NCBI GenBank assembly: GCA_025454695.1
Contig: JALONX010000002.1
Location: 1-38,632, forward strand
Origin: Chloroflexaceae bacterium
GTDB lineage: Bacteria; Chloroflexota; Chloroflexia; Chloroflexales; Chloroflexaceae
Direction of reading: 5' to 3'
DNA length: 38,632 nt
Positions 1-38,632 of the stretch are shown here, one piece after another. Numbering within the stretch: the first letter of the stretch is position 1; every line of letters begins with the position of its first letter. The translations under genes were made by a program, and so were the position numbers. The notes beneath the pieces were generated by a model that saw only the letters and a list, made by a program, of their open reading frames with translations, did not search any database and was not told where the DNA came from.

Positions 1-760
1 ATTTTTACCCAAATATTTACTCTTAATGCGACTAAAAACTGCGTGGTGAACGGTGTCCCACACTCATATTTACTGTATACGTGTGAATGTCTTGTGGCCA
101 ATCTCACGGTAGGGTCTGCACAAATGGAATGCTGATGGAGAAAGTATAACTGATACAACAGGTATTTCAAGCGCTAAATCGTTTTATCCAACACTTAGCC
201 ATCAAGGGACTATCCAATCAGGATTTATTGGTGGGATTCTGGCAGCAGAAAATTGACAGACTATATTTCAATACAAGCAACAGTGACTCTTGTTCTCATT
301 AATTTCCAGTCAGCGTGAAACCGAAACTAACATAACTGTTACCACGGTGTACTTTTTTACATCTTGAAAAGATACGATCACGGCAAAAATGCAAATCTAC
401 CTTAACTTAAAACGAATTGAAACTGTGCATTATACTAAAAAACTGAAACTTTCCAGAAGAAGTTGGTTGGCTTATGTTTTTCCACATTGATGTGGTAGAA
501 GACGGTCCCATTCTGACTTCGACCAGTTTTTATGGAATGTACGTCATCAATAGTTTGAGGTTTCTATTACAGTTGTGCAGTTATCAAATAGTTGGCAAAG
601 GAATCCGGTGTTCTATGGAGAGGACTCCTCGCAACTGGATAAGGTACTAAACCAGCATTAGCTTTTTATGCGAGCAAATAAATTATTAACGTGCTTGGCG
701 ACAATTAGTCGGTCTCTGACTATTGCCGCTGTATAGTGTTGTTTTGTATGGTTCTCGAAT
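1..760. other. AT-rich stretch without a recognisable gene
   Basis: These bases are roughly 40 percent GC, whereas the rest of the window is clearly GC-rich. Stops are frequent in all frames. The longest open stretches are about 44 codons from the window edge (1-135) and about 43 codons ending at the TGA at 254-256, which has no start codon and no product I recognise. A perfect 6-bp inverted repeat with a 2-base loop lies at 482-495 (CCACAT/ATGTGG); its role is unknown. It may be foreign or decayed DNA beside the gene cluster. Confidence 0.5.
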
Positions 761-1105
761 GTGGCTGTGAATGCCGAAACTACACCCGTGCGGCCCGTCG
801 AGCAGACTGCGGTTACGTTCTTTGACCTTCCCTGCCTGGCCGTGCGCAGCCCCGATGGTTCCATCTACCTTTCGCCGCGTGACATTTGTGCTGCATTGAA
901 CCTATGGTATTCTTCCCAATTGCGGCGCATTCGTGGGCATACGCAGCTGAGCAAGGGGCTGGTACGGTTCCTCGTGGTGACAGTGGGCGGCCTGCAAGAT
1001 CAAGACCTCCTGCACCTACAAGTCGTGGCTACATGGTTGTTGCTCATCAACACCGCCCGTGTCGCTGAACCAGTACGCCAGCGGCTGGACTATCTGCAAT
1101 GGTGA
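761..1105 (+). CDS. Phage antirepressor N-terminal domain protein (P22_AR_N-like), possibly truncated
   Basis: This 114-residue protein starts at GTG 761. It resembles the N-terminal domain of P22-type phage antirepressors: a short beta segment (VTFFDLPCLAV), an LSPRDICAALNL segment matching the family's 'PLRPICEALGL' pattern, then SSQLRRIRGHTQLSKG, a hydrophobic LQVVATWLLLINTARV helix matching the 'LPLxWLFxIN' segment, and VRQRLDYLQ at the end. These domains occur in prophages and as stand-alone bacterial proteins with unknown targets. The frame stops where homologues usually continue, and a second short frame overlaps the stop, so a frameshifted longer gene is possible. It is divergent from the NRPS operon and lies directly after the AT-rich block. 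No clear ribosome site is seen. Confidence 0.6.
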   Translation: MAVNAETTPVRPVEQTAVTFFDLPCLAVRSPDGSIYLSPRDICAALNLWYSSQLRRIRGHTQLSKGLVRFLVVTVGGLQDQDLLHLQVVATWLLLINTARVAEPVRQRLDYLQW

Positions 1106-1227
1106 CAGGTGTGGATGCGCAAACGCGCACTGCGTTGGTGACCGAGATTGAGCAGCTGATGAACGGCCTGGAAACGATGCTCCAGCGTCTGGTACAACCG
1201 GCTGAGTCTCCGCCCGAGGGCGAGTAA
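1099..1227 (+). CDS. Small 42-residue helical protein overlapping the antirepressor-like gene
   Basis: The ATG at 1099 lies inside the last codons of the upstream gene (ATGGTGA overlap) and the frame runs to TAA at 1225-1227. The product has a predicted amphipathic helix (ALVTEIEQLMNGLETMLQRL) and an acidic Pro/Glu tail. The overlap suggests either translational coupling or a frameshifted C-terminus of the same antirepressor-like gene. I do not recognise a family. Confidence 0.35.
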   Translation: MVTGVDAQTRTALVTEIEQLMNGLETMLQRLVQPAESPPEGE

Positions 1228-1293
1228 CATGCTGTTTCGCTCATAGTACAGGCGTGCTAGTTCTGATAGCAGTAGTGCTTACGCAATGGTACC

Positions 1294-1413
1294 CTGTTGC
1301 CCCTGGCGGCCTGGCTGTTCGTGGCTCTAGTGTGGTTGAGCGAAGCTGCGCCGTGGGTGATTTATCACACAAGCCCCGTATGGGAAAGGAGTTTGTGTTT
1401 TGCTGATAAGTGA
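1294..1413 (+). other. Possible remnant of a small membrane protein frame
   Basis: An open stretch without ATG or GTG encodes a strongly hydrophobic segment (LLPLAAWLFVALVWL) followed by about 24 polar and aromatic residues up to the TGA at 1411-1413. A second hydrophobic stretch (VLVLIAVVLT) is readable just upstream in another frame. Together they look like a frameshift-broken small membrane protein gene. Evidence is weak; the rest of 1228-1477 holds nothing recognisable except the hairpin at 1450-1469. Confidence 0.2.
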
Positions 1414-1449
1414 TGCTGGCAGTCACGCTCACGAGGCAACCTGCGGCAG

Positions 1450-1469
1450 CACGTGTTGGCGCACACGTG
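1450..1469 (-). terminator. Perfect inverted repeat just past the end of the operon
   Basis: CACGTGT and ACACGTG form a perfect 7-bp stem around a 6-base loop, 8 bases beyond the stop of the MFS gene, the last gene of the minus-strand operon. No T-tract follows in the direction of transcription, so it would be a weak or factor-assisted terminator, a 3'-end-stabilising hairpin, or a protein-binding palindrome (it contains CACGTG). Confidence 0.25.
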
Positions 1470-1477
1470 GCGACGCT

Positions 1478-2716
1478 CTACTGCGTTAAACGAGCTGGCG
1501 TGAGCAGACCATAGAGCGCAATCGCCAGCCCCAGCACCCCCATACCCACCAGCACCGGGGCAGCCCCCACCTGTGCCCCAACCCATGTGGTCACTGCGGC
1601 GCCAATTGGGGCCGGGGTGCGAATGATAATCCAGAAGGCCGAGGTCACCCGCCCCAGCAGGTGATTGGGGGTAATCTCCTGGCGCAACGACATGGAGTTG
1701 ATCAGTTTGACCGTGTTCGCAAACACCATGCCTGCGGCCAGTCCGGCAATCAGCGGCACCGTTGGCGACAGGCCGATCAGTGCAATGGCGGCGCATTCAA
1801 TGCACATGCCACCAATAAAGCAGATGCCAAAACCGAGCCGCCGCCGTAGTAGCGGAGCCAGCACGCCACCCAGCACGCCGCCGAGCGCCGCCACGCCAAA
1901 CACCAGGCCTACGGCACTGTCGTCCTGGCCCAGGTTGTGTTTCAGGTGGTAGATAAACAGGTCATAGCCGCCCGAGGCAACCAGGGTAAACAGAAAGAAC
2001 ATAATCGTTACCGAGCGCAACACCGGCTCGGTGAGCACAAAACGCAGCCCGGCCACAACCTCATCATAGTTCAGGGCGCTCTTCTTCACCGGTTGATCAG
2101 CACCGGGTGGGCGAAAGCGGATGAGAACCAGGCAGACTGCTGAAACCAGAAACGAGAGTGCATTCACGCCAATGGCCGCTGATGGGCCAAAGCGGTTGGA
2201 GAACAGTCCCCCAAGAATCGGGCCAATCGCCATCCCCACCCCGTAGGTGATTTGCAACCGGCTGTTGGCATCCGTCAGCTGGTCATGGTCAACCAGGTTG
2301 GGGATGGAGGTGCTGTAGGCCACCTGAAAGAGCATGCTCAAGGCGCTGGCCCCAATCGCCACGGCAAAAATCAGCCATAGCTGTGGCCCAACCACAAAGG
2401 CCATCAGCGGGATGCTGCCATACACCAGGGTGCGGCCAATGTCGCACCAGATCATCAGGCGGCGGCGATCCATCCGGTCAACAAGCACACCCGCAAATAG
2501 CCCGCTGATCAACATGCTGATGCCCGATACGCTAGTGACCAGCCCCATCTGAAAGACGGAGTTAGTTAGCTCGAAAATCAGCAGCGGCAGGGCAATAGCG
2601 GCAAAAGCGTCACCAAGCACCGAAATGGCTTGCCCAAACCAGAGCGTGTTGAAGTGCCGATTACGCCAGAGCCGCGCCCCTGGTGACGGCTGCGCGAGCG
2701 TTACCTCCTGTGCCAT
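1478..2716 (-). CDS. MFS exporter (EntS / MFS_3-like), probable product efflux
   Basis: This 412-residue protein has about 12 hydrophobic segments. The loop after the second transmembrane segment carries the MFS motif A pattern GVLVDRMDRRRLM, and FGQAISVLGDAFAAIALPLLIFELT at the start is typical of the MFS_3/enterobactin-exporter-like group. Members use the proton gradient to export siderophores, macrolides and peptides. It is the last gene of the operon, 54 bp after the NRPS stop, so its likely role is export of the peptide or self-protection. I chose ATG 2716 because AAGGGG sits 7 bases upstream; an in-frame GTG at 2755 would add 13 residues without a good ribosome site. The substrate cannot be told from sequence. 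Confidence 0.88.
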   Translation of the reverse strand: MAQEVTLAQPSPGARLWRNRHFNTLWFGQAISVLGDAFAAIALPLLIFELTNSVFQMGLVTSVSGISMLISGLFAGVLVDRMDRRRLMIWCDIGRTLVYGSIPLMAFVVGPQLWLIFAVAIGASALSMLFQVAYSTSIPNLVDHDQLTDANSRLQITYGVGMAIGPILGGLFSNRFGPSAAIGVNALSFLVSAVCLVLIRFRPPGADQPVKKSALNYDEVVAGLRFVLTEPVLRSVTIMFFLFTLVASGGYDLFIYHLKHNLGQDDSAVGLVFGVAALGGVLGGVLAPLLRRRLGFGICFIGGMCIECAAIALIGLSPTVPLIAGLAAGMVFANTVKLINSMSLRQEITPNHLLGRVTSAFWIIIRTPAPIGAAVTTWVGAQVGAAPVLVGMGVLGLAIALYGLLTPARLTQ

Positions 2717-2723
2717 AGCCCTT

Positions 2724-2729
2724 CCCCTT
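2724..2729 (-). promoter_or_regulatory. Ribosome binding site setting the MFS start
   Basis: AAGGGG on the minus strand, 7 bases before ATG 2716; it favours this start over GTG 2755. Confidence 0.5.
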
Positions 2730-2770
2730 CTGTATGGGCGCGTCTCGCCGCCCACCTCAGCTTGTCTTCG

Positions 2771-5700
2771 CTAATCCGCTGCGCTTGTTTCGCCCACCGC
2801 CTGGGCCTCGGCAAGGCACGCGCCCAACTGCTCGGCCAGTGTTTGCACGAGGGGCGGGCGCACCATGCTATAGTGGTCGCCTGGCAGCACATGCAGCTCC
2901 ACGCCCTCGGCAGCGAGTCCTTCCCAGCCCAGGGTTGGGCCGCTCTCGTCCAGTGGGCGGTCGCCAGCGCGGAACAGTGTGACTCGGCCCTCGTAGCGAT
3001 GGGGACGGTAGGCCTGCATGGCTCGCAAATTTGCCACAAAGACGGCCAGGTACTGACCGATCTCGTGTTCGCCCAGGTCGGGGGGCAGTAGTTGGGCTGC
3101 CCGCGCCTGCCCCAGCACATAGCTCAGTTGCTGCTCGGGCGCGATCTGCTCCAGCATCTCCACCGTAATGCCCAGGTCGCTGCCAAAGGTGCGACTCAGG
3201 TCGCGGGCGAACCAGGCCAGCAGGGTGGTGTCGCTTACACTCGGCGGCGGTTCCGGCTCGGGTGCCCAGCTATCGAAGAGGGCCAGCAGGGCCACCTCCT
3301 CGCCCTGTGCCGTCAAACGGCGGGCCATTTCATAGGCCACCAGGCCCCCAAACGACCAGCCGCCCAGCATGTATGGCCCGTGGGGCTGCTGGTGCTGAAT
3401 TGCCGCCAGGTAGACCTCGGCCATCTCCTCGACGTGCGTGTGCGGTGCATGCTGCCCATCTAGCCCCAGGGCCTGTAGGCCGTAGAAGGGCTGCTCTGGC
3501 CCGAGGAGCCGCGCCAGGTCGAGATAGCTCAGCACGCTGCCCGCGCCGGGGTGAACGCAGAAGAAGGGCGGCCTGGTGCCTACGGGCTGAAGCGCCACCA
3601 GCGGGGTGTGATGCAGTGCCGTGCCCGCATGGCGCATGGTGCGGGCCAGATGAGCAATCGTCGGCTCCTGAAAGAGCGTCGCCAGGGGGATTTTCTGGCC
3701 AAGCTGCTGCTGAATCTGGGCCATCAGCCGCACCACCAGCAGCGAGTGCCCACCAAGGGCAAAAAAGCTATCGCCTACACCCACCGGCTGCACCCCCAGT
3801 AGCTCCTCCCAGATGCGGGCCAGGCGCAACTCCAGCATGTCGCGGGGCGCAACAAAACCATCGTGAACCGCACTGCGGGTTTCATCCGGCGCAGGCAGGG
3901 CCCGGCGGTCAATCTTGCCGCTCGGCGTGAGCGGCCAGCGTTCCAGCAGCACAAAGGCGCTGGGCAGCATGTAGTCGGGCAGTTTTTCCTTAAGGAAGGA
4001 ACCAAGAACCAAGAACCAAGAACCGTCAGTATTGGCCACTAGTGGTTCTTGGTTCTCGGTTCTCGGTTCTTGCAAGATGACGTAGGCTATCAGCCGCTTC
4101 GCCCCCCGTCCGTCGTCGCGGGCCACTACCACGCACTCGCGCACGGCGGCATGGCGGGCCAGCACGGCCTCCACTTCACCCAACTCGATGCGATAGCCCC
4201 GAATTTTTACCTGGTTGTCGGCCCGGCCCAGAAACTCAATCGTGCCATCAGAGCGGTAGCGGGCCAGGTCACCGGTTTTATAGACGACCGAGGACGGGAG
4301 ACCGGAGACGGGGGCCGCACCATCGAGGCCCAATCTGCTGGCTCCGGTCTCCCGTCCCTGGTCTCCGGTCGTAAGAAACCGCTCGGCGGTCAGATCGGGC
4401 CGGTGCAGGTAGCCACGGGCCAGGCTGTCGCCCGCAAAATAGAGATCAGCGGCGACGCCGATTGGCACCGGCTGCATGTGTGTGTCGAGCAGGAAGGCCT
4501 GGGTGTTGGCAATGGGCCTGCCAATCGGCGGCAGCGCGGGCCATGTCGTCGGGTCGGCATTCAGGGTGTGGGCGGTAACGACGTGAGTCTCCGATGGGCC
4601 GTAGTGGTTGTGCAGCTGAGGGTGAGGGCTGGCAGCGAACCACTGCACCAGGGCTGGTGTCGTTTGCAGCTGCTCGCCTGCCGTGATCACGTCGCGCAGG
4701 TAGGCCGGTGGCTGCCCGGCGACGGCAATCGCCTCGGCCAGCTGTTGCAGCGCCACAAAGGGCATAAACAGGCGCTCAATGCGCTGCTCGTCGAGAAAGC
4801 CCAGCAGCGCCTCCGGGTCGCGCCGCAGCGACTCGCTGGGCAGCACCAGGGTGCCGCCGCTGGCCCATGTGCTAAACAGCTCCTGAAACGAGACATCGAA
4901 GCTGGGCGACGAGAACTGCAAGGTGCGGGCTGCCCCCGGAATGACCTGCGCTTGCCAGGCCAGCAGGTTCACCAGCGGTCGGTGGGGCATGGCCACGCCC
5001 TTGGGCACGCCCGTCGAGCCAGAGGTGTAGATCACATAGGCCAGATTGTCCAGTTGCACCGCCACGTCGGGGTTGCTGTCAGGATAGGTGGCAAATGGCC
5101 TCCAATCGCTCAGCGAGACCGGCGACCATGAACCAGAGGCGGAAGCCAGCACGTCAAGCGTAGACGGTGTGGCCTCGGTCTCCCGTACCCCGTCCCCGGT
5201 CTCACGGGTTAGCACTACCGGCGACTGGGCATTTTCCAGCATGGCCCGCAGGCGCTCAGCAGGGTAGTTCGGGTCAAGCGGCACGTAGGCTCCGCCCGCC
5301 TTCAGAATGGCCAGAATGCCGATGGCCAGCTCAAGCGAGCGCTCCATGCAGATGCCCACCGGCACATCGGGGCCAACCCCCAGTGTGTGCAGGTGGTGGG
5401 CCAGCTGGTTGGCCCGTCCGTTCAGCTCAGCGTAGCTCAGCTGGGCCGCGCCGCACACCACGGCAACGGCGTCCGGTGTGAGCGCGGTCTGCCGTTCAAC
5501 CAGCTGGTGGGCAGCGAGCGGCGGGTAGCTGGCGGCGGTGGCGTTCCATTCCTGCAACTGCTGGCGGCGCTCAGCCTCACTCAGCAAAGGCAGGCTGGCG
5601 ATGGTCTGGGTTGGCTCGGCTACGATCCCTTCCAGCAGCGTCTGGAAATGGCTGACCATGCGGGCGATGGTGCTGGCATCGAACAGGTCGGTGTTGTATT

Positions 5701-8700
5701 CAATCTCGCCCAGCAGGCCGTTGGCTGTTTCCACAAACGAGAGCAGCAGATCGAACTTGGCCGTACCGCTCGACTCATCCAACGGACGCAGGGTGAGGCC
5801 GGAGAGTTCCAGGGCTTCGCTCGGCGCGTTTTGCAGCACCAGCATCACCTGAAACAGTGGGCTACGGCTTAAGTCTCGTTCCGGCTGAATCGCCTCCACC
5901 AGGTATTCAAAGGGCAGATCCTGATTGGCGAAAGCCCCCAGCGCCGCCTGGCGCACCCGGCTTAGCAGCTCGCTAAAACTGGGGTTGCCCGACAGATCGC
6001 CGCGTAGCACCAGGGTGTTGACGAAAAAGCCGATCAAGCCCTCGATCTCGCGGCGGGTGCGGTTGGCGATGGGTGAACCAACTAGAATATCCTCTTGCCC
6101 GCTGTAGCGGAACAGCAGCACCTGAAACGCCGCCAACAGCATCATAAACAGGGTCGCCCCTTCGCGCTGGCTCAGCGTTTGCAGGCCCTGGCTCAACTCT
6201 GGCGCGAGCGTGAAGGCCGTGGCAGCACCCCGGAAGGTCTGCACCGGTGGGCGGGGTCGGTCGGTGGGCAGTTCAAGGGCGGCAGGGGCAGCGGCCAGCT
6301 GGGTTTTCCAGTAGTCGAGCTGCTGCTGCAACAGCTGGCCCTGAAACCACGCCCGCTGCCAGACGGCAAAATCGGCATATTGAATGGTCAGTTCCGGCAG
6401 GCGCGCAGGCCGCCGCTGGACGTGCGCCATGTAAAAGGCGGCCAACTCGCGAATGAGCACGCCCATTGACCAGCCATCGGAGATGATATGGTGCAGCGTA
6501 AAGAGCAGCAGGTATTCATCCTCGTCCAGGATAGCCAGAGTCGCCCGCACCAGCGGCCCGCGTTCCAGGTCAAAGGGCTGCTGGGCCTCAGCCACTGCTA
6601 GCTCACGGGCCGCAGCATCACGGCGAGGGGCTGGCACGTCGCACAAGTCAACAATGCGTAAGGGCAGCACAGTAGCAGGAGCAATCAGCTGCACCGGCTG
6701 GCCGTCCACGCTAGCAAAGCTGGTGCGCAGCGACTCGTGCCGGGCCACCAGGGCGTTGACACTCTGCTGGAGGGCCGCCAGGTCGAGCGTGCCATGCATG
6801 CGCACCCCGGTGGGGATGTTGTAGAGCGGGCTGCCCGGCTCCAGTTGGTCGAGGAACCAGAGCCGTTGTTGCGCAAACGAGAGCGGCAAGGGCTGGCCTG
6901 GTTCGCGGGGCAGGGCTTGAATCTGGCCCAGTGCCCCCTGGCTGCCCGGCGCTGAGTCTGTGCCGTCAGCTCCCTGCAGGCCAAGGCGGGCCAGCCCGGC
7001 CCCGTGGCGCTTGCTCAGGTAGCTCGCCAGTTCGGCGATGGTGGGCGCTTCAAACAGGGCCACCACCGAGACATACTCGCCCAGTTGCTCTTGCAGGCCG
7101 TTGATAAACACCGCGCCTTGAATGGAGTTGCCACCCAGCTGGAAAAAGCTGTCGTGGATGCTGACCTGCTCAAGCCGGAAATGGGCCGCCCACATGTCGG
7201 CTAGCAGCTGCTCGACCTCGTTGCGGGGCGCAACAAACGGACGGCTGGCGGTGGCGTTGCTCTGCTCAGGCCGGGGCAGTGCCCGCCGATCCAGCTTGCC
7301 GTTGGGCGACAGCGGCAGAACCTCCAGTTCCACAATCGCCGTGGGCACCATGTAGTCGGGCAGGCGCTCGCGCAGACGCGATTGGAGATTGGAGATTAGA
7401 GATTGGATGTCATCAGTAGAGGAAGTACTTCTACCATCCTCTGCGGCCCTGCGGCTCTGCGGCTCTGTGTTTTGCAAAACAACGTAGGCCACCAGTCGCT
7501 GCTCGCCCGGTGAGTCTTCGCGCACCACGGCGGCGGCTTCGCGCACGGCGGGGTGGTCGGTCAGTGTGGCCTCGATTTCGCCCAGCTCAATGCGGAAGCC
7601 CCGCAGCTTCACCTGGTGATCAATTCGCCCCAGGTAATCCACCGTGCCGTCGGGCCGCCAGCGGGCCAGGTCGCCCGTCTTATAGATTTTGGATTTTGGA
7701 TTTTGGATTTTAGATTGGTCTGCATCTCCTCCAAAATCCAAAATTGCAAATCCAAAATCGAGGAAGCGTTCGGCAGTGAGTGCCGCGTCGTTGAGGTAGC
7801 CCACGCCCACGCCCGCGCCGCCAATCCACAACTCGCCCGGCACGCCCACCGGCACCGGCTGCATGCCAGCGTCGAGGATGTGCATCTGGGTGTTGGGAAT
7901 GGGGCCACCAATCGGCGGGTTCGCGCTGGTCGGGAAATCTAGTGGCACCCGGTAGGCCGCCACAATGTCGGTGCATTCGGTTGGGCCGTAGGTGTTCACC
8001 AGGGCGGTTGCGTCACCGGCAAGCTCGCGCCAGCGCCGCAGGCGGGCCAGGCCAATCGGCTCGCCGCCCAGAAACACACAGCGCAGCGGCATGGGCTGCT
8101 TGCGCTCCACCGATGCCTCGGCAATCGGGTAAAACGCACTCGGTGTGCAGTTAATCAGCGTAATCTGCTCACGCTGGATAGTGTGCAACAGGCCTAGCGG
8201 ATCATAGTGTTCCTCGGCAGGCAAACAGAGCTGGCCGCCCGTCATTAGCGGGGCGTAGATGTTTTTCTGGGTCAGGTCGAAACTGACCGAGGAGACCAGC
8301 AGCACATGGTCGTCGGCGTTGATGTTGAACTCGCTGATAAACCAGTGCATCAGGTTGGCGAAGCCCCGGTGGGTGACCCCGGCAGCTTTGGGCCGTCCGG
8401 TTGAGCCGGAGGTGAAGATGACATACATCAGCTGGTCAAGGCTGTCCACCTCGGGCAGGTCGCTGGCGGGGGTCTGGGCAATAGCAGGCCAATCACTATC
8501 CAGGCAAAACACCTGGCTGGCGCTGCTGGCGAAGCGGCTGCTCAGCGCCTGGCTGGTGAGCAGGAGCGCTGCGCCGGAGTCTTGCAGCATCAGCGCCAGG
8601 CGCTCCTGGGGGTAGGCCGGGTCGAGCGGCACATAGGCCCCACCGGCCTTCAGAATGCCTAGCAAGCCCACAACGAGGTCGAGCGAACGGGGCAGGCTGA

Positions 8701-11700
8701 TGCCCACCCGCGTGTTTGGCCCGATACCCAGCCCGCGCAGGTGGTGGGCCAACTGGTTGGAACGTTGGTTTAAGGCGGCAAACGAGAGCGTGTCCAGCGG
8801 CGCAGACCCAGCCGCCTGGGCCACCCAGCGCCCGCTGGCGGCAGTCGCCGTGGGGGTGCGGGCGGCCTGGCGGGTAAAGGCATGGGCAACGGATTGGGGC
8901 GCGGGGTTGGGCTGTGCCGTGTCGTTCCACGCCGTCAGCAGCTGCTGTTCGGCGGGCGTGAGCAGCGGCAGCTGGGCAATGGCCGTGGTGGGGCTGGCCA
9001 CCGCGCCTTCCAGCAGCAGCAAAAAGTGCTGCAACATGCGCTCAACCGTCGCCCGATCAAACAGATCGGTGTTAAAGTCAATCGTGCCAGTGAGCTGTTT
9101 ACCAAGCGGGGTAATCGTCAGGGTCAGGTCGGTTTTGGCGGTGTCGGTTTCCTGGTCAACCAGCTTAAGCTGGGCCTCAGGCAGCTCCACCGCTTGCAGC
9201 GGCGTGTTCTGCATCACAAACATCACCTGAAACAGTGGGTTGTGGCTCATCTGGCGCGTGGACTGGATGGCGTCTACCAGCAGCTCAAACGGCAGGTCTT
9301 GATGGTCGTAGGCCCCCAGCGTCACATGGCGCAGCCGCTGCACCAGCTCGCGGAAGCTAGGGTTGCCCGACAGATCGCCCCGCAGCACCAGCGTGTTGAT
9401 AAAACAGCCGATCAGCGGCTCAACTTCGCTGCGGTTGCGGTTGGCGATGGGCGTGCCAACGGCAATATCATCCTGCCCACTGTAACGGGCCAGCAACACC
9501 TGAAACGCCGCCAGCAAGGTCATAAAAGGAGTCACCTGCTCACGCTGGCTCAGCGCCATCACCCCATCGGTTAGCTTCTGCGGCAGCGTAAAGGCGATCA
9601 GCGTGCCGTTAAAGGTCTGCATGGGGGGCCGGGGGCGGTCGGTCGGTAGATTAAGGATCGGCACCAACCCACGGGGGCTTTCGCTGCCAAGCTGCCGCTT
9701 CCAGTAGTTCAGCTGCCGTTCCAGCACCGCGCCCTGCAGCCAGTTGCGCTGCCAGACGGCAAAGTCGGCATACTGAATCGGCAATTCCGGCAGCGGCGAG
9801 GCCTCGCCGCGCACAAAGGCGCTATACAAACGCCCCAATTCATTCAAAACCACGCCGATTGACCAGCCATCGGACACAATATGGTGCATGGTGAAGAGAA
9901 TGATGGAAGCGGTGTCCTCCAGTTGGAGCAGTTTCACCCGCAGCAGCGGGCCACGGGCCAGGTCGAACGGCGCACGAGCCTCTGCACTAGCGAGGGCATG
10001 CGCTTCGGCTTCGCGTTCCTCAGCAGGGAGATGTCGCAAATCAATGCAGGGCAGCCGCACCGGGGCAGCGGGTGCGATCACCTGGGCGGGCCGCCCCTGG
10101 TGGAGGGTGAAACTGGTACGCAGCGCCTCGTGTCGCTCCACAATCGTGTTCAGGCTGCGCTCAAAGGCCGCTACATCGAGTTTGCCGGTGATGCGCAGGG
10201 CCGCTGGCATGCTGTAGAGCGGGCTGCCCGGCTCCAACTGGTCGAGGAACCAGAGCCGTTCCTGGCTGAACGAGAGTGGCTGTGGCCCCTCCCGCGTCGC
10301 TGCCGCGTGCAGCGGCGGAGCCACGTCGGGGGCTTTGTCGGCGGCCTGCCGTTGCAGCCCCTCGATCTGGGTGGCCATGCCTGCCACCGTTGGCGCAGCG
10401 AACATGTCGCGCAGCGGCAGGTGTACATGCAGCTCTTTGCGCACCCGCGAAATCACCTGGGTGGCCAGCAGCGAATGGCCGCCCAGGTCGAAGAAGCTGT
10501 CGTGAATGCCCACCTGGTCGCGCCCCAGCACGCTGCCCCAGAGGTTAGCCAGCACGGTTTCGGTGGCTGTGCGCGGGGCTACGTAGGTTCGCGCTAGCTC
10601 AGGATGAGTCGCGTCGGGGGCAGGCAGCGCCTTACGGTCTACCTTGCCGTTGGGGCTAAGCGGTAGCTCGGCCAGCAGCACAAAGGCCGACGGCACCATG
10701 TAGTCGGGCAATTTTTCGCGGAGGAAAGAACCGAGAACCGAGAACCAAGAACCATCCTGAACCGAAGCTGGTTCTTGGTTCTTGGTTCTTGGTTCTTGCA
10801 AAACAACATACGCCACCAGCCGTTTGTCGCCGGGCTGGTCTTCGCGGGCCACCACCACCGCGTCGCGCACGGCAGGGTGGTGCAGCAAGGTCGCTTCGAT
10901 TTCGCCCAGCTCAATGCGAAAGCCCCGTACTTTTACCTGGTGATCGAGCCGCCCCAGGTACTCAAGCTGGCCATCGGGCCGGTAGCGTACCAGGTCGCCG
11001 GTTTTATAGACGGGAGACGGGAGACCGATGACCGGGGCCAGCATATCTCGCCCAGATGGTTCGGCTCCGGTCTGCGGTCGTCGGTCTCCGGTCACGATAA
11101 AGCGTTCCGCCGTCAACTCGGGCCGGTTGAAGTAGCCCCGCGCCAGCCCATCGCCGCCCAGGTAGAGTTCGCCGGGCACGCCGATGGGCACCCGCTGCAT
11201 GTGTTTGTCCAGCACATAGGCCTGGGTATTGGGCAGTGGCACGCCAATCGGTACACTGGTTGCGTCGGGCGGAATAAGCGCCACGGTGGAGTAGGTGGTG
11301 TCTTCGCTGGGGCCGTAGAGGTTGTAGACCGCCTGCACGTTGCCCGTGGCGTAGAGCTGTTGAACCAGCGGCAACGGCAACGGCTCGCCTGCCAGATTGA
11401 CGGTATGCACCGAGGGCGGCAGGCCGCTGCTGCGCAACAGGGCCGCCACTGCCGACGGCACACTATTCACCAGCGTGACCTCGCCAGCGGCGGGCAGGTC
11501 GGATAGGGCCAGGGCGTTTTCCGCCAGAATGACGCTGCCGCCCATGCTCAGCGGCCCAAACATTTCAAAGATCGAGAGATCAAAACAGATCGAGGTGCTG
11601 AACAGCACGCCCGCAAATTGTTCCGGGGTATAGGCAGTGTGTGCCCAGGCCAGAAAGGCCAGCACGCTGTGGTGGGTAATGGCCACGCCTTTGGGCCGCC

Positions 11701-13792
11701 CGGTGGAGCCAGAGGTGTAGATCAGGTAGGCCAGATGCTCGGGGCTGGTAACGCACGGCGGGTCGCTTGTTGGGTACTCCGCCAGCAGACCGGCATCAGC
11801 GCTCATGTCAATAATGTGGCCCCCAAATGTTTCAACCAGGGGCAACGCAGCGGTGGCACGCTGTGCGGTAATCAGCAACTGCGCACGACCGTCGGTCAGC
11901 ATAAACTGTTGCCGTTCCACCGGGTAGGCCGGGTCGAGCGGCACGTAGGCCCCACCAGCTTTGAGAATGGCCAGCAGCCCGATGACCATGGCCGCCGAGC
12001 GCTCCATGCAGATGCCGACGCACACCTCTGGCCCGACCCCGTGGCTGCGCAGGTGGTGGGCCAGCTGATTCGCCCGTTGGTTCACTTCGCGGTAGCTCAA
12101 GCGCTGCGTGCCATCCACCAGGGCCACCTGGTGGGGCGTGCGGGCAGCCTGCTGTTCCACCATGTTGTGGAAGCCGCCGCTGCGGGCATAGGGCAAGGTT
12201 GGCGCATTCCAACGCTCAAACTGGCGCACCTCGGCCTGTGTGAGGATGGGCAGTTGACTAACTGGCTGCTGTGGGTTGGCCACAATCCCTTCCAGCAGTG
12301 TCTGGAAGTGGCCCACCGTGCGGGCCATTGTTGCGGCCTCAAACAGATCGGTGTTGTATTCAACATAGCCAACCAGCTGATCGCTCGCCTCGAACAACAC
12401 CAGTTCAAAGTCAAATTTGGCGCTGGCACTATCAATGTTTTGGGGCTTCAAGGTCAGCTCAGGGAGCTGCACCGCCGCCGTGGGCGTGTTGTTAAGTGTC
12501 AGCATCACCTGAAAGAGCGGGTTGCGGCTCATGTCGCGGGGCAGGTGCAGCATTTCCACCAGCCGTTCAAAGGGCAGTTCCTGATGAGCAAAGGCCCCCA
12601 GTGCCACGTCGCGCACCCGGTTCACCAGCTCCACAAAGCCGGGCTGGCCAGAAAGGTCAGTGCGCAGCACCAGGGTGTTGACAAAGAAACCAATCAAACT
12701 TTCTAGCTCGGCGCGGGTGCGTCCTGCTATCGGCGTGCCCACACAAATATCGTCCTGGCCGCTGTAGCGGGCCAGCAGCACATTCAGCGCCGCTAGCAGG
12801 GTCATAAATAGACTCACACCTTCGCCGGCGCTCAACTGGCGCAGGGCAGCAGTGAGTGGTGGCGGCAGCACAATGGGCACACGGGCACCGGCAAAGGTTT
12901 GTTCGGGCGGGCGGGGCCGGTCGGTGGGCAATTCCAGCATGGGGGCCGCTCCACGGCGGTGTGCGCTGCCAAGCTGGCCGTTCCAGTAGGTCAGCTGCCG
13001 TTCCAGCTGCGGCCCTTGCAGCCAGTTCCGCTGCCAGAGGGCAAAATCGGCGTATTGAAGCGGCAACTCTGGTAGGGGCGACTCAGCGCCGCGCACAAAG
13101 GCGCTGTAGAGCAGGCCCAATTCACGAATGAGGATGCCCACCGACCAGCCATCGGAAACCATATGGTGCATGGTAACCAGGAGCGTATACTCTTCGTCGG
13201 CGTGTTGCACTAGCCTGGCCCGTAGCAGCGGCCCCGCCGCCAGCTCAAACGGCTGGCTGCCTTCAGCTTTGATCGCCTGCTGCAATGCGGTAGCACGGGC
13301 AGCCGGGGCCAGCGGGCGCAGGTCGGTGAGCGGCAACGTAAAGGGCCATGTGGCGCTGGGGGCAATGACCTGGATTGGTTGCTCGTCCACGGTGGCAAAG
13401 GTGGCACGCAACACGGTGTGGCGCTGGGCTACAACCCGGAAGCTTCGCTCCAGGGCGACACGGTCAAGCCGCCCGCTGAGTTGCACTGCAACCGGAATAT
13501 TGTAGGTGGACTGGTTTGGAGCCAGCTGATCAAGAAACCAGAGGCGCTGCTGGGCAAACGACAGTGGCAGCTGATCACCAATAAGCACGGGCGCAATCGG
13601 GGCTGGGGCCGCCTGGGTTGCGGCAGCCGCTTCATACAAAAAGGCGATTACAGCAGCCTTCTGCTCCACCAGAGCGTCACGTAGCTCAGCGCTCAAGGCA
13701 CCCTTGGGGGCCTGAAAACGCAGGCGCTCGCCTTCGACCCACAGTTTGACCCCACGCTCCCGGAGTTGCGCCAGTAACTCAATCGTGGTCAT
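2771..13792 (-). CDS. Trimodular NRPS with TubC-type docking domain and terminal thioesterase
   Basis: About 3673 residues. Order: TubC_N-type beta-hairpin docking domain (1-55, MTTIELLAQLRERGVKLW); C1 (75-510, HHMVSDG); A1 (530-1030); PCP1 (Ser near 1105, LGGHSLL); C2 (1165-1600, HHIVSDG); A2 (1625-2110); PCP2 (Ser near 2224, LGGNSIQ); C3 (HHIISDG near 2440); A3 (2640-3260); PCP3 (near 3347); TE (3400-3660, GWSFGG with Ser3480, later GDHYS His). Hand-read codes: A1 DLFNNALTY-K, Ala-like; A2 DLKNFGTDI-K, not assigned; A3 DVQFIAHVV-K, Pro-like. There are no epimerization or methylation domains. The TE hydrolyses or cyclises the chain. The ATG at 13792 overlaps the upstream stop (ATGA). An earlier in-frame start at 13858 would run far into the upstream gene and precede the docking domain. 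Repeats interrupt every A domain in-frame. Confidence 0.96.
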   Translation of the reverse strand: MTTIELLAQLRERGVKLWVEGERLRFQAPKGALSAELRDALVEQKAAVIAFLYEAAAATQAAPAPIAPVLIGDQLPLSFAQQRLWFLDQLAPNQSTYNIPVAVQLSGRLDRVALERSFRVVAQRHTVLRATFATVDEQPIQVIAPSATWPFTLPLTDLRPLAPAARATALQQAIKAEGSQPFELAAGPLLRARLVQHADEEYTLLVTMHHMVSDGWSVGILIRELGLLYSAFVRGAESPLPELPLQYADFALWQRNWLQGPQLERQLTYWNGQLGSAHRRGAAPMLELPTDRPRPPEQTFAGARVPIVLPPPLTAALRQLSAGEGVSLFMTLLAALNVLLARYSGQDDICVGTPIAGRTRAELESLIGFFVNTLVLRTDLSGQPGFVELVNRVRDVALGAFAHQELPFERLVEMLHLPRDMSRNPLFQVMLTLNNTPTAAVQLPELTLKPQNIDSASAKFDFELVLFEASDQLVGYVEYNTDLFEAATMARTVGHFQTLLEGIVANPQQPVSQLPILTQAEVRQFERWNAPTLPYARSGGFHNMVEQQAARTPHQVALVDGTQRLSYREVNQRANQLAHHLRSHGVGPEVCVGICMERSAAMVIGLLAILKAGGAYVPLDPAYPVERQQFMLTDGRAQLLITAQRATAALPLVETFGGHIIDMSADAGLLAEYPTSDPPCVTSPEHLAYLIYTSGSTGRPKGVAITHHSVLAFLAWAHTAYTPEQFAGVLFSTSICFDLSIFEMFGPLSMGGSVILAENALALSDLPAAGEVTLVNSVPSAVAALLRSSGLPPSVHTVNLAGEPLPLPLVQQLYATGNVQAVYNLYGPSEDTTYSTVALIPPDATSVPIGVPLPNTQAYVLDKHMQRVPIGVPGELYLGGDGLARGYFNRPELTAERFIVTGDRRPQTGAEPSGRDMLAPVIGLPSPVYKTGDLVRYRPDGQLEYLGRLDHQVKVRGFRIELGEIEATLLHHPAVRDAVVVAREDQPGDKRLVAYVVLQEPRTKNQEPASVQDGSWFSVLGSFLREKLPDYMVPSAFVLLAELPLSPNGKVDRKALPAPDATHPELARTYVAPRTATETVLANLWGSVLGRDQVGIHDSFFDLGGHSLLATQVISRVRKELHVHLPLRDMFAAPTVAGMATQIEGLQRQAADKAPDVAPPLHAAATREGPQPLSFSQERLWFLDQLEPGSPLYSMPAALRITGKLDVAAFERSLNTIVERHEALRTSFTLHQGRPAQVIAPAAPVRLPCIDLRHLPAEEREAEAHALASAEARAPFDLARGPLLRVKLLQLEDTASIILFTMHHIVSDGWSIGVVLNELGRLYSAFVRGEASPLPELPIQYADFAVWQRNWLQGAVLERQLNYWKRQLGSESPRGLVPILNLPTDRPRPPMQTFNGTLIAFTLPQKLTDGVMALSQREQVTPFMTLLAAFQVLLARYSGQDDIAVGTPIANRNRSEVEPLIGCFINTLVLRGDLSGNPSFRELVQRLRHVTLGAYDHQDLPFELLVDAIQSTRQMSHNPLFQVMFVMQNTPLQAVELPEAQLKLVDQETDTAKTDLTLTITPLGKQLTGTIDFNTDLFDRATVERMLQHFLLLLEGAVASPTTAIAQLPLLTPAEQQLLTAWNDTAQPNPAPQSVAHAFTRQAARTPTATAASGRWVAQAAGSAPLDTLSFAALNQRSNQLAHHLRGLGIGPNTRVGISLPRSLDLVVGLLGILKAGGAYVPLDPAYPQERLALMLQDSGAALLLTSQALSSRFASSASQVFCLDSDWPAIAQTPASDLPEVDSLDQLMYVIFTSGSTGRPKAAGVTHRGFANLMHWFISEFNINADDHVLLVSSVSFDLTQKNIYAPLMTGGQLCLPAEEHYDPLGLLHTIQREQITLINCTPSAFYPIAEASVERKQPMPLRCVFLGGEPIGLARLRRWRELAGDATALVNTYGPTECTDIVAAYRVPLDFPTSANPPIGGPIPNTQMHILDAGMQPVPVGVPGELWIGGAGVGVGYLNDAALTAERFLDFGFAILDFGGDADQSKIQNPKSKIYKTGDLARWRPDGTVDYLGRIDHQVKLRGFRIELGEIEATLTDHPAVREAAAVVREDSPGEQRLVAYVVLQNTEPQSRRAAEDGRSTSSTDDIQSLISNLQSRLRERLPDYMVPTAIVELEVLPLSPNGKLDRRALPRPEQSNATASRPFVAPRNEVEQLLADMWAAHFRLEQVSIHDSFFQLGGNSIQGAVFINGLQEQLGEYVSVVALFEAPTIAELASYLSKRHGAGLARLGLQGADGTDSAPGSQGALGQIQALPREPGQPLPLSFAQQRLWFLDQLEPGSPLYNIPTGVRMHGTLDLAALQQSVNALVARHESLRTSFASVDGQPVQLIAPATVLPLRIVDLCDVPAPRRDAAARELAVAEAQQPFDLERGPLVRATLAILDEDEYLLLFTLHHIISDGWSMGVLIRELAAFYMAHVQRRPARLPELTIQYADFAVWQRAWFQGQLLQQQLDYWKTQLAAAPAALELPTDRPRPPVQTFRGAATAFTLAPELSQGLQTLSQREGATLFMMLLAAFQVLLFRYSGQEDILVGSPIANRTRREIEGLIGFFVNTLVLRGDLSGNPSFSELLSRVRQAALGAFANQDLPFEYLVEAIQPERDLSRSPLFQVMLVLQNAPSEALELSGLTLRPLDESSGTAKFDLLLSFVETANGLLGEIEYNTDLFDASTIARMVSHFQTLLEGIVAEPTQTIASLPLLSEAERRQQLQEWNATAASYPPLAAHQLVERQTALTPDAVAVVCGAAQLSYAELNGRANQLAHHLHTLGVGPDVPVGICMERSLELAIGILAILKAGGAYVPLDPNYPAERLRAMLENAQSPVVLTRETGDGVRETEATPSTLDVLASASGSWSPVSLSDWRPFATYPDSNPDVAVQLDNLAYVIYTSGSTGVPKGVAMPHRPLVNLLAWQAQVIPGAARTLQFSSPSFDVSFQELFSTWASGGTLVLPSESLRRDPEALLGFLDEQRIERLFMPFVALQQLAEAIAVAGQPPAYLRDVITAGEQLQTTPALVQWFAASPHPQLHNHYGPSETHVVTAHTLNADPTTWPALPPIGRPIANTQAFLLDTHMQPVPIGVAADLYFAGDSLARGYLHRPDLTAERFLTTGDQGRETGASRLGLDGAAPVSGLPSSVVYKTGDLARYRSDGTIEFLGRADNQVKIRGYRIELGEVEAVLARHAAVRECVVVARDDGRGAKRLIAYVILQEPRTENQEPLVANTDGSWFLVLGSFLKEKLPDYMLPSAFVLLERWPLTPSGKIDRRALPAPDETRSAVHDGFVAPRDMLELRLARIWEELLGVQPVGVGDSFFALGGHSLLVVRLMAQIQQQLGQKIPLATLFQEPTIAHLARTMRHAGTALHHTPLVALQPVGTRPPFFCVHPGAGSVLSYLDLARLLGPEQPFYGLQALGLDGQHAPHTHVEEMAEVYLAAIQHQQPHGPYMLGGWSFGGLVAYEMARRLTAQGEEVALLALFDSWAPEPEPPPSVSDTTLLAWFARDLSRTFGSDLGITVEMLEQIAPEQQLSYVLGQARAAQLLPPDLGEHEIGQYLAVFVANLRAMQAYRPHRYEGRVTLFRAGDRPLDESGPTLGWEGLAAEGVELHVLPGDHYSMVRPPLVQTLAEQLGACLAEAQAVGETSAAD
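3998..4071. repeat. In-frame GGTTCT palindromic element, copy 1 (A8-A9 linker, last A domain)
   Basis: A 27-base arm of AAGAACC units (3998-4024), a 19-base spacer and a 28-base inverted arm of GGTTCTT/C units (4044-4071). Read through by the NRPS frame as LQEPRTENQEP...SWFLVLGSF between LIAYVI and LPDYMLPS. Confidence 0.9.
4283..4372. repeat. In-frame GGTCTCCGGTC-type palindromic element (A7-A8 loop, last A domain)
   Basis: Left arm of GACCG/GGGAGACC units (4283-4311) and inverted right arm of GGTCTCC/CCGTCC units (4343-4372). It lies between LTAERF and VYKTGDL and encodes a TGDQGRETGA...GLPSSV loop. Confidence 0.8.
5115..5203. repeat. GGTCTCC-type palindromic element (A2-A3 loop, last A domain)
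   Basis: Arms GAGACCGGCGACC (5115-5127) and a longer run of GGTCTCCCGT/CCCCGGTCTC units (5177-5203). It encodes RETGDGVRETEA...SWSPVSLSD between VVLT and the A3 motif AYVIYTSGSTG; the loop is longer than in most sister A domains. Confidence 0.65.
7380..7475. repeat. Two tandem-repeat blocks in the A8-A9 linker of the middle A domain
   Basis: GATTGGAGATT-type units (about 7380-7408) and CTGCGGCTCTGCGG-type units (about 7438-7471), separated by a short segment containing the 10-bp palindrome GAAGTACTTC. Read in-frame as LQNTEPQSRRAAEDG...IQSLISNLQSRL before RERLPDYMVP. Confidence 0.75.
7685..7760. repeat. In-frame TTTTGGATTTTGGA palindromic element, copy 1 (A7-A8 loop, middle A domain)
   Basis: AT-rich arms of GATTTTG units (7685-7717) and CCAAAATC units (7731-7760) in a GC-rich gene. 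Encodes FLDFGFAILDFG...SKIQNPKSKI immediately before YKTGDL. Confidence 0.9.
10727..10797. repeat. In-frame GGTTCT palindromic element, copy 2 (A8-A9 linker, first A domain of the trimodular NRPS)
   Basis: 27-base left arm (10727-10753), 16-base spacer, 28-base right arm (10770-10797). Encodes LQEPRTKNQEP...SWFSVLGSF before LREKLPDYMVPS. Confidence 0.9.
11009..11093. repeat. In-frame GGTCTCCGGTC-type palindromic element (A7-A8 loop, first A domain of the trimodular NRPS)
   Basis: Left arm of GACGGGAGACC units (11009-11035) and inverted right arm of GGTCTGCGGTC/GGTCTCCGGTC units (11067-11093). Encodes TGDRRPQTGAEPSG...GLPSPV between AERFIV and YKTGDL. Confidence 0.8.
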
Positions 13793-16700
13793 AACTCTCC
13801 CTCTTCCAGCTCCTCGTTTGCCCCATTGGCCACCAGCGCCACGGGCTGGCTGGCCCATACCATCGTGTCAATCATCTCGGCAATGCCCGCCACGGTAGGT
13901 GCGCCAAACAGGTGGCGCAAGGGCAGGTCTACCTGAAAGGTGGTGCGGATACGGGCCAGAATCTGGGTTGCCAGCAAGGAGTGGCCGCCCAGTTCAAAGA
14001 AATTGTCGTGGATGCCAACCTGTTTGAGTTTCAGCACATGCATCCACAACGCCGAAACCTGCTCTTCGGTGGGCGTGCGCGGTGCAACATACTGCCGGGC
14101 CAGTTCGGTGGACTGGCTCCCTGGGGCTGGGAGCGCCCGCAGGTCAATCTTGCCGCTGCGGGTCAGCGGCAGCCGCTCCAGGGCGACAAAGGCGCTCGGC
14201 ACCATGTAATCTGGCAGGCGGGTACGGAGAAAGGAGCGCAACTCCTGAGTGGTGGGCTGCTGGCCGGGCCGCGCAACCGTGTAGGCCACCAGGCGTTTGT
14301 CGCCGGGGCCTTCATCGCGGGCTGTCACCACCGCGTCGGCCAGGGCCGCATGCTCACGTAGCACGGCCTCGATTTCGCCCAATTCCACCCGAAAGCCGCG
14401 AATTTTAACCTGGTGATCCACTCGTCCCAGAAACTCTAGCTGCCCGTCGTTGCGCCAGCGCACCAGGTCGCCAGTTTTGTACATTTTAGATTTTGGATTT
14501 TGGATTTTAGATTGATCTGCACTGTCCGACAATCCAACATCCAACATCGCCAATCCAACATCGAGGAAGCGTTCGGCGGTCAGTTCTGGCCGGTTCAAGT
14601 AGCCACGGGCCAGGCCCGCCCCGCTCAGGCAGAGTTCGCCGGGCACGCCGATGGGCACAGGTTGCAGCTGGGCATCCAGCACAAAAGCTCCGAGGTTGGC
14701 TAATGGCCGCCCGATTGGCACTTCGCGCATGCGGGCTGCCTCAACAGCTGGCGGCACGGGGTACATGGTGGCTACCACGGTCGCCTCGGTTGGGCCATAG
14801 GTGTTAATCAGCTGGACTCGCTCGCCCACATGCTCCTGCCAGGTTGCTACCCGCTCGGGCAAGGCCCGTTCGCCGCCGATAATCAGCAGGCGCAGCGATG
14901 GGGGAAGCGTGAGGCCTTCTTCGGCACTGCGGGCCACCAGTTCGTGCCAGTAGGCCGTGGGCAGGCTGAGCAGGCTGATGTTCCAGGTGCGGCATGTGTC
15001 CAGAAAGCTGGCGATGGTAGCCATCATATCGTCGTTGCGCAGCACCAGGGTGGCCCCGCTGGTAAGCGTGGGGTAAATCTCCTCCACGCTGGCATCAAAG
15101 TTAACCGAGGCAAATTGCAGCACGCGGTCGGCGGCGCTGATGTGGTAGGACTCGCGGGCGGCTTCGGTGTAATGCACCAGCGAGCGATGTTCAATCAGCA
15201 CGCCCTTGGGCACCCCCAGCGAACCAGAGGTGTAGATGACATAGGCCAGGCTGCGCGAGTCGCCCGCGACCGCTGCATTTGCGCCGGGTTGCTGGCTAAT
15301 CAGCGGCCAGTCGGCGTGCAAATCAACAATGAGTCCGCTAAACCAGGGCTTCACGGCTCCATTGTTGTCGTGGGTGAGCACCACCCGAATTGCGGCATCG
15401 TTGCTCATAAACTGGAGCCGTTCAACCGGATAGGTTGGATCGAGCGGCACATAAGCAGCCCCGGCCTTTAGCACGCCAAGCATGGCAACAATCAGGTCAA
15501 ACGAGCGTTCCATGCAGATGCCGACAAGCTCCTCCGGCTGCACCCCCAGCGTGTTCAGGTGGTGGGCCAGCTGGTTGGCCCGCTCGTTGAGCTGGTGGTA
15601 GCTGAGTTGCTGGCCTGTCCATTCCAACGCCGGGGCGTTGGGGGTTCGGGCAACCTGGGCTTCAAACAGTTCGTGGATACGGGCCTGCTCGGAGAAGGGC
15701 CGCGCTATAGCGTTCCATGTGGTGATCTGTTGGCGTTCCGCGTCGGTCAGCAGTGGCAGGTCGGCAATATGACAATTGGCATTAGCGACGATGCCTTCCA
15801 GTAGCATCTGATAGTGGCCCATCATGCGCTCAATCGTCGCGGCTTCAAACAGATCGGTACGGTATTCCGTTACGGCCAGCAAGCCCCTGGGTGTTTCGGT
15901 GAGCGACAGGGAAAGATCGAACTTGGAGGTGCCATTGTCAACCCGAAGAAACTCAACTTCCAAATCGTATTTGGCGCGGGGCGGCACGGGCGCATTCTGC
16001 AAAATAAACATCACCTGAAACAGCGGCGTGTGGCTGGTGTCGCGCACCGGGCGCAACTCCTCCACCAGTTGCTCAAAGGGCACATTCTGGTGGGCGTAGG
16101 CTTCCAGCGTCACCTCGCGCACCCGCTGCAAGAACGTGCGGAAGGTGGGGTTGCCCGACAGGTCGGTGCGCAAGAGTAGCGTGTTTACAAAAAAGCCCAT
16201 TAAGGCTTCAATATCCACAAAATCGCGGTTGGCGATGAGTGAACCGGTGACGATATCTTCTGCGCCGCTGTAGCGGTAGAGCCAGACCTGAAAGGCGGCA
16301 AACAGGGTCATAAACAGGGTTACGCCCTCGTTCTGGCTAAAGGCGGCCAGCTTTGCCGAGAGGTCTGGCGGTAGCTGGTAGTAGTAGAGTGTGCCCTGGT
16401 AGGTGAGCGTGTTGGGGCGTGGATAGTCGCCGGGCAGTTCCAGCACCGGCAGCGTGCCACCTAGTTGCTGTTGCCAGTAGGCGAACTGCTGGGCCAAGAC
16501 CTCGCCCTTGAGCCACTCGCGCTGCCAGATCGCAAAGTCGGGGTATTGCACTACCAGTTCGGGCAGGGGCGAAGGTTCGTTTTTGGTGAAGGCGTCATAG
16601 AGCATGGTCAACTCGCGCAAGAACAAGCCGACTGACCAGCCATCAAAGACAATGTGATGGATGGTGAGCAGAAAGACATGCACCTGTTCAGCCAGGCGCA

Positions 16701-17190
16701 CCAGGTCGGCCCGAATAAGCGGGCCACGGGCAAGATCAAAACGGTGCTTAGCATTATCCATCATGAGCCGCTGAATTTCGGCCTCGTGTGCGCTCAGCGG
16801 CAGCTCGCTCCGATCCATCTGGGTGAGTGGAATGGCGAGCGTGGGAGCGACGAGTTGGTGGGGCTGGCCTTCTACGGCGGGGAAGGTGGTGCGCAGCGCT
16901 TCGTGCCGCCGCACAATCTCGTTGAGGCTCTGTTCGAGCGCCGCAACCGACAGCTGGCCGGTGAGCCGCACGGCGAAGGGCACATTGTAGGCCGGGTTGC
17001 CGGGATCCCACTGATCAAGAAACCAGAGCCGTTCCTGGGCAAAGGAGAGCGGCAGCGCGGCATCGGGCGCACGGGGCCGGATGAGTTGCTGTTCTTCAAT
17101 CACAGCCCCTTCATCTTCAAGCATATAGGCCAGGAGTTCAAGCTCTTCAGCCGAAAAGCCTCCCTGCACAGCGTCGGTGGTATCGTGCAT
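13789..17190 (-). CDS. Single-module NRPS, C-A-PCP, Lys-like adenylation code
   Basis: 1133 residues: a short N-terminal helical segment (FSAEELELLAYMLEDEG), C domain (about 40-475, HHIVFDGWS near 182), A domain (about 490-1010) and PCP (FELGGHSLL near 1070). The C-terminus ends in an acidic tail (NEELEEGEL), the expected kind of ligand for the TubC-type docking domain that begins the next protein. The hand-read A code is DAESIGTVV-K, close to the Lys code of bacitracin synthetase (DAESIGSVAK), so a basic residue is likely. Its P-loop reads TSGSLG rather than TSGSTG (Leu658), which may weaken ATP phosphate contacts. GAGGG lies 6 bases before ATG 17190. The stop overlaps the next start by four bases. 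It is a close paralogue of the gene just upstream, probably from tandem duplication. Confidence 0.95.
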   Translation of the reverse strand: MHDTTDAVQGGFSAEELELLAYMLEDEGAVIEEQQLIRPRAPDAALPLSFAQERLWFLDQWDPGNPAYNVPFAVRLTGQLSVAALEQSLNEIVRRHEALRTTFPAVEGQPHQLVAPTLAIPLTQMDRSELPLSAHEAEIQRLMMDNAKHRFDLARGPLIRADLVRLAEQVHVFLLTIHHIVFDGWSVGLFLRELTMLYDAFTKNEPSPLPELVVQYPDFAIWQREWLKGEVLAQQFAYWQQQLGGTLPVLELPGDYPRPNTLTYQGTLYYYQLPPDLSAKLAAFSQNEGVTLFMTLFAAFQVWLYRYSGAEDIVTGSLIANRDFVDIEALMGFFVNTLLLRTDLSGNPTFRTFLQRVREVTLEAYAHQNVPFEQLVEELRPVRDTSHTPLFQVMFILQNAPVPPRAKYDLEVEFLRVDNGTSKFDLSLSLTETPRGLLAVTEYRTDLFEAATIERMMGHYQMLLEGIVANANCHIADLPLLTDAERQQITTWNAIARPFSEQARIHELFEAQVARTPNAPALEWTGQQLSYHQLNERANQLAHHLNTLGVQPEELVGICMERSFDLIVAMLGVLKAGAAYVPLDPTYPVERLQFMSNDAAIRVVLTHDNNGAVKPWFSGLIVDLHADWPLISQQPGANAAVAGDSRSLAYVIYTSGSLGVPKGVLIEHRSLVHYTEAARESYHISAADRVLQFASVNFDASVEEIYPTLTSGATLVLRNDDMMATIASFLDTCRTWNISLLSLPTAYWHELVARSAEEGLTLPPSLRLLIIGGERALPERVATWQEHVGERVQLINTYGPTEATVVATMYPVPPAVEAARMREVPIGRPLANLGAFVLDAQLQPVPIGVPGELCLSGAGLARGYLNRPELTAERFLDVGLAMLDVGLSDSADQSKIQNPKSKMYKTGDLVRWRNDGQLEFLGRVDHQVKIRGFRVELGEIEAVLREHAALADAVVTARDEGPGDKRLVAYTVARPGQQPTTQELRSFLRTRLPDYMVPSAFVALERLPLTRSGKIDLRALPAPGSQSTELARQYVAPRTPTEEQVSALWMHVLKLKQVGIHDNFFELGGHSLLATQILARIRTTFQVDLPLRHLFGAPTVAGIAEMIDTMVWASQPVALVANGANEELEEGEL
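14484..14563. repeat. In-frame TTTTGGATTTTGGA palindromic element, copy 2 (A7-A8 loop)
   Basis: Left arm of TTTTAGATTTTGG units (14484-14514) and diverged right arm with AATCCAACATC units (14531-14563). Encodes FLDVGLAMLDVGLSD...SKIQNPKSKM before YKTGDLVRW. The two arms have drifted from each other more than in the other copies. Confidence 0.85.
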
Positions 17191-17247
17191 GTGTTTCCCT
17201 CGTTCTGTTCAACAGGGTTCGGCCCACCCCTGGGTCGGCCCCCGGTT

Positions 17248-20200
17248 CTATCCTACCGATCGCTCCTTGCGTTTCTGTTCCAGCAGGCGCTGGCGTTCTT
17301 CGGGCGAGATACGTTGAAGGCGTAGCCACATCTGGGCGATCTTCTCTGATTGGCCCGGCTGGCCTTCGTGGGCGATAACCAGTGCGCCCAGCGTGGCGAC
17401 GGTGGTGGCCTGAAACAGGCTGCGCAGGGGCAGGTTCACATGGAAGGTTTCGCGCACCCGGTTGAGCAATTGGGTTGCTTTTAAGGAGTGACCACCGATC
17501 TCAAAGAAGTTGTCCTCTACACCGATCTGTTCGCGGCCCAGCACCTGGCTCCACATGCCCACCAGCACCTTTTCCACCGGAGTGCGCGGCGGCACCAGTG
17601 CCCGTGCGGAACGGGTGTGGTCGGGTGCGGGCAAGGCTTTGCGGTCAATCTTGCCGCTTGGCGTGAGCGGGAACTGTTCAAGCAGCACAAAGGCCGACGG
17701 CACCATGTAGTCGGGCAGGCGTTCACGGAGGAAAGAACCCAGAACCGAGAACCCAGAACCTTCTTGAGCCGTGTGCGACGGTTCTGGGTTCTGGGTTCTC
17801 AGTTCTTGCAAGACCACATACGCCACCAGCTGGGGGTCGCCGGTGGCGTCTTCGCGCAGCACCACCACGGCGGCGCGAACGGCGGGGTGCTGTGCCAGCA
17901 GCGTTTCAATTTCGCCTAGCTCGATACGGAAACCGCGCAGCTTGACCTGTTGGTCGCTGCGCCCAAGAAACTCAAGCGCCCCATCGGGCCGGTAGCGGCC
18001 AAGGTCGCCGGTCTTGTAGATTTTAGATTTTAGATTTTGGATTTTGGATTGATCTGCATCTAATCCAAAATCGGCAATCGCAAATCCAAAATTGAGGAAG
18101 CGTTCGGCAGTCAGATCGGGGCGCTGGTGGTAGCCCTGAGCCAGGCCGTCGCCGCCAATGTAGATTTCGCCGGGCACGCCGATGGGCACGGGCTGCATGT
18201 GGTTGTCCAGCACAAAAACCTGCATGTTGTGGATCGGTCGCCCCAACGGAATGGGCTGGTTCAGCGAGTCTGGCGTGACCACATGCCAGGTGGCGTCGGC
18301 GGCCACTTCCGACGATCCATAGAGGTTGAGTAGAGTGCGCCCCGGCAGGCGGCTGTGGAACTGGGCTGCCAGTTCGGTGCTTAGCGCCTCGCCGCTGCTG
18401 ATCCAGAGCTTCAGGGCGGGCAACCGCGCCGCCAGGTCGCCGCCTAGCTGCAAGATGGCCCGCAGCAGCGATGGCACCAGCACCAGCCGACTCACGCGCC
18501 GTTCGGCCAGCACGCCCAGCAGCCGTTCCAGGTCAAGCACCACCTCGTCGGGCAACATCACCAGCGGGCAGCCTGCCATCAGCGGGCCGAAGATTTCCCA
18601 GACTGAGTCAACAAAACTCAAGGCCGTTTTCTGGGCACACACCTCGTCGGCGTGAAATGGAAAGGCCTGCTCCATCCAGGCACTGCGGTTAACGGCCCCG
18701 CGATGGGTGGCCCGCACGCCTTTGGGGCGGCCCGTGGAGCCAGAGGTGTAGATCACATAGGCCAGGTCGCCTCCGCCGACGTGTACAGACGGTGCGTCGG
18801 TGGGTTGGGCTGCGATGGCGGCGGTTTCAGCCCCCACGTTGATGCGCAGCGGGTCGCCACTGGCCGGGGCGGGCAGGCGAGTCGCGCCGATCTCATCAAT
18901 CAACACCAGAATCGGGCCAGCATCGTCCAGCATCAGCGCCAGGCGCTCTGGTGGGTAGCGCGGGTCAAGCGGCAGGTAGGCAGCCCCGGCCTTCAGAATG
19001 CCCAGCAGGGTTGTCACCAATGTCGCCGAGCGGGCCATACACACGCCAACCAGGTTGCCCACCCCACCGCCCTGCCCATGGAGGTAGTGGGCAAGCTGAT
19101 TCGCCCGCTGTTCGAATTCGGCGTAACGCACCTGCTCCAACCCGTCAATCAAGGCGACGGCAGTGGGGACACGGGCCGCCTGCGCCGCCACCAGCGTGTG
19201 CAGCCCGGCGTCGCGGGGGTAGGGCGCGGCGGTTCCATTCCAGGCGTGCAGTTGCTGGCGCTCCGCCTCGGTAAGTAGCGGCAGGTGGTTGATGCCACAG
19301 TCGGCATCGGTCACAATCCGTTCCAATAGCACCTGGTAGTGGCGCAGCAGGCGAGCAATCGTTTCGGCATTAAACAGGTCGGTGCGGTATTCAGCTGCCG
19401 CCCGCATGCCATCAGGCATTTCGGTGAGCGAAAGGGTAAAATCATATTTTGAGGTACCGTTATCCACCCGCAGAAACTCAACCCGCAAATCGTTCTGGGA
19501 AACGCTTGGCACCGGCGCATTTTGCAGAATAAACATCGTCTGAAACAGCGGCGTGTGGCTGGTGTCGCGGGGTGGTTTGAGGGCTTCAATCAGCTGCTCA
19601 AAGGGCACATTCTGGTGGGCAAAGGCTTCCAGTGCCCCCTCGCGCACCCGCTGCAAAAAGGCCCGAAAGCTGGGGTTGCCCGCCATGCTGGTGCGTAGCA
19701 GCAGGGTATTGGCAAAAAAGCCTAGCAGGTTTTCAATATCCACAAAATCGCGGTTGGCGATCATCGAACCGGTGATGATGTCGTCTGCATTGGTGTAGCG
19801 GTAGAGCAAGACCTGAAAGGCGGCAAACAGGGTCATAAAAGGCGTCACGCCCTCGTTCTGGCTCAACGCGGCCAGCTTCACCGAGAGTTCCGGGGGAAAC
19901 TGGTGGTAACACACCGCGCCCTCGTAGGTCAGCATCGGCGGGCGAGGGCGGTCGCCGGGTAGTTCCAGCACCGGCAGGCTGCCGCTGAGTTGCTCTTTCC
20001 AGTAGGCCAGTTGCTGCTCTAGCACCTCGCCCTGGAGCCAGTTGCGCTGCCAGATGGCGAAATCGGGGTATTGCACTGCCAGTGGGGGCAGGGGCGAGGG
20101 CAGGTTCTGCGAAAAGGCGTTGTAAAGGATAGTCAGTTCACCTAAAAACAGCCCTACCGACCATGCATCAAACACGATGTGATGAATGTTGAGCAAAAAG

Positions 20201-20709
20201 ACATGGGACTGCTCGGCCAGACAAAGCAGATCGGCCCGCAGCAACGGCCCCAGCGCCAGGTTGAAACGATGCTGGGCGTTCAGCAGCATCAGGCGGCGCA
20301 CTTCCGCTTCCTGTTCGTCGGCGGGCACATGGCGTAGGTCAACCTGGGTGAGCGGAATGGTGAGCACGGGCGCGATAACCTGATGCTGCGGCTGGCCGTC
20401 TTCGGCGGGAAAGGTGGTACGGAGTGCCTCGTGCCGCCGCACAATTTCATTCAGGCTGCGCTCCAGGGCAACCACCGATAAACGCCCCGTCAGGCGCACC
20501 GCAAAGGGAATATTCGAGGCAGGATTGCCGGGATCCCACTGATCGAGAAACCAGAGCCGTTCCTGGGCAAAAGTGAGCGGTACCTCCGCATCGGGGGCGC
20601 GGGGCTGAATCATCCGCTGCACACTGGTGTCAAGACCCTCGTCTTCCAACAAATAGCCGAATAGTTCCAGTTCTTCTGCCGAAAACCCGGTGCTGGTGGT
20701 GTCAGTCAT
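17248..20709 (-). CDS. Single-module NRPS, C-A-PCP, beta-alanine-type adenylation code
   Basis: 1153 residues: N-terminal helix (FSAEELELFGYLLEDEG), C domain (about 45-470), A domain (about 490-1030), PCP (FEIGGHSLK near 1073) and a basic C-terminal tail (SPEERQRLLEQKR) shared with the two preceding NRPS proteins. The A domain has the shifted aspartate FVDSVWE and YGSSEVAAD; the hand-read code VDWVISLAD-K is the known beta-Ala code, in which Asp moves from 235 to 236 to bind a beta-amine. The C active-site motif is HHIVFDA, with Ala for the usual Gly after Asp; the catalytic second His is present. The start ATG 20709 lies 21 bp after the upstream stop; the ribosome site (AGGAAAGG) is distant. 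It is paralogous to the next gene. Confidence 0.95.
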   Translation of the reverse strand: MTDTTSTGFSAEELELFGYLLEDEGLDTSVQRMIQPRAPDAEVPLTFAQERLWFLDQWDPGNPASNIPFAVRLTGRLSVVALERSLNEIVRRHEALRTTFPAEDGQPQHQVIAPVLTIPLTQVDLRHVPADEQEAEVRRLMLLNAQHRFNLALGPLLRADLLCLAEQSHVFLLNIHHIVFDAWSVGLFLGELTILYNAFSQNLPSPLPPLAVQYPDFAIWQRNWLQGEVLEQQLAYWKEQLSGSLPVLELPGDRPRPPMLTYEGAVCYHQFPPELSVKLAALSQNEGVTPFMTLFAAFQVLLYRYTNADDIITGSMIANRDFVDIENLLGFFANTLLLRTSMAGNPSFRAFLQRVREGALEAFAHQNVPFEQLIEALKPPRDTSHTPLFQTMFILQNAPVPSVSQNDLRVEFLRVDNGTSKYDFTLSLTEMPDGMRAAAEYRTDLFNAETIARLLRHYQVLLERIVTDADCGINHLPLLTEAERQQLHAWNGTAAPYPRDAGLHTLVAAQAARVPTAVALIDGLEQVRYAEFEQRANQLAHYLHGQGGGVGNLVGVCMARSATLVTTLLGILKAGAAYLPLDPRYPPERLALMLDDAGPILVLIDEIGATRLPAPASGDPLRINVGAETAAIAAQPTDAPSVHVGGGDLAYVIYTSGSTGRPKGVRATHRGAVNRSAWMEQAFPFHADEVCAQKTALSFVDSVWEIFGPLMAGCPLVMLPDEVVLDLERLLGVLAERRVSRLVLVPSLLRAILQLGGDLAARLPALKLWISSGEALSTELAAQFHSRLPGRTLLNLYGSSEVAADATWHVVTPDSLNQPIPLGRPIHNMQVFVLDNHMQPVPIGVPGEIYIGGDGLAQGYHQRPDLTAERFLNFGFAIADFGLDADQSKIQNLKSKIYKTGDLGRYRPDGALEFLGRSDQQVKLRGFRIELGEIETLLAQHPAVRAAVVVLREDATGDPQLVAYVVLQELRTQNPEPSHTAQEGSGFSVLGSFLRERLPDYMVPSAFVLLEQFPLTPSGKIDRKALPAPDHTRSARALVPPRTPVEKVLVGMWSQVLGREQIGVEDNFFEIGGHSLKATQLLNRVRETFHVNLPLRSLFQATTVATLGALVIAHEGQPGQSEKIAQMWLRLQRISPEERQRLLEQKRKERSVG
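17734..17807. repeat. In-frame GGTTCT palindromic element, copy 3 (A8-A9 linker)
   Basis: 27-base left arm (17734-17760), 19-base spacer, 28-base right arm (17780-17807). Encodes LQELRTQNPEP...SGFSVLGSF before LRERLPDYMVPS. Confidence 0.9.
18019..18094. repeat. In-frame TTTTGGATTTTGGA palindromic element, copy 3 (A7-A8 loop)
   Basis: Left arm of GATTTTA/G units (18019-18051) and right arm of AATCCAAAATC units (18063-18094). Encodes FLNFGFAIADFGLD...SKIQNLKSKI before YKTGDLGRY. Confidence 0.9.
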
Positions 20710-20730
20710 ACGTTATCTACACACCTTTCC

Positions 20731-22761
20731 TTATGTCACCTTTTTCTGCTGCAAGGCCTGCTGCCGTTCTGCTGGCGACATGGCCCAGACGCGCTGGAGG
20801 GTGCGGGCAATCATCTCGGTGCGCCCTGGTTGTGGTTCCCGCGCTACGAGATGCTGCGCCAGGGTTGCCACCGTGGGCGCTGCAAACACATCACGCACGG
20901 TAATCGGGATGTGAAACGTTTTACGTACTCGCGATACAATCTGAGTTGCCCGTAGTGAATGACCGCCAAGTTCAAAGAAGTGGTCATCACGGCCAATGGC
21001 TGGCAAAGCTAACACCTCTGACCACATGGTAGCCAGCACCATTTCCAGTGTTGTTTGCGGACTCACTACGGCCTGCTTGCGCCGGGCTTGCGTCCAGTCT
21101 GGCGCGGGCAGGGCTTTGCGATCCACCTTGCCATTGGGGGTTAGCGGAAATGCCTTCAGGATTACAAAGACCGATGGGTTCATGTAATCGGGTAAGCTCT
21201 GGCGTAAAAACGTAATCAAGGCCGAGCGATAGACAACCGGGTCATCAGCGGTGCCAGCATCATCGGACTGAGCCACTACATACGCCACCAGGCACTTGTC
21301 GCCAAAGGTGTCGTCCTGGGCTGCCACCACACAATCGCGCACAGCGGGGTGGCGGGTCAGCACAGCTTCGATCTCACCGAGTTCAATGCGAAAGCCCCGA
21401 ATCTTGACCTGGTGATCGATCCGCCCGAGGAATTCCAACACCCCGTCAGGGCGATAGCGGGCCAGGTCGCCAGTCTTGTACATTTTGGATTTTGGATTTT
21501 GGATTTTCGATTGGCTGGAGTCGTCTGACAATCCAAAATCGGCAATCCAAAATCCAAAATCGAGAAAGCGTTCTGCAGTAAGCTCAGGCCGATTCAAATA
21601 GCCTCGGGCCACGCCCGCGCCGCCAATGTAGATCTCGCCCACTTCGCCAATCGGCACTGGTTGCCGCTGCTCATCAAGCAGATACACCGTAGTGTTGTCA
21701 ATCGGACGGCCAATCGGCGGCGGTCGCTCAATGTCGGGCGGCAACACCGCGTAGGTCGAGTAGGTGGTGGTTTCGCTCGGCCCATAGAGGTTCACCACCC
21801 GCCGGGCGCTGGTCTGGGCATACACCTCGCGCACCAGTTTTGGGGGCAGCGGTTCGCCCGCCAGGTTCACCACCTGCACCGTAGGCGGCAACTCGCCGCC
21901 CCGCAGCAGCATGGCCATCACCGATGGAACGGTGTTAATCATCGTAATGGGCAACTCCGGCGGCACTGTGGGCACATGCAGGCCGTTTTCCGCCACAATT
22001 AGTCCGCCGCCGTAGCAGAGGGGCAGGAAAATCTCGAAGATCGAGAGATCGAAACAGATTGACGTGCCCGCCAGCACCCCGGCAATCTCATCGGCAGTGA
22101 AGGTGCGGCTGGCCCAGTCGAGCATGGCAACGCTGTTACGATGCTCGATTGCTACGCCCTTGGGCACGCCCGTTGAACCGGAGGTGTAGATCAGGTATGC
22201 CAGGTTGTCGGGGCGCACCCCCGCGTTGGGCGCGGCGTCAGACGGTGGCCCCTCGGCGCGGGCCTGTGCCAGCGGGTAGATTGCGCCGCCCCAATCGCCC
22301 AGCCGTCCCGCCACCTCATCGGCGCTGTCCACCAGCAGCAGTTCAGCCCCCGAATCGCGCAGCATAAAGAGCAGCCGTTCCGCCGGGTAGGCCGGGTCGA
22401 GCGGCACATAGGCCCCACCGGCCTTCAGCACCGCCAGCAGCGCCACCACCAGATCAAGCGAGCGGGCCATACACACGCCAACCCGCACCTCCGGCCCAAC
22501 GCCACGCTGCTGCACGGCAATGGCGACGCGGTTGGCCTGCTGGTTAAGTTCAGTGAAGGAGAGCCGTTCAGCGCCGCAGACCGCCGCAAGGGCGTGGGGC
22601 GTGCGGGCCACCTGGGCCTCAAACAGCTGGTGGATGCAGAGATGCTCAGGGTATGGGTGGGCGGTTGCGTTCCAGCCTTGAAGCGTGCGCCACAACTCGG
22701 CGTCACCCGTGTTGTCCGTCAACAACTCCCCATGTGTTATGGCACCGTTGAAACTCACCAT
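20731..22761 (-). CDS. NRPS protein A-PCP without condensation domain, Ala-like code
   Basis: 676 residues: a short lead (from VSFNGAITHG), A domain (about 35-560, YTSGSTG near 195), PCP (FELGGHSLR near 600) and a basic tail (SPAERQQALQQKK). The hand-read code is DLFNNALTY-K, an Ala code, identical to the first A domain of the trimodular NRPS. The protein has no C domain, while the protein encoded just upstream has C and PCP but almost no A domain; the two may act as one split module, the upstream C using the aminoacyl-PCP made here. ATG 22761 is chosen because GGAGGG sits 4 bases upstream and the frame beyond it reads through the end of the upstream gene in low-complexity Arg/Pro-rich sequence. 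The gap to the upstream stop is 31 bp. Confidence 0.93.
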   Translation of the reverse strand: MVSFNGAITHGELLTDNTGDAELWRTLQGWNATAHPYPEHLCIHQLFEAQVARTPHALAAVCGAERLSFTELNQQANRVAIAVQQRGVGPEVRVGVCMARSLDLVVALLAVLKAGGAYVPLDPAYPAERLLFMLRDSGAELLLVDSADEVAGRLGDWGGAIYPLAQARAEGPPSDAAPNAGVRPDNLAYLIYTSGSTGVPKGVAIEHRNSVAMLDWASRTFTADEIAGVLAGTSICFDLSIFEIFLPLCYGGGLIVAENGLHVPTVPPELPITMINTVPSVMAMLLRGGELPPTVQVVNLAGEPLPPKLVREVYAQTSARRVVNLYGPSETTTYSTYAVLPPDIERPPPIGRPIDNTTVYLLDEQRQPVPIGEVGEIYIGGAGVARGYLNRPELTAERFLDFGFWIADFGLSDDSSQSKIQNPKSKMYKTGDLARYRPDGVLEFLGRIDHQVKIRGFRIELGEIEAVLTRHPAVRDCVVAAQDDTFGDKCLVAYVVAQSDDAGTADDPVVYRSALITFLRQSLPDYMNPSVFVILKAFPLTPNGKVDRKALPAPDWTQARRKQAVVSPQTTLEMVLATMWSEVLALPAIGRDDHFFELGGHSLRATQIVSRVRKTFHIPITVRDVFAAPTVATLAQHLVAREPQPGRTEMIARTLQRVWAMSPAERQQALQQKKVT
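21483..21562. repeat. In-frame TTTTGGATTTTGGA palindromic element, copy 4 (A7-A8 loop)
   Basis: Left arm (21483-21512) and right arm (21530-21562) of GGATTTT/AAAATCC units. Encodes FLDFGFWIADFGLSDD...SKIQNPKSKM before YKTGDLARY. Confidence 0.9.
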
Positions 22762-22765
22762 GTCA

Positions 22766-22771
22766 CCCTCC
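22766..22771 (-). promoter_or_regulatory. Strong ribosome binding site setting the A-PCP start
   Basis: GGAGGG on the minus strand, 4 bases before ATG 22761; it decides against the longer open frame that begins at 22920 inside the upstream gene. Confidence 0.7.
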
Positions 22772-22792
22772 GTGGTAGCGCTAGCCCTGCCC

Positions 22793-24937
22793 TCAGGCAA
22801 GGCCGCGCTCCTGGCGTTTCTGTTCCAGCAACTGGCGCTTCTCCTCCGGCGAGGCGCTGCGCAGCCGGTTGAGGGCGCGGGCGATCTTCTCGGTCTGGCC
22901 GGGGCGGGGTTCGCTGGCAATAATCAGTTCGGCCATCGCGGCGACCGTGGTGGCCTCAAACAAACGGCGCATGGGCAGATCCACCCGGAATAACTCGCGC
23001 ACGCGGGAAAGCAGGCGGGCCGCGCTTAACGAATGGCCGCCTAGCTCAAAAAAATCATCATGCACACCGATGCGCTCCTGGCCTAGAATGGTCGTCCAGA
23101 TCAGGGCGATCTCTTCTTCCACTGGCGTGCGGGGCGCAACAAAGGGCCGCGCTTCCCGGCGCTGAGTCTGCGTTTCGCCCGCCGCCGTCAAAATATCCAT
23201 GGTGCCATCGGCTCGGTAGCGGGCGCGGCGGTCGGTTTTGTAGAGCCGCGCCTCGGGCGCAGGGCTGAAAGGATGGGCAACGGCGCGGGCCGGGTCTCGT
23301 TCCAATCCAACAGGCGCGGCGGCCTCCAGGCCCGTGTCGCTGATGTAAAGGTCGCCGGGCACGCCAATCGGCGCCAGCTGCATGTGGGCATCCAGCAGGT
23401 AGATCTGGGCTTCCTCGCTCCAGGCCAGCAGTTGGTGCGCTTCACCCGCTGGCAGCATGGGCAACGCGGTAATTGGCTGGCCAGCGCTGGTGGGCAGGCT
23501 TTCCAGCAAGGTCTGGTAGTGGGCCAGCATGCGCTCAACCGTTGCCGCATCAAACAGGTCGGTGTTGTAGAGCATTGTTGCCACCAACCCGGCTTCGTTT
23601 TCGCGCACCGAAAGTGAAAGGTCAAAGCGGGCTGTGCCCAGGTCAACATTCAGCGCCTGCATGGTCGTGTCGCCCTGCTTCATCGCCGGGCGGGGGGCGT
23701 TTTGCAGCGCAAACATCACCTGAAACAGCGGGCTGCGGCTGCTGTTCTGGCTGGGCTGAAACTCCTCCACCAGCCGTTCAAAGGGCAGCTCCTGATGGTC
23801 GTAGGCTCGCAGCGTCGTCGCCCGCACCCGACGGAGCAGCTCGCGGAAGCTGGGCGCGCCGCTCAGATCGCCATGCAGCACCAGCATGTTGTTGAAAAAA
23901 CCAATCATGCCTTCCAGTTCGTCCTGGTTGCGGTTGGCAATGGGCGACCCGACCAGAATGCTGGGCTGGCTGCTGTAGCGGTGCAGCAGCGTTTGAAACG
24001 CCGCCAGCAGCGTCATAAACAGGGTTGCGCCTTCCTGCTTGCTCAGGGCCTGGAGTGCTGTGGCCAGCTGGCGACTGAGGTGCAGGTGCTGCTTGGCCCC
24101 GTTGGCGGTGAAGCTGGGCACCGTGGGGCGGGGGCGGTCGGTGGGCAGGTTGAGGGCGACGACCTTGCCGCCAAGCTCGTTTTTCCAGTAGGCCAGTTGC
24201 CGTTCCAGCAGTTCGCCCTGCAAGCGCTGGCGCTGCCAGGCCGCATAGTCGCCATACTGAATGGGCAACTCGGGCAGGGGCGAGGGTTTCCCGGCGCTAA
24301 ACGCGCCGTAGAGGGCGATAATCTCTCGCAGAATGACCCCCATTGACCAGCCATCGAAGATGATGTGATGCAGCGTCAGTGCCAGCATGTGGCGCTGCTC
24401 ATCCAATCGCAGCAGCAGCCCCCGTAGGAGCGGCCCCGCGGCCAGGTCAAAGGGGCGCTGCCCTTCGGCGATGATGCGCCGCAAGGCCTCGGCTTCGCGC
24501 TCGTCGGTGGGGCATTCGATCACATCCTGGCGGGCCAGTGTCAGCCGCAGCTCCGGTGCAACGATTTGCACCGGGCTGTCGTTGACGCTGCGAAAGGTGG
24601 TGCGCAGCAGCTCGTGGCGGCGCACAATCTCGTTCAGGCTCCGTTCTAGCACGGCGATGTTGAGCGGGCCGTCGAGCTTCATCACCAGCGGCATGTTGTA
24701 AAAGGCGCTGCCGGGCTGGAACTGATCGAGCAGCCAGAGCCGCTGCTGCCCAAACGAAAGCGGGGCTGGGTCGCTGCCCGTGCGCCGTGGGATACTGCGC
24801 TCGTCCGGCGGCGGGGCTTCGGTTGTGTCCACCACATGTGAACTGGCTTCTTGCGCCGCCCGCTTTTTCAGCAGCAGTTCCAGCAGTTTGCGCTGGTCGG
24901 GCGAAAGCGTGTCGAGTTGAGTCTGAATATCGCTCAT
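22793..24937 (-). CDS. NRPS protein C-(adenylation remnant)-PCP
   Basis: 714 residues. N-terminal helical linker (LSPDQRKLLELLLKKR), complete C domain (about 57-490, HHIIFDGWS near 190, later ELPFERLVEEF), then only about 100 residues where an A domain of over 500 is expected, then an intact PCP (FELGGHSLS, Ser near 636) and a basic tail (SPEEKRQLLEQKR). The remnant keeps the segment around IYLLDAHMQ and PIGVPGDLYI and a damaged A7 region (YKTDRRARYRADG); motifs A1-A5 and A8-A10 are gone. The frame stays open, so the protein is made as C-PCP. The PCP must be loaded in trans or skipped. The start ATG overlaps the acylase stop (ATGA), which implies translational coupling. Confidence 0.93.
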   Translation of the reverse strand: MSDIQTQLDTLSPDQRKLLELLLKKRAAQEASSHVVDTTEAPPPDERSIPRRTGSDPAPLSFGQQRLWLLDQFQPGSAFYNMPLVMKLDGPLNIAVLERSLNEIVRRHELLRTTFRSVNDSPVQIVAPELRLTLARQDVIECPTDEREAEALRRIIAEGQRPFDLAAGPLLRGLLLRLDEQRHMLALTLHHIIFDGWSMGVILREIIALYGAFSAGKPSPLPELPIQYGDYAAWQRQRLQGELLERQLAYWKNELGGKVVALNLPTDRPRPTVPSFTANGAKQHLHLSRQLATALQALSKQEGATLFMTLLAAFQTLLHRYSSQPSILVGSPIANRNQDELEGMIGFFNNMLVLHGDLSGAPSFRELLRRVRATTLRAYDHQELPFERLVEEFQPSQNSSRSPLFQVMFALQNAPRPAMKQGDTTMQALNVDLGTARFDLSLSVRENEAGLVATMLYNTDLFDAATVERMLAHYQTLLESLPTSAGQPITALPMLPAGEAHQLLAWSEEAQIYLLDAHMQLAPIGVPGDLYISDTGLEAAAPVGLERDPARAVAHPFSPAPEARLYKTDRRARYRADGTMDILTAAGETQTQRREARPFVAPRTPVEEEIALIWTTILGQERIGVHDDFFELGGHSLSAARLLSRVRELFRVDLPMRRLFEATTVAAMAELIIASEPRPGQTEKIARALNRLRSASPEEKRQLLEQKRQERGLA
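23120..23425 (-). pseudogene. Residual fragment of a deleted adenylation domain, inside the C-PCP protein
   Basis: The fragment between LLAWSEEA and RPFVAPRTPVEEE holds A-domain pieces from after A5 (AQIYLLDAHMQ, PIGVPGDLYI) and around A7 (LYKTDRRARY, where sister domains have YKTGDLARY). The nucleotide-binding P-loop, the substrate pocket and the catalytic A10 lysine are missing, so it cannot adenylate. Two separate in-frame deletions best explain the pattern. No clear copy of the A7-A8 repeat remains. Confidence 0.8.
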
Positions 24938-27348
24938 CGGCTGCCCTCAGGGGTTAAGGTCAGGGTGGCGGCGGCGTTTTGCTCCACCTTCTCGCGGCTG
25001 AAGGGCACGGGAATATACTGCACGTCCTCCCACATCTCAATCATGTCGGTGCGGTTGGCGTGGCGCACCAGGCCGCTCTGGCCGGTGCTGTGAATGGCCT
25101 GCATGCCGTCAATATCGCTCATATCAATCACTTCCCGCTGCGACGCGCCGTGGGCCATGCTGAAGGGATCCTGGAACGTAAAGGTGCCCGTGTTGATGCT
25201 AAAGTTCTCGCCACGAGCCTCAATCGGCGGCACGCCGTAGAGCCAGACAAACAGCGGGTTGCCGCTGCGGGCCAGCAAACTGACATAGCTCACCTGGTGA
25301 ACGTTGCCCCAGCGCCAGCCGTTGGTGTCGGTGCCGTGGTTTTCCTTAAGCCAGTTCAGGGCCTGGCCCAGGCTGCGCTGCATAATCTCGTCGCGGGTTT
25401 CGACCTGTGGTGTCTTCTTGTCGTCGAACCAGCTGTTGTTGGGGTCGCGGATAATCTGGGTCATCGCGGTGATGTGGAAGCGCCCGTGCCGTTCATACTG
25501 GCCGTCAAGGTAGTCTTTGGCCAGCGTTTCGCTCATGTCGTCGCGCAGGGTGTTCTGGAAGATAAACCAGTACCAGGTCTGGAAGATCGTCCCCGCCACT
25601 GTGTCGGCCTCAAAGTGCAAATCCCAATTTCTGAGCAGCTCAATCGCCCGCGCCTCCTCTTCGTTGCTGGGCTTAATTTCCAGCATGTAGGCGCGGAAGT
25701 TGCCCGCCGGGATCGAGTAGGTGTCGGCCTGCATCTGCTGACTGGTGGCAACATCCATGCGGTAGTTACCTTCCAGCAGTTCGGTGATGCGCTGGGCGCG
25801 GTAGCCCGGATCCCACTCCTCGGTGATCTTGTAGGGGTAATCGTCGCCGATGACTTTGTTGTTGGCGGTGGCGATAAAGCCACGGGGCGGGTTGTAGACA
25901 AACGGCAACTCGTCATAGGGAATAAAACCCTGCCATTCATACTCGCCCGTCCAGCCTGGCACTGGCACCAGGCCGCTGTGTTGTTCGGCGCGAATGGGGA
26001 TCTGGCTGGTCATCTGGTAGCCGATGTTGCCCTCGGTGTCGGCATACACAAAGTTCTGCCCCGGCAGATGCCAAGTGCGCAGGGCCTCACGGAACTGCTC
26101 CCAGTTCTGGGCGGTGTTCAGCTTTAGCAGCGAGGCGAAGAGCTGACTATCGCCGAGTTTGGCCCACTTAAACGCCATCGGCTCGGCCTGCTTCATGTCC
26201 TCCACCACTTCGTTGATAATCGGCCCATGGCGGGTGATGTAGATATTCAGCGGCACGGACTCGCCGCCGTTGACCTTCAGCGTGTCGCGGATGATCTCCA
26301 GGTCTTGCCACTGGCCCTGATACTCGTACTTCGTGGGGTTGGCGCGGTCGTCAAGCTTTTCGATGTAGAGGTCTTGCACGTCGGGGTTGAGGTTGGTCAC
26401 TGCCCAGGCAATCTTGCCGTTGTGGCCGATAATTACCGAAGGCACGCCGGGCAAGGTAAAGCCGGTGCTGTTGAAGCGCCCGCCGTGCAGTCCGTTCATG
26501 TACCAGATCGAGGGCATCGAAAGGTTCATGTGGGCATCGCCCGCCAGAATGGGCTTGCCGCTGACGGTGCGGTTGCCAGCCACTACCCAGTTGTTGCTGC
26601 CCCAGGTGGCGGCGGGGTCGCCGACCCACTGCACGGGCGCATCCAGCGCGGCAAACGGCACGCCCTTCATCCATTCGTAGCCCCGCACCTCGTCGGGAAT
26701 AATAAAGGGTGTGCTAGGATCAAAGGCGGGCAGCAGGTCGCGAGTTTTCTGCTCGCCAATCTCGGCAATCAGCCGCGCCCGCAGAAATTCCAGGCGGTAG
26801 TTCCCGGCCAGGTAGAGGCTGATCAGGTTGCCATACACGATTGAGTCCACCGGCGTCCATGGTTCGGGGGAGTAGCGCAGCACCGTAAATTCAATCGGCA
26901 GCTTGTTGCGGTTGGTGTTGATAAAAGCATTTACCCCATCGGCGTAGGCTTGCAGCAGCGCCTTCGAGTCGGCATCCATGTTGGCCCATTCCTGCTCGGC
27001 CCCCCGCCGCAGCCCCAGCGTGCGCAAAAAGCGGTCGGCGTCTACCCCTGGTTCGCCAATCGCTTCCGCCAGCTTTCCACTTGCGGTCAGCTGGTTAAAA
27101 TACATTGACCAGAGGCGATCCTGGGCATGCACATAACCCTGGGCCATAAAGAGGTCGCGCTCGTTCTCGGCATAGATGTTGGGCACGCCCCACTTGTCGC
27201 GCAGCACCTGCACCGGGGCGCTGAGGCCCGGCACCGCCAGGGTGCCACTAGTCTGGGGCCAGGGGTTGCGCACAAACCATGTGCCAAAACCAACGAGCAC
27301 CAGCACTAACACCAGTGCGCCAAGCAGTACATTACGAAAAATTTTCAT
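24934..27348 (-). CDS. Penicillin acylase family Ntn-hydrolase, membrane-anchored
   Basis: 804 residues. One N-terminal hydrophobic segment (about 7-24, VLLGALVLVLVLVGFGTWF) acts as a signal anchor. The alpha-chain region has VQVLRDKWGVPNIYAE and AQGYVHAQDRLW, typical of the penicillin amidase family. The beta chain begins at the autocatalytic nucleophile Ser251 in TWGSNNWVVAG; HNGKIAWAVTN and the Asn-rich centre follow. Family members cleave amide-linked acyl groups after self-processing into two chains; PvdQ removes the fatty acid from the pyoverdine precursor. Its place between the FAAL/PKS genes and the downstream NRPS genes suggests it trims the acyl chain of the product outside the membrane (inference), or degrades signalling amides. 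GGAGG lies just before the ATG; the stop overlaps the next NRPS start by four bases. Confidence 0.92.
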   Translation of the reverse strand: MKIFRNVLLGALVLVLVLVGFGTWFVRNPWPQTSGTLAVPGLSAPVQVLRDKWGVPNIYAENERDLFMAQGYVHAQDRLWSMYFNQLTASGKLAEAIGEPGVDADRFLRTLGLRRGAEQEWANMDADSKALLQAYADGVNAFINTNRNKLPIEFTVLRYSPEPWTPVDSIVYGNLISLYLAGNYRLEFLRARLIAEIGEQKTRDLLPAFDPSTPFIIPDEVRGYEWMKGVPFAALDAPVQWVGDPAATWGSNNWVVAGNRTVSGKPILAGDAHMNLSMPSIWYMNGLHGGRFNSTGFTLPGVPSVIIGHNGKIAWAVTNLNPDVQDLYIEKLDDRANPTKYEYQGQWQDLEIIRDTLKVNGGESVPLNIYITRHGPIINEVVEDMKQAEPMAFKWAKLGDSQLFASLLKLNTAQNWEQFREALRTWHLPGQNFVYADTEGNIGYQMTSQIPIRAEQHSGLVPVPGWTGEYEWQGFIPYDELPFVYNPPRGFIATANNKVIGDDYPYKITEEWDPGYRAQRITELLEGNYRMDVATSQQMQADTYSIPAGNFRAYMLEIKPSNEEEARAIELLRNWDLHFEADTVAGTIFQTWYWFIFQNTLRDDMSETLAKDYLDGQYERHGRFHITAMTQIIRDPNNSWFDDKKTPQVETRDEIMQRSLGQALNWLKENHGTDTNGWRWGNVHQVSYVSLLARSGNPLFVWLYGVPPIEARGENFSINTGTFTFQDPFSMAHGASQREVIDMSDIDGMQAIHSTGQSGLVRHANRTDMIEMWEDVQYIPVPFSREKVEQNAAATLTLTPEGSR

Positions 27349-27399
27349 TCGCTCCTCCCCTTATGCGTTAGGTCACGTACACCATGTTGCTCGTGTTAC

Positions 27400-30300
27400 T
27401 TACTCGTCTTCACCCTCACCATCCTCACGTTGGCGCAGCCCCTGCCGAGCGCGGCGCTTTTCGCGGCGGCGCTCGCCCCGACTACGGCCCACGTCCTGTT
27501 CGGGCTGCTGGGCCTCGTCCTGTTCCAGCAGCTTCGCTAGCGCACTCACCGTCGGCCCTTCATACAGGCTCACAGTAGGAATGGGCTTGTTGAAGCGCTC
27601 TTTCAGTCGCCCGATCAGGGTAATGCCACTGAGCGAGTTTCCGCCCAGATCAAAGAAGTTGTCGTGAATGCCCACCTGCTGCACGCCCAGCGTCGCCTGC
27701 CAGAGTTCGGCAATGCTGCGCTCGGTCTCGTTGCGCGGCGCGATGTAGGGGTTGGGCAGGTTCGGGCGCGGGTGGAGCGTGGTCGCCTCCGTTGGTGTTG
27801 CGGCAGCCCCTTCGTGCAGCCCGGCGAGCTGCACCCAGCGCTGCATACGCCCATGCAGGTCGCCGGTCGAAACCACCACCTGCGGCAGCGGCCCGGCGGC
27901 CAGCATGCGCTCAAAGGCGTCGCTTCCTTCCGCCGCCGTCATTGCAAAGGCCGACGACTGCTCCTGGCTGGTCAGTTGCTGGCGCTGCTCATCGGTTACT
28001 TCCCATGCATCCCAGTTGACACTGAGCCAGGGCACCGGGCTATGGCGGTTGTGCTGCTGCGCAATCGCATCCATACAGCTGTTGGCAGCGGCATAGGCCC
28101 CAAAGCCTAGCCCACCAAGCACTGCCGCCAGCGACGAGGCGAGCATGGTGAAGTCCAGCGGGCGGTCAGCCAGGGCCTGCTCCAGGGCCAGCGTGCCATA
28201 GACTTTGGTTTGAAAATGCTGCTCGCAGGCGGCATAGTCGGCCTCTTGCAACACGCCGAAGAACTGCTTGCGTACCAGCCCCGCCGCGTGAATCACGCCG
28301 TGCAGTGCGCCAAACTGTGCCTCAAGCTGCACCAGCGCCGCCCGCAGTTGCTCGGGCCGGGTCACGTCCGCCGTGAGCGGCAGCACCGTGGCCCCCAACT
28401 CCTCCAGCTCACGCACTGCGCGAATGCGGCGGCTGGTTTCGTCGTTGTGAGACGCCAGCCACTCGTCCCAGTGCTGGCGGGGCGGCAAGTCGGTGCGGGC
28501 CAGCAGGGCCAGTTTTGCCTGGGCAGATTGGGCCAGGTGGCGGGCCAGGGCCAGGCCCAGCCCCCCAAAACCACCGGTAATCAGGTAGACGCCGCCGGGG
28601 CGCAGTCGGCTTTCGCCACGCTCCAGGCGCACCGGCTCAAAAGCCTGCTCCCAGCGCCGCCCGTCACGGTAGGCCAGCACCCCGCCCGCTGTCGGCGCAA
28701 GGCACTCGGCCAGCAGCTGATCAGCGAGTTGCGGGCCGTGCCAGTCGCCCGGCGGCGGCAGGCTCACATCCACACTCTGGCAGCTGATGTGCGGATATTC
28801 CTGGGGAATAACTTTGCACAGCCCCAGCAGGGTGGCTTTTTCCGGGCTAAAATTCGTTTCACCCGCCACGTGTTGCATGTTGCTGGAAAGCATGAGCAGA
28901 TGGACGGGCGGGGCGCTGGCCTGGTTGCCCAGGGCTTGCGTGAGCGCCAGCAGGCTGTAGAAGCCGCGCTCCTGGGCTGCCGCAAAGCTCGCCGCCGTGA
29001 GGGTGGCCTGTGTCGGCGGGGTCACGCTCCAGGCATGCACAATGCCGTCGGGCTGCCAGCCGTGCGCGTGCAGGTCGGCCAGCAGCGCCTCGTAGTCGGC
29101 CCGTTCCCCTGGGTTCAGCGTGTAGAGTTGCTGGTCGAGCCGGGCGAAGACCTGGCCCGGCTGCACCACCACCACGTCGCGCTTGTGCTGGTGCAGCCGC
29201 TGCACCAGCCCGCTACTCAGGCTACTTGCATCGGCAAAAACCAGCCAGCGTGCTGGCCCACCATCGGCCCCATGTGGCGGTAGGGCGGGCTTCCAGAAGG
29301 GCAGGCTGAACCAGTCGGCAATCTCACTCCGTTTCTGCAACGGCTGGGTAGCAGCGGACTCATAGGCCAGTTTGAGCGGTTCGAGCCAGTAGCGCTGGCG
29401 CTCAAAGGGGTAGGTCGGCAGGGCCACCCGCCGCCGCTGTTCGCCCGCGTAGAGCCGTTCCCCTTCTACCTCCACGCCAGCCAGCCAGAGCTTGCCCAGC
29501 GTGCCCAGCAGAAACGCCCGGTCGGGCTGCTTATCGTTGGGGTGGCGCAGCGAATGTAAGATCGTCTGGCTGGCGACGCGGGCGGGGTGCTGGCGGGCCA
29601 GCGTGGCGAGCGTCTGGCCGGGGCCAACTTCCAGCAGCACGGTGTTGGGGTCGCGCAGTAGTTCTTGTAAGCCATCAGCAAATCGCACCGCCTGGCGCAG
29701 GTGGCTGGCCCAGTAGCCGGGGTCGGTGGCCTGCTCCGCCGTGATCCATGTACCAGTCACATTCGAGATAAATGGCCGTTCTGGGGCCTGCAGCGCTATC
29801 TGGCCCACCAGCGCCGTAAACGGCTCCAGGATCGGATCCATCATCGCCGAATGGAAGGCGTGGGAGGTGTGCAGGCGGCGGCAGTTGAGGCCATGGGCGC
29901 TGAGTTGCCGTTCTAGTTGCTCCACCGCTTCCACCGGGCCAGAGACCACACATAGCCCCGGCCCATTAACCGCGGCCAGCGACAGCTCGGAATCGAGCAG
30001 CATGGTGACTTCGGCTTCGGCCAGCGGCACGGCCAGCATTGCGCCGGGCGGCAGTTGCCCCATCAGCCGCCCACGAGCCGCCACCAGCGCCAGGCCATCT
30101 TCCAGGCGAAACACGCCCGCCAGACATGCGGCCACATACTCGCCGATGCTATGGCCAATCATCGCCCACGGCTCCAGCCCACGGCTCAGCCAGAGCTGGG
30201 CCAGCGCATATTCCAGCGCGAAGAGGGCCGGTTGGGTGTATTGGGTCTGATCGACAAGAGAACCCAGAACCGAGAACCGAGAACCGGTACCATTGGCCGA

Positions 30301-32085
30301 ATCAGTTGGTTCTTGGTTCTGGGTTCTCGGTTCTTGCAGTATGATCTGGCGAATGTCCCGCCCCAGGTGCGGTTGCAGCAGCTCGGCGCAGCGGTCAAGG
30401 GTGTCGCGAAACACCGGCTCATCGCGGTAGAGGCCCGCAGCCATGCCCGCGTATTGGGCACCCTGGCCAGAAAACAGAAACACCAGCGGGCGCTCGCCCG
30501 GTTCCTGGTAACCCGACAGGAGTCGCTCCGGGTCGAAGCTTTCCAGGGCGTGCAGGGCATCGTCGCGGTCGCGGCCCACCAGGGTGCGGCGGTGGCTAAA
30601 GGCCCGTCGCCCTACATGCAGTGTGTATGCCACATCGGCCAGGTTCAGCTCGGGGTGCTCGCGCAGGTAGGCCGCCAGGTTGGCACACTGCCAGTCCAGG
30701 GCGGTGCCGGTTTTGGCCGAAAAGGTGAGCAACTGCCAGGGGCGGGGCGGGTCGCTGGGCGGCAGCGGCGGCGCTTCTTCCAGCACGGCATGCACATTGG
30801 TGCCGCCCATGCCAAAGGAGCTGACGCCCGCCCGGCGGGGATGGCCGTTTCGGAACCATTCTGCCAGCGTTGTGTTAACATAAAATGGGCTATTCGCAAA
30901 ATCAATCTGCGGGTTGGGCGCGGTGTAGTGCAAGCTAGGCGGAATGCGGCGGTGGGTCAGGGCCAGCGCGGTTTTGATCACGCCCGCTACGCCCGCCGCC
31001 GTGTCCAGGTGGCCAATATTGGTTTTAAGCGAACCAAGGGCGCAGTAGCCCCGTTTGTCGGTGCCCGCCCGAAAGGCCTGGGTCAGGGCGGCGATCTCAA
31101 TCGGGTCGCCCAGGCTGGTGCCGGTGCCGTGGGCTTCTACATAGCTGATGCTTGCGGGGTCAACCCCCGCCACGGCCTGGGCCATGGCGATCACGGCGGC
31201 CTGGCCATCCACGCTGGGTGCCATGTAACTCACCTTCACCGCACCGTCGTTGTCAATGGCTGAGCCACGAATCACGGCGTAGATCGTGTCGCCATCTTCG
31301 AGCGCGTTTTCCAGCCGTTTCAGCACCACCACACCCGCGCCGTGGCCGTTCACAAAACCTTTTGCATGCACGTCAAAGGCCCGGCAATGGCCATCGGGCG
31401 AGGTCGCGCCGCCCTCCTGGTAGAGGTAGCCCGCCTTTTCAGGGAAGTGAATGGAAACGCCTCCGGCCAGTGCCATGTCAGCCTCGTAGTTCAGCAGGCT
31501 CTGGCAGGCCACATGGATGGCGGCCAGCGAGGTGGACGAGGCCGTCTGCACCGTAATACTCGGCCCGGTGAGGTTGAGTTTGTAGGCTACCTCACTGGTC
31601 AGGCTGTCTTTGTCGTTGCCAATCGAGGCCTGCAAACTATCTACCGAGGCGACCATGCGCATGTGGGAAAAAACATTGTGGAGCAGGTAGGTGTTGAGGC
31701 TGGAGCCGCCAAACACGCCGATGCGCCCGCTGTAGCGCTCCGAGTCGTAGCCCGCGTGTTCCAGGGCCGTCCAGGCGCATTCCAAAAACAGGCGATGCTG
31801 GGGATCCATCAGCTCGGCCACATGGGGGCTATGTCCAAAAAAGGCCGCGTCGAAATAGTCGGCATCGCCCAGTGCGCCCCTGGCCCGCACATAGTTGGGC
31901 AGCTTCAGCAGTTCCGGCTCAATCCCCTCTGCCAGCAGTTCTTCATCCGAGAAGAACGAGATTGACTCAACGCCAGCGCACAGGTTCTGCCACAACTCAT
32001 CTACCGAGTGTGCCCCAGGAAAGCGGCCCGCCATGCCAATAATGGCGATGCCATCCAGTGCTGCGTCCGTTTCGGTTTCACTCAT
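27400..32085 (-). CDS. Type I PKS module KS-AT-KR-ACP with Ser in place of the KS cysteine
   Basis: 1561 residues. KS (about 8-430) has the His motifs EAHGTGT and KTNIGHL, but the nucleophile motif reads TASSTSL (Ser183) where TACSTSL is expected. AT (about 530-860) has GHSIGEY and HAFHS, the malonyl-CoA signature. KR (about 1090-1380) has the NADPH loop GGFGGLG and S-Y-N residues in the SSLAAVLGGLGFGAYAAAN region (quoted in part); LDD of B-type KRs is absent. ACP near 1484 (LGGNSLSG) and a highly charged tail (RGERRREKRRARQ) complete it. There is no DH or ER, so a beta-hydroxy product is expected if extension occurs. AGAGGAG precedes ATG 32085, 26 bp after the FAAL-NRPS stop. A palindromic repeat interrupts the AT in-frame (30259-30335). 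Confidence 0.95.
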   Translation of the reverse strand: MSETETDAALDGIAIIGMAGRFPGAHSVDELWQNLCAGVESISFFSDEELLAEGIEPELLKLPNYVRARGALGDADYFDAAFFGHSPHVAELMDPQHRLFLECAWTALEHAGYDSERYSGRIGVFGGSSLNTYLLHNVFSHMRMVASVDSLQASIGNDKDSLTSEVAYKLNLTGPSITVQTASSTSLAAIHVACQSLLNYEADMALAGGVSIHFPEKAGYLYQEGGATSPDGHCRAFDVHAKGFVNGHGAGVVVLKRLENALEDGDTIYAVIRGSAIDNDGAVKVSYMAPSVDGQAAVIAMAQAVAGVDPASISYVEAHGTGTSLGDPIEIAALTQAFRAGTDKRGYCALGSLKTNIGHLDTAAGVAGVIKTALALTHRRIPPSLHYTAPNPQIDFANSPFYVNTTLAEWFRNGHPRRAGVSSFGMGGTNVHAVLEEAPPLPPSDPPRPWQLLTFSAKTGTALDWQCANLAAYLREHPELNLADVAYTLHVGRRAFSHRRTLVGRDRDDALHALESFDPERLLSGYQEPGERPLVFLFSGQGAQYAGMAAGLYRDEPVFRDTLDRCAELLQPHLGRDIRQIILQEPRTQNQEPTDSANGTGSRFSVLGSLVDQTQYTQPALFALEYALAQLWLSRGLEPWAMIGHSIGEYVAACLAGVFRLEDGLALVAARGRLMGQLPPGAMLAVPLAEAEVTMLLDSELSLAAVNGPGLCVVSGPVEAVEQLERQLSAHGLNCRRLHTSHAFHSAMMDPILEPFTALVGQIALQAPERPFISNVTGTWITAEQATDPGYWASHLRQAVRFADGLQELLRDPNTVLLEVGPGQTLATLARQHPARVASQTILHSLRHPNDKQPDRAFLLGTLGKLWLAGVEVEGERLYAGEQRRRVALPTYPFERQRYWLEPLKLAYESAATQPLQKRSEIADWFSLPFWKPALPPHGADGGPARWLVFADASSLSSGLVQRLHQHKRDVVVVQPGQVFARLDQQLYTLNPGERADYEALLADLHAHGWQPDGIVHAWSVTPPTQATLTAASFAAAQERGFYSLLALTQALGNQASAPPVHLLMLSSNMQHVAGETNFSPEKATLLGLCKVIPQEYPHISCQSVDVSLPPPGDWHGPQLADQLLAECLAPTAGGVLAYRDGRRWEQAFEPVRLERGESRLRPGGVYLITGGFGGLGLALARHLAQSAQAKLALLARTDLPPRQHWDEWLASHNDETSRRIRAVRELEELGATVLPLTADVTRPEQLRAALVQLEAQFGALHGVIHAAGLVRKQFFGVLQEADYAACEQHFQTKVYGTLALEQALADRPLDFTMLASSLAAVLGGLGFGAYAAANSCMDAIAQQHNRHSPVPWLSVNWDAWEVTDEQRQQLTSQEQSSAFAMTAAEGSDAFERMLAAGPLPQVVVSTGDLHGRMQRWVQLAGLHEGAAATPTEATTLHPRPNLPNPYIAPRNETERSIAELWQATLGVQQVGIHDNFFDLGGNSLSGITLIGRLKERFNKPIPTVSLYEGPTVSALAKLLEQDEAQQPEQDVGRSRGERRREKRRARQGLRQREDGEGEDE
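30259..30335. repeat. In-frame GGTTCT palindromic element, copy 4 (inside the PKS acyltransferase)
   Basis: 27-base left arm (30259-30285), 22-base spacer, 28-base right arm (30308-30335), the same architecture as the three NRPS copies. Read as LQEPRTQNQEP...SRFSVLGSL between GRDIRQII and DQTQYTQPALFALE, a variable linker before the AT core. Confidence 0.9.
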
Positions 32086-32111
32086 GCCGCTTGCTCCTCT
32101 GTCAGTATGCG

Positions 32112-35100
32112 CTATGAGCCAGCCCGGTTGCGGGCCAACTCCTTACGCCGGTCGCGAAAGGCTTTCTGCTTCTGTGCCCGGTCTTGAAATTCGGCAAACG
32201 ATGGCTCGGCGGGAAGCCCCTGGCCCAGATGCGCCGCCAGCGTGCCCACGGTGGGGTGGCGGAACATGTCAATCAGCGTCAGCTGCGGGTAGCTGGCCCG
32301 TAGCTCGCTATGCACCTGCACCAGCAGCAGCGAATGGCCGCCAAGCTCGAAGAAGTTATCGTGGATGCCCACATGTTCCACCTTCAGCGCTGCCTGCCAG
32401 ACCGCCGCAATCTGGTGTTCAAGCTCGCTGCGGGGGGCCAGAAAGGCGGCGCTGCGTTCCAGGTGTGCGTCACTCGGTGCAGGCAGCCGCCGCACATCCA
32501 CCTTGCCGTTGGGCGTCAGCGGCATCCTCTCCAGCAGCACAATCGCCGCAGGCACCATGTAGGCGGGCAGGCGCTCGCGCAGATGCGATTGGAGATTGGA
32601 AATTGGAGATTGACCATTAGTCATTAACGATTGACCCTTCGACAAGCCCTTCGATAAACTCAGGGGGGGCCTCAGGGCAGGCGGATTGACGATTGACGAT
32701 TGGGTGTCAGCAATAGCAGATGCCTGTTCCAAGCCATCCTCTGCGTCTCTGCGTCTCTGCGTCTCTGCGTTTTGCAAGACCACATATGCCACCAGGCGCT
32801 TATTGCCGGGGGTGTCTTCGCGGGCGGTGACAAAGGCTTCATGCACGGCGGGGTGCTGGCTTAGCACGGTTTCGATTTCGCCCAGCTCGATGCGGAAGCC
32901 CCGCAGCTTCACCTGGTGGTCGCTGCGCCCCACATATTCAATCAGCCCATCGGGCAGCCAGCGGGCGCGGTCGCCAGTTTTGTAGACCGGGGACGGAAGA
33001 CCGACGACCGACGCCAACCGATCTTGTTCAGATGGTGTGACTTCCGTCTCCCGTCTCCGGTCTCCGGTCACCAGAAAGCGTTGGGCGGTGAGGGCCGGGT
33101 CGGCGAAGTAGCCACGGGCCAGGCCCATGCCGCCCACATACAGCTCACCAGGGACGCCGATGGGCACCGGGTGCATGCGCTCATCGAGAATGTAGACCTG
33201 GGTGTTGAGCAGCGGGCGACCAATGGGGATGTAGCTGCTGGTGGGCGGGCGCTGCGGGTTCACATGGTAGAAGGTCGAGCAGACGGTGGTTTCGGTCAGC
33301 CCGTAACCATTGGAGATAGTGGTGGTTTGCACCAGGCGGTTGATGTCGCTGTACGCCAGGGCTTCGCCGCCGCTGAGGAGCAGCCGCAGTTCGGGCAACT
33401 GGTCGGCCCGTCCGTTTAAGCGGGCAATCAGCGAAGGCACGGCGCTGAGCATGGTCACATGGCGCTGGCGCATCAGGGCAAACAGGGCCTCGAAGTCCAG
33501 CACCTCCAGGGCATTGGGCAGCACCAGCGCACCACCGGTGCAAAGCGGCGGGAAAATTTCGCCCACAAAACTGGCCGAGGCCAGCGAGGTCAGCGGCAAC
33601 ATGCGGTCGCTGCTGCCTGGCTCGTAGGAACGCACAAACGACTCAATCAGATTGACGATGCCATGGTGGGTCAGCACCACGCCTTTGGGCTGCCCGGTGG
33701 AGCCGCTGGTGTAGATTACACATGCGGCATTATCGGGCGTTGGTTCAGCCACAGGCGGCAGTGAGTCTAATTCGGTAGCACTGGCGAGTGATTGCAGGCT
33801 ACAGATTACACCGTGCCAATCTGCAATCTGCAATCTGCCTTCTGCAATCTCCTGGTCGGCCAGCAGCACCGGCGCACCAGTCTGGTGCAGAATAAAGCTC
33901 AGCCGCTCGGCGGGGTAGGTTGGGTCAAGCGGCACATAGGCTCCCCCGGCCTTGAGAATGGCCAGAATGCCCACCATCATTTCCACCGAACGCTCGGCGC
34001 AGATGCCTACCAGCGTTTCTGGCCCTACCCCCAGACCCCGCAGCCGCCGGGCCAGGCTGTTGGCGCGCTCGTCTAGTTCGCCGTAGCGCATCTGGTCAGC
34101 GCCACTGATCACCGCCACGGCGTCCGGTGACCGTTGGGCCTGGGCCGCAAACAGTTGGTGGATGCACAGGGCGGGGATGGGCGTGGTGTCGCCGCTACTC
34201 CATTCAAGCAGCAGTTGCTGGCGCTCGGCCTGGCTGAGCAACGGCAGATCATCAACAAGTTGCTGCGGGTCGGCCACCACCGCCGCCAGAATTGTTTCCA
34301 GGTGCTGGGCCATGCGGCGGGCTGTGGCTCCATCAAACAGATCACTGTTGTATTCCAACGTCGCCACCATGCCGCCATGCACCTCGCCCATCGCCAGCGA
34401 CAGGTCGAACTGGGCCATTGTCTGCGGCAGCGCAAAGGGCGCAAACTGTAGCTCGCCCACCTGAATCTGGCTCGCTTCGGCCCCAACCGCAAAAGCGGTC
34501 AGGTCGGTCTGCTCGCGAGCGTGGGCTTTTTGCAGCGCAAACATCACCTGAAACAGCGGCGAACGACTCAGGTCGCGCTGAAGGCCCATCCGTTCAACCA
34601 GGCTCACAAAGGGGTAGTCGCCGTGGGCAAAGGCGGCCAGGCTGGTCTGGCGCACCCGCCCCAGCAGGTCGCTAAAGCGCGGCTCACCGGCCATGTCGGC
34701 CCGCAGCACCACGGAGTTGACGAAGTAGCCAACCAGGCCGCTCAACTCGGCCCGGCTGCGCCCGGCGGTGGGCGTGCCAATCAGAAAATCGGCCTGGCCG
34801 CTGTAGCGGTAGAGCAGCACCTCAAACGCGGCCAGCAGCACATGGTAGAGCGTGGCGTGCTGGGCCTCGGCCAGCGCCTTGAGTCCAGCTGTTACCGTAG
34901 CAGAAAGGCTAAATTGGTAGGCCGCGCCGTTATAGGTTTGCAACGGCGGGCGCGGGCGATCCGGGGGCAGGTTCAGGGTCGTCGCCGCCCCGTCCAGCTG
35001 CCCCCGCCAGAACTGCCACAGCCGTTCGCCTTCGCTTCCGGCCAGCAACTCGTGCTGCCAGCGCACATAATCGCCAAAATCCAGCGGCAGTGGCGCAAGC

Positions 35101-37658
35101 GGGGCCGCTCTGCCTGCACACTGGGCCGGGTAAATCTGGCCTAGCTCGTTGGTCAGCGTGGCCAGCGACCAGAGATCACTGACGCTGTGATGCACCGCTA
35201 CCAGCAACACATGCTCGTCGGCGGCGCGGGCCAGCAGGTGGAGGCGCAAGAGTGGGCCGTGTTCCAGGTCAAACGGCTGTTGCGCCGCCTGTTGCAGGGC
35301 CGCCTGCACCTCGCCCTCGCTCCAGTTGCTGGCATCCTGCACGGTAAAGGCGAGTTCAGCTTCGGCTTGCACCTGCTGCACTGGCTCGCCCGCCATCAGG
35401 TGAAAGGTGCTACGCAGGGCCGGGTGTCGGTCGAGCAGCTGCTCGAAACTGCGCTGCAAGGCGGGTACATCAAGCGGGCCTGCAATCCGCACCGCGCTGG
35501 CAATGGTGTAGGCCGCACTTTCCGGCGCAAGCTGGTGCAAAAACCAGATCGCCCGCTGGCCCGGCGTGAGCGGGGTGCTGCTGCTCGCCTGCTTGCTCGC
35601 CACCAGCGGCGCTGGCCCGTCGGCCCGTTCTAGCTCAGCTAGCACCTCCGCCGCTAGCTGGCTGAGGCTGTGGTCTTGCAGAAAACTGACCATAGAGACC
35701 ACCACCGCCAGGTCGTTTTCCAGCGTGTGCTGCAACTCCACCGCCATCAGCGAGTCCAGGCCAACGCTGCTCACAGGCCGTTCCAGGCTGATCTGCGCGG
35801 GAGCCACCTGCACGGCCTGGGCCACCAGGGCCTGCATGTAGCCTTCCAGCAGCAGCTGCCGCTCCTCAGGTGGGGCTGCCAGCAACGCGGCGCGGGTCAG
35901 CTGCACTGTAGGGCTGGTTGGGCGTTCGTCGCGCTGGCTGGTGCCGAGCGTTTCCAGCGTGCCCGCCAAAAATTCGGCCCGGCAGGCGTGACGCTGGATT
36001 TTGCCGCTGGATGTTTTGGGAATGGTGCCCTGGCGCAGCAGCACCACCGCGTAGACATGCAGTTCGTGACCCTGGGCCACCGCCTGGCGAATGGCGTCAG
36101 CCACAACCTCTACATCCACGTTGCGGTGCTGGCGTTCCACCTCTTGCACAATTACCAGGCGCTCTTCGCCCGCCACTTCTACCGCCACCGCCGCGCCACA
36201 GCCCGCCCGCAAGGCCGGGTGGCTCTGCTCAACCGTCAGTTCAATGTCCTGCGGGTAGTGATTGCGCCCGCGAATAATGATCAAATCTTTGCTGCGCCCG
36301 GTGATACACAGTTCGCCCTGGTGGAGAAAGCCCAGATCGCCGGTGCGCAGAAAGGGGCCAGCCGCCGGATCATCTGCCAGGCGTGCGCCAAAGCTGCGTT
36401 CGCTTTCGGCGGGCTGGTTCCAGTAGCCCCCGGCAATGCTGGGGCTGCTCACCCAGATTTCGCCAACCTGGCCGGGCGCACAGCGGCGCTGGGTTTCGGG
36501 CTGCACAATCGCCACATGTTGCAGGGGCTGGCCGCTGCCCACCAGGGTGCGGGCGCGGGCAACGGACTCACTGGGCATAGCCTGGCCCCGTTCCAGGGCG
36601 GCGGCATCAAAGGCTTGCACCAGGGGCGGGGCCGTGGGCGCAACGCCGGAGACCATCAGGGTGGCCTCGGCCAGGCCATAGCAAGGGTAGAAGGCTTCAC
36701 GGCGGAAGCCACACGGCGCAAAGGTTGCCGCAAAGCGCTCCAGCGTTTCCGCCCGAATCGGCTCGGCCCCGTTAAAGGCCACCCGCCAGTGGCTCAAATC
36801 GAGCCGGGCAAGCTGTTCGGTTGTGGCCTTGCGCACACACAGGTCGTAGGCGAAGTTCGGCCCGCCGCTAATGTCGGCCTGGAAACCAGAAACTGCTTCC
36901 AGCCAGCGCAGGGGTCGCTGCAAAAAGCTCACCGGCGACATGAGCATGCTGGTGCCACCACAGTAAATCGGCTGAATCAGTCCGCCGATCAAGCCCATGT
37001 CGTGGTAGAAGGGCAGCCAGAAGACCCCACGCGACTCGGGCGTGGTTGCAAAGCCACGCTGGATGAGTTGGGAGTTGTGTAGCAGATTGGCGTGGCTCAA
37101 CATCACCCCTTTGGGCGTGGCGGTGGAGCCGGAGGTATATTGCAGAAAGGCCAGCGTTGCGCCGTCAATCGCTGGTGCTTGCCAGCTGGCGGCCAGTTCG
37201 TCGCTCAGGGTGTCGGTGGCGTGCCACTGCACGGCGGCAAACTCTGGCACCTCCGCGCTGAGCATGCCTGCGACCTCCAGAATCTGGGCCGTGGTGAGCG
37301 CCACGGCGGGCCGGGCGTCGGCCACTATCGCCAGCAGGCGCGGCAGCGTGCGCTCCATGCGGGCCGGGTTGGGCGGGTAGGCGGGCACGGCCACGGCCCC
37401 GGCGTAGAGGCAGCCAAAAAAGGCGGCGATGTAGTCGAGGCCGGGCTGATAGAGCAGCAGCACCCGTTCGCCAGCGGCCCCCTGGCGTTGCAGCAGCGCA
37501 CCAATCGCTCGCGCCCTCTGGTCGAGTTCGGCGTAGGTATACTGAATTTCTTCGTCCTCGCCGTCAAGCAAAAAGCGATACACCGGCTTGTCGGGCTGTT
37601 GCGTCGCCCGCAGCTGGAGCACATCAATCAGGGTCGAATAGTCATACGCTCGCTGCAT
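32112..37658 (-). CDS. Lipo-initiating FAAL-ACP-C-A-PCP synthetase
   Basis: 1848 residues. FAAL (1-575): QYTSGSTATPKGVMLSH near 170, LPFYHDMGLIGG and YGLAEATLMVSG, which separate FAALs from fatty acyl-CoA ligases. ACP near 634 (GLDSLMAVEL). C domain (about 690-1120) with HHSVSDLWS, the kind that accepts acyl chains. A domain (about 1140-1700) and PCP near 1774 (FELGGHSLL), then a basic tail (RAQKQKAFRDRRKELARNR) of the sort that docks to a following PKS. The FAAL activates a fatty acid as acyl-AMP and passes it to the ACP; C joins it to the first residue. In the A domain the usual FDxS is ASASFVGE; the hand-read pocket ASGSLGGVC-K has no acidic residue, so it is unlikely to take an ordinary alpha-amino acid. 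ATG 37658 overlaps the upstream gene by 17 bases, with GGGGA before it. Confidence 0.95.
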   Translation of the reverse strand: MQRAYDYSTLIDVLQLRATQQPDKPVYRFLLDGEDEEIQYTYAELDQRARAIGALLQRQGAAGERVLLLYQPGLDYIAAFFGCLYAGAVAVPAYPPNPARMERTLPRLLAIVADARPAVALTTAQILEVAGMLSAEVPEFAAVQWHATDTLSDELAASWQAPAIDGATLAFLQYTSGSTATPKGVMLSHANLLHNSQLIQRGFATTPESRGVFWLPFYHDMGLIGGLIQPIYCGGTSMLMSPVSFLQRPLRWLEAVSGFQADISGGPNFAYDLCVRKATTEQLARLDLSHWRVAFNGAEPIRAETLERFAATFAPCGFRREAFYPCYGLAEATLMVSGVAPTAPPLVQAFDAAALERGQAMPSESVARARTLVGSGQPLQHVAIVQPETQRRCAPGQVGEIWVSSPSIAGGYWNQPAESERSFGARLADDPAAGPFLRTGDLGFLHQGELCITGRSKDLIIIRGRNHYPQDIELTVEQSHPALRAGCGAAVAVEVAGEERLVIVQEVERQHRNVDVEVVADAIRQAVAQGHELHVYAVVLLRQGTIPKTSSGKIQRHACRAEFLAGTLETLGTSQRDERPTSPTVQLTRAALLAAPPEERQLLLEGYMQALVAQAVQVAPAQISLERPVSSVGLDSLMAVELQHTLENDLAVVVSMVSFLQDHSLSQLAAEVLAELERADGPAPLVASKQASSSTPLTPGQRAIWFLHQLAPESAAYTIASAVRIAGPLDVPALQRSFEQLLDRHPALRSTFHLMAGEPVQQVQAEAELAFTVQDASNWSEGEVQAALQQAAQQPFDLEHGPLLRLHLLARAADEHVLLVAVHHSVSDLWSLATLTNELGQIYPAQCAGRAAPLAPLPLDFGDYVRWQHELLAGSEGERLWQFWRGQLDGAATTLNLPPDRPRPPLQTYNGAAYQFSLSATVTAGLKALAEAQHATLYHVLLAAFEVLLYRYSGQADFLIGTPTAGRSRAELSGLVGYFVNSVVLRADMAGEPRFSDLLGRVRQTSLAAFAHGDYPFVSLVERMGLQRDLSRSPLFQVMFALQKAHAREQTDLTAFAVGAEASQIQVGELQFAPFALPQTMAQFDLSLAMGEVHGGMVATLEYNSDLFDGATARRMAQHLETILAAVVADPQQLVDDLPLLSQAERQQLLLEWSSGDTTPIPALCIHQLFAAQAQRSPDAVAVISGADQMRYGELDERANSLARRLRGLGVGPETLVGICAERSVEMMVGILAILKAGGAYVPLDPTYPAERLSFILHQTGAPVLLADQEIAEGRLQIADWHGVICSLQSLASATELDSLPPVAEPTPDNAACVIYTSGSTGQPKGVVLTHHGIVNLIESFVRSYEPGSSDRMLPLTSLASASFVGEIFPPLCTGGALVLPNALEVLDFEALFALMRQRHVTMLSAVPSLIARLNGRADQLPELRLLLSGGEALAYSDINRLVQTTTISNGYGLTETTVCSTFYHVNPQRPPTSSYIPIGRPLLNTQVYILDERMHPVPIGVPGELYVGGMGLARGYFADPALTAQRFLVTGDRRRETEVTPSEQDRLASVVGLPSPVYKTGDRARWLPDGLIEYVGRSDHQVKLRGFRIELGEIETVLSQHPAVHEAFVTAREDTPGNKRLVAYVVLQNAETQRRRDAEDGLEQASAIADTQSSIVNPPALRPPLSLSKGLSKGQSLMTNGQSPISNLQSHLRERLPAYMVPAAIVLLERMPLTPNGKVDVRRLPAPSDAHLERSAAFLAPRSELEHQIAAVWQAALKVEHVGIHDNFFELGGHSLLLVQVHSELRASYPQLTLIDMFRHPTVGTLAAHLGQGLPAEPSFAEFQDRAQKQKAFRDRRKELARNRAGS
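32587..32776. repeat. Composite nest of five short repeat types (A8-A9 linker, FAAL-NRPS)
   Basis: In order: GATTGGAGATTGGA units (32587-32612), a TTAGTCATTAACGATTGA stretch (about 32617-32633), CCCTTCGACAAGCCCTTCGATAAACTCAGG-like units (32635-32664, encoding PLSLSKGLSKG on the minus strand), GATTGAC units (32683-32701) and CTCTGCGT units (32737-32770). All are read through, adding about 60 residues before RERLPAYMVP. Confidence 0.85.
32985..33069. repeat. In-frame GGTCTCCGGTC-type palindromic element (A7-A8 loop, FAAL-NRPS)
   Basis: Left arm of GACCG/GACGGAAGACC units (32985-33013) and inverted right arm of TCCGTCTCC/GGTCTCC units (33041-33069). Encodes TGDRRRETEVTPSE...GLPSPV between AQRFLV and YKTGDRARW. 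Confidence 0.8.
33790..33852. repeat. AATCTGC tandem/inverted repeat (A2-A3 loop, FAAL-NRPS)
   Basis: GATTGCAGGCTACAGATT (from 33790) faces a run of AATCTGC units (33819-33852). Read as EGRLQIADWHGVICSLQSLA between VLLADQ and the A3 motif, the same loop that holds the repeat at 5115-5203. Confidence 0.8.
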
Positions 37659-38589
37659 ATGTTCCCCGTGTTTTTATCACCACATAGGCCGGGAGATCAG
37701 GAAGAGTCGCCAGGTCGTGTTCCAGGGTGATCAGCGTACCGTCGCGGTTCACCTCGCGGAAGCCGCCAAACTTATAGGTGACGTACATCATGCGGTTGCG
37801 CTCGGTGGAAACGAATTCGGCCTGAAGCCGCACCCCCGCTGCCTGGGCCTGCCGCATAATGTGGCCCATCATCAGCGTGCCAACCCCACGCGACATCACC
37901 CGGCACGACATGAGCAGCAGCTTGATCGTCCAGACTTCCGGGCTGCACGCTAGCAGGGCCAGGCCAATGGTGCCGTAGCTGCCATACTTATCATCCAGCG
38001 CCGCCACCAGCAGTTTGTGGTTGGCTGAACGCCGAAACGAATCTAGCTCGTCGTAGGAATAGGTGTAGCCGGTGGAGTTGAGCTGGTGGGTGCGCATGGT
38101 CAACTCTTCGGCCCGCTGGAGGTCGTCCTCCTCGGCTTCGGCCAGGGTGAAGACCATGCCCAGGGTGGCCAGAAACTCCTCATTCGAGCCAACGAACTGC
38201 TGCTCGGCTTCGTTGCGGGCAATGTCGCTCTGGTAGAGCATGCGCCGCTGCCGCGACTCGGCGGTGATGAAGCGGGGCTGCATGCGCGGCAGCGTTGGCA
38301 TGGTGGCCACCTCGCTGGCGTCAATCGTCAGCACCTGGGGCAGCACAAAGCGCACTTCCTCGCGCTCAAAAGGCTGGTCATCCACAAAGGCGAAGCTGTC
38401 TAGCCCCAGGTTCAGCGCGGCGGCAATCTGCTGGATCGAGTCGGCCTTGGAGTTCCAGTTGATCTGCGGGTAGAGAAAGTAGTCGCTCAGGCCAAGCTCA
38501 GCCAGCTTGTGCATGGCGGCGCTGTGGTCGTTGCGGCTGGCGATGGACTGCAAGATGCCCCGGCTGTCCAGTGTCTCGTTCTCGGATAA
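37642..38589 (-). CDS. FkbH-like protein, 5'-truncated
   Basis: The frame is open from 38589 with no ATG; TTG 38553 is the first plausible start (303 residues). It matches FkbH-type proteins from RGILQSIASRNDH through YFLYPQINWNSKADSI and DSFAFVDDQPFEREEV, then the GNAT-like C-terminal half (MRTHQLNSTG, KLLLMSCRVMSRGVGTLMM). FkbH proteins load glyceryl groups from 1,3-bisphosphoglycerate onto carrier proteins for polyketide starters or methoxymalonyl units. The N-terminal HAD segment with the nucleophile aspartates (DLDNTLW type) is missing: homology ends near 38577 and an in-frame stop lies at 38592-38590 in abruptly AT-rich sequence. It is therefore either a broken gene or an assembly or contig-edge effect. 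It is the first gene of the operon, overlapping the FAAL gene by 17 bases. Confidence 0.85.
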   Translation of the reverse strand, partial: LSENETLDSRGILQSIASRNDHSAAMHKLAELGLSDYFLYPQINWNSKADSIQQIAAALNLGLDSFAFVDDQPFEREEVRFVLPQVLTIDASEVATMPTLPRMQPRFITAESRQRRMLYQSDIARNEAEQQFVGSNEEFLATLGMVFTLAEAEEDDLQRAEELTMRTHQLNSTGYTYSYDELDSFRRSANHKLLVAALDDKYGSYGTIGLALLACSPEVWTIKLLLMSCRVMSRGVGTLMMGHIMRQAQAAGVRLQAEFVSTERNRMMYVTYKFGGFREVNRDGTLITLEHDLATLPDLPAYVVIKTRGTYAASV

Positions 38590-38632
38590 TTATTTTGGTA
38601 GATGGTTGTGTTGTTTTTGTTTGTTGATAATT
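38590..38632. other. AT-rich edge, possible rearrangement or assembly junction
   Basis: The last 43 bases are strongly AT-rich and contain the in-frame stop before the FkbH-like frame. They do not continue the FkbH family sequence. No promoter is convincing here. Confidence 0.45.

Follow-up and report, generated by a model that had tools for sequence, protein, structure and literature searches.

The 38,632-nucleotide stretch of DNA analyzed here (the window), from a Chloroflexaceae bacterium, carries NRPS genes whose adenylation (A) domains contain in-frame repeats within one and the same loop, which raises the question of what these repeats are and how they came to be there. A sequence-only reading of the window had placed a palindromic repeat before the YKTGDL (A7) motif of all seven complete A domains, had assigned these repeats to two families, and had described the site as an insertion hot spot that concentrates on a single loop of a single enzyme family. 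We examined these inserts in the window, in the source genome, and in relatives and cyanobacteria.

Heptad-built inserts in the window

All seven complete NRPS A domains of the window (YKTGD sites at 4282, 7684, 11008, 14481, 18018, 21480, and 32984 of the minus strand) were indeed found to carry an in-frame insert between ERF/QRF and YKTGD, a stretch of 26 to 31 residues that is built from heptanucleotide repeats (Table 1). Four of the inserts are of the TTTTGGA type and three of the GGAGACC (= GGTCTCC) type. The inverted repeats reported earlier were recovered by a repeat finder at four sites (4286, 7685, 18020, and 21482), and the arms of the remaining three (11009, 14482, and 32985), which fell under its thresholds, were visible by eye and in folding. 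Compared with dinucleotide shuffles, RNA folding yielded z values of -2.8 to -7.4 across all seven inserts, with the weakest hairpin, at 14482, being matched by 3 of 200 shuffles. In the one A domain that was modelled, the insert was predicted with low confidence, as it holds 18 of the 21 residues with pLDDT <50 and all such segments of at least 3 residues. No heptad loop is present in the eighth AMP-binding domain of the window (FAAL-like, ORF 32112-37658), and ORF 22793-24937 contains an A-domain remnant that has, by eye, kept an ordinary loop (HPFSPAPEARLYKTD).

Heptad repeats also occur outside the pre-A7 loop, in the A_C subdomain, in another loop of the A core, and in a PKS AT domain. 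Overall, the window holds 19 runs of period 7, compared to 0 to 2 for each of the periods 4, 5, 6, 8, 9, 10, 11, and 13; period 14, a multiple of 7, gave 14 runs. Fourteen of the 15 listed inserts measure 69-108 bp and one measures 189 bp, and the 12 elements that were folded had z values of -2.8 to -10.2. At the longest, composite insert, Pfam AMP-binding_C was matched over positions 1-39 of 76 and no more.

Table 1. Heptad inserts and gene layout of the window
Feature	Position	Strand	Remarks
Pre-A7 insert, GGAGACC-type heptad palindrome (LTTGDQGRETGASRLGLDGAAPVSGLPSSVV)	4283..4375	-	hairpin z -4.3
Pre-A7 insert, TTTTGGA-type palindrome (LDFGFAILDFGGDADQSKIQNPKSKI)	7685..7762	-	hairpin z -5.7
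Pre-A7 insert, GGAGACC type	11009..11098	-	hairpin z -3.7
Pre-A7 insert, TTTTGGA type, partial decay of one arm	14482..14565	-	hairpin z -2.8
Pre-A7 insert, TTTTGGA type	18019..18096	-	hairpin z -5.6
Pre-A7 insert, TTTTGGA type	21481..21564	-	hairpin z -7.4; structure model
Pre-A7 insert, GGAGACC type	32985..33074	-	hairpin z -3.5
A_C-subdomain insert, GAACCNA-type palindrome (QEPRTENQEP...GSWFLVLGSF)	3995..4072	-	hairpin z -10.2
A_C-subdomain insert, GAACCNA-type palindrome	10724..10798	-	hairpin z -7.5
A_C-subdomain insert, GAACCNA-type palindrome	17731..17808	-	hairpin z -7.3
A_C-subdomain insert, CCGCAGAG octamer-like stretch and GATTGGA heptads	7367..7474	-	octamer by eye
A_C-subdomain composite insert: ACGCAGAG octamers, GATTGAC and GATTGGA heptads, further CGAAGGG-containing repeat	32586..32774	-	
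Third A-domain site, 5' of YIYTSGSTG motif, GGAGACC-type element	5111..5203	-	hairpin z -3.9
Third A-domain site, ORF 32112-37658, GCAGATT heptads	33786..33854	-	
Insert in PKS acyltransferase domain, GAACCNA-type palindrome	30259..30336	-	hairpin z -6.1
NRPS, three C-A-T modules and thioesterase	2771..13858	-	
NRPS, C-A-T	13789..17190	-	
NRPS, C-A-T	17248..20709	-	
NRPS, A-T	20731..22920	-	
NRPS, C - A-domain remnant - T	22793..24937	-	ordinary loop, by eye
PKS, KS-AT-KR-ACP	27400..32085	-	
FAAL-like AMP-binding - ACP - C-A-T	32112..37658	-	

Heptads in the source genome and in other genomes

Matches to TTTTGGATTTTGGA were numerous in the source genome (57 + 68, overlapping), whereas its reversed control gave 0. 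Raw counting over 562 kb sampled from 80 contigs gave 339 runs for period 7, 11 to 70 for each period not divisible by 7, and 8 after shuffling. The sample contains 73 heptad unit types besides an all-N artefact, and 328 of its period-7 runs are N-free; for 93 of the 328, a complementary partner lies no more than 90 nt away, compared to 7 of 328 with random flanks, and the other 235 have none. The sequence-only reading had suggested counting intergenic copies against those in NRPS loops. By home-made gene calls with a coding fraction of 0.757, 257 of the 328 runs are intergenic, 45 lie at gene edges, and 26 lie inside genes; heptad repeats are mostly intergenic and under-represented in ORFs. 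Heptads open on both strands make up 20 of the 26 runs inside genes versus 113 of the 257 intergenic ones (p 0.0016), an excess that is partly forced by the gene-calling procedure.

A search for A domains in the same genome returned 19 matches, from which 8 acyl-CoA/acetyl-CoA synthetase-like sequences were dropped and 11 NRPS A domains were counted. Ten of these 11 have a heptad insert at the pre-A7 loop, the exception being C628. Nine of the ten inserts are palindromic, and the tenth (L178) is a single array lacking a second arm. Four heptad families fill this site genome-wide, and the two families proposed earlier hold for the pre-A7 sites of the window. Heptad elements further interrupt PheT, TruB, NAD-synthase, CobN-like, and acyl-CoA ligase-like genes, which, together with the additional A-domain sites and the PKS AT insert, contradicts a restriction to one loop of one enzyme family. 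The sites in PheT and TruB are shorter and heptad-free in orthologues (29 other loci were fetched for each): the PheT stretch has 46 aa here and 23-26 aa, heptad-free, in all 15 resolved orthologues, while the TruB stretch has 38 aa here and 15-19 aa in 12 of 13 resolved orthologues and 33 aa in one. In both genes, the arms are different heptads with partial complementarity, and shuffled sequences fold just as well. Since elements of this kind recur on many contigs and in other genomes, we think an assembly artefact unlikely.

Among 29 relatives of the same order, represented by one A domain each, none had heptads at the pre-A7 loop (28 were checked by script and L191 by reading), which, set against 10 of 11 in the source genome, upholds the claimed hot spot. 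The loops of these relatives are 10-26 aa long, so length alone is no mark of an insert. In one relative (G053), the A_C site likewise contains heptads. A search that selects for TTTTGGA-like arrays found them, patchily, before A7 in many named cyanobacterial contigs, where they encode peptides such as SKIQNPK and SKFKIQN. When TTTTGGA-like heptads alone were counted, a single genome among 400 from the window's phylum, namely the source genome, showed the pattern, as did 2 of 100 genomes in a cyanobacterial order sample. Among 30 loops from a cyanobacterial order sample that consisted of the best matches to an ordinary-loop query, and was biased to ordinary loops, 29 were under threshold. Genome G037 gave 73 + 76 matches, but its reversed control gave 28 + 40, and this count is not specific. 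A loop and peptide common to unrelated phyla had been regarded in the sequence-only reading as the sign of an ancestral loop of NRPS A domains, and similar peptides do recur in many cyanobacterial contigs; their patchiness and scarcity among genomes, the mostly sub-threshold loops, the heptad-free relatives, the 10-aa loop of LgrA, and the ordinary loop of the A remnant within the same cluster all oppose such ancestry. On the relatives, the genome samples, and the A remnant, we rejected it, and we would grant it hardly any probability. The pre-A7 loop is still a hot spot, and it is reused with several heptads in some cyanobacteria.

Origin and spread of the inserts

Loops of the same family are more alike than their surroundings, with DNA identities of 67-86% (mean 78%, 13 pairs) against flank means of 57% on the left and 67% on the right, and the heptad family of a loop does not track A-domain similarity. 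Both features indicate that divergence of the domains came first and that the loops were acquired or copied afterwards. One could instead suppose that chance heptads in a tolerant loop expanded by slippage and turned palindromic by strand switching during hairpin-templated repair, with nothing moving between loci. The spacers of GAACC palindromes across the genome look all different and unrelated by eye, and the 73 unit types are as expected from drift with local re-homogenization. However, the same heptads and related spacers occur in A domains whose cores are 35-51% identical, and the GGAGACC spacer recurs at a different A-domain site (5111..5203), where it agrees with two of the three pre-A7 spacers at 17/27 and 18/27 positions. 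Shared spacers are not explicable by local slippage, and we consider slippage and repair by themselves an unlikely source. Spacer agreement has its limits, since the spacer at site 4282 matches the other GGAGACC spacers at just 11-13/27 positions and one TTTTGGA pair matches at 7/16. A conserved spacer, sought by eye, was not borne out in the GAACC copies or in TTTTGGA palindromes outside NRPS, and a single transposon with a conserved spacer was rejected. No clean target-site duplication, a trait of MITEs, was readable by eye at A7, the natural loop being replaced.

The inserts had also been proposed to serve as a homology patch, such that the heptad loop would be a recombination joint for exchange of the A core or A subdomain. 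The loop sits between the substrate-binding core and A_sub, and passages of PMC8097286 present core exchange as common in NRPS evolution. The left/right comparison that had been suggested for this idea showed that own-genome paralogues are the nearest neighbors of 7/9 right parts versus 1/9 left parts (8/10 versus 3/10 in a smaller set), yet sliding 60-residue windows revealed no switch at the loop, as own-genome neighbors were found for 3/9 domains just left of it, 4/9 just right, and 6/9 only far to the right. Flank identity was no higher in same-family than in different-family pairs, and cyanobacterial heptad domains gave equal values for left and right (6/29 each). Although paralogues from the same genome are more often the closest match of the C-terminal part, we rejected a joint at the loop itself as highly improbable. 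A selected function, whereby the insert serves as a linker in the protein or, as a hairpin in the mRNA, sets the pace of translation close to the A-domain hinge, would suit the RNA hairpins within coding sequence and the near-universal presence of the insert among the NRPS A domains of this genome, L178 having no second arm. Against this stand the differing peptides and heptads that fill the same site, the lack of an insert in C628 and in the 29 relatives, and the intergenic position of most sampled copies, and we deem such a function very unlikely.

The inserts are dispersed heptad elements, and we infer that they probably spread in this genome as near-neutral insertions, similar to Rickettsia palindromic elements (RPEs), and were kept inside genes where fold and frame tolerate them. 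Such an element is often a hairpin, made up of a few 7-mer copies, a short spacer, and complementary 7-mers. Since 7 cannot be divided by 3, an array of pure heptads is translated into one cyclic heptapeptide whichever frame of a strand is read, and a unit that yields no cyclic stop in either orientation (TTTTGGA, GGAGACC, and GAACCNA) is therefore open in all six. The shared-frame property is common to any unit length not divisible by 3, octamers included. A six-frame-open unit could enter a gene in any phase or orientation, provided that the total length preserves the frame, and the pre-A7 loop, lying on the surface, disordered, and variable in length, would for that reason be a hot spot. 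A heptad element may first have replaced the natural loop in one A domain, from which short-tract copying, by gene conversion or template switching anchored in the heptads, would have distributed it among further A domains of this genome, with unrelated heptads taking over at the same site in others. The GAACC spacers, which look unrelated by eye, give no support to transposition of whole units. The arms might alternatively stem from slippage and hairpin-templated repair.

The locus offers a checkable case in which repeat DNA has become protein at one fixed position in a structure. Its natural replicates are 10 loops, four heptad families in one genome, and reuse in a second phylum, and the heptad-free sites of relatives serve as controls. 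It thereby makes the movement of heptads and their commonness in some bacteria testable. It also flags, for the engineering of NRPSs, loops in which 25-60 residues of unrelated sequence seem to be tolerated.

Comparison with known systems

The heptanucleotide repeats known from cyanobacteria and other bacteria go by the name STRR. Elhai et al. in 2008 are said to have described small dispersed repeats of Nostoc punctiforme as very small, mobile, and often embedded in heptameric repeats, a likeness to our elements by description rather than by sequence comparison. In passages of PMC4692102 and PMC4679880, the heptanucleotide repeats of cyanobacteria, Xanthomonas, and Beggiatoaceae are tandem 7-mers, mostly intergenic and patchy among phyla, and they resemble those found here in that 7-mers far exceed other unit lengths and lie mainly between genes. 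Unlike ours, they are direct, mostly non-ORF, and discussed with a focus on regulation, and those passages contain no in-frame heptad palindromes in NRPS, PKS, or housekeeping genes, whereas over a quarter of the sampled runs here have a nearby inverted partner. PMC4679880 does give the translation of a TAACTGA repeat and raises the idea that modular proteins might accommodate repeats of this type between their parts.

The conceptual likeness to RPEs noted in the sequence-only reading also stands. According to passages of PMC2229807, RPEs are palindromic repeats of 105-146 bp that occur between genes and in frame within conserved protein genes, and the RPE-bearing enzyme Gmk is translated and active. 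The elements described here are likewise intergenic and in frame within conserved genes, with arms just partly complementary in PheT and TruB, but they are made of 7-mer units of many heptads, their GAACC spacers are seemingly unrelated, and they repeatedly hit the same loop of a single domain family. REPINs and REP elements with RAYT transposases share the short paired inverted repeats and the genome-wide dispersal, but passages of PMC3116915 place them outside genes and do not portray them as arrays of 7-mers. Heptad repeats have been described before, and so have in-frame palindromes; among the papers listed by searches for heptad inserts in NRPS and other proteins, we found no report of their combination in titles, abstract openings, or the passages cited here.

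A parallel for a fixed site is the P6b stem-loop of the cyanobacterial tRNA-Leu(UAA) intron, a heptad hairpin for which passages of PMC4476775 describe two classes (TDNGATT and NNTGAGT) and repeated replacement of Class II by Class I. By inspection, TTTTGGA, read as TTGGATT, fits TDNGATT, and GGAGACC and GAACCNA fit neither class. The P6b site is an RNA stem, whereas ours is a protein loop filled by four heptad families in one genome. We tentatively raise the possibility, doubtful as it is, that in two or more phyla a general process swaps heptad hairpins at fixed sites that tolerate them, such that unrelated heptads replace one another in the NRPS pre-A7 loop in the way that Class II gives way to Class I in the trnL intron; any unit length that three does not divide makes a repeat blind to frame, and such units, foremost the heptads, would thus be well placed to invade genes.

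Heptad-built inserts within the NRPS/PKS cluster

The source draft genome comprises 6.71 Mb in 936 contigs with a completeness of 88.5%, and the window, from contig C929, is occupied by a minus-strand NRPS/PKS cluster. All seven YKTGD sites listed by the sequence-only reading are present, and each is indeed preceded by a heptad-built stretch of 26-31 residues between ERF/QRF and YKTGD, of the TTTTGGA type at four sites and the GGAGACC type at three. Their proposed palindromic nature was likewise supported, as a repeat finder detected inverted arms at 4/7 sites and all seven inserts gave better RNA folding than dinucleotide shuffles (z -2.8 to -7.4). Seven is clearly the dominant unit length, with 19 period-7 runs in the window and 0-2 at periods 4, 5, 6, 8-11, and 13. 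Contrary to the claim of a focus on one loop, comparable inserts also occur in the C-terminal subdomain (A_C), in the loop upstream of the YIYTSGSTG motif, and in a PKS AT domain.

Inserts outside the pre-A7 loop and the module with an A-domain remnant
Position	Strand	Feature
3995-4072		A_C insert after VVLQ, GAACCNA palindrome
10724-10798		A_C insert after VVLQ, GAACCNA palindrome
17731-17808		A_C insert after VVLQ, GAACCNA palindrome
7367-7474		A_C insert after VVLQ, composite
32586-32774	-	A_C insert after VVLQ, in-frame composite of 189 bp that stacks heptads and a further repeat containing CGAAGGG with an array of ACGCAGAG octamers
5111-5203		Insert in loop upstream of YIYTSGSTG motif
33786-33854		Insert in loop upstream of YIYTSGSTG motif
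30259-30336		Insert in PKS AT domain
ORF 22793-24937	-	C domain, A-domain remnant (~100 residues), T domain

The module of ORF 22793-24937 has lost most of its A domain; its remnant has YKTD in place of YKTGD and retains an ordinary pre-A7 loop, HPFSPAPEARLYKTD. The cluster also includes a penicillin-amidase family gene (24934-27348, minus strand), whose product, we assume, may remove an acyl group from the prepeptide, as in other lipopeptide pathways. Close to the window end, ORF 37642-38553 (minus strand) had no match in a Pfam search; its residues DDQPFEREEV suggest an FkbH-like protein.

The A domain encoded by ORF 20731-22920 was modeled with AlphaFold2 (39-sequence alignment, mean pLDDT 88.9), and the model matches NRPS A domains including McyA2 (8jbr) and PheA (1amu). 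Its insert, residues 368-395, holds 18 of the 21 residues with pLDDT <50 (373-380 and 382-391); the corresponding loop in the first A domain of LgrA has 10 residues.

Origin and timing of the pre-A7 loops

A protein search of the source genome returned 19 matches: 11 NRPS A domains and eight acyl-CoA or acetyl-CoA synthetase-like proteins. The latter carry no heptad loop at the A7 position, although the C-terminal domain of one of them, on contig C405, contains heptads and a further heptad stretch lies upstream. Ten of the 11 NRPS A domains have a heptad pre-A7 loop, the exception being an ordinary loop on contig C628. The site is not limited to two repeat families as initially thought, since the ten loops consist of TTTTGGA (five), GGAGACC (three), GATTGAC (one, contig C71), and GATTGCC (one, contig C289, a single array lacking the second arm). 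The C71 A domain (locus L175) lies at 11773-12150 of that contig and, from its sequence, seems to be followed by a methyltransferase-like insertion (VVEVGTGKD).

The A-domain cores share 35-51% protein identity, and the most similar pair (51%) has loops of different heptad families. Among 13 same-family pairs, loop DNA identity was 67-86% (mean 78) vs. 57% in the left flank (360 nt) and 67% in the right flank (228 nt), in a set that excludes L179 and includes the single-array domain L178 with a short left part; the loops of 32 different-family pairs were at 43%. The heptads themselves make part of this identity, and therefore the spacers matter. The GGAGACC spacers of W11008 and W32984 (window A domains named by YKTGD position) match each other at 19/27 positions and a GGAGACC element at another A-domain site at 18/27 and 17/27, values equaled at <1e-4 of sampled positions. 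The W4282 spacer reached only 11-13/27 against the others, and three TTTTGGA spacers matched pairwise at 12, 11, and 7 of 16. The simplest reading is that loops were copied from site to site after the A domains had diverged, by an inferred mechanism.

Exchange of NRPS cores is common, according to PMC8097286, and the repeat had been suggested as a possible homology patch for A-subdomain exchange. Nearest neighbors fell within the same genome for 1/9 left and 7/9 right parts (3/10 and 8/10 in a smaller set). However, 60-residue windows placed no break point at the loop: same-genome neighbors numbered 3/9 just left of it and 4/9 just right, and reached 6/9 only at the far right. In the comparison of whole left and right parts that gave 1/9 and 7/9, the values for cyanobacterial domains were 6/29 on both sides with heptads and 2/24 left and 3/24 right for the others.

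Heptad repeats across the genome

In the source genome, a search with TTTTGGATTTTGGA gave 125 matches, overlapping ones counted, and its reversed control gave none. From 80 sampled contigs, some masked, 562 kb of N-free sequence in 74 pieces yielded 328 period-7 runs of 73 unit types (all-N artifact excluded). All-N artifacts (11 at period 7) are still included in the raw counts, which amount to 339 at period 7, 234 at its multiple 14, 11-70 at other periods from 4 to 15, and 8 in shuffled sequence. A complementary partner lies within 90 nt of 93/328 runs vs. 7/328 with random flanks. With genes called by a home-made tool, at a coding fraction of 0.757, 257 runs are intergenic, 45 at gene edges, and 26 within genes. 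Units open on both strands account for 20/26 in-gene vs. 113/257 intergenic runs (p 0.0016), partly because a gene call would stop at a stop codon; the partner-bearing share did not clearly differ (12/26 vs. 71/257, p 0.07). TTTTGGA repeats encode FWILDFG, register shifted, in all three frames and SKIQNPK from the opposite strand; whenever the length of a unit is not a multiple of three, every frame of a strand gives the same peptide in this way.

Among the genes that hold period-7 runs are those for PheT, TruB, an NAD synthase that also carries a carbon-nitrogen hydrolase domain, a protein of the CobN/Mg-chelatase type, FtsX and MFS permeases, and glycosyltransferases. The PheT TLDG-AGVMGG stretch spans 46 aa vs. 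26 aa in 14 orthologs and 23 aa in one (15/29 other loci resolved by pattern). The TruB stretch spans 38 aa, whereas 12 of its orthologs have 15-19 aa and one has 33 aa (13/29 resolved). None of these resolved orthologs has a period-7 score >5. Neither insert forms a significant RNA hairpin (PheT z 0.2, TruB z -0.7), their arms being different heptads. The 33-aa TruB loop, from genome G007 (L327), has no period-7 signal and may represent the decayed form of an insert at this site.

Distribution and comparison with known systems

Among 80 genomes of relatives including the source, matches occurred in 32. For 29 genomes other than the source, a single locus each was retrieved; none showed a period-7 run in the pre-A7 loop, which measured 10-26 aa in 28 of them. 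One of these loci (L191) has V in place of the motif T and a heptad-free loop. In another of these 29 genomes, from the same order (G053, L188 1892-1946), a GAACTTG array, ETWNLELGTWNSEL, occupies the A_C site and the pre-A7 loop is heptad-free. TTTTGGATTTTGGA is patchy, present in 16/80 genomes including the source, with matches concentrated in two genera of the family. A pattern for TTTTGGA-like heptads before A7 found only the source among 400 genomes of the phylum.

The same pattern, which favors TTTTGGA-like arrays, returned 58 stretches from named genomes, all of them NRPS A domains by reading except L042, L044, and L085, and almost all from cyanobacteria. Many consist of a short array (NSKFKIQNSKL) that lacks the second arm; both arms are visible in L035, L047, L056, L059, and L084. 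Of 37 further A domains within these stretches, nine had period-7 scores ≥8 and seven ≥11 (control periods 5 and 6 none, 8 six, 9 one); these use other heptads, such as CCCCAGT (PNPQSPVPSPQSPVPN). In one cyanobacterial order, the pattern occurred in 2/100 genomes, and 30 best-match loops, a sample favoring ordinary loops, included one scoring ≥8 and none ≥11. Cyanobacteria are thus a second phylum in which the site is reused, though most of the genomes do not show this.

The heptad-loop pattern is both real and unusual: heptad palindromes recurrently replacing one protein loop in frame are unreported in the available portions of PMC2229807, PMC4692102, PMC4679880, and PMC4476775. As far as those portions extend, the conceptual likeness to Rickettsia palindromic elements proposed by the sequence-only reading is close (PMC2229807), and the repeat unit places the window elements among the heptanucleotide repeats described from cyanobacteria and other bacteria (PMC4692102, PMC4679880). 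In accepting unrelated heptad hairpins at one site, the A7 loop resembles the P6b loop of the trnL intron (PMC4476775).

Follow-up and report, generated by a model that had tools for sequence, protein, structure and literature searches.

A conserved subdomain of the adenylation core between the condensation and carrier domains of an A-less NRPS protein in Chloroflexota

Locus and protein architecture

The window, i.e. the whole stretch of DNA that we analysed, comprises 38,632 nucleotides of a Chloroflexaceae bacterium assembly (GCA_025454695.1, contig JALONX010000002.1). We examined a 714-aa ORF on its minus strand (22793..24937), also the strand of the domains, neighbouring genes and inserts located below, which Pfam and TIGR01733 assigned to a C-[A remnant]-PCP architecture. 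The condensation (C) domain (residues 58-504; 23426..24766; PF00668, E 1e-109) and the PCP domain (residues 610-672; 22922..23110; PF00550, E 8e-15) enclose a fragment of an adenylation (A) domain at about residues 508-584, within the interval 23120-23425 that corresponds to residues 505-606 of the ORF. Neither AMP-binding (PF00501) nor AMP-binding_C (PF13193) gave a Pfam match in the 714-aa protein. The TIGR01733 model (amino acid adenylation) matched residues 509-583 with its positions 301-375 of 409 (E 1.5e-7), and a PDB search with the fragment alone gave 50 distinct sequences at E<=1, most of them A domains of NRPSs; with a best E of 7e-14, the fragment is no chance match.

The fragment is composed of two conserved blocks and the sequences that connect them. 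At the left joint (residues 505-509, A-W-S-E-E; 23411..23425) the end of the C-A linker is fused to the A core, followed by block 1 (residues 510-536, AQIYLLD...PIGVPGDLYISDTG; 23330..23410), a free, drifting loop (residues 537-545; 23303..23329), block 2, which carries an altered A7 motif (residues 546-583, ERDPARAV.HPF...YKTDRRARYRADGTMDI; 23189..23302), and finally the right joint with a variable linker (residues 584-597; 23147..23188), where A8, A_sub and A10 are missing. Among the core motifs A3, A5, A7, A8 and A10, the protein retains nothing but an A6-A7 stretch with A7 altered: a functional A domain is absent in cis, with A1-A5 and A8-A10 missing and the A7 Asp replaced. The HHxxxDG motif of the C domain is kept (HHIIFDG here, HHIVFDG in the two orthologues described below, from genomes G049 and G052), as is the GGxS motif of the phosphopantetheine Ser (GGHSL in all three copies).

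Three neighbouring genes are relevant to this protein. A free-standing A-PCP protein without a C domain, whose A domain is intact (20731..22761; TIGR01733 E 1e-130), is a candidate trans-loader. Its specificity code, judged by the motifs, resembles DLFNNALTYK, a code for Ala. Upstream lie a penicillin-amidase-family protein (24934..27348; PF01804), which also precedes the G052 orthologue (75% identity), and a PKS module, KS-AT-KR-ACP (27400..32085), which presumably supplies the C domain with its acyl chain. The window and G052 share the order PKS ACP, penicillin-amidase-family protein, C-remnant-PCP, while in G049 two PKSs, the second with a terminal sulfotransferase domain, precede C-remnant-PCP, which is followed by C-A-PCP-C. 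The C-remnant-PCP unit is thus kept in two gene contexts, both with a PKS module upstream. In G049 no A-PCP gene is adjacent: the C-A-PCP-C gene comes next and then the contig ends. The G052 contig (C1090) stops inside the C-remnant-PCP gene. We considered another G052 contig, C1183, with a free-standing A-PCP (L051), as its continuation and rejected it, since the flanking ORFs (one ending in A7-A8-PCP motifs before, a C-domain ORF after) show another locus. Free-standing A-PCP genes therefore exist away from the C-remnant-PCP gene too.

Several other features were observed in these assembly lines. The G049 sulfotransferase domain follows the PKS ACP, directly before the C-remnant-PCP gene (L039:6639-12854, minus strand). 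The penicillin-amidase-family protein, which stands in an assembly-line operon, has a weak match to the PvdQ model, and the region 32112-37658 encodes two AMP-binding domains, the first perhaps a fatty-acyl ligase; together they may point to an acylated precursor that is deacylated later. An in-frame insert of roughly 25-30 residues occurs in four A domains of the window (7670-7792, 14467-14589, 18004-18126 and 21466-21588), each time at the same position between A6 and A7 (LDFGF..ADFG...QSKIQNPKSK). The insert consists of repeats of the GATTTTGG and CCAAAATC types, which could fold into a hairpin, and it is missing from the remnant. Finally, the sole MbtH-like gene that we found in the window genome (L106, G000:C469:1-180) lies at a contig end, with its C-terminal TDMRP motif in another frame.

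Extent of the loss and distribution of the short form

The first module of G007:C956, a full C-A-PCP module whose C domain is 59% identical, was the nearest intact relative that we found. It is the closest non-orthologous C domain found and the same joints can be aligned to it; it differs in that its A domain is complete, A8 and A10 included, and in the PCP-ending NRPS protein upstream, where the window protein has a PKS. Aligned to this module, the fragment falls at A6-A7 and ends just before A8. The left gap, between the C-A linker (LLAWS) and AQIYLLD, amounts to about 338 residues, and the right gap, before the A-PCP linker, to about 107 residues (A8, A_sub, A10), i.e. a combined in-frame loss of 445 residues, close to the 450 of the original prediction. 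Two in-frame losses from a C-A-PCP ancestor, as that prediction proposed, are the simplest origin. The middle fragment is indeed there, though it runs from A6 to A7 rather than on the A5-A7 side; and of the two joints described as clean, the left one is clean and conserved in the orthologues, whereas the right one (residues 585-597) varies in sequence among them. The A7 motif reads YKTDRRARYR in place of YKTGDLARYR. The Asp of A7 holds the ribose in A domains, and its loss in the change from TGDL to TDRR implies that catalysis was lost.

Among 60 relatives searched, the same short form was present in G052:C1090 and G049:C232, two MAGs from another family of the same order. Identity over remnant and PCP is 70% and 67%, respectively, and whole-protein identity to both is 72-73%, remnant included, with identical architecture and joints. 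At the order level, 3 of 82 genomes have the short form (two families, two genera), and the same three were the only ones among 158 genomes of the class. When 400 genomes were drawn evenly across the phylum, apparently without G049 and G052 among them, the window genome itself was the sole match. A scan of contigs recovered one true orthologue, JAFAYS010000168.1 (a Chloroflexota MAG), apparently identical to G052, and the remaining matches were intact modules or PCP-only, judged by match span. Four further candidates were set aside: A3, A5, A6, A8 and A10 motifs precede the PCP of G045:C12, the corresponding stretch of G052:C1010 carries A3-A8 motifs, and G052:C581 and G049:C152 show no A motif before the PCP.

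The depth of conservation is thus limited to one order of Chloroflexota. In rpoB, the window genome is 78-79% identical to G049 and G052, which are 96% identical to each other. The C domains are 75% identical between the families and yet only 82% within the G049/G052 genus, a pattern that makes transfer between lineages possible; for this reason we do not claim strict vertical descent of the short form.

Selection on the remnant and its predicted structure

We compared substitution rates among the three copies. For blocks 510-536 and 546-583 taken together, pN/pS (NG86) was 0.22, 0.16 and 0.27 in the three pairs (Fisher 1.7e-9, 2.4e-12 and 2.9e-6, in the same order), in a test that comprises three sequences with a cross-family dS of 1.4-1.6 over the remnant. 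Pooled, the loop (537-545) and the right joint (585-597) gave 0.87, 0.88 and 0.81, values indistinguishable from 1. The blocks, at 0.16-0.27, are far from the pN/pS near 1 of a decaying pseudodomain. Between orthologues, the C domain had a dN/dS of 0.14-0.24, and the PCP region (598-672) had the lowest among the named domains (0.04-0.14). In addition, at thirteen positions in the remnant and at its left edge the three copies agree on one residue that departs from the intact-A consensus (a residue shared by at least 60% of the 42-53 intact modules that align at the position), including G569D, D570R, L571R, T548D, A549P and F552A. Judged from these sequences, the remnant evolves like a functional domain, and its blocks are constrained for a role other than catalysis.

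These results bear on how the locus had been read originally. The observation of a truncated A domain between intact C and PCP motifs is confirmed, and the suggestion that the C-PCP part is still useful agrees with those motifs (HHIIFDG, GGHSL) and with a dN/dS of 0.04-0.24 over all pairwise comparisons of the two domains. The description of the fragment as damaged, a scar left by decay, is contradicted: 3 of the 82 genomes of the order share the short form and its conserved residues, and the blocks are under purifying selection with invariant residues of their own. The interpretation as a whole is therefore partly supported.

AlphaFold with a 56-row alignment predicted the protein with a mean pLDDT of 91 and a pTM of 0.87. 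Ten-residue means were 92-96 over residues 501-530, 71 for 531-540 and 92-94 over 551-580, with values below 50 at 538-544, in the loop, and about 66-70 at the second joint. The 56 rows included intact modules and so bias the geometry of the model towards the intact arrangement; from the three orthologues only, the model was poor (pLDDT 37). In Foldseek, the predicted structure aligned with condensation-state modules of LgrA over 1031-1074 columns (query TM 0.73-0.74), across C, remnant and PCP together, a placement partly imposed by the input alignment. Chain B of PDB 6eby is a 77-residue A-domain chain over the same stretch as the remnant, so such a fragment has already been handled as a unit. 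We take this chain to be the part of FscH at the interface with an MbtH-like protein (MLP), crystallised with the MLP FscK.

Proposed role, alternatives and known systems

We propose that the protein is probably an A-less C-PCP module that is loaded in trans and keeps the A6-A7 subdomain as a folded, non-catalytic spacer. An ancestral C-A-PCP module would have lost most of its A domain, a loss fixed long ago, and the final A-core subdomain (A6-A7, residues 510-583) would have stayed between C and PCP. From its ACP, the preceding PKS module would pass the chain to the C domain, while the PCP would receive its amino acid from a trans-acting A domain, for which the neighbouring A-PCP is the candidate in the window. 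The retained subdomain may set the length and orientation with which the PCP reaches the acceptor site of the C domain. Several points count against this account: the G049 copy, on a contig that ends after the next gene, has no adjacent A-PCP, the G052 contig stops within the gene, and the A-less C-PCP modules known to us do without such a spacer; the biased geometry of the model and the three sequences behind the selection test weigh against it as well.

Other explanations were weighed against the trans-loaded module with a spacer. The most serious of them, which we nevertheless regard as rather improbable, is that no amino acid is ever loaded on the PCP and that the module is skipped or merely hands the chain on. 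The lack of an A domain in cis and of an adjacent loader in G049 would fit such a relay; the kept HHxxxDG motif and the low dN/dS of the C domain and, above all, of the PCP would be needless in a skipped module. Less probable still is a docking mini-domain, in which the remnant, as an MLP contact region, would still bind an MLP or a trans A domain. It draws on the coincidence of the remnant with the 77 residues of 6eby chain B and on the presence of MbtH genes in all the remnant genomes (one in the window genome, two each in G049 and G052) and their absence from G007, the genome with the intact module. The residues that would make the contact are against it. MLP-contacting alanines have been described at SlgN1 428/433, TxtA 378/383 and ObiF1 841 (PMC11355689, PMC7593251, PMC6668435). 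Their equivalents here, mapped through the EntF sequence, published numbering, a spacing of five and an assumed tag length, are residues 549 and 554: the former is Pro in all three copies, the latter is Ala in the window and Pro in G049 and G052, and the helix LTAERF is changed to DPARAV. Docking of an MLP by the remnant, possible in principle, is thus disfavoured and appears unlikely.

That the remnant is a roleless leftover of two deletions has very little probability in our judgement: the two in-frame gaps and the destroyed A7 motif are what a neutral scar would leave behind, but the same form is found in two families, its blocks have the low pN/pS and the 13 fixed residues reported above, and it is still in frame and predicted to fold after a dS of 0.6-1.6. 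An assembly artefact or chimera, which a MAG fragmented into 936 contigs might raise, can practically be dismissed, since independent orthologues at 72-73% identity in two other assemblies have identical junctions.

More tentatively, and with lower confidence than the trans-loaded module itself, the subdomain at the end of the A core could be a dedicated non-catalytic interdomain part, either a spacer or a docking platform for trans A domains, at PKS-to-NRPS junctions of Chloroflexota. If so, it would be a natural case of a module that was dismantled and yet retained one subdomain; we found no description of a conserved leftover A subdomain in the literature that we searched. The case also bears on NRPS engineering, where it matters at which points an A domain can be cut. 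With about 445 residues lost and a 77-residue unit, predicted to be folded, kept, the protein offers a natural pair of cut points, the left joint conserved and the right one tolerant, in a protein long under selection. It raises the question of what must stay between C and PCP for condensation under trans loading.

C-PCP modules that have no A domain of their own and rely on one in trans are already established. In WS9326A biosynthesis, Cal19 is an A-less C-PCP protein that works with Cal22/Cal23, and viomycin is likewise a case (PMC7539972). As in the window, a C-PCP without A stands in an assembly line with intact active motifs, and free-standing A proteins occur in the same cluster or genome; the difference is that the window protein keeps a conserved A-core subdomain with a predicted fold, and that its trans loader is a putative one. 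Module 9 of SyrE with SyrB1, and modules of the ramoplanin and enduracidin systems, are complemented by stand-alone A-T proteins, and in syringomycin SyrC shuttles the Thr (PMC8949500). Such a split module, C-T in line and A-T separate, resembles our C-remnant-PCP and its neighbouring A-PCP, which is adjacent in the window and not beside the G049 copy. FscH has been described together with its MLP FscK (6ea3; PMC11253843). The 6eby chain B covers the same A-core stretch at a length nearly equal to the remnant, but it is a laboratory construct, and the natural remnant is without the MLP-contact alanines in most copies. Finally, albicidin has an inactive yet complete A domain that is complemented in trans (PMC8949500). 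There too A function was lost with C and PCP kept; albicidin keeps the whole A domain, whereas the window protein keeps only 77 of about 520 residues.
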